Assembly: GCA_033439795.1 (NCBI GenBank)
Contig: JAUTDP010000009.1
Span: 2,976,001-3,040,000 of the forward strand
Direction of reading: 5' to 3'
Origin: Sordaria brevicollis
Lineage: Eukaryota; Ascomycota; Sordariomycetes; Sordariales; Sordariaceae
Length of the DNA stretch: 64,000 nt
In this document: positions 1 through 64,000 of the stretch, one piece after another
How positions within the stretch are numbered: the stretch's first letter is position 1
Layout of the letters: each line of letters opens with the position of its first letter
The notes under the pieces: model-generated
Seen by the model: only the letters and a program-made list of their open reading frames with translations
Told to the model about the DNA's origin: nothing
Databases searched by the model: none
Translations under genes and position numbers: made by a program

Positions 1-341
1 AGTTCAAGCAAGCAAGCAAGCAAGTTGAGGTCCCGACTTGAATTGATCAAGTCAAGTCGTTGTCCAGACTTGACTTGAGGAAACTTGACTATCCTAGGGT
101 TAGGGTTATAGCTGGTAAAATACCCTTAAAAATTAACCCACCCGATGCTTCAAATGTTGACCCACCCGATACCTCAAATGCTAAGCCAAATACCCTACTA
201 TAAATGCTAATAAATTTTTTCTTGGCAAGTTTGGTCAAGTCGGCAATTCAAGTCAAGTTCAAGCAAGTCTGGGTGTTGACTTGACCCACTCAATCAAGTT
301 CAAGCAAGTCGAAGTCCCGACTTGACTTGTTTCTGGCGCTG
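1..341. mobile_element. Right part of a hAT-like MITE, truncated by the window edge
   Basis: The segment ends at 341 with ACTTGACTTGTTTCTGGCGCTG, the same terminus found on the complete elements at 34439-34796 and 46169-52550. The interior is full of CAAGT/ACTTG repeats and contains a roughly 24-bp tandem repeat (ACCCACCCGAT..TCAAATG) near 137-184, but it does not match the other two copies, so this is a related subfamily. A telomere-like TAGGGTTAGGGTTA lies near 96-109. The left end is outside the window, so the expected 8-bp target duplication cannot be checked; the right flank would be GTTGAACG at 342-349. Confidence 0.6.
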
Positions 342-584
342 GTTGAACGAGGTCTCGGGAGCTGGCGGCGGCGACAGGGATGACGAGAGGGCAACCACGG
401 CATGGAACGTATCAGATCAACGGTTCATGAACAAGACATGGTAGAAAAGATCGGATCGTTGGCTTGGTCATGGAGAAGTAATCGGCTACATCCAAATTGG
501 GGGGTATTCGGGTTGACGTGGTGGGAGTTGACGGAGGGAAAACAAGCATTGATGGGAAGTGGAAGACAGTGATGTCGTGTAGAA
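342..584. other. Intergenic, no supported gene
   Basis: Only short, mutually overlapping ORFs without signal peptides or recognisable motifs are present. Base composition is normal and not RIP-like. Confidence 0.5.
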
Positions 585-683
585 TGGAGCCGACATGTGC
601 GATAAGAGGAGTTAATAACTCTTATCGAACCAATCAAATAACGTATTCGCTTATCGATAGCAGGTACCAAGCTTATCACTTAC
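585..683. promoter_or_regulatory. GATA/CCAAT composite module, copy 1
   Basis: The stretch TGGAGCCGAC..GTGCGATAAG is followed by several GATA-type motifs (GATAAG 601-606, CTTATC 621-626, CTTATCGATAG 650-660, CTTATC 672-677) and a CCAATCAAAT box at 630-639. The same order of elements recurs at 14418-14515. HGATAR motifs are bound by fungal GATA factors and CCAAT by the HAP complex. A regulatory role here is inferred from motif density and from conservation between the two copies. Confidence 0.4.
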
Positions 684-986
684 AAGTATATACATAACCC
701 CTCCTTTACCCGGGGTCTCGACATGGTTCCTTCTCTCTCTCGTTATTTTTCATGTTGAAGGTGCCTAGAAAGATCTTGAATAACCTGTGGACATCGAGTG
801 TCGATGTCGAAACACCAAGCGGTCGGAGTGGCGGATGGGCACGGACTCCCTCGGACCCGGCCACCCGGGCTTTATCGCACCTTCCGCCCGCACGCCGGTG
901 CCCGCACCTTCCACCTATTCTTCATCCCAACTCTCAATCCCTTCGGGGTACTTAAGTCAGGTCTTTGAGTCCTTCTCCCGTGGTGG

Positions 987-1081
987 GACTCGTTGGTGTA
1001 ATTGGTAACATACCTGGCGAGACTTAGATGCTCGTCTGCATGCGTGCGCAGGAAGACAACGGTTCGAGTCCGTTACGGGGC
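987..1081 (+). tRNA. tRNA-like pol III gene or tRNA pseudogene, unit 1
   Basis: An A-box-like TGGTGTAATTGG and a perfect B box GGTTCGAGTCC are present. The T arm pairs AACGG/CCGTT, and the acceptor GACTCGT/ACGGGGC pairs at 6 of 7 positions including one wobble. The 5' half resembles glutamine tRNAs. The anticodon region is abnormal: CCTG..CAGG encloses an extra hairpin GCGAG/CTCGT, and no standard 7-base loop with U33 fits at the usual place. GTACTTAAG about 35 bp upstream and a T8 run at 1104-1111 fit a pol III unit. The decoding identity is not assignable. Confidence 0.5.
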
Positions 1082-1372
1082 ACATCACGTCCTCTTTTAT
1101 TTGTTTTTTTTCTGCAACCCTTTTTGTTCGGTTTCTGTTTCCTCTCAGCTTTTTGTTTTAGAACTTCGGGATATTTACTTGTCTGGTCTTCTCTCTTCTC
1201 GAAATTTCGCCATCGACAGCCACTCTTCGGTCATCACACTTGCATTTCCCTCAGATGCTAGCTCTTGGTTCATTCAGTCTCGACTAATCGTCCTAGAATC
1301 GTTCTCTATCTAAGCTATTGTAATATGAGCGTCTGCTATAACTGTTTCTATCCGTGGTGCCCTTGCCCTCTT

Positions 1373-2498
1373 TTAACCCTGCTGTTCACGAGCAGGAGCC
1401 TCCAGAATCACAGGCACGTCTTGCTGATTCTTTGCCGTCGCAGTCTCGGAATGCAACTCAGACACCGCTCCAGTGGGTTCAGGTCGTCCATACCCCTCCC
1501 AACCAGTCATGATGTTCGGCATTATGGTATCGGGCAGCGCCGATTGCGGTTGGTTTTGGTATTGCGGCGGGTTCGGACCAGGGTAGTAGGGCGAGTACTG
1601 GATAGTTGGTGATTGTTGATGTAAGGTGTTGGGGCCTGGAGGTGGGGAGTAGCCTACGAAGCCGGGCCCTGGTACGTGTTCCGGTTGAGTCATGAGCCCA
1701 TTGCTGGTTCCCTCGTTGTTCGCGTTTGCATTCTTTTCTTCGCTCATTGCCCTGTTCTTTTTGTTTCGCCGAAGACACCAGCAAAACAAGGCGCCCAGCA
1801 CAATTAAGACAGCGATGCCTCCGCTGATAGGGCCTGCGATCCACGCCTTGGATTGTGGGGAACTGGAAAGTATTATAACGGTCGGTGGTATATCTGAGGG
1901 CTCCGTGAAGGACTCTGTGGACGTGGAAGCAGGTAGTTGAGAGGTACTGGTAGCCAGGCTAGTTGAAACCTCGGTGGTGGACGCATCAATCGCACGGTAT
2001 AACGTGTCTTCCTGGAAGTCAGGATTAGCGCATCCTATGCTCAACCAGTACTGAGAAGCCAGTGGGAATCTGTCCAAGATTGTCATTGTGGCGCAGTTTG
2101 AAGAGTCTGATGGGCTGCGAAGATGAAACAAAGGTGTTAGCTTTGAATTGGCAAATGTGAAGGTTACATATAAACCGTGGCCGTCACCCAAAGTTGAAGT
2201 GAGGATACCAGGGTACAGTTGTATCTGACCTGAGATACCCTGTGTTGTCCACACAGTCCGTCATAATCGGACAGTCAAACAAATCTTCACAACATTGGGC
2301 GAATAAATCCCTCCAGATACTGAAGAAACTACCAGAAGAGCACGTTGAGGAAGTAGCTTGTTGGAACAGGTCAGTACGATACGAAATGAAGTTCGCTTCC
2401 CGCAGCACTTACTTTGTTGGTATTCGTCAACGTAAATTCCCACAAAATCTGAGGGAAAAAAAGTCGTCTGGGCAGCAACCAAACTGATCATTGCTAAA
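1373..2498 (-). pseudogene. Single-pass membrane protein gene, 5' end cut off by transposon
   Basis: This is the main part of a minus-strand gene whose first 22 codons lie at 13409-13474, across a 10.9-kb insertion. Exon 1 (remnant) ends at 2413; intron 2412-2357 (GTAAGT donor, CTGAC branch, rare AAG acceptor); exon 2 2356-2188; intron 2187-2115 (GTGACG donor, GCTAAC branch, CAG); exon 3 2114-1373. With one copy of the target TA the parts sum to 355 codons, an exact multiple of three. The product has a Cys-rich ectodomain (CCEDLFDC, MTDCVDN), a Ser/Thr-rich stalk, one membrane span (GGIAVLIVLGALFCW) followed by RRNKK, and a Pro/Gln/Tyr-rich cytoplasmic tail. This is the layout of fungal plasma-membrane sensors; no named domain was recognised. 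The copy now lacks its start and most of its signal peptide. Confidence 0.7.
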
Positions 2499-2500
2499 TA
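2499..2500. repeat. TA target-site duplication, left copy
   Basis: The TA immediately precedes the left inverted repeat and is matched by TA at 13407-13408. TA duplication is typical of Tc1/mariner-type insertion. Confidence 0.6.
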
Positions 2501-2605
2501 CCCGTGGGTGTGAGGTTGGCTTATGTAATCTGTATGGCCAAGCAACACCCACTCTCTTACAAAGAGTGGGCATAAAAATTCTAGGACAGCAATAAATCTG
2601 GGACA
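2501..2605 (+). repeat. Left terminal inverted repeat
   Basis: It begins CCCGTGGGTGTGAGG and contains an internal hairpin (CCCACTCTCT..AGAGTGGG). It matches the reverse complement of 13302-13406 over its full length with only a few transition differences, all compatible with RIP. Confidence 0.85.
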
Positions 2606-5308
2606 ATACCTAAATATCACACCATATTTTTTTATTAGTAAACCGCCATACAAATAGCCATAATATAATATCCATAGACCAATTCTCTCTACAATAATAC
2701 CCCTATCCGCACCCTAATTCGTATTTAATACTTTTATTAACATCGTAACGTCTCCCTTTAATATTTAAGTATAACCGACGAATAGGGGGAGCTTATTACC
2801 GCCTATACCGTTCGGTAGCTTTAAAATGCCCAATCCTAATACTATATACAATATTGGGTAACCCGTCTATAAATAATACAAATTCTAATAAAAAAGACTA
2901 GAAGAAGGATAAAGAGCCGAATATTTAAAATGTAGCGAAGAAGTTCTATTATTTTAAGAATACGGTTAACCGTTATTTCAAATCCTTTAAAGAACGTAAA
3001 ATTCTTCTTTAAATTATTAATAATAAAAAGAGACCAATTACGCTCAATTATAATAAAGATAAAGTATTCGAAGTATATATATATTAATTAATCGAATTTA
3101 AAGCCTTAGCGGGTAAGGATTTACTCGAAGAAATTACTAATTTTATATAATTACGTCGTATATTTTTAACGCTACTAATTAATTAATACTAATTTCGACT
3201 TTAGAAAATTAATTATTTATAATTTAACCTTATTAAAATAAAGCCTATTAATATAAAATAGTTATTAATTAAATAATAAATCGCAAATATAACGTTATAT
3301 TTTAAAAAATTCGAAATTATTGTATCGAATTGTAATATTATTGTATTAATAATATAGAACGCGAATAAATATAATTATCGTATTATAATAATAGCGGAGA
3401 ATTTGGAAATATTAATAATTAAGCGTAAATATAAAATTAAGGCAAATTAATACCGTTAGTAAAGATTAAATATAATATTAGAATAGTAATTTACCATTAA
3501 TTTATTATAATAAAAATAAATAGAAATATTCGACTTCGCGAATTGTAAATCTATTACCTTCGTTAATAGTAGTAATAGTATTAATAATTACCTACCCCTC
3601 TTCGCTATTTTTTTTTTAAAATTTTAAACGCGGATTAGTAGCGGTCGGACTACGATTATAATATATCCTTCTTTATTAATTTATATAAGGGTAAAGCTAT
3701 TATTAAAAAGTTTTTTATAAACTAACGGTAAAAGTTTACGAAATTTAGGAATTATTATAAAGACTTTTTAAATTATAGCGGTATTTATTCGAAAACGGCT
3801 TTAATTTTATTTAAATTTATTTTAATACCTCCCGGTATTATAATAAAGTTAAAATATTTTATACGTTTCGTATAAAATTCGTATTTATTAATATCGATAT
3901 TAAGGCTTACCTTAATAAAACGTTCAAAAAATAGCTAATAGAAGATATAATAAATAATAACCTCGAAAGAAACGTATATTTTACGCAAAATAATACTATA
4001 TTTAGTAATAACGAAATGATAATAGAATAAATCCAATATTTTAATAAATATTCTTAGAAATATTATATCGAAATTTAAAAACGCAAATAAGTAAATAAGG
4101 GGGATAAAACTTTTAAGAGGTAATTTAATATTTTTAAAATAGAATTTACTATAGATAATATCGATGAAAAAGAGGAAAAAGAATAAGATTTCGAAATAGA
4201 AGAGTTTATTAATATAAACGTTACTATAATCCTTACCTATATTTATAATATTAATTAACCTTATAATAACGATTTTCGAGGAAAAAAATGCAATAGCACC
4301 CTTACTAATAAAAAGATTTATCGGTTATTAATTATAGATTCCTTTTTTAAATACTATTTATACGAATTATATAAATATTATCTACGTTTTAATATCGAAT
4401 TCGTTTTTATACCCTTATACTCTTCCTACTTTCTTTAACCTATAAATATTAGTATATTCCAATAATTAAAAGCTATTTATTAAAAAGTATTAAAGGATTA
4501 TATCCGACGTAATTAGTTAAATCTCTCCTATTAAAATTATACCTATACTTTATAAATAAGGTCTAATTTAGTTCGATCGCTATTAATTTAATTAATTAAT
4601 TAATAATTTATATAATAATAATAAAATACGTAGGATATTGTATTTATTACGCGCAATATAATAAAAGGATTCGAAAATATTAGTATATAGCTATTCAACC
4701 CCGCTAAAATTATAAAAAGATTCGAAAATAAGACTAAAAAGGATAACCCTATATTCTACCTAAAAATACTATTGGATCTAAACTATTAATCAATTACTAA
4801 AAAGAATTTAACGCTAATAAAATAATATTTAGAGAATTATACTATTAATAAAAATATTATTAAAATTATAAATATTATTGAAGTAGCCGTTAACGAAGGT
4901 TTACTTACTAAAGAGCATCTCGATAAGTACGTATTGGATAAGGCATTACGATTCGAAGTTTTTAATACCAAAAAAAAATGCAAATATACTATAAAACCTA
5001 ACGGCGAATATATTAATAATATATTTATTAAAAAGATTTATTATATAAAGGACCTTCGAAAAGAGGAAGAGAAGAAGAAAGAAAGGGAGAAATAATTAAA
5101 GGTAATTAACGAATTATAAAAAAAGGAATTTCAAAAGGTCAAAAATAAATAGTAAATTTGGAAGAAATTATTAGAAAATAGGGTAAAAGGATTAAAGGGT
5201 AAATAGCGCCAACCTACCTTCGAAAAGTATTTTTAAAAAATAAATAATAGTAAGGATTTATACTATAACGTTAACGACCCAATATACCTATTATAAATTC
5301 ATAATAGC
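2606..5308. mobile_element. RIP-degraded interior of the TIR element, left part
   Basis: The stretch is extremely A+T-rich, rich in TpA, and has no ORF of useful length. Lysine/glutamate-rich coding remnants can be glimpsed around 5040-5180, but no domain could be named. No functional gene is seen. Confidence 0.6.
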
Positions 5309-5562
5309 TGTCACGGCGCTAGCGGATAGGGTCCCTATCTAGCGGACCGGTTATCGCTTAGGCGGTTACCCTAATAGAGGTCGACCGCACTAGTGTACGT
5401 GACTACGTGTTACCTTCGCGGGTCGCCCGCGCCCAGGTATAAACCTTAGCGCGGGGCGCGCCCTTTACTCGTTTTCTTCTTTTCTTTTTTATTTTATAAT
5501 TCTATAATAAATTTAAATTTAACGTATTAAGCTTATCTCTCGTAACTACGTCGTTCGTAATA
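5309..5562 (+). repeat. 5' long terminal repeat, 254 bp
   Basis: It starts TGTCACGGCGCTAGC and is the same length as the 3' LTR. Its GC-rich core (CGCGGGTCGCCCGCGCCC, GCGCGGGGCGCGCCC) has largely escaped mutation because it holds few CpA/TpG sites. Differences from the 3' copy are transitions only. Confidence 0.9.
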
Positions 5563-8500
5563 ATTACAAAATTATCCTTAATATATTAGGGAAGTATTTA
5601 AATATCCTAAACCTATTTACCGATTGAAGTAATTATAATATATATCCTTATAATTAATTACGATAGCGTATACCCTTAACGAAAAAACTACCGCGGCTAA
5701 GACCGTTAAGCTATTTATTATTGAAAGCGTTTAAATAAATGAAGTTTAAAGGAAGAATATATCCGATAAGTTCGCGGTCGAATAAATTAAATTCGATATT
5801 ATAGATGTACTTATTATTTTTAATACAATTATTTAGTAAAACGATATTTTTAAACGTCGTTCGTTTAGCGATATTATAATCGGTATTTTTAAAGAGAAAT
5901 AGGATACTTAATTATATAATATTAATAAATTTAATTTAAAGGATTGCAATATCCCGGAGGATATAAATAAAATTATTGCGTTTTTTAATTAAGAAATTAT
6001 TAATAAGCTCGCCGACGTTCGTTATATATTTAATATAAAGGATTTATTCGGCTTCCTATATATAAAGATTAACGCAATTGCGAAATATTAGGCCTAATAT
6101 AATAAAGGATATTTAGCCTTTACTTTTAAAATTTTAATAGCTACGGGCTAAAATTATTAGGAATAAAATAATAATAATATTTTATTAATAGATTTCGATA
6201 TTTTTAAATTTATTATCGAGGATTTTAAGGGCGTACGTACTATTTTTAAAGAAATTAAATTACGAATTATCTTAACGGAAACTATCCTTTCTTAATAATA
6301 AGGATATTAAATTATTATTATTAATTTGAATATTAATTTAGGATAAATATACAAATACGTTACTAATTTATTAAAGTATTAAAAAGGCGCTAAAATAGAT
6401 AACGAGCGCTTCTGTAAAGATTTACGCAAAGAGTAAAATAAAAATATATTTTTAATACGTTAATTATTAGAGGTTTGCGGAAGTAAGGATTTTAACTTCG
6501 AACCGGATAATTACGAAGCTTTATATTATAAGAACGTTGCGCTACGCGAAAAGAATTGCGAATTTTAAGTTTAATTTATTAAATTATATTAAATTATTAA
6601 TTATTTTAATGAAAGTATTTAAAATAATACTCTATTTAACGACGGTCGAAATAACGATTTATTTAATAACGAAGGAGTTTAAAATAATACCCCGTTAGAC
6701 GACGGTTATATTAATAGATAGGGTATTCCGTATAAATAAAAAGATAATTCTTCGATTAAAGGTTATCCTTTTTATTTTCGCTTCTTTATTAAATAGAACG
6801 AAACCCGCTGTAAATTAATTGAAAAAAAAAAGGAATTCGTTAAAGTTAAAAATAATTTAATAATTATAAAAGTTTAAATTAAAGAATTAGGAAGTGTAAT
6901 AACTACTTAGGACGGTAATATAACCGATTTATACATTATAGTCACTACCCTAATTAAAGAGAATATCGATTTTTGTAAGGAGAATATTAATTTCTATAAA
7001 AAAAAGGTCGCCTTTTTAATTCCCGAGAATTTTAAACGCTACAACCGCGTTAATTATAATAATAATAGCGATAATAAAGGCCGTTGTAAAGAGACGTTTA
7101 TTACCGATTTTTTTATTATTAATTATAAACGCCTATTAATTAAAAAGAAGGATTTACCCTACTTTTATAATAAAAAGGATAAAGATATTATTACCTTTAA
7201 CGTTTAATACCGCTGTATTTTTAATAAATTTAAATTAAACGCCGATTATTTTTCTAATAACGAAGTTAAAAAGATATATATCGAGAATTGTACCGTTAGT
7301 AAAATTATTTAAAATTTTAAACCCTACTTCGCTAATAGCCTTTATAGTATTAAAACTTTTAACGAATTATTTACCTATTTACGTACCGAATATTACGATT
7401 ATAATCGAAAGGAAAAGGCTATTTACGAATTTAACGATTTAAAATTCGAAATAAATAATAATTTCTAAAAATTCCGTAATAAATTCGTATATTTAGCCGG
7501 GGAATATAGTCGTCCTCTTAATTTATAGAAATAAGAGTTTAATTAAAAACTTCTAAGTATTATTTAAAATGCTTTCTTTTAGGGATATAGATAAAAGGAC
7601 GTTATTTTTAATTAATATATTTTAATAATTAAGAAGGTGGTCGAAATTAATTAACGTATTTTTTATAATAATAAAATTAAAAAGGATAATAAAAATAAAG
7701 ATAAGAATATTTCCTTTTCTTCTACGAATTTATCTAATAAGGTTAGGGGTTTTACCGATTTTAATAAGAATTTTAATAATATTATTAATAATAATATTAA
7801 TATTAATAACGGTAATCGAGGTAATTCCCGTCGCGCCTCTAATATAATTCGTAAGGAAGCCTATAAATTATTCGAGGAAAATAAGTATTTCGTATATAAG
7901 GAAATTAAATATCGTTTTTATAATTATTTTAACCGCCGTAGTAAAAACCTTAACCGTATTAATAAATTCGTTGATTATTATAGCCGTAAAAATAAAGAAG
8001 ACGATAAGCTAGCCGATAATAAAGTAGAAAATTAATTACCCTAGGAATATTAAATTCCCTCCTAAGGATTGAATTAATAAATATTTATTTTAGAAAGAAT
8101 TTAAAAGAAATATTATTAAAAAGTATAAAAGTAAATAAAAGTTTCTTAAAGGATTATTTGGGTGGACCCGCGTTGGTTATATCCTATATTATAATAGGTA
8201 ATAATAGAAAAATTTTATTTACGAATAATATATTTATTAATTCGGGAATAAATAGTAATATTTTTATAAATAAGGATTTTGTTAATAATATAATAAAATA
8301 GGGAATAGAGAGGTTATACGGTTTTTAACCTTATATAATAGGAGGGTATACTAGATAATATAGTAAAATAATCGATTAATATTTATGGGGTATTATTAAA
8401 ATATAGGGATAGAAGTTTGAGAAAGAAATAATAATTATTATTAATTCGGGATATAATATTATTTTAAATAAATATTGGTTAGGGAAGTATAAAATTTTAA

Positions 8501-11500
8501 TCGATATTATAAATACGAAATTTATTTTTAATAAAATAATTATTATTTTTTTAGCCTTTAATAAATAGATTATTAAATTCGAAAATTTCGTTAAAATTAC
8601 GATATTATCTCCCTTAGCGAAATACGGTCGACCGATCGAACTTTTTAAAGAATTAAAAGAGCGATTAACTTAATGCGGGGAAAACGAAGATTTAATAAAA
8701 ATAGAACGTTAATTATAGGATTAACGTACCTTATAATAGGAAGAGGAGGATGTAATATTTACGCGACGAGAATATATCGAAATATTTAAAGCCGAACGAA
8801 GAAACGATCTTTATTAAAGCGAGGACGCGTAAGGTTAATACCGGTTAAAAAAAAATGGCGTAAATTAGTATAAATATTATAATAACTTTATAATAGTCGG
8901 TATTAACGCTTTTTTTATATTCGCTAAACGAGAATATATAGGAATAATTAATTTTTATAAATTTAATCGATTTATTAACGATTATAAAAAATAGGCCTTT
9001 ATTAAGGATAAAATAGAATTATACGAACGAATTAAAAAAGAAATCCTTAAATACGCTTATAAATACTTAAATGTATTTAATAAAAAGGAGTCCGATACCC
9101 TACCGAATTATTATATTAGCGATTATAAAATCGATTTAACGGACAGAATAAAATCCGAAGACTTTGGGTATAACTTATTATATAAAATATTAATCGATAA
9201 ATTAAAAGCCTATTATAAATACGTAAATAAGGCGTTAATTAAGGGTTTTATTAAGAGTAATTCTATACTTTAAATTGCGCTTATCCTTTTCGTACCTAAA
9301 GCCAACGGTAAATTAAAGTTTTACGTAGACTATTAGAAATTTAACGCTATTATAAGGAAAAATAAATACCCTCTTCCCTTAATTAATAAAATTATTATTA
9401 GGATTAATTAAACGAAAATTTTTTCGAAGATCGATATTAAATAAGCCTTTTATTAAATCCGTATATACTCCGACGACGAAGAATTTATAATATTCTGAAT
9501 GAAATATAATACGTATAAGTATAAGGTTTTACCTTTTAAATTAATTAACGGATTATTAACGTTCTAATGGTATATTAACGAAATATTAATAAATTATTTC
9601 GACGACTTCTATAATACGTATATCGATAATATCCTTATTTTTTCGAATAATTTAGAAGAATATAAAATTTATATTAAAAAAATATTAATTAAATTAGAAG
9701 TAATAGGATTATAAGTGGATTTAAATAAATGCGAATTTTACGTTGAGAAGACTAAATTCTTAGGGTTTATTATTAGGACCGATAGCGTATCCGTCGACTT
9801 TTAGAAGATTGCGGTTATAAAGGATTAATAAATTCTAATAAATATACAAGGAGTATAATCCTTCTTAGGGTTTTATAACTTCTACCGGCGTTTCGTTAAG
9901 GATTATAGCCGGATCGTTAAACTATTAACGGTAATAACGAAAAAAGGAGAGGCCTTTAATTAAAATAAAGATTGCTAAATTACCTTCGAAGAATTTAAAG
10001 GACGATTATTATTAATACCTATTTTAATATATTTTAAATATAAACGGCCGATATAAATAGAAATAAACGCTTTTAACGGAATAATAGCGGGAATTTTATC
10101 CTAATTAATCGACGACGAATAGCGTCTAATTACTTTCTATTTTAAAATTATATATAAAATAAAATATAATTATTTAATTTACAATAAAGAATTAATAATA
10201 ATCGTTAAGGTTTTATAATATTAGAGGGCCGAATTTATTAATTTGCGGGAACCTTTCTTAATTTTTACGGATAATAAAGCGTTTAAATAATTTAATACTA
10301 AACGATTATTAAATTTACAATAAATAGGCTAAATAAAATTCCTATTTTAATACTATTTTATTATTTTATACCGGCTAAGGAAAGAGAATAGGGCAGCCGA
10401 CACTTTATTAAAGAAAGCGGAAGATTTAAAAAATTAGAAAATTAAGTAAAAAGCCTATTATATTCTTTAAATCTTTAAAAATTTAAAAAATAGCCGTATA
10501 ATATAATTTAACAATATAATTAATAATATTAACGTTATTCTTACGTTAATTTCGTCTTTAGGAACCCTTATAGAAATTAATTTAGAGGTCGCGGAGAGTA
10601 ATCGAAAGGAGCGCTTAGAAAGATACCTTTTAATAAACCGTTTTATATTTAAAAATAAAACTTATTTAGATTTAGAAATTTATTAAAATATAGTTAGAAG
10701 GGGGGAGAATAGGTATCGATTTATTATTAATAAAATTCTTACCCATTTCGATAAATTTATTATACTACCCGGTATTCTAAAAGTTTAAATTATTTACGAA
10801 TTATACGTAAAAATTACTACCGCTTATTTAGGCCGAAATAAAATTAAATATTTAATTTCTATATAATATTAATAATTAAGGATAATTAATAACGTCGACC
10901 GCTTCGTTATTAATTGCGTAATATATTATATTTCGAAGGTTCCCCGTAATAAAATACTTAATAAATTAGAACCTATTTTAATAACCTAGCGTATTTAATA
11001 GAATTTGGTTATAAATTTTAAATTAATATTTAAGGATAAATAAAAATTTAATAATATATTTATAATAGTAAATTAATTAAATAAAATATTATAAATTATC
11101 CTTTACTTTATAATAGTAATAATTAAGGACGCGGCCTATATATATTATAAAAGGTTATATTATATTTATAGATTATTAAGCGAAATTATTTCGGATAGAG
11201 GACCCTAATTTATTTTGGATTTTATAAATAAATTAATTAAAATCCTAAATATTAAATAGAAATTGGCTTCCTTAAATTATAATTAAATGGCGGGGTAAGT
11301 AGAAATTATAAATAAATATTTCGATTAACGCCTCCGTCCCTTCGTTAATTACTTTTAGGATAATTAGTCCGAAATAATCCTAACGATAAATATTATTTAA
11401 ATAGGAATATTATATAATAGTTTAGGAGGGATATAGCCGTACGAAGTATTAAAAGGGTTCCTTATATTTAATACCCTAAATTAGGAAGTATATATTAATT

Positions 11501-12278
11501 TTAACGGTATTAAATTAACGATTAAGGAGAAGTTTAATCGTAAAGATATATAAGGGATAATAGAACGGATTCGAAATTATATAGAGAAAATAAAAGAATA
11601 TATTATTAGGGCTTAAAAATAGATAGTTAAATAAGCGAATAAATATCGGCGCGTCCTAAATTTCAATCCTAGGGATAAAGTATTTATAATTAAACGAAGC
11701 GAATTTATAAATCGACCGAATTATAAATTCGATTTTCCTTTAATTAATTAATATTTTAAAATTAAAGAAAAATATAACTATTTATTTAAATTAAAAATAC
11801 CAAAAGGGTAAAAGGGGACGGATATTTTTTATATAAATCGATTAAGGAAATACTCCAATAATTTATTATTTAATTAAAAATTAGAAAAATTTATAAGAGA
11901 GTACGTTAACAATAATATTAAATAAGAGGTAAAAGAAATTCTAATTTCTCGGATATATTTTAATAAATTCTAATATTAAATAAATTAAAAAGGATATAAT
12001 CCTAACCCGAAATTCTATAACGCGGGTAATTTTAAAAATTTATCTAAATTATTATAAATTTATTACGAAGCGTACCTAAAATATTTAGGCCCGCCGCTAT
12101 ATTTAGAAGAATAATTATAAAAAGCGGAAATAAAAGAATTTAATAAAAATTACCCGGATAATAACGTTCCTTTAAAGAAGGGTATAAAAAGGTTGAAAAG
12201 GATAGTAAATATTAAGAAATAAAGGATTTATTTTATATATAATAATAATTTTAATATTTCGAAAATTCGGGGCGAATC

Positions 12279-12295
12279 TTTTTTGGAGGGGGGGG
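12279..12295 (+). other. Polypurine tract of the LTR retrotransposon
   Basis: TTTTTTGGAGGGGGGGG immediately precedes the 3' LTR, the expected position for the plus-strand primer of reverse transcription. Confidence 0.6.
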
Positions 12296-12298
12296 TAA

Positions 12299-12552
12299 TA
12301 TTACGGCATTGGCGGATAGGGTCCTTATTTAGCGGACCGGTTGTCGCTTAGGCGGTTACTTTAATAGAGGTCAATTATATTAGCGTACGTAACTGCGTAC
12401 TACCTTCGCGGGTCGCCCGCGCCCAAGTATAAACCCTAGCGCGGGGCGCGCCCTTTATTCGTTTTCTTCTTTTCTTCTTTATTTTATGATTTTACAATAG
12501 ATTTAGATTCAACGTATTAAGCTTGTCTCTCGTAACCACGTCGCTCGTGACA
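12299..12552 (+). repeat. 3' long terminal repeat, 254 bp
   Basis: It aligns end to end with 5309-5562 and ends CGCTCGTGACA, the inverse of the TGTCACG start of the 5' copy. It is followed directly by ATAGC. Confidence 0.9.
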
Positions 12553-12557
12553 ATAGC

Positions 12558-13301
12558 CGCTACATATTAACCTTCTTTATTAATATTAGCCTCCCTCCTC
12601 CTACTATTCTTCAATTTATAATTCGCCTACTTTATAATATAATTATTATAAATAATAGAATTAACGTTCCTAATAGAAATATTAAAGTTCTTAATATAAA
12701 TAACGATTATAGGGTAGATTTAACATCGTCGTCGTTATTAGAAAATAAGGATAACGAAAATAGGGAAACCAATTAAAGGAACCAATTAATCCTATTTAAC
12801 GATAGTAATAATAATAGTAATAATAAAGAAAAGGAGGAAGAAACTCGCCCTACCCCCTAAATTCTATTAATTACCAACAAGAAATAAATTATCCCTAATA
12901 GTATTATAAATACTCGTTGTAAGTGTAATAATTTAATTAACTACCTAATAATAATATTATATATAACTAGTAATTTATTAAAGCTAAAGTTACCTACTAA
13001 ATTTATTACTAAATTTATTACCTTCAAAAAAGAAGTAAAAGAAGTAAAGGAGAGGAAGGAGAAGGAGGAGAGGCTAGCCAAATTAAGTACAATAGAACCT
13101 ATAATAATACAATTAAAAGAGTTTTATAAGAATAAGAAGCTAAATACCCAATAGAAATATACTAATAGATTTAGTATATTTACTTTAATTAAATTATTAC
13201 GAGATCTATTAATTTTGGCTTCATTACGTTGTATTGTATTGTTATAAAAACTGGCCATTGTATAGGGTATAGGCAGTTTTGCAGGCAAAAGTAGTATAAA
13301 C
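12558..13301. mobile_element. RIP-degraded interior of the TIR element, right part
   Basis: This is the continuation of the host element beyond the nested retrotransposon. It is A+T-rich with remnants of a charged Lys/Glu-rich coding region around 13020-13140 and no intact ORF. It becomes less mutated toward the right inverted repeat. Confidence 0.6.
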
Positions 13302-13406
13302 TATCCTAGATTTACTGCTGTCCCAGAATTTTTATGCCCACTCTCTGCAAGAGAGTGGGTGTTGCTTGGCCATACAGATTACATAAGCCAACCTCACACC
13401 CACGGG
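13302..13406 (-). repeat. Right terminal inverted repeat
   Basis: This is the reverse complement of 2501-2605. It is followed by TA at 13407-13408, the second copy of the target duplication. Confidence 0.85.
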
Positions 13407-13408
13407 TA

Positions 13409-13474
13409 CCCTACCACTGCATGCAGAACACCTGCGGCTGGGACGAGCTTGGAAAACCTCCCAAGCAACGTCAT
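13409..13474 (-). pseudogene. Detached start codon and leader of the gene at 1373-2498
   Basis: ATG at 13474-13472 opens 22 codons that run in frame to the TA insertion site. Across one TA they continue in frame into GYLAMISLVAAQ at 2498. Together they form a hydrophobic leader ending in VAAQ, a plausible signal peptidase site. The fragment is too short to function alone. Confidence 0.65.
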
Positions 13475-14417
13475 CTTGTCGCTGAGATGTCCGAGGTAAT
13501 ACTGACTGGGACAAATGGTGGCAGTTCATGAAAAAATGAGAAGATCAGGGAGGGGAAAACAGGACGCCAGGGACGAAGCTCACAACAAGTCACCAACAAT
13601 GGACCGCGATAGATGTTGGATTTGAGGGGATAGCAAGTTGTATGCCCTGATCCTGAGAACAATCGGGTCAAGCTCTCCTTTTTATGTTGAACCTGGTCTG
13701 ACTCGGGACAGTCAAACCCCTTAGCCGGAGAGATCGAGACCAGTCGCTGGTTCGTGTTGGCCATCATCGAGGCTTCCGAATGTGGTTTTGGCCGGGATAT
13801 ATCCTGCTCATATCCAGGCTTCGAAAGGTTGGAGCGGTGTCCTCTCGAGTTTTGGTTCCGTTGATCCATGTTCTCGTCGTTCGTGCCGGGGTCGAAAAGC
13901 GACATCAGTTGGCAAAAATGGACATGTCAAGTAGAAACAGACATGAACCATAGGTCGCCTGCGGAAGGATCGTGCAAACACCTGCGGTCGGCGGCCGGAG
14001 CCCGTCGTTCCTCCAGTTCACATCCCGCCACAAACTCGGATTGACCGCCCGATGGGTTCAACGCGAAACTTGACTCGGGCTTCTTTTGATCGAGGTGAGT
14101 CGCATCGTGATGGAGGCATTCGAAATCCTGATTCCGCCGTCTTTTGCGGCCGAGGCATCAATCATCATGTTGGACCGGGAGTAGTGCTCGTCGTCGCCGT
14201 TTCGCGTGAAAACGTTTCGCTGTTACCAGTGGTCGAAACTATTAGTGATCGATCGCCAGTGGGTAGGATTTGACAATTGCACAACCACATACCGAGTGTG
14301 CAAAATCGTGGAGGTTGAAGGGTGAGACATGGTCGTTTGTAGATGTTGCAGAGGAACTTGGCAAAGACAAACAGTCAGAGTTCAGTGGCAGGTCAGTTCG
14401 TTGAGACGGCAATGATG
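13475..14417. other. Former promoter region of the disrupted gene
   Basis: Minus-strand ORF 13471-13905 (144 codons) spans part of this region but shows no signal peptide, domain or splice support. It is more likely the 5' leader/promoter of the gene beginning at 13474. Nothing else is supported. Confidence 0.4.
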
Positions 14418-14515
14418 TGGAGCCGACTTTGCGATAAGCGATAGCGATGAGCCAATTGGCCAATCAAATCACCTTCTCGGTATTGATAAGCGCCTGCCCC
14501 GCCGTTATCACTTAC
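14418..14515. promoter_or_regulatory. GATA/CCAAT composite module, copy 2
   Basis: The order TGGAGCCGAC..GCGATAAG, GATAG, CCAAT (14452 and 14460, the latter as CCAATCAAAT), GATAAG (14485), TTATCACTTAC mirrors the module at 585-683. Sequence between motifs has diverged, so the retained motifs may be under selection. Confidence 0.4.
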
Positions 14516-14719
14516 ACAGACCGCACCTGCCCCGTAGCTTTGACATGTCCAACATCAATCACGGCGTTCCTTCTCTTCTTTTGCTTTCCCCGAGATGCTT
14601 CTTTCCCAATAGTTTTCTATTATCACTATCACCTAATTTAGCTGTAGGGAATGCAAAATATTGGCCTTGGGCAAAAAGAAATGTATCTTCAAACTAAAAA
14701 CAAAAGCAAAAAGATAAGT

Positions 14720-14842
14720 AACCCGTACAGGACTCCAACCTGCCAAATATAACAATTTTAAGAGGAGGCTTTCTCCCCACATACCAGTACTAATCGACTA
14801 CAAGCGACGTCCCACGGCTTTTACCACCTTGACAAGCGGACC
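14720..14842 (-). tRNA. tRNA-like pol III unit 2
   Basis: On the minus strand GGTCCGC opens the unit and ACGGGTT closes it, pairing largely through wobbles. A B-box-like GGTTGGAGTCC lies near the 3' end, with G replacing the invariant C of TTCGA. TTTTAAA lies about 30 bp upstream and T5 tracts follow (complement of 14708-14712). The unit is homologous to unit 3 at 27674-27793, sharing GGTAAAAGCCGTGG and ATTAGTACTGGTATGTGGGG. The length and missing canonical anticodon arm argue against a normal tRNA. Confidence 0.45.
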
Positions 14843-15031
14843 ACGGAAAAGAGATCCAAACCATTCTGCTTTTAAAGGGCAAGGGCACCTGGATACACTT
14901 GATTCCGCACTTCCTCTAATATTCCTTCTACGCACTTTACTTCTCCCCGGGCCCAAAACACAACGCTCCGACGACCACTAATCCCAACCTTTCCTCCATT
15001 CACCTCCCACTTCCCTTCTCTGCATGGTAAC

Positions 15032-15346
15032 TCAACGCATCTCATGCGCCTCCCCACGACTTCTCCTCCTGCTTCTTTGCCTCTCCCGTCGATACTTGCG
15101 CGCGCAACACTCGTACAGGCCCCAGAGCATCAAAGTCAACGCCACACCGGCCCCGAAGACGATGCCAATTATGGCACCCTGGCACAATCCGCCTCCACCG
15201 GAATTGCTGTCCCCGCCGACATCGCCAATCACTGGCAAGGAATCACGGGCTTTGGGCTGCTGGGCGTCTGTCGGTTCTTGAGGGTGGGCGGCGGAAAACC
15301 CGAGGAGGGAAAGGAGCATGAGGTGGTGTACCTGCATTGGGGTCAT
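15032..15346 (-). CDS. m1: small signal-peptide/single-TM protein, 104 aa
   Basis: Residues 1-20 form a hydrophobic leader ending SAA. A short Gly/Asp/Ser-rich ectodomain (about 21-57) follows, then one membrane span at about 58-78 (IIGIVFGAGVALTLMLWGLY), CC at its inner edge and a strongly basic tail (KYRRERQRSRRRSR). By the positive-inside rule the tail is cytoplasmic. ATG at 15346 is the first in frame before the leader. It is the first of eleven genes pointing the same way, each with its own spacer. No known family was recognised; a cell-surface location is inferred from layout. Confidence 0.7.
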   Translation of the reverse strand: MTPMQVHHLMLLSLLGFSAAHPQEPTDAQQPKARDSLPVIGDVGGDSNSGGGGLCQGAIIGIVFGAGVALTLMLWGLYECCARKYRRERQRSRRRSRGEAHEMR

Positions 15347-15687
15347 GGTGTAAGTTTTTTTTGTGCTTGTATGTGCGTTGGTGATATGCGTTTAACTGGC
15401 CTGGCCGAAGAAAAAAGAAGCCCGACATTCAAACCAGAGTGTACAGCGATACTTGTACCCCTGGAACCCTTACTGGCCTGGGTGCAGCCATGATCCAGCA
15501 TCAAGGCCCTCAACATCCAGTGGCACAGAAAGAGTCCAAACCAACAAACGGATCTCTCTTCCATTTGGCCCTTCTGCATTGAATTCTCGGTGATCGTCCT
15601 GGGGAAATTCCTCACCTACAGCGCCAACACAGCTTCCAAAACCCAGGCTTGAAACCAACTCCCCTTCGTCCCCTACCAGGTACATTA

Positions 15688-15984
15688 CTACTCCTCATGC
15701 CCCCCACCCCTCCTCCTCCTCGGGATGGCAGTAAACTCAAACTCCTGCGGTTCTGGAGTCGTGACACGGTTGTGGTTATTCTGAAACACGATCCTGTAGA
15801 AGCCCCATGCCAGCCAGGTCATGATGGAGACTACGAGAATGTAGATGGCGATGGTTGCTGGGTCGTGCATACTTTTGCGGAGTTGGTCGTTGTTGTTATT
15901 GGAGGTGGTGTTGTCGTTGTTGGTTGCTGTGGATAGATGGAAGAGGAGGAAGGGGAGGATGAAGAAGAGGTTGGGTTGGTGCAT
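15688..15984 (-). CDS. m2: small signal-peptide/single-TM protein, 98 aa
   Basis: The leader occupies 1-20 (FFILPFLLFHLSTA). It is followed by an Asn/Thr-rich segment of about 22 residues with potential N-glycosylation sites, a membrane span at about 44-63, and a tail with RRRR near the C-terminus. The span and its exit (TWLAWGFYRIV) closely match m3 (TWLCWGFYEVV), so the two are paralogues. The ectodomain is one of the shortest in the cluster. Confidence 0.72.
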   Translation of the reverse strand: MHQPNLFFILPFLLFHLSTATNNDNTTSNNNNDQLRKSMHDPATIAIYILVVSIMTWLAWGFYRIVFQNNHNRVTTPEPQEFEFTAIPRRRRGGGHEE

Positions 15985-16480
15985 CTTGTTGATGGTTCCA
16001 GGTGTTGTGATTGGAGTGGGTGAGGGATATAATGCAGTCTACCGACCTACAAAATGACGGGCACTGATATTGTTTATATCGGTCGACGGTCTATATCCAG
16101 GTCCAATGACCGAAGATACAGTTGTTTAGGAGAGGAAGCTAGATAATAGCAGGTTTCAAGGTCATTAGGGCATGCAAGATCTGAGGATCTTTGCCTGGCT
16201 TTGTGTTCTGGGGAAAGATACTTGTCTTAGTGATGGCAAGTTGACAACGACTTCCCTCATGCTTGTTCCTCACGGCATTGATCAAGAGTCCAGCAAGAGA
16301 GATTATAGTCTCTTAAAGGGTTTACAGTGATGCCAAAAGTACGAACACAAGGCTGAGCTATCTCCCAACTTCCCTCACCTACCAAGTGCTTGCAAGAACA
16401 TCCAAGATCAATATTCCCCTTACCACCACCTTCTAGCAATTACCTACTCATGCATCTTCCACAAAGAATCTTGTAATTGT

Positions 16481-16801
16481 TCAAGGCCTATGCCCATAAA
16501 GTAACCTCGTCCTCTCACTAGGCCGCATCGCCCCTTCATACTCCCTATCAAACTCCCTTTCTTCACGTCGCCAGCGGATATCGTCCATAACTACTTCGTA
16601 GAACCCCCAGCAGAGCCAAGTGGCGATGGTCACGACTATAATGAACTTGATGATGGTTTCTCTGTCTGGGGGAGGGTGGCCGAAGAGTTTTTGGACCCAG
16701 TCGGTGGGGTGGGTGGTGTTGTTGGGGGTGGGTTGAGCGAGGATTGGGGAGAAGAGGGTTAAGAGGGTGGGGAGTGGTGAGGAACGGTGGTTGGGGGGCA
16801 T
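16481..16801 (-). CDS. m3: small signal-peptide/single-TM protein, 106 aa
   Basis: The ORF is open upstream to 16885, but the Met at 16801 is chosen because it directly precedes the leader (PLPTLLTLFSPILAQP, cleavage after LAQ). The ectodomain (about 24-49) contains NNT and a WVQKLFG segment. The membrane span is at about 50-71 (FIIVVTIATWLCWGFY), followed by a charged tail (RWRREEREFDREYEG). It is a paralogue of m2 from the span outward. No catalytic motif is present. Confidence 0.7.
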   Translation of the reverse strand: MPPNHRSSPLPTLLTLFSPILAQPTPNNTTHPTDWVQKLFGHPPPDRETIIKFIIVVTIATWLCWGFYEVVMDDIRWRREEREFDREYEGAMRPSERTRLLYGHRP

Positions 16802-17323
16802 TGTAAGCGATTTGATGTGTTGATATTGCGGAGTTGGAACTGGAATGCGCGAGAAAATTACGGGTAAAGCCAAGCGAGAGGTCAAGAAAGCTTTATGGCT
16901 TCGAAGGGAAGAGGCTTGTTGGCACCATGTTTGACTACCATGATGGTGAGATGTGAGCGAGACAGCTATAAGTGACGAACACCGCGGTAATCCATGGCCT
17001 AGGTTGATTGATCAGTACGCATTTGATGAATAATAATGGAACCCCGAAGTAGGTATGTGTCTGCTATTCAATTAATGAGAGCCCGGCTCATGCCCATAAA
17101 TCTACCTACTACCTAGTACCTACGATACCCGCCCGACTAGCAAACCCATCGTGCCTTAACAGCTAAGTAAGGCCAACAACCAAGCCCACCCATCTCCTCT
17201 TTGTCTAGCTAGTTATCGACCACTCTGCTTCATCACATCCTCCACCTCCTGTACCCCTCAATACCAAAGCCACTATCCCTACCACCCGTCCACCCCCCCC
17301 TTGCGCCACCACTGTTGTACCTA

Positions 17324-17758
17324 CTAATACCCCTCCATCACCTCCCCCTTCTTCGCCTTCCTATGACACCTCCAGCAACAAGCTATGCTCCCAAAAAGAA
17401 TCACAGCTCCCACCAGTCCCACCGCAACTTTGCCGATAATAGCAAAGATTTGCTCAATTTGCACAGCCAGCTCGGTAACAGTTTGTTCTCCACCTGCTGG
17501 AGGAGGAGAAGGAGGCGGGTTGGCGCGGGCTTGATGACCGTTGTTGTTGGTTTTGGGCTTTGTGACTCTGTGGACGGCGTAGGAAGTGCCGGTGTCGGCG
17601 CGGCGCTTGTGGGAGTTGGTGGCGCCGGGGATGGGGCCGGGGAAGTAGATTGTTGTGCGGTCTTGGAGGACTTTGTTGTCGGCTCTGGGGAGGGCGGTGG
17701 CGAGGGAGGTGCCGAGGAGGAGGGAGAGGGTGGAGAGGAGGTGGAGGTGGAGGCGCAT
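17324..17758 (-). CDS. m4: signal-peptide/single-TM protein with TTIYFPG motif, 144 aa
   Basis: The leader at 1-22 ends LATALP, followed at 35-41 by TTIYFPG, a motif shared with m13 (TTIYYPG) and loosely with m18 (STMYFPR). A KRR dibasic site occurs at 51-53 and a Pro-rich stalk at 81-90. The membrane span is at about 111-128, followed by CCWRCHRKAKK. A GC-rich overlapping ORF of 199 codons on the same strand (17401-18000) has no leader or span and is taken as a shadow. The role is unknown. Confidence 0.7.
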   Translation of the reverse strand: MRLHLHLLSTLSLLLGTSLATALPRADNKVLQDRTTIYFPGPIPGATNSHKRRADTGTSYAVHRVTKPKTNNNGHQARANPPPSPPPAGGEQTVTELAVQIEQIFAIIGKVAVGLVGAVILFGSIACCWRCHRKAKKGEVMEGY

Positions 17759-18719
17759 GGTGGGTGGGAGAGGATGGGGAAGACCGGCTTCTCTGTGACG
17801 CTGTTAGTGAGGTTGTAGGAAGGAAAGGTGTGGATGAGACGGTCAACGCCGAGAAGTAAAGGGTTCCTATCCGAATCTGACGAAAGCTCTGTTGAAGGAT
17901 CCGGGCAAGATTGGCCTCCTTGACCCAAACTCATGGCGGTCTTATATCGGCCACCGTCCTGTTTCCCGTTAGAGCTACCGCTTTGCGCAAGGGGAAACAA
18001 GAGGAACCGTGTTTCACGGGGGTTAAATCTTTATGTATGGACAAGTGATGATGAGCAAAGGCTCTTGTTCTATAGTTATCTGTCGGTTCGAAATCATAGT
18101 GGCCTCCTTGTGCCATATTTGGCTTCTGTTGAGCACGGGAAGGACCTGCCGTGGACCTTTTGACCGTGAGGCCCATTGTCCGGCATGCCGTGAGAATGTC
18201 AATGTAAGCCGGTAATCGTAGTGTTGGTGGTGGAAAGTCCGTGTTTTGGAGAACAAGTTGGGGAGTTGAAAGACACGGGAGACAGAAGGGCATTGTCATG
18301 ACCCGGCCGATCCTGGAGTTGTTCCGGGGAGCGGATGGGCAAAAAGTACCAAAGACTCGGCAGGCACCATTGAACTTCCCAACCATGCGAAAGAAAGTAG
18401 CTCAAAAATAGGCATCTACGAAACTCCTAACAGTTTAAAGCAGAAAACCCCAATAGGATTGTTATACTACGCTAAGATGCTACAAGTGCTAAAACAGAAC
18501 GCCTCCCTTGCATTAACAATTACCACCGTTGGTCGGGTCACCCGCCCGCACCGCGCACATACCAGCTGCACTCTTTGTCATCAACATTTCAAAACTTCCA
18601 ACGACATCTCTTTCTTTGCCCATTCTCTTCCCATTTCCTCTTCATCCAACCAACACCATCTCTCCCGCTCCATTGTCACCACCACAACTTCTGACCTACC
18701 GATCGACTGAGCCACGCTC

Positions 18720-19580
18720 CTACCCACCCCCAGGCCACTTCGGCCTCCCACTCTCCTTTGCCAACAACCCGCCCGCCCCGAGCAAGACCAAGACACCGCA
18801 CAACACCCCGACCGCAATCCAGATACCTACCTTTCCCCCAGCCTTGGGGCCACCACCACCGGCCGGCGAAGATCCAGAAGATAATCCGGATCCACTAGAT
18901 CCAGTTTCCTCCTTTGCGATGTGAGGGATGATACTCTGGTTTGTTTGGGTCCTGTGGTCTAGGTCTAGCATACTGCGCTTCCTCCTTCCATTTACCTTTC
19001 TGCTGCGCCGTCGGGCGGTCGTAAGCGACGGGCTGGAGGATTGCATGTTGTTGGCCTGGTCGGTGGGAAATGGGCGCCAAGATCTCGGAGTCCGGGCGGG
19101 GGGCTCCCTGCGGGGACTTCGGTCCTTGGTACGGGACCGGGCCGGCGTAACGTCGCTGGGGGGGAGCCTGCTGGGAGGGGGCCATGGGGTTCTGCGGCGG
19201 AGCGCGGTAGGGTCGTTGGGGGCGAGCGGGGTTCTTGGGTGGGATTTGGGGTGGACGGTGCTGCTGCTTGGGCGGAGGCTGAGGCTTAGGCTGAGGTTTA
19301 GGCTGGTACTTCTTGTCCTTGGGAGGTGGTCGCATGTTGCAAGAGGGAACTCTTCTAGGCTCGCCCTTCCTCTGGAAGGTGTCGACTCGCTCTCCAAAAA
19401 CGTCGTTGAGCTTGAAGGGGGTGCGAGAGCCGTTGCGTTTCTGTTGTCGTGCCTGTTTTCGTGCAGCCTTGGCTCTGGGACCTTTGGTGCAATGCCGGCC
19501 TTTGCAGCTGTCGATGCGAAAGCAACCAAGATTAAGATGGAGATGCATATTGATGGTGATGGAAGGATTGATGGGCGCAT
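18720..19580 (-). CDS. m5: larger signal-peptide/single-TM protein, 286 aa
   Basis: The leader at 1-28 contains ISILILVAFASTAAKA. Then comes a long low-complexity ectodomain rich in Ser, Pro, Arg and Thr, including dibasic KR/RR sites, a Gly/Ser spacer, and a span near 253-275 (IWIAVGVLCGVLVLLGAGGLL) with a short basic tail. Leader and span lie in one uninterrupted frame, which supports this frame over a second minus-strand frame of 217 codons (18895-19548, Pro/Gln/Lys-rich) that is also open. It is about twice the usual length for the cluster. Confidence 0.6.
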   Translation of the reverse strand: MRPSILPSPSICISILILVAFASTAAKAGIAPKVPEPRLHENRHDNRNATALAPPSSSTTFLESESTPSRGRASLEEFPLATCDHLPRTRSTSLNLSLSLSLRPSSSTVHPKSHPRTPLAPNDPTALRRRTPWPPPSRLPPSDVTPARSRTKDRSPRREPPARTPRSWRPFPTDQANNMQSSSPSLTTARRRSRKVNGRRKRSMLDLDHRTQTNQSIIPHIAKEETGSSGSGLSSGSSPAGGGGPKAGGKVGIWIAVGVLCGVLVLLGAGGLLAKESGRPKWPGGG

Positions 19581-20065
19581 CGGGAATAGCGTCTCGAGGT
19601 GAGTGGTTTCTTGTTGGTGGCTTATATTTCCTTTCCAGTGCTAGCGGACGCCTTCTCGACAGCGGGTTCTTTGGTTAAAAACGGATATACAATAGTCAAA
19701 GGGTTCTTGGTACGTGTTTTCTTCAAGTCTTCTGGTGAAGCACACTACGGGCTAAAACACACAATGACTTGTTAAGGTTACGGAACTGATCAATGTGCTG
19801 CAGCCGTGTATCAGGTCTCGTTTTTGTCTCTTTCCGCCCCAGTTCCAAATAACAAGAAGCTTGCATTGTTCTATCAAACCCATTGTCAGACAACCCTCGA
19901 CCATCACATATTCCGCACCGCACAAGATCCCCACCCGAGCCGAACCCCGTTCCGGCGGTCATCGTACCGGACATGGAACCCTTCCACTTTGAAACCAAAG
20001 ACCACATATCGAGCATACAAACTGCGGCACTCCGGGCCTCCATCATTGGGATTCACCGTACCCGT

Positions 20066-20590
20066 TCATTTAGGTCGAGGTATGTTCGCCGGCATCTTTG
20101 CTTTGTGGTGCTTTCTGGCAACATAGAAGCCGAGTCCCCCAACGACCAAAACAGCGATGAGACATCCAACCCCAGTTAACACTTCTGTCTTGCCTACTGC
20201 TCTTTTTTGGAACCCTTCGACCTTGCTGCGCCTATCTTCCAAGTTCCCCGCTGGTGTTTTCTTGGTCAAGGTTCTATGTACGCTGTCCCAAGGTCCAGTG
20301 AGAATCCGAGGAGTACGTTCGACGACTGGAGTATTCGGCATGAGCGGTGCATGCAATGATTTGCCGACTCGAGGTTGTTCCTCGTCCTTCTTTGTCAAAA
20401 TGGACGCCGTGGAGCGAGCCGTGGGACTTGGAGTAGTGCTGAAGAATGACGCGTGTTCCGAGTGGACGGGCTCCCTGGGAATGTGGACTGAAGTTGTCGT
20501 CGTCGATGTCGGAATCTTCGGTAGGGCCAGCCCAGCACCGAAGTGAAGAAAGCCGCATGCTAATACTGAGAGGAAAGAAGCAGGGTGCAT
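20066..20590 (-). CDS. m6: signal-peptide/single-TM protein, 174 aa
   Basis: The leader is 1-23 (LLHFGAGLALP type: here FLHFGAGLALP). The ectodomain carries IPREPVHSEHASFF, TTPSPT and LTKKDEE, all with counterparts in m8 and partly m7, so m6-m8 are a paralogous trio. QKR lies just ahead of the membrane span (about 134-157), which is followed by ARKHHKAK. A Kex2-type cut at KR would release nearly the whole ectodomain; that is inference. Confidence 0.75.
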   Translation of the reverse strand: MHPASFLSVLACGFLHFGAGLALPKIPTSTTTTSVHIPREPVHSEHASFFSTTPSPTARSTASILTKKDEEQPRVGKSLHAPLMPNTPVVERTPRILTGPWDSVHRTLTKKTPAGNLEDRRSKVEGFQKRAVGKTEVLTGVGCLIAVLVVGGLGFYVARKHHKAKMPANIPRPK

Positions 20591-21517
20591 TGTGGTGAAA
20601 GGCTGGAAGCCGAATGGCTGTGTTTTGATGGTTCAATGAAGGATTGAGGCTCGGTCACCCAAGCGAGCGGCTGATGTAGGTGTGTGCGGAAGAGCTGGCG
20701 GTCTCATCCAGATGAGGGTCATAAGGCCAGCCAGTACATGACAGCCTGTGCTACGTCCGTTACTTATAACACTCTAAAGTGCGCCATTCCAAGTCTTCAG
20801 CTCTCGAAATGAAGGACAAACTGTCGCTGGGAGAAGTGAGTCCTCCGTGAAAGGGCAACATTGCCGCGCGCGAAGGTTGGGTGGCAGATCAGGACTTGAG
20901 AAAGGTAAGTGGCGTCCTTCTCGTTTTTCTGTCCATTCTCCTGTTCTTTCTTTACCGTCTTAGCGCCCATCCCGCACCAACAGTCCACGAGCGAGGTTGG
21001 CTAGTTGCCAACGACCAACACGTTCAACCGCTGGGACAAAGAAACAGCATTGGCGTTGGACGGCTCTTGCCCGGTAGATGCCTACGCCACGCAATTCCAC
21101 GCCCCTACTCTTGCGCCTCGAAAAGGCTTCGTGGAAAGGAAATCGTGGGCGGTCCATAATGAAAGGGATGTAACTACGGTCTAGTCGTGAACAGACTGAC
21201 ATGGAAATGCATCTCAATGTCTGTAAGGTCCTCAAGGGCATTAGGCTGTCTATACTGCCTCGTCTGTGATTTGGGGATGCTCACAACGGCCACGGAGAAT
21301 AACTGACCAAATTTAACATTCAATTTCTCAAAGACCGACCTCACCCCCCTCCCCGTTTACTGGGTTAGGAGTTTACCCAATCACCACAGCACCCTCACCA
21401 AGTATCATGCCCAGCCCCTCCACCCTGAATTCCTCTAGTCAGAAACGCAATCCTCCTTCTCCCGTCGAACAACAAAGCAACAACCTAACCCTGTGTACCC
21501 GGCTCTGCCGCAGACGG

Positions 21518-22042
21518 CTATTTAGCTCTACACTTTCTAGTGGAACGTTCCACAACAAAAACCAGGAGAATGAGGCCAACAATGCCCGCAACAATATATC
21601 CACAAAGTATCCCGATAGTTTTTGCAGAGGACCCCCTTCTCTCGATACCTCTGACCACAATGTCGTCTTTCCCTTCTCCATCAGTACTATCCCTAGCGAC
21701 ATGTGTAGTTGTTTCAGTTGACACGGACTCGTGGAGCCCATTGCCATGATGTTCGGCGTCCTCATCGGTTTCAGATCTGCTAATGTGGTCTGTCGAGACA
21801 TGCTCTGTGGCGGAGAGCCAGGGCTCGTCCGGTGAACTAGACGGCGCGGCAGACTCATTGTTGACGAGGTCATCTTCTTCTCTCTTGACCAAAGCCAGTT
21901 TGGCAGGATAAGACTGTTTGTGGATGGGCTCTCTGAGGCTGAGAGCAAGGCTCGAGGTTACCGGTGGCCTTGGTAGGGCTAGACCAACACCGAAGTGGAG
22001 CAAGGCGCTTGCTACAAAATGGAGTAAAGATGATGGCCGCAT
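21518..22042 (-). CDS. m7: signal-peptide/single-TM protein, 174 aa
   Basis: ATG at 22042 is preferred to the in-frame upstream Met at 22096 because the leader (SSLLHFVASALLHFGVGLALP) starts there. LREPIHK resembles m6 REPVHS. The ectodomain is acidic and Ser-rich with VKREEDD and IERRG, the latter close to the span. The membrane span is at about 142-163 (GYIVAGIVGLILLVFVV), and the tail ERSTRKCRAK is basic. It is a paralogue of m6 and m8. Confidence 0.75.
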   Translation of the reverse strand: MRPSSLLHFVASALLHFGVGLALPRPPVTSSLALSLREPIHKQSYPAKLALVKREEDDLVNNESAAPSSSPDEPWLSATEHVSTDHISRSETDEDAEHHGNGLHESVSTETTTHVARDSTDGEGKDDIVVRGIERRGSSAKTIGILCGYIVAGIVGLILLVFVVERSTRKCRAK

Positions 22043-22915
22043 CGTGGATAAGATGTGGTAGAATGTGATTTTGGCTTTAGTTTGTAGCAAGTGCAACTCT
22101 GTGTCACTTGGATAATAATAATGATGGTAAGATCTTCAAACCGGAGGGCTAGTGCCTCCTCTCCTGTCTTATTCCATTCGATATGGGCAACATGTCCATA
22201 CTCGGTGGAAGACCAAAGCAAGACGCGGTAACCTACACCATGGCGGTTAGACGTTAGTTGCCATCCCCTACTGGAACGTTGAGGTTAGCGCGCGGGAGAT
22301 GTATAGCAAGCATCTTAACACACAATGCACTTGTGGGAACTTCCTTTTTCCACCGGAGGATGCCGAGAGCGTGTGGAAGAGCCAACGCCCAACAGAACAA
22401 CACCCAACAAACCAACGACTCTTAGAACAAAACGAGTCCATGGATTCATTTGCACTACGCAGACCGGCGTAGGTGCACTCCGCCCTTTAGCAACCTGAGA
22501 AGTCCTTCCGCACTAGAACACTCGGCCGATCATACGTGTCTGACTTGGACACCTTCCGAGTAGTTAGTGGAAGTTTTCCGCACCGCAATCCTTCCACTCC
22601 TTGGTGATATCACATCTTGAGAACAGTGGGAGAATTGGATACCTTGAGAATACAAGTCCAGGGGAGTCCTCCTTAATCTATTTCCTTACTAAAGACTACC
22701 TCCCTATCTTAGTGAGATATCCCGTCCACCACCTACCTCCCTGTTCGAACTACAAAACTCCTCAAATCCAGCTACCGCCCATTCCTGCCCCCATTACTAC
22801 GGTAGTGGTCTCTAAACCTGACTACCCCACGGGGCTGATTGCACACCCAGTACATGCTCCTCCCCATACCACTCCTCCGTCCTAGCACAAGTTAAAAACG
22901 GGCATTCCCTTCCCT

Positions 22916-23428
22916 TCATGCCTCTGCCTTTGCCTCTGCCTTTACCTCTGCCTCTGCCTCTGCCTCTGCCTCTGCCTTTGCCTGTTCCCGTTCCCGTTTC
23001 TCACTGGCCCGCCTCCATTTCCTAAAAACCATCTTCATGATACGACCTTTCCAAACAATATAGCCAATCAAGCCTAAAACTAGCGCACCGGCAAGGCAAA
23101 TCCCCGCGAGTGGGACAGGTGGTATTTCTCTCTTTCCAATGTGACTAGTGCCGCGTGCTGAGGTGTCGAATGTGCTGGAGGGTGTTCGAGGGTGATCTTT
23201 GAGTCCTGGAGAGGTTCCTTCTTCGGTCTTTTTTGTCAATGCGGAAGAGCTGGTACTCGGTGTGGGACTTGGAGTGGTGATGAACGTGGGTTCGTGTGCT
23301 GAGTGAATGAGTACTCGGGCCATGAGGAGTGCAGTGGTCGTGGTTGGGGAGTTTGGTAGGGCTTGTACCCCAGTGTTGAAGTGCAGCACAGCACATATTA
23401 AGAGGGAGAGCAGGGTATTGGCGCGCAT
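22916..23428 (-). CDS. m8: signal-peptide/single-TM protein with AE-repeat tail, 170 aa
   Basis: ATG at 23428 begins the leader (LLSLLICAVLHFNTGVQALP). Ectodomain segments LIHSAHEP, ITTPSPT and LTKKTEEG match m6. GKREIPP lies directly before the span (about 108-128, AGICLAGALVLGLIGYIVW). The cytoplasmic tail is unusual: a basic helix (KWRRASEKREREQ) followed by AEAEAEAE/VKAEAKAEA, encoded by a CTCTGC/CTTTGC hexanucleotide array at 22920-22985 that probably varies in copy number. Confidence 0.75.
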   Translation of the reverse strand: MRANTLLSLLICAVLHFNTGVQALPNSPTTTTALLMARVLIHSAHEPTFITTPSPTPSTSSSALTKKTEEGTSPGLKDHPRTPSSTFDTSARGTSHIGKREIPPVPLAGICLAGALVLGLIGYIVWKGRIMKMVFRKWRRASEKREREQAKAEAEAEAEAEVKAEAKAEA

Positions 23429-24382
23429 TGTGATTAGGATGTAGTCGAGTAAATGGCTGGAGATAGTACAAGGCTCGGAAGCGGCGCGATACAAATAGCT
23501 ACAAGTCGGAGCAATACTGGTTTGATGATGGTGATGAAGAGAAGAGGCCAGCTGACATCCCCTTTGCAGCCATCGGCATAGCTCTTATACCATTTGGAAT
23601 TGGAACCACGGTTTAGAGGTTGCACCAAATCTCACAGACCGGTAATATGGTTGCTCTACGAAGTCCGTAAACACCAGCGCGCGGCAGAAGTGTACTGAGG
23701 TTATTGAAACATCCGAAGACAAAACAATTACGGGCAGTAAGTAATATGCCGCTTGTCCATTGACTCCATTCACCATTCCCCTCCTTCTTTTGAACCGGGA
23801 CACCTTTAGCGCCCATCCGCTGACCAAGAGAACACACAGAGCGCTTTTAGCACAGCCCACGACCAACAGTCGACGGTCCATCCCGTCCTTAGACAAAAGA
23901 AAGTCTCATTTGTCTTGGTCGAAGCCCAAGAACTTCCGCCACACACTCTGGGTCATGTCCTCTGTACTCTGCATGAGATTTGTCCCCCTTAGCCCGAAAG
24001 GGCGTCCGGGACATGTGGGTGGACGGGACCGGGATCTAGAATCACTAACGGGTAAAGAAAGATTAAAACGAGTGGACATGATCAGCTTTTAATTAACAGG
24101 CAAGTGTTTCAAGACCAGCAATCTTACTAACTAAGCTGTGGAGCTCCAACTCCCTCTTCACGACAACATCCATTACTGGCTTCAAACCATTCACCTCACA
24201 AGCAGCTCCTAATAACAGTTTACGACTAATACCTCTTCCTCCTCCTCGCTACATGCGCCGGGGCCAGCCGGCTCTCCCTTCCCGAATTATCTACCTACTG
24301 ACGTGCGTCCTACACCACCCTTACCCCAAAATCTCATCCCTTCGGATCTTGGTTACCCCATTGACCTGTTCCTAGGTTAAGT

Positions 24383-25024
24383 TTAATCCTTCTCCAACTC
24401 CGGAAGGGGCGGCCGGCCGGCAATCTTCCTATTCTTGTTGGCCATGCAACGACAGCAAGTGGCGAAAACGGGTGGCAGTGATTTCAAACATTCCAGAGTA
24501 TCTTTGCCACCGCAAGCACCAGCGCAACAGCCGAGAAACGTAAAAAAGGCAAAGGTACCGGCTACACCGATGAACACCCAGACTTCGTGATTGAACTGGG
24601 TGATGTCCTTGACCATGGGGTCTGGGGTGGGGTACAAGTCGCGGGTCTCAACGGACTCAGAACTTTGTTTGTCTCGGCTTTGGTGGGCGGACCATCCCCT
24701 TTGCTCTTCGCCTCGCGTGCTCGCTGATCTCTCCTCGACGGGCAAATCGTCGTGCAGTCTCGGGGTCAGGTGGGGTGTAACCTCTGACCTCTTGACTTCG
24801 GTCGGTGAGGCTTCGGTTGGGAGGTAGTGTTCCCATCTCTTGGTGACTTGCGGGCCGTGGAGGAGCAGAGAAGGATTGGGCAGTTCTCGCTCCAAGTGAG
24901 GGAGGTTCAAGCTGTGCTCCTTCGGGCTCGAGGAAGTCGGCGATAGAAGAGGAGCGGCGGCGCCAAAAGGTAGGTTGGAGACGCCCCAGGTTAGAATGGA
25001 AAGAAGAAGAAGGGCTGGGTGCAT
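24383..25024 (-). CDS. m9: signal-peptide/single-TM protein with Cys-rich tail, 213 aa
   Basis: The leader at 1-24 ends FGAAAPLL. The long polar ectodomain has VTKRW, VKRSE and VEERS sites. The membrane span at about 149-173 (WVFIGVAGTFAFFTFLGC) is followed by a Cys-rich tail (CCAGACGG, LECL, ATCCRC). The juxtamembrane cysteines could be palmitoylated or bind metal; neither can be shown here. The reading frame upstream of the ATG to about 25259 is open in another frame and is treated as leader sequence. Confidence 0.72.
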   Translation of the reverse strand: MHPALLLLSILTWGVSNLPFGAAAPLLSPTSSSPKEHSLNLPHLERELPNPSLLLHGPQVTKRWEHYLPTEASPTEVKRSEVTPHLTPRLHDDLPVEERSASTRGEEQRGWSAHQSRDKQSSESVETRDLYPTPDPMVKDITQFNHEVWVFIGVAGTFAFFTFLGCCAGACGGKDTLECLKSLPPVFATCCRCMANKNRKIAGRPPLPELEKD

Positions 25025-25828
25025 TTTGAGACGGCTGTGATGTCTTTGAGACAGTGTTTGACTCTGCGGAACTGACGGGGGTGCTTTTGATGACGGTGAG
25101 GTGGGTTTTCTGCTTGAAGGTAACGCTCTTTCTCGCTCCGTTGGGCATGATGGTGATCTTCCAGACAGACTCCTTGGCAGGAACGAGCTCTTGCTTATAA
25201 CTTCGTTGGAACATGACTGCTAAAATGGCTGATGGGGACGGCGATACCAACACGTTCAAAGTGGAAGAAGCTAAGCGCGCGGCGAAAGAATACGAAGTGA
25301 GGTATGGAGAGGAAAAATGGCGTCAACGAAGTCGAGAGTTGGAGGATATTACTTCAAGCGCCGGCACTTTTTCGACGTCCTGGACGCCCATTAACCCAAT
25401 CTCCAGGTCAATGAATCACAGCAGTCTGTTGGTTGTCCCACTGCTATTTTCGGCTCAACGGTGAAGCTTTCATCGAGCCAACAGGGGATTCATTGTGCCT
25501 AAAGCACCAACGCCATGGATCCCCTTTCAACGATAAAGCTTATTGTTCACAACCCCACGCCCAACGTGCCGCACATAAGCGCTTACACACCAGTATCCCG
25601 TTCAAAGACAGTTACGGGCTTACGGCTCTGGAAGAATGGAGAGCAAAAGTGGATTGTCCCATTCATCAGCATTCGTCCTACTACTGCTAGCACTAACACC
25701 ATAGTCCATCTCCGTATCCTAACCCTGCACTAAGCCAACCCAAACCCTCCTTCGATGCATCACCCGTTCTTCACCCCGTCCCGGGTTCAGCTATTATCCT
25801 CCCACAACCCCGTATGATCCATCAAGAT

Positions 25829-26285
25829 TCAAGCCCACAACCCCAAAACAACCAACCCCAACCCCACCGCAGCCAAAGCACCAGGCCGCACAAGGGCATT
25901 GCTGGCAGTCGAATTGCACCCGAACAAGCATACATCCTCGTCAAACTCTCCCAGATCTGGGACTCCCTTGCGTCCCTTGGCTTGAGTATTGTCGTAATAC
26001 TGGGATTCGTCTTCCTCGCCTTCTTGAGTGACTGCTGCTGCCGTTGGCGCTGTGGTGGACATGCTTGGGGGGACTTCAAAGGTGTTGGCTGGTGCTGTTT
26101 CTTCCGAATGGGCCCGTTAGCAAGGTTCACAAAGCGATACCATATTGTAGAATGGAAATGGGATTTTGTTTCTTACCCCTAAGAACCATCGACACAGTGG
26201 TTGAACTGGATGAAGAGGGAGGGATGTGCGAGGCAGTAGCCGTTACCAGGAGGAGGAAAAAAGCGGGAGAGGCGTGAACATGCAT
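25829..26285 (-). CDS. m10: GPI-anchor-like surface protein, 2 exons, 124 aa
   Basis: Exon 1 is 26285-26177, intron 26176-26095 (GTAAGA donor, GCTAAC branch, CAG acceptor, 82 nt, phase 1), exon 2 26094-25829. The spliced frame joins a leader (FFLLLVTATASHIPP) to an acidic Thr/Ala-rich domain and ends in a hydrophobic stretch (LAAVGLGLVVLGLWA) with no basic tail, preceded by small residues (NSTASNA). That is the pattern of a GPI-attachment signal. Overall arrangement and CLFGC..TAS match m11 (CFGCFTGG). It is the only one of the pair with an intron. Confidence 0.68.
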
Positions 26286-26823
26286 CTTGATAGAAGAAAG
26301 TACGTGCAACGAACAGTTTACTGCGAAGGCGCAATGTATAGCGGACGACAGAGGGGCAAGACCTGCTTGTATTTGTGATGGACACAGGATAGTACTGCAG
26401 TACCCTCAAGGACACACTTTGTGACCCAGGGGCAAGGGCCCCATATATTCTGAGCGTGGAATATGTTGGTTCAGATGAGCCATCCATCACTTTGCTCTAT
26501 CCGTGTCTTTGTGGTTCCTTGGCGCTTGCCTAGTCCCTAGAAGAGGGGGTCCTTTTTACACATTCAGTCGCCGGTCCGTCCCTCTGTATGTTCGTCTACT
26601 TTTGAGGGAATCAAGATTCCGTGTACAGGTCTACTGCTCCTTGAAGTGGTTCATGGAAGGTCGAAGATCAAGCTAATTCATCTATTGTCTTTGTCTTCCC
26701 AGTATCCCGACACGATAAGGACACCGAAACCAACGTCCCCGATTCTGATTCATACCCTAGATATTCCTCTATCACGCTCCCTACAAAGGCCCTGACCTCA
26801 TCAACTCCAGCCCAAGCCTCCCA

Positions 26824-27210
26824 TCAAGCAAACAACCCAAAAACCAACAACCCCACACCCGCGAGCGCCAGCAGTCGGGGTCTCTCCAAGATACCACCTC
26901 CATTGTGCTTACTCCAATTCGCACCACCCGTAAAACATCCAAAGCATTTGCTCCCCTTAACCTCCGTGCTGTTAGTGTCCTTCTTGTCCTCGGTACCCTC
27001 TTGGACCGCCGCCGTTCCGGCAGGACTCGGAGACGGCTCGATGGTTGTGGAAGTCGCCATGGCTTCCGAGTACAAGCTCTCTACGCCATGGACGACGTCG
27101 TCCCAGACGTTACGCTTTGCGATGGATGCCGTGATTAAGGGCGAGGGAGGCATAAGAGACGCTGCCGTGGAGGAGGCTAGGAGAACTGGAAGGAGGGTTG
27201 AGAGATGCAT
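26824..27210 (-). CDS. m11: GPI-anchor-like surface protein, 128 aa
   Basis: The leader at 1-18 (LLPVLLASSTAASL) is followed by PPSP and AKRNVWDD, a dibasic site near the new N-terminus. A Thr/Pro/Glu-rich domain leads to CFGCFTGGAN and a C-terminal hydrophobic tail (LLALAGVGLLVFGLFA) that ends the protein. The absence of a cytoplasmic tail suggests a GPI signal rather than a retained span. Paralogous to m10 but intronless. It is the first gene, by transcription order, of the minus-strand run. Confidence 0.7.
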   Translation of the reverse strand: MHLSTLLPVLLASSTAASLMPPSPLITASIAKRNVWDDVVHGVESLYSEAMATSTTIEPSPSPAGTAAVQEGTEDKKDTNSTEVKGSKCFGCFTGGANWSKHNGGGILERPRLLALAGVGLLVFGLFA

Positions 27211-27673
27211 TTTGGTTGAAGTCGAAGTTAAGTTGTTTGAGAGAGTAAGAGTTCAAGTCGGTGGCGAGGAGGAAGAGAAAGAACCGCTAAGAAGTCGCTA
27301 GTCGTAGGTTGATATACCCGAGACTGGGCGCTTGATTGTGAGGCCTCTCCCTGTTGCCCGGCTTTGGTGTATCATGATCCTAGTGGTCAAGATGTTCAAC
27401 TTCATGGTTGAGAGTTGGCTTGTCGTCACGGATTGTTTGGTTTACACCACTCATCGATATTCACTACAGCTCTCGTGGTTCACCAGCCCATTCCAGAACA
27501 GATCTAACCATCGCTTCGCTGTTCCTGTTAGCTCGCAAAAATCACCGAGATGGCCCGCAAGGGCCTGCCTCGACGCACAACGCTGAACATTCACTGTTGT
27601 GCTTCAATTACAGCTGAGAGGGAAAGGCATGAATAGATGAAACAAAAAAGAAAGAAAGGGAAAAAAGAAAAGT

Positions 27674-27793
27674 GACCCGTGCAGGACCCGAAGGTACCAA
27701 CTATGATAATTTTAAGAAGAGGATTCTCCCCACATACCAGTACTAATAGACCAGGCTACGTTCCACGGCTTTTACCACGTTGACGAACGGACC
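27674..27793 (-). tRNA. tRNA-like pol III unit 3
   Basis: The acceptor GGTCCGT/ACGGGTC pairs at all seven positions with two wobbles. An A-box-like TCGTCAACGTGG follows position 7. The B-box position reads CCTTCGGGTCC. A TATA motif (TTTATAAG on the minus strand) lies about 30 bp upstream and T6 tracts follow (complement of 27661-27666). Roughly 120 nt, longer than a standard tRNA, and clearly homologous to unit 2 at 14720-14842. A functional RNA is possible; the anticodon is not identifiable. Confidence 0.45.
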
Positions 27794-28600
27794 ACGTAAA
27801 GGACACCCAAACCCTTCTACTTATAAACCCCTACTCAACATGGCCTGCGGTCCATGCCGGGCGGCCTATTGAGCCCGGCGAGACCGTCCCATAGTAGCCC
27901 GGTTTCGGAGCATACCATAGCTGATGGCGACATGACGGCACCGTCGGCACGGGAAACTGAAATGCCTTTCGTTCTCCGGTTTCGCAAGGGGCCACACCCC
28001 CGACGGGACCGGAAGACCTCCGTACACGGAGACGCGTTGACGCGTTCTTGTTATAGGTGCCTGATCGTGCCTGTTCCGTTGCCCCTCCTTGCTCTCGAGT
28101 TTTTCTTCTTCCCTCTTTCCTCGTCAGCAACAACGAAGTTCGTCGTTGTTTTGTCGTCCCTCACACAGCTTCAAGACTCGTTCAAGGTTCCTCGCGATCT
28201 TTTTTCATCGCCAACGAAACCTTCATCGAAATACTCCCCATCGAGATTACTATTTCCCAAGCTTTGAACTCGAACGTCCTTTGCCGTCGTCTTCCCCAGA
28301 CCAAAGTGAGTAAACTCTCAAGCCCCTCCTCCCATCGCCAAGCTCATATCTGACAAGCCCATCACAACAGGAACCACCAAGCACGAACCGGTACGTACTA
28401 CACCATTCTTTGTTCAAGCAAACCGTAAAACTCGAGGACGAAAGAAGTCCTTCCCTCCTTCGTTCAGTACCAATACTCCAAGTGGAGATGGACGAGAGCA
28501 ACTAACCTTCCATATCACCTCACCCCACTACCATTTCGTGCTGTTGTTCGTACGATGTATTCGACCTTGTCAGCTCTAGTAGGGAGATAGGTGGCAGCCA
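27794..28600. other. Intergenic with possible non-coding exon and intron
   Basis: A good intron signature on the plus strand (GTGAGT near 28305, CTGAC, ACAG near 28370) follows a pyrimidine-rich stretch that could be a 5' leader, but no start codon connects it to a convincing protein. It may be the transcription start of the decayed gene further right. Confidence 0.3.
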
Positions 28601-28619
28601 ACGCATCTATGCCTTTGGC

Positions 28620-31600
28620 AAGATGTCGCGGGACACAAGTTGAGCTCTACCTCAAAGTCGTGGAGTGGAACGAGAAGAACGACGTCTTGGCTACCAGGAC
28701 GAGCGACAATGCTGGCCAGAATCCAGCATCGCCAGCTAGAACTTGGCCAACTTGAAGCGATTCCAGAGTCCAGACCAACCGAAAGTCGACTTTCTCACCC
28801 CGAAAACTCTCCATGGTCTCATCGAGGGCGTTCCGGCAGCGACACAACCCGAGTGAAGCTGGGCTTTCTCGGAGAAGAGGACGCGGCGCGTGAGGCAGGC
28901 TTGGCCGAGGTGAAGCATCCTGGTCTCATCATCACTCTAGTCGTCCAGTGGGAATGGTCCCTTTCCACCTAGACTGCGACTGACTGTCCGGTGCATGTAA
29001 GTTGCCAGGTCTGTCGCAAAATGGAGCCCACATTGATGTTTTGTCTGCTAACCTTCTTGAACATAGCGATCCAGACGGCAGATATTCTCAGACTCGGAGG
29101 ACAACGGATGGAGCTCGTCATCGCCTAAGCTGGACACTCTCCTCACTTCTTCAGCGCCAGCAACGCCAGGACCTGCTCATCACCACTCCCAATGTCCATG
29201 ACCAAATCAGCCAGGCCATAAACAGGCTTCAGTCGGACATACATGCCATGGCTCTCTATACTCGGCGAGGATGTCAGCGCCACTGCTCACCCCATCGCTC
29301 AGTTATGCCTTGGAAACCACACCGTCAGCCTGCTCCAAATAGGAATTGATAACTCCAATGTTTCGGAGGAAGGGGAAGCCGACGATGGACAGCTCGAGTG
29401 GTCGACTTTACCATCCTGTACTTCGGGGTCAAGAAGGCCTTTTGCGTGCCGCATCGTTCTGTTCCTAGAGGAGGACATCGCCATCGGCGATCATGCAGTA
29501 CAGCATGATCTCGCCCGCGGCGGTCTTGTCCAGGCCGCTTGCTCGTCAGCCCTCGTCCCAGCTCCAAGGTTGACAGCAAGCCCTTTCCCGAGAAGCAGGC
29601 GCCCAAGACCGCCATGAACACTTTATCTCCCTTGCCCGCCGCCACCTTTTCCCGCCTGTGATCAACGCGAAGTATGACGAGCAACCAGCAGCAAAGAGAG
29701 TCAAGCTTGCGAGGTACCTGTCGGATGACGAGGAATCGGACACGGAGTTCCAGGTCAAGCTACCACCCGGATGGACCGTAGAAGAGCTGGCCCGGGACGA
29801 TGTAGCCACAGATTCGGAGGATGTCGAAGTGGAAGTCCCTGCCCTAGGCGAAGATCATGACGAAGACCCGTCTGCGAATCAACAACAGGAGCCGCCTCGG
29901 GAACTAGGCACCGAGCGGGAGCCACAGCCTGATGTCACTGCGAATGTCAACGCGCATATTGATGACGGGCCGCAGCACGCCGCTACTACCACCACATCTT
30001 CCACTTCCACAACCAATCCCCAACACCGGCTAACTTTCAACAACTTAACCCATCTCGTTCTTCCCGGAACAGCTTCCTACTCATCAACCTTGCTCTTTAT
30101 GAGCTTTGACTGGTCCACCAGTGCACCAGCGCAGCTAGCTGGCTTCCGCTTCCCAACTCGCTTCAACTCGCCCCAATTCAAACAACAAAACAACGAACAC
30201 GAACGCCCCGGTCCAGCCTCAACACTACCACCATGGCTCCCCTTCCCCACATAGGAGAGACACCCCACCCTTTTGGAACACGATCTGGACAAGACCTAGC
30301 AACCTACAAACTTCCTCCTCATGAGCCGCTGGCAGCAGTCATCGCTCTCATTCATCGTGACTCGAGAGGGCGCTACAAGGCCACGAACAAGCCAACAACA
30401 ACACACGATATGCCGCTCTCCGCCCTTGGGGAACGAACTGCGGAGTCTCTTTATTGGAGACACCTGGGTCGGTGCAGCCCTGCTGGCAATCCTCATCGTC
30501 TGAACTTGTAACGGACAGAATAATATCCCCTTCAGACAAACCTTTTTCCAACAATGTTGAGATGGCATTCCCTCGATATGTCGCACCCTCAGACGAAAAG
30601 GTTCCTTTCAACCCTCGACGAAGCCCAGTTCCTGAACTGCCGGGACAAAATCATCCAGCGCGCAGTTCCGCGCCTGCCATCTAAACGCCGCCTTTCCCAT
30701 TCGGCAACCCTGACCCTAGATCGCTTCGGTGATATGCGAGCGTTTTCGGCACTATCGCCGTTATGTCATCCACACCAGATGAATGGGCTTCTATGGCCCC
30801 GGCGTTATGCATCCGTCTTGGAGACTTGGCCAATATAGACCACACCGATCTCCCGGTCGGGTCCCTCCACCGGGTCCACATGCGGGCCACCTTCTACGCA
30901 ATGTGTCTCATATATCTCAAGAAGTCGTCAACCGGCGTCGACTTCACGGGCGCTCCTCGGTATACCCAATTACCGCGAGACCAATGGGACCAAAAAGGCT
31001 GTATCCGGGGTTTTACCTCCGATGATTGGGTCAGGGCCATGGTACACTTCCATTATTTGGTTTCGCGCCGTACCAATAAGACGGACTTGTTCGGCAAGAC
31101 CGGGGTTACGCTAAGGCCCCCGAGTGCAGGAGCTGCTAGGTAAACCACAAGCCTTCATACACTTCTGGCGAAATCACTCTCCTTGCCGAGCAATTATCCC
31201 TATCAAACACCGCTATCGCGGCTAGAAGCGTCGACGGTTGTTCAAACGTTCACCCGTCCTACTGCGGCCCAAAAGGCCCAAAAGGCCAAGAGGAGATCTA
31301 CAACGGCATCAAGCTCGCTCGCTTGCTGCCCTTGATACCAGGCATGCAAATGCCACGATCGTCAAGGCCGGGTACCCGGCAGACGCGGGGTATCACAACC
31401 TCGACAGGATCGCCGCCGTAGTACCGCAACTCCCCAAGCACGACGAAACCGCCGATTTTGAATTTGCTCCCACTGAAACACAGCCAATCAACAAAAATTC
31501 GGAGGGCTTCAAGAAGCTCGATGGGAACCGGGTCCCTGGTCAGACCCTTGCGTACAACCTTACGTCAGTGCAAGAATCCAGCGCAGCGTCCTTTATCGGC

Positions 31601-31654
31601 ATGTTGGGTTACAAATCCATCAAGGATTATTACCAACACCTTGATTATGACTGA
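28620..31654 (+). pseudogene. Decayed gene of unknown family, several frames
   Basis: Protein-like stretches occur in changing plus-strand frames: 28640 (ELYLKVVEWNEKN), 29240-29550, 29658-30254 (acidic, DDEESDTEF), 30233-30511 (start CACCATGG), 30690-30760 (LDEAQFLNCRDKIIQRAVP), 30763-31143 (an intact 126-codon stretch with WDQKGCIRGFTSDDWVRA) and 31238-31654. Frame changes coincide with overlaps too short for introns, so frameshifts are likely; some breaks might be real introns or separate genes. No domain was recognised. The composition is not RIP-like, so decay is by indels. Confidence 0.35.
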
Positions 31655-32469
31655 CAGGTACCGCGGCATCAGAGTCAGGATGTCGACGCGCGAATAAGAC
31701 CACTCACTGCCTTTATTTGCTCCGTCTCACTGCTGCCCTAGAGCTAGAACCCAGACAACCATATCAACCCCGCAAATCATCTGGTTCCTGTTTCGCTACC
31801 CTCTTAGGGCTTACCGTATCAGAGTGGTTTTACTCAGATTGCGCGGGTATATGCCCTGGATCTCCTCACCCAAGCCATCGTCCTCATCAGAGGCCTCCTT
31901 CGACCTTTCGGCCTCGGCAGCAATGGAGTCTCTACCCACGGCACAGTAGCAAATCCGACTGTAGGGCGTGAACCAGCAACACCTACAGTCCCCCACTCGA
32001 TCGCCATAGTACCTCTAGGGGCAAGGGCCCGGTCAGCAACCGTCCGGCGCCTCACTTGCGCCGCAATAACACCATTCTTCAACCTTGCATTAGCGAACAT
32101 TGATATCCAAGAGCGACAGTTTTTGTTGACGTTGGTAAGGGGGATATAACCGTGGGGATGAGGAAACTGCTACTGCATCCAGTTTGACATCCAGCACCGA
32201 GTCCGTCTCTTAGACCTCGAGTCCGGGCCCCTTGAGTCGAGCTCCAGTCACTTACTCCGCACTCCAGGCCCCGCTGCAGCGAAATGGAGTGAACACCCCG
32301 TCCAGGACCCTTAGGAGCGCGCCCGGGTCGTCGACCTGGGGACATCTCTAACCAACAAAATGAAGACCTCTAGTTTGACTCAAGTGAGCGAGCATAGGGA
32401 TAGCGGAAGGGATATTGTCAGGGACATTGGCTGTTTCAATTCGCTTGTTGTCGAATATTCTTTTTTGAC

Positions 32470-32537
32470 AGCATCAAATCCAACACAGCATCAAATCCAA
32501 CACAGCATCAAATCCAACACAGCATCAAATCCAACAC
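32470..32537. repeat. Four tandem copies of a 17-bp unit
   Basis: AGCATCAAATCCAACAC repeats four times without a mismatch, about 250 bp upstream of the RNase H gene start. Confidence 0.95.
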
Positions 32538-32781
32538 ACAGTCCCGTCGTCTACACTCAAGATGTGCCTTTGGGAGAGTTTACTGTTATTTCCTATCTCA
32601 CCTCTTCGTTTCGTCATCGCGTTCGAATCGTCTTGTATTGTTATGGTGAGAGAACAGGTTCAGCAAGTGCTGCTGCTGTTCGTTTCTAAAGACAACAGTT
32701 ATCATGGATTACAACTCATGAAGACTTGCCAAAAAGACAACGAGATATTAACCAATTTATCAATAGTTGTCTCCAAGAACC

Positions 32782-35157
32782 ATGGCTCCCGGAAAGAGAA
32801 CCCACCGCTCGGTCAGCCCGAGCTCTTCACCCGCGCTTCCCAGCAAGCGCACCCGTCTCGGCTCCGGCAACCCCGTTGCCGACCAGGGGGAGGAGGCAGA
32901 GTCTGTCAGCGGTCAGGGTGAAGCTGGTCAAGTTCGGGAGGCACGCGAAGAGAGAGCAGAGGCACATGACAATGACAATGAAGAACCTGCTGGCTTGCCT
33001 GGCATCTGGACCAATGGCGGAGGTGGACCGGTCGTAGGCGGACAGTTCGAAGGAGCTGGTCCGTCTCCCGGCGCCTTTGGCCACCATCAGCCTCCCGCTC
33101 CTCTCGCTCGCCGCCCGGACTTGCCGCTTCCCCGGCCCAGTACGCTCCCTGCCCGCCCTCCGCCCCAGCTGCCCCATCCTCGCCCTTTCGTGGCACCAAC
33201 TGGTGTCCACACGCCCGGCCAACTGCCCCCGCGTCCTCCCTCCTTGCCGGCCCGCCCATCCCCTGCTGGCCATGAACGTCGCCAGCACCATCAGCAGCAA
33301 CACCAGCAGTACCAGCAGCAGCACCAGGAGCAGCAAGACCAATGGCAGCAAGGGCAATGGCAGCAACAGCAATGGCAACAACAGCAATGGCAGCAACAGC
33401 AACAGTTGCAGCAGCAACAACAATGGCACCAGCAGCAACAACAGCACTGGCAGCAACAGGAGTGGCAGCAGCACCACCACCAACCTTTTCTTCCCTCGGC
33501 GCCATATGGCAGCCAGGGCTTCTACAGTGCCGGCCCGCAGAGGGCTGCACTTCCCTCCCAACACCACGACTACGGCAGCCACCACCCAGCTCGCCAGCAG
33601 TACCCCGTGGCGCCTTCGGGCGACCACCACCATTACCACCACCACCACCACCACAACAACGACGACGATGACGACGAGGACGAGGACGAGGATCTGGCCC
33701 GCGCCATTGCCGCCAGCCTGGAAGACCTCCAAGCCGCGCCGCCACAAGCCCACGACCAGCAGCCGGCCTCTGGCTATACCTTCGCCGCCGGTGTCACTTC
33801 CCACTCCGCCCACGCCGTGGATGAAGACGGGTGGGAGCTGTATGACCCGGCGGCGTTGGTTGACGTTGACCTCGACAACCACGACGAGCAAGAGCAGCAA
33901 GAGCAGCAACAGGACGAGCCGGCCGGTTATCTCGCGGCATACCAAGGCTGGCCTCAGCGCCAGCACCAACCTGCGCCTGCCCCTGTTTTCCCCGCTCCTG
34001 TGTCCGCCCGTGCCCCTGCCGCTGCCCCTGGCCCTCCGTCTCTCGCTCCCACCCACACCCGCCCACCACAACCAGACCCTCGTCTTTCCCTGTGGCGGCA
34101 GGAAAACCGTCGGTTTGCGGGAACCGTTCTCATCGAGGACAGAGAACCCGCCATTAACCGCGCCAAGGCCGCCGTCCATCAGTCGCTTTTGACTGAGGAT
34201 GGCGCGCTGCGGCTTACATTTTTCGTGGACGGGTCGAAGATCGGAGGGAACCAAACCTTGGGAGGCTACGGCGTCGTGTTTCGAAAAGGCGCTGCCAGCG
34301 AGCTGTTAGCTTCGCCGGCGGTGGTGAGCTCCGACCGCAGGCTCTACCAACAACAGGACGAGAAATTCCCTGCTAGCGAGTCGGGAGGTCTGCGGGCCAA
34401 AGATTTTACCATTTGCAGCTGGGCGAGCAAGGAGGTGTCAGCGCTAGAAACAAGTCAAGTAAGAGGTCATACTTACTTATACTTATTTAAGTGGGTCAAG
34501 TAAGAATTCGTACTTACTTGTACTTACTTATACTTACTTACTTGACAATACTTGAAACTTCCTTATCGGTCCTCTTATCGGCTGTTATCAATCGTTATCA
34601 ACCGTTATCTTTCCGTTTTCGTAACTTAGATCGATATTTTGGTACCAAAAGTTATGCCAAGAGGCTGGTCAAGTATCCTCAAGTAAGTATCAAGCCTTAC
34701 TTACTTGCCAAGTATAAGTATGAACCTTTACTTACTTACTTACTTACTTATACTTACTTATACTTGACTAGAATACTTGACTTGTTTCTGGCGCTGGGAG
34801 GTGTACGACGCCAATCTTGCGGAGAAGGCTGCTATTGCTCAAGCGCTGCATCTGGCGATCCAAATTGCGGACAAGGGCGTTGTGGGAAGCATCGAGGTCT
34901 TCTCAGATTCCCAAAGCTGTTTGGGTCAGATACAGCGTCGAAGCTACCAGCATGGCCAGAAGCAGGGCTTGGACCCTCTTATCAGGGCCATCATCTGGAT
35001 GAGCCACTACCTGAAAGACAAGGGCTGCAACGTCAGGCTCTTCTGGAACAAGCGTTGCTGCGCGTTGGGACCAGGGTTGGCGGATGCTGCGGCGGGGGCG
35101 TGGCAGGAGGAGGACAGGGTGCTGGTGGACTTTGGTCAGGAAAGGGTGCCCCTTTAG
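32782..35157 (+). pseudogene. PolyQ/polyHis RNase H-domain protein gene, interrupted by a MITE
   Basis: ATG at 32782 sits in AACCATGG. The N-terminal half is low complexity: Pro-rich, then a long Gln-rich tract (about 33290-33480), a His run (33628-33654) and an Asp/Glu run (33658-33690). The C-terminal RNase H type I fold starts with FVDGS (first acidic residue) and GGYGVVF. It is broken at 34438 by the MITE at 34439-34796 and resumes at 34805 with the Glu (LAEKAAIAQAL), Asp (FSDSQS) and last Asp (LADAAAG). Omitting the MITE and one target copy gives 670 in-frame codons, so the break looks recent. As it stands translation stops inside the MITE at 34503. The intact form would probably hydrolyse RNA in RNA/DNA hybrids; the cellular role is unknown. 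Confidence 0.7.
34439..34796. mobile_element. 358-bp hAT-like MITE
   Basis: Ends are CAGCGCTAGAAACAAGTCAA and the inverse TTGACTTGTTTCTGGCGCTG. It is flanked by the perfect 8-bp duplication GGAGGTGT (34431-34438 and 34797-34804), the hallmark of hAT transposition. The interior is AAGTA/TACTT repeats plus a run of TTATC motifs. There is no coding capacity. It has not been visibly RIPped. Confidence 0.9.
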
Positions 35158-35475
35158 GAAAGGGACGGCATTCTGGATCTGCTGCGTGAGGACATTCGTG
35201 CTGCTAGAGAAGGGGGTCAACGTTGATTCACGTGTGGACCGTTGAGTTTGTTTTCGTTTTGCATGGTGTTTGGAGTTGTGAGTTTGGAAGAGATATGGGG
35301 GGAGAGTCTCTACTGGGAAAAAGGTGTATCGAGTACTGTTGTCTTTGTCGTCGGAAGAACCAAGGCTTTTGGAATTTGGATGAAACCCATCCTTGATTCA
35401 CTTCGAGTTCGATTTGTTGATTTAATGGATATCCAAGCTTTGTGTTTGGGGTTTATAGGTGTTGGTGTTGAGAGA

Positions 35476-35567
35476 AGGCGATTCCGAGCGGCGTTCTGGG
35501 TGATACCTTGCGGACGTGGAAGTAGAAATCTCCCTTGCTGACAGGTTCGAATCCTGTGCTAGCTGGG
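35476..35567 (+). tRNA. tRNA-like relic with intact T arm, unit 4
   Basis: A perfect B box GGTTCGAATCC sits in a 5-bp T stem (ACAGG/CCTGT). Upstream TCCGAGCGG resembles the A box of leucine/serine tRNAs, TTTATAGG lies 25-30 bp before, and TTTT follows at 35576-35579. The acceptor does not pair and no anticodon arm is convincing. Confidence 0.35.
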
Positions 35568-35579
35568 CGCTTCTGTTTT

Positions 35580-36860
35580 GATTCCTGCTTAATGTAACAA
35601 CTTCCAACAATTTCAAGGCTCCGAAATGTTCGTGAAAGCCGCCATTTGCCAGAGTCTTGATTTCGGTTCGCGTGATATGTCTGTTGAGGTCATTCGCGCT
35701 CTTGCCAGTGACAGAAGGCATTTGCTGGTGACTGCGATCTGTTAGCGGCTTAGCGCTATGTACACGAGTTCTAGGGGCTGGCGCTAACATCAAACCGACC
35801 ACCCTATTCTGCCAACGACCAGGTTGCCTGATCATGGTTTGACGAGGGCAAGACGGGAATGGGTTTTGGTAAACTTACCAAAAATGTCCTCTGACTTGCT
35901 TGACGTTGACGACGACCATGTGTACGGCATTGGTAGGCTGGTATTGAGACAAGGGCCAGAGGAACGGCGCGTTCGTTGTCGCGGAGTAGCCCTTGATTGC
36001 GCACGCAAAATGGATTTGTATGCTTTTGTCGCGATCATGGTCTTTGCCTCGGAGCTCCGATCTTATTAATATCTGTTCCTATCGCGAATTCGGTCGCCGT
36101 TGGTGTCGCTGTCGAGAAGAACAATCCCAGATCAACAGTCAAGACGACTTTCATGAGCCGGAGATGATGATAAATCCGCTGTCTGAAATGTTTTCCTTGA
36201 TCGAGGTTCCGGAATATGCTCGGCCTTTTGTAGTTCGCTTTGGTTCACTTTTGTGTTGTCTGGAAGAAGTTGTCAAGTCGGAAGAGTTTGTCGGTCGAGA
36301 CATCGGATGACAGAAAGTGTGAAGTTGAAAGTGGATCCCACCATCCGACGAAAACCCACAGACAAGGAATGACCAGCCAATCATTCGTCATCCCACGTCC
36401 GCATAAGGCAAGTACCAGGTACTCTTTCTCATCGCACTTCTACCCCTCCTTGCCCCGCACCTCCCAAGTTCCCATTGACATCAAGAGAACTGGGAAATTT
36501 CTTTTCACCTGCCCCCTTTCCTTCCATTAATGGGCATGAATGCCTCAGAACCACTAAATGCTTCCAGGATTCAATGAAATTTTTCCGCTTCAGCAAACAC
36601 GTATTAAGCAAGCCTAGTAAAATCTCAAGGCCGGATGTCCTCCTAGCAAGCACTTACTCGTAGAAAGCCACCCCCAGGGAACCTCCACCTAGTTTATGCT
36701 TTGTTGTGGGCAGGCAGGCTTTCTTCCGGAGTCAATCCTCGCAACCAGATTTCTAAATTCTGCAGAAAAAGAAAAAAAGAAAAGAGGAAAAGCAAAGGAA
36801 AAGAGGAAAAGCAAAGAAAAAGAGTAACAGGTGACATAAGCGTCAAAAAAAAGAGAGTGT
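35580..36860. other. Intergenic, no supported gene
   Basis: Several ORFs of 60-137 codons overlap on both strands. A tiny ORF with a hydrophobic start (MDLYAFVAIMVFASELRSY, 36010-36069) is too short and lacks the other hallmarks of the cluster. Confidence 0.4.
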
Positions 36861-36865
36861 GTGTG

Positions 36866-36958
36866 GCACCGTACCGGATTTGAACCGGTAGCTTCTTCCA
36901 CTCTTTCTGCATGCGTAACCATAGTGTTAAGAAGTGTTAACCATTACACCAACGGACC
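36866..36958 (-). tRNA. tRNA-like pol III gene, glutamine-type 5' half, unit 5
   Basis: GGTCCGTTGGTGTAATGGTT resembles the start of fungal tRNA-Gln. The D stem GTGT/ACAC and T stem ACCGG/CCGGT are perfect, with B box GGTTCAAATCC. The acceptor pairs at 5 of 7 positions. Between the arms CTTCTT/AAGAAG and CACT/AGTG form an extended hairpin instead of a standard anticodon arm, and no U33 can be placed. TTTATAAGG lies about 30 bp upstream and a T8 terminator follows (complement of 36845-36852). Confidence 0.5.
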
Positions 36959-37229
36959 ACACGTTAAGAAACACAGGAACCAGACCTTATAAACCCCCTT
37001 TGGTATTTTACATCCGCATATGCCCCTTTTCGGCCCCGTTTTGGACCTTCTCTCCCTCATTGTGCCTAGGAGCTTCGATGTCAAATCTTCGGTCTTTTCA
37101 AACCCCGGCCTCTGTCGTCAACCTCACGCCCCGCCTTTGAACCCTCTACTCAATTAGTATTACGCTTTTAATCCTCTTTACATCCCCCAACCATGATAAC
37201 AACAACTCCTATACTCCCAAAGACGAGTT

Positions 37230-37729
37230 CTAGCTGGGACCTGAACAAACCCCCCCTCCTCCACCACCACCGCTATCGCCGCCCATCGTCGGCCCGGTAT
37301 TTGTGCCAACATCAATCCCTGGCCCGGTATTTACATCGCCTCCCGTATAGCTAGGTCCATCATCGCCGCCGCCGCCATGACCACCCCCACCGCCATGCCC
37401 GCTTCCACAAAGTCTCGAGAAAAACCCACGCTTCTGGTTTTCCGGGCCCGCTTGTTGGTTTTGCATCCTCTTCCGTGAAGGCATTCTGCCGAAGAGGTAC
37501 CCTAAGGCGAGGATACAGACCACGATCAGGACAACGACAATGATGTCGCCGGCGGTCCATTCACCTGACAGCTGGACCATGGTGTTTCTTTGGCCCCCTT
37601 TGTTGTAGGGCTCGGCTGTTGATATTCTAGAGGCATTCAACTACTCAAAAATCTGTCAGAATGTGTATGTCGCGAGACGGTGTATGGACCTACCAAACAG
37701 CGAACGAGGTGATCCAGTTGGGACTGCAT
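37230..37729 (-). CDS. m12: small single-TM protein with Gly-rich tail, 148 aa
   Basis: Exon 1 37729-37694 (12 codons), intron 37693-37641 (GTAGGT, CTGAC branch, TAG, 53 nt), exon 2 37640-37230. If the intron is not used, translation could start at the Met at 37580 (116 aa). One membrane span (DIIVVVLIVVCILALGYLFG) is followed by RKRMQNQ and a long Gly/Asp-rich tail ending GGGGGGGVCSGPS. There is no cleavable leader, unlike most of the cluster. A TATAAATA motif lies about 45 bp upstream. Confidence 0.6.
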
Positions 37730-37769
37730 CTTGGGAAAAGATTGTAAAGGTACCAACTGAGGACGTTGG

Positions 37770-38700
37770 AGTATTTATACCTGTTCGCTCCTAGCAATCC
37801 TGGGGGAGGTAGATCCTCCACGCCTCATGATGGTTTACCCAGAAGAGTAAAGAAAGTGTCACAAGTCTTGCTCTCGTACGAGTTGCCTGGTGTTTGTGTC
37901 GTACTCGGCAGGCAGTACTTGGAAGGACAAACTCAGAACCGGGTCTTCGCCATACGTACACCGTGTTTCAAATGACTCGGAATAAAACAGTTGAAATCAA
38001 GTTTCCTCTTCTGGGGCTTGCCTGTCACAATATCTGGCGGCCATCCATACCTCTATAAAGAGAGATGGTATAGGAAATTGAGTTGAGACTTGGGAAGCTG
38101 GAAAACTCGTGGTCCGGGCGCTGGTGCAGGCCACCCGACCAACATATGACCCGTGTATGGATGCAAGGGATAACCCACTGTTAACAGAAATCAACCAGGC
38201 CCTGTGGGTGTATCAACACAGAGGGTGCCGGTTCTGTTAGTGGCACGATACTCATATCTTTTCTTGCCCATTGCTGCACCCCGGCTCCATTTCCTACAAT
38301 TTCCGCAACACATCGTCGGGTGGGCCGCATTTCGAAAACTTCACCCTTTCCAACGACCAACCCCAACACTTCGTTGTCCATCTTGCCCTTTCTCTTTCGC
38401 CGTAACATTCGCGCCAGTACTTTAGAGTACTTGCAACAATGGACCTCACAGCAACGCATCAGCAACTCGTTGGTCGATTCAGCGGCTAGGCGAAGACAAT
38501 GGAGACAGAAACCAACAGCGTCTTGGTCGAAGAACCAGCGTAAAAAGAGGAATAACTTTAAACACAGCCTTCAACAGGCTCTTCTCAAATACTGCATCTT
38601 CTCAAGGGCTCCCTCGAAGCCCCTATCAAGTGCCCAGGATTTTCCACCATAATCCCCAACTCTAGTCAAACACAAAGAGATCCAACGCCGACAAAACTAA
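37770..38700. other. Intergenic spacer between divergent genes m12 and m13
   Basis: ORFs here are short, overlapping and without leaders or motifs. It probably holds the promoters of both flanking genes. Confidence 0.4.
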
Positions 38701-38713
38701 TCTGCACAACAAA

Positions 38714-39244
38714 ATGCAAGCAAACGTCTTCATGCTCGTCGTCCTATGGACAGTTCTTACCACCGCCACTACTGCGGTGGTTGTTCCAAACCCCCAAAAG
38801 CCGCGAGCGTTTCCCATCGACACCTCCTCCAACTCCACTCATCTAGCCGGCAACACAGAAACTACCATCTACTACCCCGGTTTTGTCGAAAACAACCTAC
38901 GACGAGTGCGCTCAGCGCCGACTCCCGCCGCAGCAATCGTACCCAAAGAAGACATCGAGGCTGCTGCAACCGCTCCGGTAGAGAGAAACGGACATGGGTT
39001 CGCAGGGCAGAATACGGACATGGGGCTCATGAAGAGAGAGAAAAACAACACCAAGACTGACGAGCAGACATGTTCCTGTCCATGTCAATGCCCACCCTTG
39101 GAAGCTCCGAAAAAGGAGAAAAAGAAGTTTTCTAAAGGTGAAATCGCTGGGATTGTGTTGGGGGCGATTGGGGGATTCGCGCTCTTGGTTGTATTGATCT
39201 GGGGTGCCCTTACTTGGTTCATGATGTGGTTGCTGGGCCGATGA
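38714..39244 (+). CDS. m13: signal-peptide/single-TM protein with TTIYYPG motif, 176 aa
   Basis: The leader at 1-21 (FMLVVLWTVLTTATTA) is followed by VVVPNP. TTIYYPGF at about 50-57 matches m4. MKREKNN is a dibasic site, then a Cys cluster (CSCPCQCPP), a basic stretch (KKEKKK) and a C-terminal hydrophobic region of about 30 residues (GIVLGAIGGFALLVVLIW..). The span ends almost at the C-terminus, so the cytoplasmic tail is nearly absent. It starts the plus-strand run m13-m17. Confidence 0.72.
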   Translation: MQANVFMLVVLWTVLTTATTAVVVPNPQKPRAFPIDTSSNSTHLAGNTETTIYYPGFVENNLRRVRSAPTPAAAIVPKEDIEAAATAPVERNGHGFAGQNTDMGLMKREKNNTKTDEQTCSCPCQCPPLEAPKKEKKKFSKGEIAGIVLGAIGGFALLVVLIWGALTWFMMWLLGR

Positions 39245-39828
39245 AGGCTGGGGTTAACAAATGGTTGACAACGGAAGGTTTAGGTGTGATGGAAGAGTGA
39301 CAAGCCGTGGGCAATATGGGGAGGCTTTGAAAGGTGTGAAGCTGGTAGCTGGTAGCTGGAACTGTGAACCCAAAAAAGAAAAACGCCGTGTAAGCGTTAT
39401 TATGGTATCGGTGATACTGTCCTGGTGTATGTTGAGGCAGAGATTCACGTTCTAGACGAGTTGGTGGAAAGCCCTTCACCAAAACATCAGCGCCGCGTCT
39501 TGAAGGACTGGCGTCTTTGGGTTCACTGGATGCTGGCAAACAAGTTGCCTAGATAGATGCATCACGAACGCCTACTGCCTTGAGCATTGCAGACCAATCT
39601 TGCGCCTGACAAGCCAGCCCACACTTAACGGACGGTGATGCAACGGCACAAAAGACCGTTTTTCCAGAAATACAAATACCGCCCCCTCCTTGACCTCGAA
39701 CGCCAGAAACCAGTCAACAACCAACAATGAGCAAAGCCACAAAAGATCCCCATATAATCTTCATCATCACCACCCGCGGCAAAACCTTCAATCTCCCCAA
39801 ACTCAACGCACAAAAACCCCCAATCGCG

Positions 39829-40248
39829 ATGCACTCCCCACTTCTCTTTCGCCTCTTCGTGGTCTTGCTCCTCGGAGTCACAACCGCCTACGTCCTACCC
39901 GAGCCAAACCCCCTTCCACGAGACATCACGAAGGCGACCAAGCTCGACTCGGACATCATCAAAGCGCGCCCCGCTAGCGTTCCAGTCTATCAGTGCAGTC
40001 CTGACATCTCCTCCCAGCTGGCCAGAAAGCAGAAACGGGAAGAGCAAGACTCTCAAGAGTCGCCTTTCCATGTCGTTCCCATGGCGGAGGGACCCAAGGT
40101 TACTGCCCGCGACAGCACGGAGGAGGGACATCCCAGGCTTTACAAGAGGGACGGAGGCATGACCGCCATCTATGCCATTGTCCCTGTTCTTGTTGTTGGT
40201 TTTTTGATCGGTGGCGTTATTATCTGGCGCAAGGCTCATGGGCTTTGA
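39829..40248 (+). CDS. m14: signal-peptide/single-TM protein, 139 aa
   Basis: The frame is open from 39727, but the Met at 39829 begins the leader (LLFRLFVVLLLGVTTAYVLP). The mature N-terminus reads PEPNPLPRDITKATKLD. A YKRDGG dibasic site directly precedes the single span (about 112-134, IYAIVPVLVVGFLIGGVIIW), and the tail is only RKAHGL. The layout is the clearest example of leader - ectodomain - KR - span in the cluster. Confidence 0.74.
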   Translation: MHSPLLFRLFVVLLLGVTTAYVLPEPNPLPRDITKATKLDSDIIKARPASVPVYQCSPDISSQLARKQKREEQDSQESPFHVVPMAEGPKVTARDSTEEGHPRLYKRDGGMTAIYAIVPVLVVGFLIGGVIIWRKAHGL

Positions 40249-40488
40249 GGAATATCCCGGCTCCGCAGGTCTAAAAGGAAGGAGGAAGACGGGCGGAGGG
40301 CTAACGGGGTGGAGGAATTGAGGGGGGCTTGGAGGCCCAGGGACATCGAGAGTGCCCCGGAAACGAAATAGGGAATTAATGACACCATAGAAGAAACAAG
40401 TTTCCAATTTGCAGGCTTCTGGATATTCATGAAATTATGAACTGCCAATCTTGTTGGTTGAAGCAAGATGCGCCGTGATGGAGGGACC

Positions 40489-41052
40489 TCAACGGCTGCT
40501 GGGTGGGAAGTGGAAAAGAAAATGTTGTGATAAGGACTCTGATAAGGGGTATTGACCAATTAAATTCTGGCTGGTGTCCCAATGCGGAAGTACCCCGCCA
40601 TTGGCGCCCACGACGCTTGGGCTGCCCCTGCCTTGTGTTGCGCAACTTGTGTCAGAACTAAAGGACGATTGTAACCACTGCTCCTTATAAGGAGCGCTCA
40701 TATTTTGCTGGTATGGGGTAGTGGCCAATCTGACAACTTGCGCGCCTGTTAACCCCGCGCGGTTGACCGTCGACTCAAAACTTTCCTCCTCCTCGCGTCT
40801 GTCCTTTTCTTTTCTGCATAGATTCTTCTCGACGACAACGCCATAGGGACCAACGCCCGCACCCTTCCGCTCGATACGAAAATGAATCGAGACTTCGAGT
40901 TGCCAAATACAACCCTCGAGAGCTCCAATGCGTGTGTTCCAGGCCGCCTGTGGCTGTCCACTGTACAGTGGATTTGTGCGCCGGCCGTGCAAAACGAAGA
41001 TGGCGGAATAGGACAAAGATGCCGCAACAAGGACGAGCAACCCCAACTCCAT
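40489..41052 (-). CDS. Possible small protein with hydrophobic N-terminus
   Basis: ATG at 41052 opens 187 codons with a leader-like start (LLVLVAASLSYSAIFVLHG) and a charged middle (KEKDRREEEESFE). There is no second hydrophobic segment, it runs opposite to its neighbours m14 and m15, and the spacer would also have to hold the m15 promoter. It could be chance. Confidence 0.2.
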   Translation of the reverse strand: MELGLLVLVAASLSYSAIFVLHGRRTNPLYSGQPQAAWNTRIGALEGCIWQLEVSIHFRIERKGAGVGPYGVVVEKNLCRKEKDRREEEESFESTVNRAGLTGAQVVRLATTPYQQNMSAPYKEQWLQSSFSSDTSCATQGRGSPSVVGANGGVLPHWDTSQNLIGQYPLSESLSQHFLFHFPPSSR

Positions 41053-41414
41053 CTGTCAAAGGGAACCTGGCGCTTAGTTGAACAATCAATTGTTTGATCG
41101 AGTCGCCCAACCGTCCCTTCCAGACAACACGTTGTACCATTCGATCGCGGACGGGCAGCAAGCCAGTTGCCAACGTCACGGGTCCTGGAGTCCATGACCA
41201 ACAATAGGACCGGCATGTCAGCGAAGGCGTCCCGTCACACTTCTTGATATCAATGGAACGGCACGCTCAGCCTCAGGCCGCCGGGTGAAATGAATGAAAT
41301 GATGGACTACAAATATTCTGATTGTCCCTTGGATCACCACATCAAGCGCTGGTACAAACCCCGCTCGACATTACTAGCAAAGCTCTCAAGCACTCGACCT
41401 TGACCAAGGCCAAA

Positions 41415-41977
41415 ATGAGACCTCAACTCATCCTTCACTTTATTATCAGCGCCCTCGTGGGCGTTGCTACCGCCGTCAGTCTCCCTAACTTGAGGGATCT
41501 CGCGCACCAGCGGATAGAGTCCCGCGAAACTACACAAGGTACGTTGTGCACCCACCTTTTCAGTCTTGATCATCTTCTCTTACTAACCGATACCCTCTCT
41601 GGATAACAGTCGTCACTTCCCACCTAGCTCCAAGATCCACCGAGACGTCACTCCCCTGCACCGACCTGCCCCAAGGCCAATGCCCCGAAGATTATACAAC
41701 CTGGCAGAGAGCCGGTAGTCCTACGGCCGTCAAACTCCCCGACGAACGAGTATCCGAGGCGGTTGGCAAGAGGGAGAAAACGGAAGACGCATCGCTGGAG
41801 GCAGCAAATGCATATTGGAAGGACAGGCATGAGAAGCAACAGAGGGCGAAGAAGCGAATATGGATCGTTTTAGGATGTGTTCTCGGTGTTATCGGTCTAG
41901 TGGGCATCTGTATACTATTGTTTTTCTGGTGCTACAAACCGAAGCCGAATGCGAGTTCGAAGCAGATACCGGTGTAG
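41415..41977 (+). CDS. m15: signal-peptide/single-TM protein, 2 exons, 163 aa
   Basis: Exon 1 41415-41538, intron 41539-41609 (GTACGT donor, ACTAAC branch, CAG, phase 1), exon 2 41610-41977. The leader (LILHFIISALVGVATAVSLP) resembles m7, m16 and m21. The ectodomain has a Cys pair (LPCTDLPQGQCPE) and GKREKTED. A basic helix (HEKQQRAKKR) abuts the span (about 129-150, IVLGCVLGVIGLVGICILLF), and the tail is short and basic. The spliced length is an exact codon multiple. Confidence 0.74.
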
Positions 41978-42903
41978 ATGGGGGGCTTGGTGAGGACTAG
42001 GTCACTGGGGAGGGAAGGATATTTCATGTTTGCAGTCTTTGATGCATGCTTGTCTTGGTGGGATATTGACTATCGTAAGAAAATGGAATGTGTTTTCTTC
42101 CTTTGCTTGTCTAAAGTATGCCGGCAACACCGCTAGTTCTGAACTTTCCATATCTACGACCGTGCATTCTATGAGAATATATGCCAGCGCAAAAATGCTG
42201 GAAAGACAACGTGGTGTGGTAAGATATGGTTCGACTGAACTTCGGTTCGACATCATCTCCCGTACGCATGATCAACCACCCAAATAAAACTACCTCACGA
42301 CTATAAGTGACCTCAATTTTGCATTGTACGATTCACCTTCACTGAAAAGACATTGGAGTACTATTTAGAACGGTCGTACACGGGCACAGCACCAAAGCGC
42401 CGGTTGTACGCAAAACGAACAGGACAACAGAGAACAAAGGTGCAGCGATCAGGACGGCATAGAGGTAAGCCACCGCCACCTTTAAAATCCATGATTCCCA
42501 CTGTTAATTTAACAATACATTGTCTGCGCGGCCCACTACTATACCCTTTGTATACAAAGAGAAGACGGGTCTTTCCGTTTGATGTTGGATGTGGAAAAAG
42601 GCCAATCACCAACATCACGAGTTCAAGACCAACAGCAAATTGAACCCGGCAGTGAGAAACAGCAGGATTTTCGTTGCACCGGTATCAACATCAAAGAAGC
42701 CGCTTGTTGTGATTTGGAATGTAGAGTAAGTAAATGTCTTGGGAGGTTAGAGGTAGACTACAAGTATTCGCAATACCCACTAGGTCATTCGTAAACATCA
42801 TTACTTATTGACGCAACTTAGCAGCGACATAGATCCGGATATTAAGCACTTTACAAACCTAGCCTACCAAACCTTCGCCATCAAACTACCTCCGTTCTTG
42901 AAG

Positions 42904-43633
42904 ATGAAGCCCCAGCTAGTCTTTTACTTTGTTGCTAGCAGCACCCTCTTGGATATTGCCATCGCGCTCACGATTCCAAACTCGGAAACTCCCGCAGACC
43001 GTTCGATCAAATTGGACGGAAGATATTATCAAGGTGCGTAAGCGTGTACATCGGCCATTCGGCCCTTGAAGCTTTAGAATTAAAGCGCCGACCTATGTTT
43101 GATACACCCAGTCCCTCGCTAACTCGGAATACATTCATTCTTTGAACACAGCCACCCCGTCGGATCCCCACACAAGCATCGTCACCTGCATCGACTCTGA
43201 CGACTCTCACCCATTAAGCTCCAGATCATCTTGCCTTCGGCCTGCACCAGACCCCCCAAACGACAATCCTCGGGAAGCAGGCATCTTAGGGATCAGAAAC
43301 CAAAACGGTCTAGAGGTGGCATCAGGTGTTGTGAATCACTTGAAGAGAGAAAGTGAAGCTTGGAAGCAACCACCACACCTACTGCAAAAGAATGGATGGT
43401 TGTCCTCGGGCGACGGCGACCCCAGGGAGGCACAGAATAACGGACTAAAAATTGGGTTGATCGCCTTTTGCTGTGCTTTGGCATTTGCAATATTGTACTT
43501 GGTTTTTACAATGCCGCGGTTTAGGAAGTGGGTTGTTAGGTTGTGTTTGGGGAAGAAGGATAGGAAGGGGGATGGCGGGGCGAAGGAAGGGCAGGTTGTG
43601 CAAGTTGGGCAAGCGCCGCAAGGTTCGGGGTGA
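42904..43633 (+). CDS. m16: signal-peptide/single-TM protein, 2 exons, 203 aa
   Basis: Exon 1 42904-43033, intron 43034-43151 (GTGCGT, CTAAC branch, CAG, 118 nt, phase 1), exon 2 43152-43633. The leader (LVFYFVASSTLLDIAIALTIP) resembles m15. The ectodomain includes a Cys pair and HLKRESE. The membrane span is at about 141-163 (IGLIAFCCALAFAILYLVF), followed by RFRKWVVR and a Gly/Gln tail. Exon 1 has 43 codons plus one base, nearly the same split as m15 (41 plus one), which supports common descent. Confidence 0.74.
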
Positions 43634-44458
43634 GGAAAAGATGAGTGGGATAGGGATGGGGGGAGGAGATCCGGCGGGTCCGGGATGTTGCTTTAGAGAT
43701 ATGAGTGCGGGTGTATTTCAATCTTCTAGGTCATTGTCAGTTTTTTCTCATGGAGTCAAATGAATTAATGGAAAAGAGGAAATACAATGTTCTTCATGAC
43801 TTCTCATGGTGTTGCGGTCGATCAATCAAATTGGGTCAAATGTGCAAAGAGCCTAATTACCCCACATTCTCTTGACCCTGCGGGCAATCACAATCCCGGT
43901 CCTGCTCGCTTGGGCAAAATGAAAAATCGACATCCTCCTTTGCCATTGTTGGCTTCTTCCATTTCATCACTTGACAAGCGCCGCATCCGTCAATAGGAAG
44001 AAGGAAGATCGCAAATGTGCCACGACTTCCAACTACTTCACTACACTAGAGTTGTAGCTAAGGATGCCATACACAAAGGATGTATGGACGGGTGAATTAA
44101 CGCGTCGTATCTGGACTATTGTCTAGAAGCGCCGGATGTTCATAGTGATTATCTCATTGCTAGCCGCTTGATGAGGTAAAGGGGTATCCTTTGACTGGGC
44201 AAGTGGAAGAATTGTCTGTCCGCAATCAAGACCGGCGTGTTCTCAAGGTGTTTAAACGCTGATCATCCGGCTGGATTATGCCCCTGACAACCTCAAGTCC
44301 TCAACGGTCAACATGCAGCGGCCTGCAAGTGCCGAGAGAGCAAAAGGAAGGAGATTGAGTAGTAGTATAAAAGGTAGATGTCAATGTTGGAAACCCGTGA
44401 TGGATAAATGATTTACCGTCCTAGATCTATCACTCAAGCGATCTCCCCAAAACTAAGG

Positions 44459-45219
44459 ATGAAATCCCCACTACTACATTGTGCCCTCGCCGTCTTCCTC
44501 GGCAGCTGCGCCGCAGTCGTCGCTCCGTGGCCCGGACTACTCACCCGAAACGTCACCGAGCTTGTCAACAGCGCGAATGCAGTAACCGGCACTCGGCCAT
44601 TGAACACGACGTCGGTCTGTCAGCCAGCAACGGTCACTGTCCATGTCCGTGCGGTTCGCTCCACGATGTCCTCCGTCGAATCTATGGAAAATGCGGTGTC
44701 AGAAATGAAGATGCCGAGGAAGAGTTTATCCATGAAGGACAGCTGGACGGTCTTTGCGCGTCGAAACAAAGCCAGAGACGAAGGTCACGAAGACATACAT
44801 GGTACGAACCGTACGATTGACAGGAGCTCCATCTAGCGCGAACGGAGCGTCTTACACTCCCTCAGGTATCCGATTTCTAACCATGTCTTGTATTCACAGA
44901 ACAAGCTACAACCTCCCCCCACGCCGTCGAAGGGGTCAGCTCTGGTACCGATGGTGACGAAGACACCAAGGGACACCGTATCCGGGATTCGAGGGCTATG
45001 GAGAGAGATTCGGAAACTCTAAAAGGCGGAAAGAAAAAACAGCCGGATGACGGACCCCCGATTCATGCAATTTTGATACCCGTATTTCTTGTAGCAGGCG
45101 TCGTTTTAGTTGGCTACCTGGCTATTCACTTCGGCTGCTTGCTTGGCCCAAAGAAGGCAGCTCCCAAGGTCGAAGGTGGAGAGTCAGAGGCGCTTGAGAC
45201 GGGTACAGCGAGGGTGTAG
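44459..45219 (+). CDS. m17: signal-peptide/single-TM protein, 2 exons, 220 aa
   Basis: Exon 1 44459-44801, intron 44802-44899 (GTACGA, TTTCTAAC branch, CAG, 98 nt, phase 1), exon 2 44900-45219. The leader (LLHCALAVFLGSCAAVVAP) is followed by WPGLLTRNVTEL. FARRNKARDE ends exon 1. The span (about 169-194, AILIPVFLVAGVVLVGYLAI) lies in exon 2 and is followed by GPKKAAPK. The ATG is preceded at a short distance by an in-frame Met without leader character, which was not used. Confidence 0.72.
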
Positions 45220-45643
45220 GGTAGGGAGGTTACTGAGGTTGAAGGGTGCAATTTTCTCTGTTTCTCTCGTTTTGTTTTTTCGAGAATTCTGAGCATTTTC
45301 TTTTCTGGTGCGGTCGTGTTTGGTTGTCGGCTAGCAAAGCCAGAGGGTCATGCTTATCTAATCGTTATTTGAAAAAAGAAGTGACCAATCAAATTGCTTT
45401 AGACATCCCGATTGGGAAATGCCCCGCCCTTAGCGCCGCACTGTTCCGACCTGTTCCTGGAATTTGTCCCGCCTGCAATTCTTTTTTCTCCTTTCCCGCC
45501 AGCTGTGCTATCTTCATTGTCCAACGATCGCAAATCTGGCGCACTAAGCACTCATGTTGCCATTTTACGATGCTTGCCAACCAGACGCTACGGGACACAC
45601 TGGTCAGAGTACTATGAACCGACAGCTTCACCCAGTTCTCATG
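45220..45643. other. Intergenic after m17
   Basis: It contains a second CCAATCAAATT/CCCGATTGGG stretch near 45384-45417 resembling other spacers in the cluster, but no supported gene. Confidence 0.4.
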
Positions 45644-46120
45644 CCTTAGAGGGAACCCCGAGGTTTTAAACATGGTGCCGTTTTTGCTAAGTGTCAATAG
45701 ACAATAGCAAAAATGAACACAACAGAAATTCTGAACAGGGATTTTAGCCAAAATAGGCTGTTCGCTTTGACCTCCGTTTCCAAATTGTCATTTTCCCATT
45801 TTCCAACATTCAAAGGAAACGGATTGGAGCATTGAATTTCTCTCAAAATTTCACTCATGATGATATCGTCCAAATGCAACGATCCAAAGCTCTTTAGTAG
45901 CTATTTGGCTTCAACTCTCAAGATGGCCAAATGAGCCAAATTTTTGGCTGTTTGCAGCGTCTTTTCTACTATTCGCGAGAATATTATGAAAGGCCGTTAA
46001 AGTCTGTTTTTCTACTATAATCAATTGACACTTAGTGGGGAAAACACTGTATAAATAGCGAAACACTCTGTTTTTATACCTTAGGAGGCCATGTTTAAAA
46101 CCTCGGGGTTCCCTCTAAGG
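45644..46120. mobile_element. 477-bp MITE with 32-bp inverted repeats
   Basis: The ends are CCTTAGAGGGAACCCC.. and its inverse ..GGGGTTCCCTCTAAGG, pairing perfectly over 32 bp (45644-45675 and 46089-46120). Subterminal AGTGTCAAT / ATTGACACT also pair. No coding capacity. A TA duplication is possible if the true ends lie three bases further in; the superfamily is unresolved. Confidence 0.75.
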
Positions 46121-46168
46121 TGGCCGGTCTTGTGGGCAATGCTCGACATGCCACCAACGGGTTTGTTG

Positions 46169-49100
46169 CAGCGCCAGAAACAAGTCAAGTATTCTAGTCA
46201 AGTATAAGTAAGTATAAGTAAGTAAGTAAGTAAGTAAAGGTCTATATTTATATTTAGCAAGTAAGTAAAGTTTGATACTTATTTGAGGATATTTGACGAG
46301 CTTCTTGGCATAACTTTTGGTACCAAAATTTCGATTAGGAACGGTAATAAAATACGAATACGAAAAAAAAAAACGGGCGATAACGATTAATAACGATTGA
46401 TAACGACCGATAAGACCCCCGATAAGAAGAATTAAGTATTGTTAAGTAAGTAAGTATAAGTAAGTACAAGTAAGTACGAAGCCTTATTTGACCCACTTAA
46501 ATAAGTATATCCTTCCTCCTACAACCCAAAGTCTTAGCGCTAAGTATTAATCCTAACGCTACGGCCGCCCGCAAAAACCTTAACACCCCCGAAAATCACC
46601 GTTTTCTAGTCGATTCTTTAATAACGATAATAACGAAATATCTACGCCTACGCCCTCCGGGGCCCCCAAAATAAATCCGCCTGTAATATTTTATACGGCT
46701 TTACTGTAAGTATTGGTTTATACGCTTACCTTACTTATTATAACGGTATAATCGGTTAAAAAGGCTTATATTATAAACGAAAAAGGCTATTCCGCCCTTT
46801 AATAATCTCCTTCCGCCCCCGGTTTTATCGCCTTTAATTTCTTTAAAAAAATAATTAATTCGAACGTTAATAATATTAAAATTAGAATTAAAATCCTTAA
46901 AGCCTTTTCCGCCGCCTTCGACGGCTAATTTAACCGCTTCTTCTCTTTCTTTCTTATTTATTTTTATAAAGCTTCTAAGCTCGTACGGATTATTAAAATT
47001 ATTTTCGAAAATTCTAAATTTTTATAATTTACCCCTACGGTAAGTAATTAAGTTATTATTTTCGCTAATATTATTTATAAAATTATAAAATTTATCCCTT
47101 TATTTTTTAATTTTATTTCCTATACTTTTTCCTACTTTTATTCCCGTAATAAATTTACTACGGCCCTACTTCCCCCCTTAATTATATTTTAAAATAACGG
47201 CTACGTTTTTTTCCACTTTAATAGGAATTTTCCTTTTAATAATAATAATACTTTTATTATCCGTAAAGAAGTATAAAACCTTTTATATTTAATATTTACT
47301 AATATTATTAATTTTTAAAAAATCCTTACCGGTTTCGCTTTTTATCCCTATACCGTTAAAATCCGTTAGAAATTCCTTAATAAAATTAATAAAATCGGGT
47401 CCCGCTTTAAATACTTTAAAATTAAAAACCTTAAGAAATAATATATTTATATAATCGAAAATATATTTATAATAATACGTATTAATATCGTCCTTATTAA
47501 TATAAATACTTCGATCCGTAACGAAGTTATTAATTAAATTTTTAAAACCCTTATATCCTTTCGCTATATTTAAAATTACGTTTTTAATTCCGTTTACGCT
47601 TTTTAATTAATTTTTTTCAAAACGTTAATTTATAAACCCTTCCGTCTATTCAATAAGAGTAATTTTACCCGCTTTATTTATAAATACTATTATATTTTTT
47701 AATATAATTTCTATTTTAATTAATATAATAATTAACCTTACCCCTATTTTTTATAATATTACCGGTATAATTATATTAATTATAGCGAATACCGAAAACC
47801 TATTTAATATATTAATTATTAGGGCCCCTTCGATTTCCGTTATTTTGATTATTTAATATACCCCTATTATAAGGGAAATATTATCGTCCGCCCTTTTTAC
47901 GCCGATTATTTTTTAATTTATTAAAAGGGTTATAAATTTTTTTAAAAAGTTTATAAATAATTTACCCCCGAAGATAATTATAAAGAAGGCCCTTCTAACT
48001 TTTCCGATTTCTTTAATTATAAGTCTACCCCCTCCGGCTTTAATAATTCCGAATTTTAACCTTCCGCTAACGATATTATAATACTTATTAAAATTTAATT
48101 TAGCGAAACTTCCTCTTCTAAATCCTCTTTCCATTATTTTACCCGCTATAAAACGCCCTTATAAAGGGCCGTTAATTTATAAATATAAATTAAACCCCGT
48201 ACGATTTAAATACTTTAAAATTGCGTATTTTCTAAATAAATATAGCGCGTACGAGAAATATAAATTTTATTACCCTTTAAATTATTAATAAGGTTAAAAT
48301 AAATATAATTTTAATTTAAGAATTTAAAATATAAATATATAATAAAAAAATCAAGCTATTTAAATATTACACTTTTAATATTTATATTCCTTATTAAAAT
48401 TAAATAAATAAAACGGTTATATACCCCTACGTAGTAATTTACGTCCGTTAAAGATTATTAACCGTATATTATACCGTTAGGGAGATATAAAACCTCTTTT
48501 AAATTTAGGTAAGAGGGATTACTATTATTAATATATATTAACGGTTTGGCGATTATTTTGCCTTCGAATAATTAGTTAAATAGCGTCCCTCTTTGAAAAT
48601 AATTATTGTAGGAGATTTTAACGCTAAATATTATTCGTAGCAATTTGAGGCAGAAATTTTAAAAGGTATAATAAAAATTACGGCCTACGTCGAAGAATAT
48701 AATTTAAATTTTTTAACCGAATTTAGTATCCTAAATTATAATTTTAGGAATATAATCGATTTTATTTTCGTAAATATTTTATTTTATTCTTTTTAAATTA
48801 TTTACGAATAGGATTATAATTCGGATTATTAAATTATCCTTACTAATATCCTTATTAACCGGGTAAAACCTTTACGCCGCCGCTTTATTTTCTAAAAAAA
48901 CCCCAAAGTAATTAAATTCTTTAGCGAAAATATTTCCTTCTTTATAAATTTCGTTTTTATATTCTTTATAAGCGAAGTAATAGAATAGGAATTCGATAAC
49001 CTAGCCGAAGCCCTATATATAACCCTATAAAACGCTTTAAAGCTTATTAATAAATTAATTAAGCCCGAAAAGAATATTAAATAGTAGAATAAAATTTATT

Positions 49101-52100
49101 TATATATTATACGTCTTTTCCGTAATTATAAGTATAATAACCCGTCCCCCCGCTTTTATTAGGTTGAAAAATTGCGTTAAAAGTTTAAGAAAGCCGTTTA
49201 GAACGCTAAAAAGGATTTTATCGATAATATTATTGGATTAATTAAGGACAATAAGGATATTTTTTATATTATTATATAATATAAATTTAGGGACTAATTA
49301 AAAATTTTACCCCTTATTATAAACGGAAAAACGTTCGTCGAATTAATTAAAAAGGTTAAAGTATTCTATAAAATTATTTTCGAACGGATAAGTAAAACGG
49401 ATAATTTAAATACCGGCTAAATTTTTATTACCCTAATATATTAAATACTTTAAGAAATTAATATTTATATCAATAAAGTATATAAAATTTTCTATAATAT
49501 TAATAATATTTTACCCGGGGCCGATAGTATTATAATATAAATATTAAAGGCTATTTAAAAATCGATTAAAGAACCTATATATTATTTATATTAAGGTTAC
49601 GTATTTTAAAATTATTACCCTAAAATTTTCTAAAAGGTAAAAATTATTATAATCCTTAAATTTAGAAGAGATAAATTAATAATTAAAAGCTAACGCCTAA
49701 TTTCCCTCCTCTTTTATTTAAATAAAAGGATTAAATATTTAATTAACCGTAGAATAATATAATTTACAGTTAAATATAGGGTATTTAACCCTTGATAGGT
49801 AGGAACTTTATTTAAAAGGTCCGCTATTAATATTATCGGTTCCGTCGTTTATAATATTAAAAATTTCCTAAAATACGGGTTATTCGCTACGTTAATTACC
49901 TTCGACGTAAAGGGCGCTTTTAATACTATTTTAATTAATTATTTAATTTTATATTTAAAGGAATCAAATTAACCGGCTTACGTAGTCTAATAAATAAAAT
50001 CTTTTATATTAAAAAGAATAATTAATATCCGCTACCTTAACGTTATAATATTAATAGAAAGCTTAAAATACAAACTTCTTTAAAAATCCTTTATTTTATT
50101 TATCTTCTACTTCTTTTATATTAAACCGGTATATTATTTTAATAATAAAATTAAATATTTCGAATATACCGACAATTATACGATTTTAATTTCGGGCCCT
50201 ACTTTAAAGGAAATAGCCCAATAAACGTAGGAAAAATTCGATTATATAATTAAATAGGGTTCGGTTAATACTATTAAATTTTCTTTAAAAAAAATAAAAA
50301 TTTAATTCTTTTCGAAAAATTATACTACCGTCCCCCCCCTTCTATTTAATACGTAGGGGTAATAATAGAGGCCTAGCCGGCTATATATTAATTCGGAATT
50401 TAATTCTATAATAAATTTAATTAAAAAAATTATATCGAATATTAATTCGCGTCGGCTAAATAAGTCGTATAATATATTAATAGGCTTAATAGGGTATATA
50501 AAAACGCCCCGCCTAAATTTATAATTAAAATTATAAAAATTATTATCTTCTTTAAAGCCCTTTTTAATTTTAAAATTTAATAGTCCAACTATAAAAAATA
50601 TAATTAAATCCGTAAAAATAAGGAATTTCTTTTAATCGGTAATAATTTAAATAATTAAATTAAAAAAAATCCAAATAATTATTAATTTAGCCGTTAAATT
50701 AACGTTTTTAATTTAGCGTATTATATACTTTATAATCCTTTACTACGAAATTAACTTCCCCCCTATATTATTTCTCTTCGAAACCGTTTACTACTATTAT
50801 ACCGTTTACTTTTTATTCCTAAATTTAAATTACCTATCAATTTAGCGAATAGAATAGGATAGGAGGATATTACGAAACCTTCCTAGGAAATTTACGACCT
50901 TATAAATTATTTTTTAATTTACTTTATTTATTCCTTAATTTAATTTCTAAATTCCAATTTATAATGGAATAACGTATTTACCCTCTATTATATTCTCTAA
51001 AAAAAAAGCCGCCGTAGAATTCGAAAATTAATTCTTTTAATTTTCCCTTTTAAAAATAGTAATATATATCGATAAATTTATATTAATTAAATAAATTGGT
51101 GCGGAAAATTATATCGAAGATTTAAAGGCGGATAACGAATTTAATAATAAAGCCGTAAAATTCGGTTATATTATTTTTAAGAGGAAGGAAGAATTTTATT
51201 ATAATTTCGAATAATTTAAATAAATGGAAATCTTTAACGTAAAAATAGAAGGGGTTAAATACGGCTTTAAAGCGGTTATAATAACTTTCCTATACGGTTA
51301 TATTAACTTTATTACAATTTATTTCGATAATATTTCGGTAATTCGAAACCTCCGAAATATACTTTCCCTATCGTTATAATTAATATTTAAAAAATTTTAA
51401 CGGATAATCCTATTTTATTATAATAAAATAAAAGTAAAATAAATCCCCGGATATATAGGAATTATTAATAATAAAATTATTAACGAATTAATGAAATTTA
51501 GGATTATTGGAAGTAAAATAATTAACCTTAAAATAATTATATTAATTTATTTTAAATATATAATTAAAATAAAAATATAACGGGACTTCCGGACGTAATA
51601 AATTAAAAATACCCCCCCCTCCTATTAAAACTTTAATTTTAAAACTTCGTTAAAATTTAATAAAAAATTCGAATTTAACCGTAGTACTTTATATTACTTT
51701 TTAGCTGTAAAGTCCGACTATAGCGATTTTAAAAATTATTACGAACGTTTCAAATACGAAAACGTAGTAATAAAATACTATTATAATAATTGGAAAACTT
51801 TATATTATATTTTTTATTATTATAAAAGATACGCTATATCCCCTTTCCTTCCTAAAGAAACTATTATATTTAAAAATTTAATATTAATATTAGGAATTTT
51901 TTAAAAACGTTTCGTAGCGAGGGTATAAATTTTATATTTTTTTTCGTAAATTTATATAAGGAGGGATATTCGCTAAATTTTCTAATAATAATATATAAAT
52001 AACGGAAGAACTATAAATAGCTTTTCTACGTTTTTAAAGGAAAAGGGGGTAATAATCGGTAAGGAGGTTAATAACGGTATTAATATAATAAAAGATTAAT

Positions 52101-52550
52101 TAAATTAAAAAATATACCGGATCTAACGTAAGGAAAGGGTATTAAAAGCGCTTTTAAACGAAGGGGAGGAAGAAGAGGAGGATTTTAAGGAGGAAGAAGA
52201 AGAGGAAGATTTTAAAGAAGAAAGGTAATCGGGGGTAAATAACCCTCAGTCTACGGTTTTTACTCTTATAGGAATTTAATTAAAATATTAGGCCGCGTTT
52301 ACGCAATAGGTAGTACGTAACCTAGTAGGATCGTAAAATTATATAATTTGCCCTCAGGTTTTTCCAGGGCGCTACTATATATAAATCCTCTCCTTACTTG
52401 TGTATATAACTCTATAAATACGCTGCTGTGGCACGTCTCATGCCCTTCGGGAGGCGGAAGCAGACGTTAACAATAACAACAACAACAACAACAACCACTT
52501 AAATAAGTATAAGTAAGTATGACCTCTTACTTGACTTGTTTCTAGCGCTG
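46169..52550. mobile_element. hAT-like MITE, split by a LINE insertion
   Basis: CAGCGCCAGAAACAAGTCAA at 46169 and TTGACTTGTTTCTAGCGCTG ending at 52550 are the ends of the same family as 34439-34796, here in inverse orientation. Flanks GTTTGTTG (46161-46168) and GTTTATTG (52551-52558) are an 8-bp duplication with one transition. Without the LINE the MITE is about 380 bp. Confidence 0.8.
46509..52494 (+). mobile_element. RIPped LINE (Tad-like non-LTR retrotransposon)
   Basis: It is inserted in the MITE with a 16-17-bp duplication, CCACTTAAATAAGTATA at 46493-46509 and 52495-52511, the variable-length duplication expected of target-primed insertion. The 3' end carries a short AAC/CAA-type tail (about 52468-52494). 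Ignoring RIP stops, plus-strand remnants show endonuclease motif GDFNA (48611-48625), reverse transcriptase FDVKGAFNT (49901-49927) and YTDN (about 50166, from the YxDD box), and an RNase H-like start (VIYIDKF) near 51055. Endonuclease, RT and RNase H in this order fit the fungal Tad1 group. The last 300 bp are less mutated. It is not functional. Confidence 0.8.
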
Positions 52551-52873
52551 GTTTATTGGGGCATCCTCGGTTGAGATGAAAGAACCACGACCAACAAACG
52601 CAACGACGACGAGAACCAGCGGCGACTCTTGAGAGTCGTCCATGGGAAATCCTAACACGAACAACCTTTCTCGCGTCCTTCGCAAGTAGAGAAAGGTGTC
52701 GCGAACTTGCCGTCGCACAACACGTCCGCGCTCCGTTGATTCAGGACATTGAGAATACTCGGTAACATTCGCATCCCACGATACCCCATCACCTCTCACT
52801 GACTAACCCATATTTGCTCACCAGCATAGCCTTTCGGAGAAAACTCAGAGATTTGCAGCAAGAAAAACACACG

Positions 52874-53308
52874 ATGCACCCGCAGCATCTCCTCCGCTTC
52901 GCTCTCACCCTCCTCCTTGGAGCCGTGATCACCTCGGCTTTCGTCGTACCCGACCCCTTCACGGGCCTAGGAGCAACTCCGTCAATCTACGAAAGGCGCG
53001 CTAATACACGCAACATTGTCCAGCCGCCTCCTACTGCACCGGCTTCTACGATGTACTTCCCCCGTCAAGAGCCCGTACGCATCGAGCAAGATCATAACAG
53101 CGACGGTCAGGACAAGTACACCAGCACAACGGACGGCCACTTCGAAGCAGGGAGGAGCCTTCAGCGTGGAGACGTGGCAGGCATGCCGATGGCAGTTTTC
53201 GTCGCCCTTGTCACCTTTGGGGCCGTTTCTTTTATTCTATTCACGTACATCATGATCATGCGCTTCGTATGCAATGGTCGGACGGCGGCTGTCCGACACT
53301 ACAGTTGA
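52874..53308 (+). CDS. m18: signal-peptide/single-TM protein, 144 aa
   Basis: The Met at 52874 begins the leader (HLLRFALTLLLGAVITSAFV), followed by VPDPF. STMYFPRQEP resembles the TTIYFPG motif of m4 and m13. The span is at about 103-130 (MAVFVALVTFGAVSFILFTYIMIMRFV), with a short basic tail. An upstream in-frame Met at 52814 would add 20 polar residues and bury the leader. It lies alone between the LINE block and the minus-strand group m19-m22. Confidence 0.72.
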   Translation: MHPQHLLRFALTLLLGAVITSAFVVPDPFTGLGATPSIYERRANTRNIVQPPPTAPASTMYFPRQEPVRIEQDHNSDGQDKYTSTTDGHFEAGRSLQRGDVAGMPMAVFVALVTFGAVSFILFTYIMIMRFVCNGRTAAVRHYS

Positions 53309-53940
53309 TAGGGAGAGGGAGAGGTCTTTCAAAAGGGTGTTAGGAGGCCAGGAGGGAACCAAGTAGACATTGCAAAGCCGGCGATGGAGGGTTGCCAGGC
53401 CCAATAGAAGCACCGTTGACTACCATCTAGGCTCAGAAAACTGTTGTTGAAGGAAGAAAGAATGACATGGCCGGTAAAATAGACATTCTATCATATTTTC
53501 TTTGGTTGGTTTTCGTTCGGTTGTCAAAGAGATTGTTCCACTTATCATATTTCAACAACTGAGGTGCGATTTTGACTGTGGGCACGGGTAACGTGTTGGT
53601 GGATGTTAGTGTCAATGCGCTGTAACCGCATCAATCAGTAGCGGCAGCTAACTGACATGACTAATCCTTGCCCCGAACCTCGCAGTAAAGCTCGCCTCTA
53701 TCTGCCGGGACAAGTAGTGCGGGAGTGCAAGTGATAGTGCTAGCCCCCAGAATACGTGTGAATAGTGACTACGCCTTAACAACTCCAGGATGCCAAGCCT
53801 TAACCAAATAGAACCCGATGAGGAAATATTCAACGCCAAGGTCCAGCCCTTTACGAACCAGCTCAACTCAGAAACATCACCACCTAATGACCTTCCGATC
53901 CTTCCAACCTCATAGACTAGGTCCCTTTGGAAACTCAAAA

Positions 53941-54219
53941 CTAGCAAAGACACACAAGAGAGTTTCCCCCACCCGCACAACCATCCTTCAAGCAAGTCCA
54001 AAGCAACCCGACAACCGCAACAACAACAAATGTGACAAACATAATTTGAACCGCAAGAACCCCTCGCTTGGATGGAGTGTCTCCAGTCTCCTCCTTCTGG
54101 GGATCACGGCCATCCCTGGTACCATTTTCTCTCGCCGTCGGAGGAGAGTGCGTTGTCTCAGCATCGTAAAGCACATCTGACAAAGTAGAGGTATCAGTAG
54201 CACACCCCATATCCAACAT
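53941..54219 (-). CDS. Possible TM exon or separate small membrane protein
   Basis: A 92-codon frame holds an acidic region (RENGTRDGRDPQKEETG), SKRG and one membrane span (MFVTFVVVAVVGLLW), but no leader. It lies 21 bp beyond the m19 stop. A good acceptor (CTCTACTTTGTCAG, exon from 54181) would join it in frame to m19 exon 1 (also phase 1), so it could be an alternative 3' exon. It could also be a relic of a member that lost its leader. Confidence 0.4.
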   Translation of the reverse strand: MLDMGCATDTSTLSDVLYDAETTHSPPTARENGTRDGRDPQKEETGDTPSKRGVLAVQIMFVTFVVVAVVGLLWTCLKDGCAGGGNSLVCLC

Positions 54220-54240
54220 TCTCTCTCTCGCCCCGAATCA

Positions 54241-54973
54241 TTAATTATCAAACATCCAAAATACTGCCTTGCAAGCAAGAAGCGCTGAAACAACCACACA
54301 TATGAGAAAAACAGCGCATATAGGGCCAACAATGATACCCGCTAGCTCAGCATCACTGAAACAGTACTTCCCAGGGGGGCATATAGGTTTTTCGTAAAAT
54401 ATCATGTTGCCGATCTTGAGAGAGCCATCTTCGAGGATTTGCATCTCGCTGAGGCATTTCAGACCTGAGGGGGTTATGTTGGGAGAGGGTAGGGTGGGTA
54501 GAGTGGGGATAGGGTCTAACGGTGGGCGCGGGGGAGGTGTCAGCTTGGGTTTGGGAGTTTGTCCACTGGGAAATAAAGGAGAGGATAGGGAAGGAAGCGA
54601 GGAGATGGGGGGGGGGGGACGAACCTCTTTTGTTGCTGTTTCGTAGTTTGTGGTCCACGTCTAACGTGGGATCACTCTCTCCTTGATGCGTATCCCGGGC
54701 TCTCAGACTAGAGGTAACGTCTTTGGCGTGCCTTTGGTCGAAGTCATCGTATGAACGGCCACGGCCCAGGTAACGGGGGGTACCCGTCAAGGTGTTTGTG
54801 ACCGGCGAGACCTCGTCTCGTCCGTGAAGGCCTCTGGTCACAGCAGGCTCGGAGCTTGAATCATCGCGGGCGAGAATTCGGTACTCTCTCGGAATCGGTG
54901 GCGTGATGATCGCTGCCACCGAGACGCCCAGAAAGGCTAACAAAAGCATTCGAGGAATAATTCTTGTCCGCAT
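54241..54973 (-). CDS. m19: signal-peptide/single-TM protein, 2 exons, 190 aa
   Basis: Exon 1 54973-54625, intron 54624-54465 (weak GTTCGT donor, GCTGAC branch, CTCAG acceptor, 160 nt, phase 1), exon 2 54464-54241. Exon 1 encodes the leader (IIPRMLLLAFLGVSVAAI) and a polar ectodomain with several Arg-Asp and SNKRG sites; exon 2 encodes a Cys-containing segment (CLSEM, CPPGKYC) and the membrane span (IIVGPICAVFLICVVVSALL) with a very short tail. The joined length is an exact codon multiple. The intron holds a C13 run, which may be a slippage site. Confidence 0.62.
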
Positions 54974-55507
54974 TCTGTCAATCTTGATGGTTAGAAACCG
55001 AGCAGAAGAAGATTGAAAAGGAAAATATTCGGGGGTTGAAGACTCCTACCATAATTCGCTTTCTTTTTCCACCCCATCTTGGATCAAGTCGTTGGTCCCA
55101 TCGACTGTGTCCATCTTCCTCTACTTTGTCGCAAACTGGTACACTCTTGAATACCATTCCGCCAACTGCGAATTTCCCGCGGCGTTACCCACCTCAGGCA
55201 GAACAGTCGCTTTGTTGTACTGCTCGCCGGTCCATCTTTCGCACCACCAACAAATCTGTTGGCTGCTCCCATAATGTATACCTGAAAGTGACAAAGGGAC
55301 CCCGGTCCCAGGCTCGTCTCTTTGTGACTGTTCCGGCCCCCTGGACCGCTGGACGCTTGACCTTCTTGGCGTTTTCCGGTCGAGATTGAATTGTTGGACT
55401 CAAAAATGGCAAAACTGCACAAGCGAAAGTGACAATACCCACCTGAAATAAGAGCAAAAGAAAGAAAGAACAAAAAAGGCAAAAAATTGAGTGCTGTCAA
55501 ATGTTGA

Positions 55508-55606
55508 ACCACTGCCGGGAGTCGAACCACGGACGTGTCTGTTTCACCCCGCCTGTGTTGCAGGTCGTTGCTTCTGTCACATGTGCTGCCGTTACACCAC
55601 TGGGCC
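55508..55606 (-). tRNA. tRNA-like pol III unit 6
   Basis: The A box TGGTGTAACGG and B box GGTTCGACTCC are good. A 5-bp stem ATGTG/CACGT stands where the anticodon stem should be, enclosing a 40-nt loop with a CCTG/CAGG hairpin, as if an intron were present, but the base at position 33 is C. The T stem needs a bulged T and the acceptor pairs poorly. CTATATA lies about 45 bp upstream and two T6 runs follow (complement of 55472-55486). Confidence 0.45.
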
Positions 55607-56179
55607 ATTCGCCAGCTAGTTGTTGGTGAAAGACCCCTTCGCAGCCAACCCTATATACCCCGTTGAAAGGTTTTCGTGGAGGCTTAGCGGATATCATTGA
55701 TGACACGGAGGGAATGTCGTTGAAAATGGAGTCGGCATCGGCCGTTAAGCGATGATCGCGCTTGTTTGGCCAATCAGGGGACTCGTACAGTGTCGTGAAC
55801 ACCCCTGGCCGAATGCCCCCCGCAGTCTTGACATATTGGGCAAAACCGTCAACGTCCATTCGAGTTTCACAACCTCTGATGACCGTACAACGAACACTCA
55901 GATCGGTTCGACCTAGATCGCACCTCCAAAAGCTGAATCTATACTCTATATTAATAAAAAGGTTGCCGACGTCCAAAACCCCGAGACCCCTCCCCATTTG
56001 CGTAACGCCCTTCTATGACCTATCCGTGCCACGTCCTGAATGCTGTTAGTCCAACCCCTAATCCCCGCCCACAACAGCGCATCTACACTAACAGCTCTTA
56101 CCCTGCCCTGCCACCCCTCCAATCACCGCATCACCGCATCTCCATCCTCAACACCAACCTCTCCACCCACAACCCACCT

Positions 56180-56822
56180 TTAACAATCACCATCACAACA
56201 ACAACAACAACAACACTCCCCACAACAATCCCCCATACACCCTGCGAGGCTACTATCATAAGGATAACATCCCAACGTCCAGGTACCACCGTAATTCCCT
56301 CCACCACCACAACCACCACAATTACAGCACGAAGCCAGACTGTCTTTGAATTTCTCTTGCCTCTCTTCGTCCCATCCTCCGCAGGCGAGGCCGTTGGTTA
56401 CCCAGGCTATCCAGACTGAGAAAAGGAGGAGGATAGGAAGAAAAATGGCGAGGGCGATGGTTTTGGCGTGGGATTTGGCGGATTGGGTTAGTTTGGAGGT
56501 GGTTGAGGTCGGGGTGGGTGTTGGTGTGGAGGTGGAGGTGGCGAGGGCTAGCCAGGGTTTTTTGAGGGTGGTTATGGTTGGGGTTGATGTTGATGTTGAT
56601 GTTGATGTTGAGGTCGGTGACGACGTCGCTGTTCGTGCTTGAAGAATCCTGTCATCCGATCTTTCCTCGCCTTGCCTCGACTCATCGCCGTCCAAGATTA
56701 CGTGGGAACGCTTCTTCTCGATGTCACTCGTGTCATGCCTAATGAGGGGGACAGGTACTATTGAAACTCAAAAACGTTAGCACTACTATTCCTATCTCGG
56801 TTGGCTGACCTATACCATCCAT
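56180..56822 (-). CDS. m20: single-TM protein with Cys-cluster tail, about 194 aa
   Basis: The body (56757-56180) has a Thr/Ser/Pro-rich repeat region (STSTSTST, STPTPTPTST), one membrane span (IALAIFLPILLLFSVWIAWV) and a Gly/Cys-rich C-terminus ending CCGECCCCCCCDGDC. No ATG precedes it in the same exon. An intron 56815-56758 (GTATAG, GTGCTAAC branch, TAG) would join it in frame to a 7-base first exon at 56822-56816; this start is tentative. There is no cleavable leader, as in m12. The Cys tail recalls membrane-attached Cys-rich stress proteins in general pattern only. Confidence 0.5.
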
Positions 56823-56913
56823 CAGGTTCCATGTCCATCTTCGGGCTCATTATCTCTTTTTTTTTCCCTTCTCAAGCATACCCGGAGGCATTCCGAATCA
56901 TATCAAGACTCCA

Positions 56914-57381
56914 CTAGTAGTAGTAGTTCCTCCTCCTCCTGTTACTCATCTCAATCTCCTCAGTCTGCGCCCGCATGCGTCCGACTTTTCTGAGGCCAAT
57001 CCAAACACCAACGACGGCCGCCAGACCAACCAAGCCCAGGATTGAGTATCCCACAATCTCGCCCGTGTTGGGGTGTTTGTTTTTCTTATCATCATCACTC
57101 GGCGGATGGGGTGGGAGGGGGTCGTGATAAGGCTGCCCGTCTTGTTGTTCTTGTCTTTTTGCCAGTTGGAGAGAGGTGTTCTATTCCTCGTCCTTCTGGG
57201 TTATAGCGACGTTTGTCTTACCTTCTTGGTTGACGCCGACTGTTGGGCTAGCCGTTTGGCGTGAGATTTCGTTGGAAAGAGGTTGATCTCGAGGAGCGTT
57301 TGGATCTCTGAGGGCTGATGCGGCTGCAAGGCCAAGGAGGAAGGTTGAGACCAAGAAGTGCCGAAGAAGATGTGGTTTCAT
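56914..57381 (-). CDS. m21: signal-peptide/single-TM protein, intron-containing
   Basis: Exon 1 (57381-57222) encodes the leader (LLRHFLVSTFLLGLAAASAL) and RDPNAPRDQPLS, ending at a strong donor GTAAGA in phase 1. The 3' exon, same frame, holds HPNTGEIVGYS, one span (ILGLVGLAAVVGVWIGL) and a basic tail ending NRRRRNYYY with stop at 56914. The best-looking acceptor (CAG at 57133) is out of phase; AAG at 57141 keeps frame, so the exact junction is uncertain. Leader matches m7, m15 and m16. Confidence 0.6.
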
Positions 57382-58012
57382 GGTGGTTGAAGCTCGTTTG
57401 CAATAAAGATACTTTAATAAGGGTGTGTTCTAAATGACGATGATGAGCTACATCATGGTTGGGAGCTTGGCGGCGAGATGATCTACTTAACCAACGGACT
57501 TCTTTGGTCGCACGAGAAAGGAATGACGGGACGTGGACATGGTACGTTCCTTCTTCCTTGCATTTGAACAAAGGACATTGAGGAAGGAACCAACAACCCC
57601 AAAGCAAGCAGGGTGCTATGTCGCATGGGCGGCTGGTTTGTTTCAGTTGTCCTTCGAGTCGGCACATTCGATTGTTCGAGTTCATTGCCCACTCGGCAGG
57701 TGTAAAAAGTGCATCGTTAACGACTGCCAAAAGAAGGCGAAAACAGACGACTTTCGTTCTATGAACGCGACCTAGCGGCTTCTTCATTATATCATTTACC
57801 TCTTGCACCGCGTCACACAATAACCATTGTCAACGCATCACACTCTCGGAAACTACTCCATGGCACACCCAATATCCAAACCTCGGTATGTCAATGCCAT
57901 TGTTCATCATATTCCAAATAGCCGCTCTTACCTCTATCTACCTTCTCACACGGTTTCCAACACATCCCCCCTTACACATTTTTTCCGGGCAGTTACCTTA
58001 CTTTCCCTCTTC

Positions 58013-58042
58013 TACCATCGATCCATCGATCCATCCATCCAT
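58013..58042. repeat. CATC tetranucleotide run
   Basis: Consecutive CATC/GATC variants (ATCGATCCATCGATCCATCC and following) lie in the spacer beside m22. Confidence 0.8.
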
Positions 58043-58083
58043 TTTTCCCAACCCCCAGTCCTCTTCCAGTGACCCCGTCTCAA

Positions 58084-58746
58084 TCACCACACAGACCTCC
58101 CCCCACCCCTCCTCTCCCTCCTCCTTTGATGTCTCATCTCATACTCCTCATCACTCCTTACCCGGTCCGCGTGTCTAGCTCCTCTATCCGTAAACACCTT
58201 CCAGATCCCCCAGATTCCAAAGATACCCGCCATGACGCCTCCGATGATGCCTCCTATCTCGCCGCCGCTGAGACCTCCACCACCACCGCTGCCGTTGTTG
58301 TTGTTGTTTGATGGTGGCTCCTCAATGGTCTCGGTGGGGAGGGGGTCGTGGGTGACGTGGGGGTGGTGTGGTTGTTGGGGTTCTTGGGGTGGTTCTTGGG
58401 GTGGTGGTTGGTTGGGTGCTTCGGGGTCGATGGGGGGTGCTGTTTGGATTGGGGTGTCTTGTTTTATTTCTATGGGTAGGTCTTTCCCTTCTTGTTCATC
58501 TCCGGTGAGATGTCCATCTTCGGGGGCTGGTACGGGGTTGTCGGCTGCTAGTGCGCTTGCTAGATGGATTATTGCACTGGCAGTATAGTCTGAGGCCTGG
58601 CCTGCTGAAGCCTCTGTCGTGTTGATGGCTGAGTCTATGGAAACGGATACGGGCTGGTCTGAAGGCGCCGGGGGTTTGATGACGGATGCGATTGAGCTTC
58701 CGACTAGTGCGGAGAGCGTAAGGGAGAGAACCAGATGTTGCTTCAT
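58084..58746 (-). CDS. m22: signal-peptide/single-TM protein, 220 aa
   Basis: The leader at 1-20 (LVLSLTLSALVGSSIAS) is followed by VIKPPAPSDQPVS. The ectodomain is acidic, then Pro/Gln/His-rich (PPPQEPPQEPQQPHHPH), then an Asn/Gly spacer. The membrane span at about 160-184 (IGGIIGGVMAGIFGIWGIW) is followed by a very basic tail (RHQRRRERRGGGR). It is the last recognised member before the RIP block at the right edge. Confidence 0.72.
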   Translation of the reverse strand: MKQHLVLSLTLSALVGSSIASVIKPPAPSDQPVSVSIDSAINTTEASAGQASDYTASAIIHLASALAADNPVPAPEDGHLTGDEQEGKDLPIEIKQDTPIQTAPPIDPEAPNQPPPQEPPQEPQQPHHPHVTHDPLPTETIEEPPSNNNNNGSGGGGGLSGGEIGGIIGGVMAGIFGIWGIWKVFTDRGARHADRVRSDEEYEMRHQRRRERRGGGRSVW

Positions 58747-58749
58747 CTT

Positions 58750-59360
58750 CTCGGAGTTTAGCGTGATGGGTCAAGGCGGCCTGCTGTACTTCGTGGATCT
58801 TTTGTGATATCCTGTAAAACTCTGGGTTGACAGTTGAGTCTATTATGTAGAAAGGGAAGGAATCTCTTCTACTTGTACCCCGAACTGGACTTTTGGAAGC
58901 TCTTTAACCATCTTCTTCCATTACTCGGACTCGAGAACGTAGAGCTGAGTGAGCAAGCCGCTCGAAGGGTGAACTGGCCCCGTTGACCATTGCCAGCTCC
59001 CGTAACAAGAGTTTCCATGGTTGCAGATGGCATAAACCCTATTTTTGATATGTCCCCCAAGACTCTGAGGTGATCAATAGGTGGGGACAAACGGCTTTGC
59101 TCTACCTAGTAGGTATAGAAAAGCAAGTGCCAAGCCCAATGTGACGATGTCAGGCATCTCGCGGTGTTGCTTCTTCATCAGCTTCACAATGATTCCGAGT
59201 CGAGAAGCCTTGACACGGTGTATTAACTTATCCAAAAAAATTTCAGTGGCATGTCCGGCCGATGATTAATATGATTTCATGGAGTTGGGACTTTATTCCG
59301 GCATAGAAAGTGAAATGCGGTATGCAACCGTGGGACACGGATCTTTGGGGTACAAATGAG
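58750..59360. other. Intergenic, then transition to RIPped DNA
   Basis: No supported gene. From about 59365 the composition changes abruptly to A+T-rich, TpA-rich sequence. Confidence 0.5.
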
Positions 59361-59364
59361 TGTG

Positions 59365-62300
59365 CTTAATTAGTTGACTAAGATAACTATAGGAAACTAA
59401 CGGTATTTTACGGATAAATACGAGTATATATAGTCCGTACGCCTGAGCGTACGGTCTACTATATTTCCTCCCTTCCCTAAGGGTATTACTGTATACCTAC
59501 TAAATTAATATCCGGTCGCCCTACTAAATTAATTGCCCATTCCCCCTATATATTAATTTATTACAATTCTATTTCTTATAACTTCCTAACTTAAAATCCT
59601 AAAATATCCTTTACTAAATCCCCTTACGCTTATAAAAACCTAAAGAACCGACTTTTTTACATTTATTATTAAATTATATATTATATAAAGGTTAATTATA
59701 ATCTCAAACCTACCTAAATATCGTCGAAATCGAAATTAATAAAATATATAAAAATATATTAAATTCCCTAATCGAACTAATTTATAACGGTATATAATTA
59801 ATAATCTTATAAATATTCCCGGGATATTACTTTATTAACGATTATAATACGTATTAAGACTAAGCCGATAAAAATTCTTATAATTATAAATCCTATTTAA
59901 ATAATTTTCTATATACCTTTTATAATCCTACGAATATTTATACTAATGAATTTTAAAACGTATTAAATTAATATATTATATCTAACTTCCTAATTCTCTA
60001 TAAGAAATTCCGGTTCCGAAGTAGGGTCGGTATAATTATTATTATTTATATTATTATTATCGTTTATCGCTCCGTTTCTAATAATAAATAATAATTATTT
60101 TATACAGTATATAGCGTAATTTAATTTATCCTAATTATTTATTTCTTTTAATATTTTAAATTCGCCTAGGAATAATAAATCACTTTTATTTATATATATT
60201 AATCCCTTATAAAACTCTTTAATAATTTTAATTAATTTATCCCGGATTAATTTTATAAATATTAAATTTCCCTATCCGTTATATTAACGCCGGTCTAAAT
60301 AATTATAATATTTTTAAATATTCGAAATAAATTCTATATTATTAAAGAGGGGATATTTTATTATAACGGTATTATTATAATATATAATATATATCGGTTA
60401 TTTATATAGGGGTAATTTAATAGTGGACTTCTTCCTTTCTACGACTTTTAAAATTTCAATTAACTTTTATTCTTACGTACCCAATATTCGGATTACGGTA
60501 TTATCCTCGTTCTATTCGATTATAATAAATTATATTTATTATAATTTAATATTTTTTACTAATTTATATATCTTTTTAATACGGAAAAAATATATATAAT
60601 TTATTATTACTATAATTATATAAATTTGAAGTCGAATCCGGGGGGATAATTAAATCCGGTATAACGGCTATTTAAAAGGTAGGATAAAGAAATTTACGTT
60701 TCGGATATACTTTTCCAATATAATCCGGACTTTTAATAAAATCCGTAAATTAATATATAATATTATTAAATACTTTATTTCCTATATTATTACCGGTTTA
60801 TATTATAGTTATTAATACGTAATTAAAATAATTATTCGTTTATATATATAGAATTCGCCTTTTAAAAGTATTTTAATTAGTATTAAATTACTTTAAGCCG
60901 GAATAGTCCGCTAATTAATATATAGGCTACCCGAATAGACATTAGGCCAATTAAAATTTTTAAATAGTAAATCGTTAATATAACGTTCCTAAAATAAATA
61001 ATTATTAATTCTATCCGGGGCTATTAATTTAACCTAATAATTCTTTATAATTATTTCCGGACTATATATTTATAAATCGTATAATATATTTAATTAATAA
61101 AGTAGTAACGGTTATTCGCGCTTAATTACTATAATTCGCCGATTTTAAATATATATAAGCGTCGTAATTATTATAAAAGTTATTTCCCCGTAAATAATAA
61201 TAATACGCTTATATTATATTTATCGTAACTATATAAATAATATAATCGTAATTAAAGAGAATAAAACCGAATACTTAATATATTAACCCTTAATATTTTA
61301 TTATTTAATTCTTATACCTATATATTAGTAAGAAATTATTATTATTAAAGTAGTAATTAATTTAGAATTGAAAATTAAACTAAATTCCAATTTGCTATTA
61401 TATTTATTCTTTTCCTTTTTAATTATTACTTTTTCCATTACTTTTCTATTTAATTTTTATTCCTTTTATATTCCTTTTTTTTTTTTTTTTTATTTATTTA
61501 TTTCGTCTTAGTCCTCGCCCTTCTAAATTTTAATATCTCTTAAACCTATTCCTTTTATTCTATTTTATAATTTTATATATTTATTTTCCCAATTATTTTT
61601 AATAATATTAATCCTTTTTTATAAATTAATCTCCTTTAAATTTACCGTTATTATTTTTTTAATTTAATCCGCCTCCGTTATTAACCGTTTACCCCGATTT
61701 ACTTCTATTTCCTTTAATAAGTCTTTTTTTTTTACTTTATTTACTATTTATAATTTAATATTATTAATATATATTTTTCTTTTCTTTATACGTATTATTA
61801 AATTTACTACCCTAATCGATATTAGTAATATTATTTCTATTATTTCTTAAGGGTTTATTTACTTCGGTATAAATACCGGCGTTCATTTCTTATTTTCTAC
61901 CCCCTATTTATTTTTATCTTTTTATTTAATATATTTTAGTTTTATATTCCGTATTATTATAATTAATTCTTATATTATATTTCTTATTAAATAAAGATTA
62001 TTAAACGTTATTTCTTTATATTTTTCTACCTTTATTTAATTCTAATCCTTTTTTATCTCTTTTACTTTATTTATCCTCTATCCTTTTATATTATTCTTTT
62101 TTAATCCTTCGTTATTTTTTATAAAATTTAAAATCCTTCCTATATTATTTACTATTCCCCTATTTATTATTATTAATCGCTATTTTATTTACTATTTTAA
62201 TAATAATTACGATACGTTATATTTATACCTTTTTCGAATCCGGCTATTAAAATTAATTACGAACTCTTCTAATACTAATAGCTAATTTTCTAGATTTTGG

Positions 62301-64000
62301 TAATTATATAATCGTACCCATTTTCTCATTTTTGCCTTTAATAATTCAATTAATAATTCGGTTAATTTATAAAATTATAAATTATATATTAGCCCGTAAG
62401 TAACTTTAATATTATAATCCCTAAAATATCGCCTTACTATTACCGATAAGAAGTAGGATATATTATTATTATATACCTCTACCGGCCAATTTAATACAGG
62501 GGTAATCCTCTTCTACGCTTAAATTATTCCGAAATTAATTAATTCTATTATTAAAGTTATAATAATAAATTATAAGAAATAATAAATTCATAAATATATA
62601 TAAAATTATCCGGCCCTATTTCGTAGTATAATAATTCTAATATAATCCGTGCTAATTACCGACTATAGTATTAATAATAATATTAATATTAATTTAATAA
62701 TTTTCAATAATTTTAGTCCTACGGTTGCGTATATCGAATACCCTATTATATATATTACTATATCCTTTAATTTATTAGGCTATTAATATTTTATACGGAA
62801 TTTCCTTAAGGTAATACCTATAGAATAATACCCGTAGTAATTATATACTTGCCCGATAATTTATTATACCTCCTTAGGGAATACGTACTATATTAGCGAT
62901 ATATTTTCTCCTTACGCTTCTAAATACGTAAATTGCCTATCGATTAACTAGAATTTTATAAACTTTCGAATAATATTCCGTTTTTTAATATTATTTAAAT
63001 TATTAATCCCCACTTTCCCGTATAATAAAAACGCAATAATATTAATATATTACGGCTCGTTTAATAGGTTTAGGTTTAAATTATTTATTATTATTCTTAA
63101 TATTTTGAAAATTATAACCGTATATATAACCGATAGTATATAAATAATTATTTTTAATTATATTAAATATATTAGCGCGGATTTCTTCGGTTAAAAAAAC
63201 GGCCGTATTTCCTCGTTTATTTGATTTAATTAAGTAATTATATCTTTAAATAATTGCGAAAGACTAGTAACGATACTTATAAATTACGATTTACTAGGCC
63301 AATATACGATTTTAATATAGTATTTTCCTAGCCGATTAATTTATTTAATAATATGGTTAGTAAATTCCCTTTTAATATTGAGAATTTATAATAAATCCTT
63401 ATAATTAATATAAATAATAATTAAATAAATAGATTTAAAGAGGATATTCCGATATTTAATTAATATTTATAAAATACTTAATATTTTTCTTTCGTTTATA
63501 TAATATTTAATTTCTACGTCCGATAAAAATTATAATATAAACGATAAAAGGTTAATATCTTTTATATTCCGGTCCGTAATTTCGGTTTTAATAATCTTAA
63601 TTATAAATTATACTAATATTACTTTAATATTAATATTAAATATATTATATCCGAAATGAAATTGTATATTTAATAGAATAGTTTTAATAATTTGGGTTTA
63701 TATTTCGCTATATAAATATTTAAATAATTTTACCTACTCTAACCCTTAATTTTATTCGTATAGGATTTAATATTATTAAATAAATTATTTCCCTATAATT
63801 ATTTATTATTAAATTTATTTTATATATATTTATTTTAAAATCCGTATATAATCCGTCTAATTTAGTATATATTCCCGTAAATAAAATAATAAATAAAGAG
63901 TAATTAATAATTCCTTTTTATTTTTGGGGTAATTTTTAAGCTTTACCTATTTTATAAACCGTTTGCGGTATTTCGCTACTAATCGCCGTTATCCCTTTTC
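59365..64000 (-). mobile_element. RIPped Ty3/gypsy element, partial, minus strand
   Basis: Reading the minus strand through RIP stops, an integrase zinc-binding pattern (HYGxxSIGIT followed by IGC-type and CAT-type positions) is recognisable at about 62690-62890. The end of an RNase H domain (KIVY.P, ISIATSLS, resembling the usual ADxLSR ending) lies near 63280-63345. This order places RT beyond the right edge and the 3' end toward 59.4 kb. An LTR boundary near 59370 (TTGACTAAG) is possible but has no partner in the window. No intact ORF. Confidence 0.6.

Follow-up and report, generated by a model that had tools for sequence, protein, structure and literature searches.

The window, by which we mean the whole 64,000-nucleotide stretch analyzed here, holds an array of 22 re-identified genes (m1–m22) between positions 15032 and 58746, equivalent to 2991032–3034746 on contig C27. 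The orientation runs given in the preliminary description were recovered, with m1–m11 (15032–27210) and m12 (37230–37580) on the minus strand, m13–m18 on the plus strand (38714–53308) and m19–m22 on the minus strand (54241–58746). At the left edge, m1 (15032–15346, 104 aa) encodes a leader, a single span and a basic tail. A leader and a single span are likewise encoded by m2 (15688–15984, 98 aa), m3 (16481–16801, 106 aa), m4 (17324–17758, 144 aa; its leader resembles that of m22), m5 (18720–19580, 286 aa), m6 (20066–20590, 174 aa), m7 (21518–22042, 174 aa), m8 (22916–23428, 170 aa) and m9 (24383–25024, 213 aa). The m5 model is uncertain; two minus-strand frames are open there, and codon use favors the other one. 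The run closes with the spliced gene m10 (25829–26285), which has a GPI-like end, and m11 (26824–27210, 128 aa), with a leader and a GPI-like hydrophobic C-terminus. The isolated m12 has an N-terminal span, is without a leader and falls outside the family type. Leader and single span recur on the plus strand in m13 (38714–39244, 176 aa), m14 (39829–40248, 139 aa, in an ORF that opens at 39727), m18 (52874–53308, 144 aa) and the spliced genes m15 (41415–41977), m16 (42904–43633) and m17 (44459–45219), and on the minus strand in the spliced genes m19 (54241–54973) and m21 (56914–57381). Between these last two and the right edge, where m22 (58084–58746, 220 aa) again combines leader, single span and basic tail, m20 (56180–56767) is an open frame with one span, in which neither a start codon nor a leader was found.

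Introns were modeled in m10 (26101–26176, between exon 1 at 26177–26285 and exon 2 at 25829–26100), m15 (41539–41609), m16 (43034–43151), m17 (44802–44899), m19 (54465–54624) and m21 (57150–57221, with a low splice score). All six best-scored introns are in phase 1 and each follows a leader-bearing exon; the splice score favored a G before GT, which counts against this regularity as a sign of kinship. For m16 a phase-2 alternative scores equally, and two acceptors were picked by hand, that of m10 having been ranked third by the splice-scoring script and that of m19 being absent from its four printed candidates. Codon use ranks the model frame first among all six for only 11 of the 22 genes, and codon z reaches at least 2.5 in 15.

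Kyte-Doolittle windows assigned a hydrophobic N-terminal leader to 20 of the 22 proteins, m12 and m20 being the two exceptions already named in the preliminary description. Its claim of a C-terminal anchor was also borne out by these windows: 18 of the 20 leader-bearing proteins have one membrane span, and m10 and m11 have a GPI-like end. AlphaFold gave only a weak model of m6 lacking its first Met (mean pLDDT 51.7), with helices at residues 2–20 and 134–163 and low confidence throughout residues 22–131 save one; a structure search with this low-confidence model gave no useful match (best E 3.6). The ectodomains are cysteine-poor, as had been described, Cys accounting for 1.0% of the 1819 residues that make up the ectodomains of 19 proteins. 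No known family had been recognised, and none of the 11 members scanned (m4–m9, m13, m14, m18 and m22, with m6 minus its first Met, and m20) scored above a Pfam-A curated cut-off. The match of m20 to Psg1 reached 17.2 bits against a cut-off of 30.1, and a Pfam scan of 28 of the window's frames yielded no domain reaching a curated cut-off.

The density of this topology, said earlier to exceed chance, does so by a wide measure. In GC-balanced 1 kb bins, with the remainder of 264 kb and 30 kb of contig C11 as controls, we counted 15 leader-plus-one-span ORFs in 38 kb of cluster bins, where 2.0 were expected from the 10 found in 190 kb of control bins (one-sided p = 1.3e-6). One of the 15, ORF 18928+, is an antisense artefact; with it dropped, the 14 remaining cluster ORFs give p = 4.6e-6. 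A first-order Markov null produced a mean of 0.1 such ORFs in 20 runs. Because the observed density exceeds both the control sequence and the Markov null, chance ORFs were ruled out as the source of the array.

Leaders had been called the best conserved part, and pairwise scoring against full shuffles agrees: z exceeds 3 in 46 of 190 leader pairs, compared with 11 of 190 for ectodomains, 8 of 190 for spans and 1 of 136 for tails. The mean nearest-neighbor score of the leaders is 50.0, against 31.7 (sd 1.45) in zone-preserving shuffles, none of 300 scoring as high; with m6 and m8 removed it is 45.2 against 31.6. For 12 of the 20 leaders the closeness to another cluster leader surpasses that attained by any of six control leaders from the same genome, whereas the other eight (m1, m2, m3, m5, m10, m11, m13 and m17) score 28–41, in the range of the control leaders (29–45). 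Compared as sets, cluster and control leaders differ only at p = 0.035, two of the six controls being satellite genes. When 437 leader-like ATG 30-mers in 264 kb were ranked by closeness to a cluster leader, and two readings from internal Met codons (in m1 and m19) were omitted, cluster genes took the first 12 places and the next three formed one satellite array, the third of them tied with m11.

The suggestion of tandem duplication held for part of the set. Five related groups have pair z of at least 5 against blockwise shuffles (m6-m7-m8, m2-m3, m10-m11, m7-m15-m16-m21 and m4-m22), m2-m3 reaching 9.3, and 16 of 231 pairs exceed z 4. Whole proteins pair in m2-m3, m10-m11 and, more weakly, m14-m17, despite the control-range leaders of m2, m3, m10, m11 and m17. 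For most ectodomains, spans and tails no relationship could be established, and blastn among the gene copies found no DNA-level match at 1e-4. In own-genome searches with m3, m6, m11, m13, m15 and m22, m6 retrieved m8 and m7, m22 retrieved m1 (E 7.8e-4), m11 retrieved m10 and m3 retrieved m2; m13 and m15 found no relative in their own genome. Relatives were confined to the array except for one C11 match of m22 (E 9.8e-8), which covers the Gly-rich span and the Arg/Ser tail. The C11 frame, itself one of the ten control ORFs, has a weak leader (2.16), and we judged the match to be mainly one of composition.

The AT islands show the signature of repeat-induced point mutation (RIP), with indices of 1.14–1.22 and 0.14–0.20, against 0.64–0.85 and 1.12–1.21 in the gene blocks. 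In the gene pairs compared, pS exceeds pN in 11 of 11. This is no evidence of constraint, because 73 to 100 of every 100 shuffled codon sequences give the same result, and the inference of constraint was dropped. The comparison of pS with pN is indistinguishable from the shuffled controls in 9 of 10 pairs; m10-m11 alone stands out (1 of 100).

Lys-Arg is the signal for Kex2. In 19 ectodomains (m5, m12 and m20 left out) we counted 14 Lys-Arg pairs where 5.8 were expected, a number attained in a fraction of 0.0005 of shuffles, while the reversed Arg-Lys occurs 4 times against 5.9 expected. Lys-Lys is likewise in excess (11 against 4.5 expected). Lys-Arg is present in 11 of the 19 proteins and absent from 8, at 0–2 per ectodomain. 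Judging from these sites, Kex2 probably cleaves the outer part of those 11 proteins during their passage through the Golgi.

Taken with the leader and pairing results, the layout leads us to favor, with somewhat more confidence than doubt, local tandem expansion of one family, or of a few related ones, whose members are short surface proteins with a single anchor, in a filamentous ascomycete marked by RIP. Their precursors would enter the secretory pathway through the leader, which has the family character in no fewer than 12 of the 20 members. The outer part, short, rich in Pro, Ser and Thr and cysteine-poor, is probably disordered, and the proteins would be held at the cell surface, their presumed location, by a single span near the C-terminus, followed by a short tail of mostly basic character, or, in m10 and m11, by a GPI anchor. 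RIP may help to keep the gene copies unlike. At a guess, the proteins most likely serve as a variable coat, or as a set of ligands, directed at other cells. Filamentous fungi fuse, mate and compete through surface contact, and the best known fungal recognition genes act intracellularly. Small anchored proteins encoded side by side, alike in their leaders and unlike in their outer parts, are natural candidates for surface identity, and the array may show how a gene family retains many copies in a RIP-marked genome.

The array could instead be a gene nursery, in which mostly unrelated young orphan genes occupy a permissive region between RIP islands and share the leader-plus-span layout since membrane proteins arise easily. 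We consider this possible, though clearly less probable. Most of the ectodomains, spans and tails show no kinship, eight leaders of the 20 score like the controls, m13 and m15 retrieved no relative in their own genome, m5, m12 and m20 are poor or atypical models, and constraint could not be demonstrated; but the zone-preserving leader test, the clear related groups, the phase-1 introns and a satellite array with similar leaders all speak against it. That satellite is a three-gene GPI-like array 75 kb to the left of the cluster, and two of its members, by eye, end like m10 and m11.

The first proposal, that the locus serves self/non-self recognition, mating or host interaction and is under diversifying selection, is unlikely, and none of our tests supported such a role. 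Like leaders joined to unlike exposed parts, the local arrays and a neighboring tandem family, likewise of single-pass proteins, would suit it, but pS/pN compared with shuffles gave no measurable selection signal in either direction. HET-domain matches, 124 in the genome, number two on C27 (at 2671287 and 3114257) and none within about 80 kb of m1–m22, the nearest lying ~80 kb to the right and ~320 kb to the left. Neurospora lineage-specific gene clusters occur with HET-domain genes and resemble the array in their few known domains, adjacent paralogues, large non-coding spaces and RIP (PMC10684091). They differ in that a single membrane layout dominates our array and no HET match lies within ~80 kb; the words 'transmembrane', 'membrane' and 'signal peptide' do not occur in the available text (PMC10684091). 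A HET-linked locus of the Neurospora kind is unsupported, the array not being interspersed with HET-domain genes.

Less probable still, and drawn by analogy, is a fungal counterpart of a venom-type architecture, akin to that of cone-snail toxin precursors. In this reading a leader exon of uniform type would be followed by a phase-1 intron, a Kex2 cleavage site and outer parts that are hypervariable but tethered to the membrane. The locus would then furnish a wide range of surface ligands, individually variable and released from the membrane, for recognition between cells, and RIP would drive new copies apart. Precursors of secreted peptides, whether Kex2-processed repeat proteins or RiPP precursors, are very improbable, for although the leader and the Lys-Arg excess would fit, the 19 ectodomains have at most two Lys-Arg each, an anchor follows, and 28 of the window's frames hold no Pfam domain above a curated cut-off. 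Kex2-processed repeat proteins (PMC7329392) have Lys-Arg sites in common with the array (11 of 19) and probably the leader (20 of 22, by hydropathy); the array proteins differ in having no more than two such sites and a membrane or GPI anchor. Msb2 and other signaling mucins (PMC3271078, PMC3491010) have the same order of outer part, one span and small cytoplasmic part, but the array proteins are far smaller and many copies stand side by side; no signaling-mucin Pfam match occurred in the 11 members scanned. In the literature, judged mostly by titles and abstract openings, we recognised no description of such an array.

As to nearness to a telomere, a feature of the Neurospora clusters, the array lies ~295 kb from the end of the 3329525-base contig C27, and TTAGGG arrays in the genome were found on C13 and C14 only. 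A gene flanking the array encodes a beta-glucosidase, for which a PDB search returned other beta-glucosidases. Upstream of the genes, ACCAACA precedes 14 of 20 against 4.2 expected (3.1e-6 before correction for 5381 heptamers), which we treat as only a lead because the controls were flank pieces instead of promoters. The octamer CCGCGCGC is present in 4 of 20 upstream regions where 0.2 would be expected (p 1.9e-5, uncorrected for the 8124 octamers); counted on either strand and assigned to genes from the sequence, its copies fall between 20840 and 25290, ~250–282 bases before the start codons of m6, m7, m8 and m9.

All 22 of the small surface-protein-like genes of the preliminary description (m1–m22, window 15032–58746) could be rebuilt, as 15 unspliced frames, six spliced genes (m10, m15, m16, m17, m19 and m21) and one frame lacking a start codon (m20). 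The topology described for them was borne out by hydropathy: 20 of the 22 carry a hydrophobic leader, followed by a single C-terminal membrane span in 18 and by a GPI-like end in two (m10 and m11). The eukaryotic genome holding them comprises 53.08 Mb in 27 contigs. In the window (C27:2976001–3040000), blocks of genes with balanced GC are separated by AT islands (about 2–13, 46–52 and 60–64 kb) of about 20–30% GC with strong RIP indices. Such RIP-marked islands and HET-domain matches, of which the whole genome has 124, are pointers to a filamentous ascomycete. Scanning GC-balanced bins for ORFs with a leader and one span, an assay that detects unspliced genes only, equally in cluster and control, yielded 15 in 38 kb of cluster versus 10 in a five-fold longer control of 190 kb (p = 1.3e-6). 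One of the 15 is antisense to m5, and with 14 ORFs p = 4.6e-6; Markov sequences gave a mean of 0.1. The dense array is real and was well described.

Under blockwise shuffles, 16 of 231 pairs of members reached z > 4, nine of them 5 or more. Most of the kinship signal sits in the leaders: region by region, z > 3 under full shuffles was obtained for 46/190 leader pairs, 11/190 ectodomain pairs, 8/190 span pairs and 1/136 tail pairs. Because signal peptides look alike anyway, a stricter zone-wise residue shuffle was applied. The leader nearest-neighbour mean was 50.0 versus 31.7 (sd 1.45), with 0 of 300 shuffles as high, and 45.2 versus 31.6 without m6 and m8. Six leaders from other genes of the genome, two of them from the satellite described below, scored 29–45 to the nearest cluster leader; 12 of the 20 cluster leaders lie above 45 and eight inside this control range, and the difference between cluster and control leaders reaches only p = 0.035. 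Best-scored introns are in phase 1 in all six spliced members, a count to be read with an equal phase-2 choice in m16, a splice score favouring G before GT and no known phase background for the genome. These data support a dense array of single-anchor proteins, part of its members akin; they do not support any particular recognition role.

Among 437 leader-like ATG 30-mers over 264 kb, two internal-Met readings left out, the closest 12 were all cluster genes. The next three form one satellite on the minus strand (start codons C27:2912430, 2914319 and 2915299), the third tied with m11; by eye, two of the three end in an RPG-type hydrophobic tail recalling m10 and m11. Own-genome searches with six of the 22 as queries connected m6 to m8 and m7, m11 to m10, m3 to m2, and m22 to m1 and a frame on another contig, C11 (9.8e-8); m15 and m13 found no relative. 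Apart from the C11 frame, nothing outside the window scored better than 0.0068 with these six queries.

A codon-use model trained on seven flanking frames (3945 codons) gave z ≥ 2.5 against shuffled bases for 15 of the 22 models, the model frame being the best of six in only 11. Lower values were obtained for m5, m6, m7, m8, m15, m19 (mis-joined in this test) and m20. For m6–m8, support as genes comes, in place of codon use, from protein-level likeness (m6 versus m8, E 1e-10) with no blastn match found among the three. In all 11 aligned pairs pS (0.60–0.81) exceeded pN (0.35–0.52). We rejected this as a sign of selection because shuffled codon sequences, under protein-guided alignment, reproduced it in 73–100 out of 100 runs; among ten pairs, only m10–m11 had a ratio that shuffling seldom produced (1 of 100). 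The comparison is evidence for neither purifying nor diversifying selection.

The outer parts (1819 residues) are 28.6% Pro, Ser and Thr and 1.0% Cys. They contain 14 Lys-Arg pairs versus 5.8 expected (reversed order, 4 versus 5.9). The Lys-Arg pairs are spread over 11 of the 19 proteins and lie 4–93 residues ahead of the span. Of the 17 span proteins counted, 14 have a net basic tail, and an AlphaFold model of m6, from a three-row alignment, shows helices for the leader and the span with a low-confidence stretch between them. As to function, we infer that a precursor would enter via its leader, that its outer part, rich in Pro, Ser and Thr and poor in Cys, would be held by one anchor, presumably at the surface, and that Kex2 might cleave this part. 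Shared control is possible, judging from CCGCGCGC, common to m6–m9 at 250–282 bases before the start codons (window 20840–25290), and ACCAACA, found upstream of 14 of 20 genes.

Directly left of the m genes, single-pass membrane proteins form another tandem family, with five places at C27:2968112–2978116 (window −7888 to 2116) and nine further matches elsewhere that are weaker or dispersed. Its outer part is of the C-TMT-YP-SW-GC type and its juxtamembrane motif of the SKAWIAG type; no kinship to the m genes was noticed. Direct repeats (82%) bracket the m1–m11 array at window 14708–14876 and 27662–27827 and occur at five places in the genome, four on C27. The m19–m22 block is flanked by repeats at 53592–53697 and 59311–59456 (the latter at three places in the genome), which correspond to adjoining halves, one inverted, of a single stretch at 69006–69267. 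A gene at 32782–35157, whose N-terminal part has polyQ and resembles a UIM and whose C-terminal part resembles RNase H (scores for RVT_3 and UIM just below cut-off), is apparently broken at 34478–34796 by a repeat with 84% identity to 46169–46509; a similar frame at −86361 to −84745 is without such a break. Intron-bearing tRNA-like genes lie at 987–1082 and 36865–36958, and ARAGORN types the former as Lys or Leu, varying with the settings.
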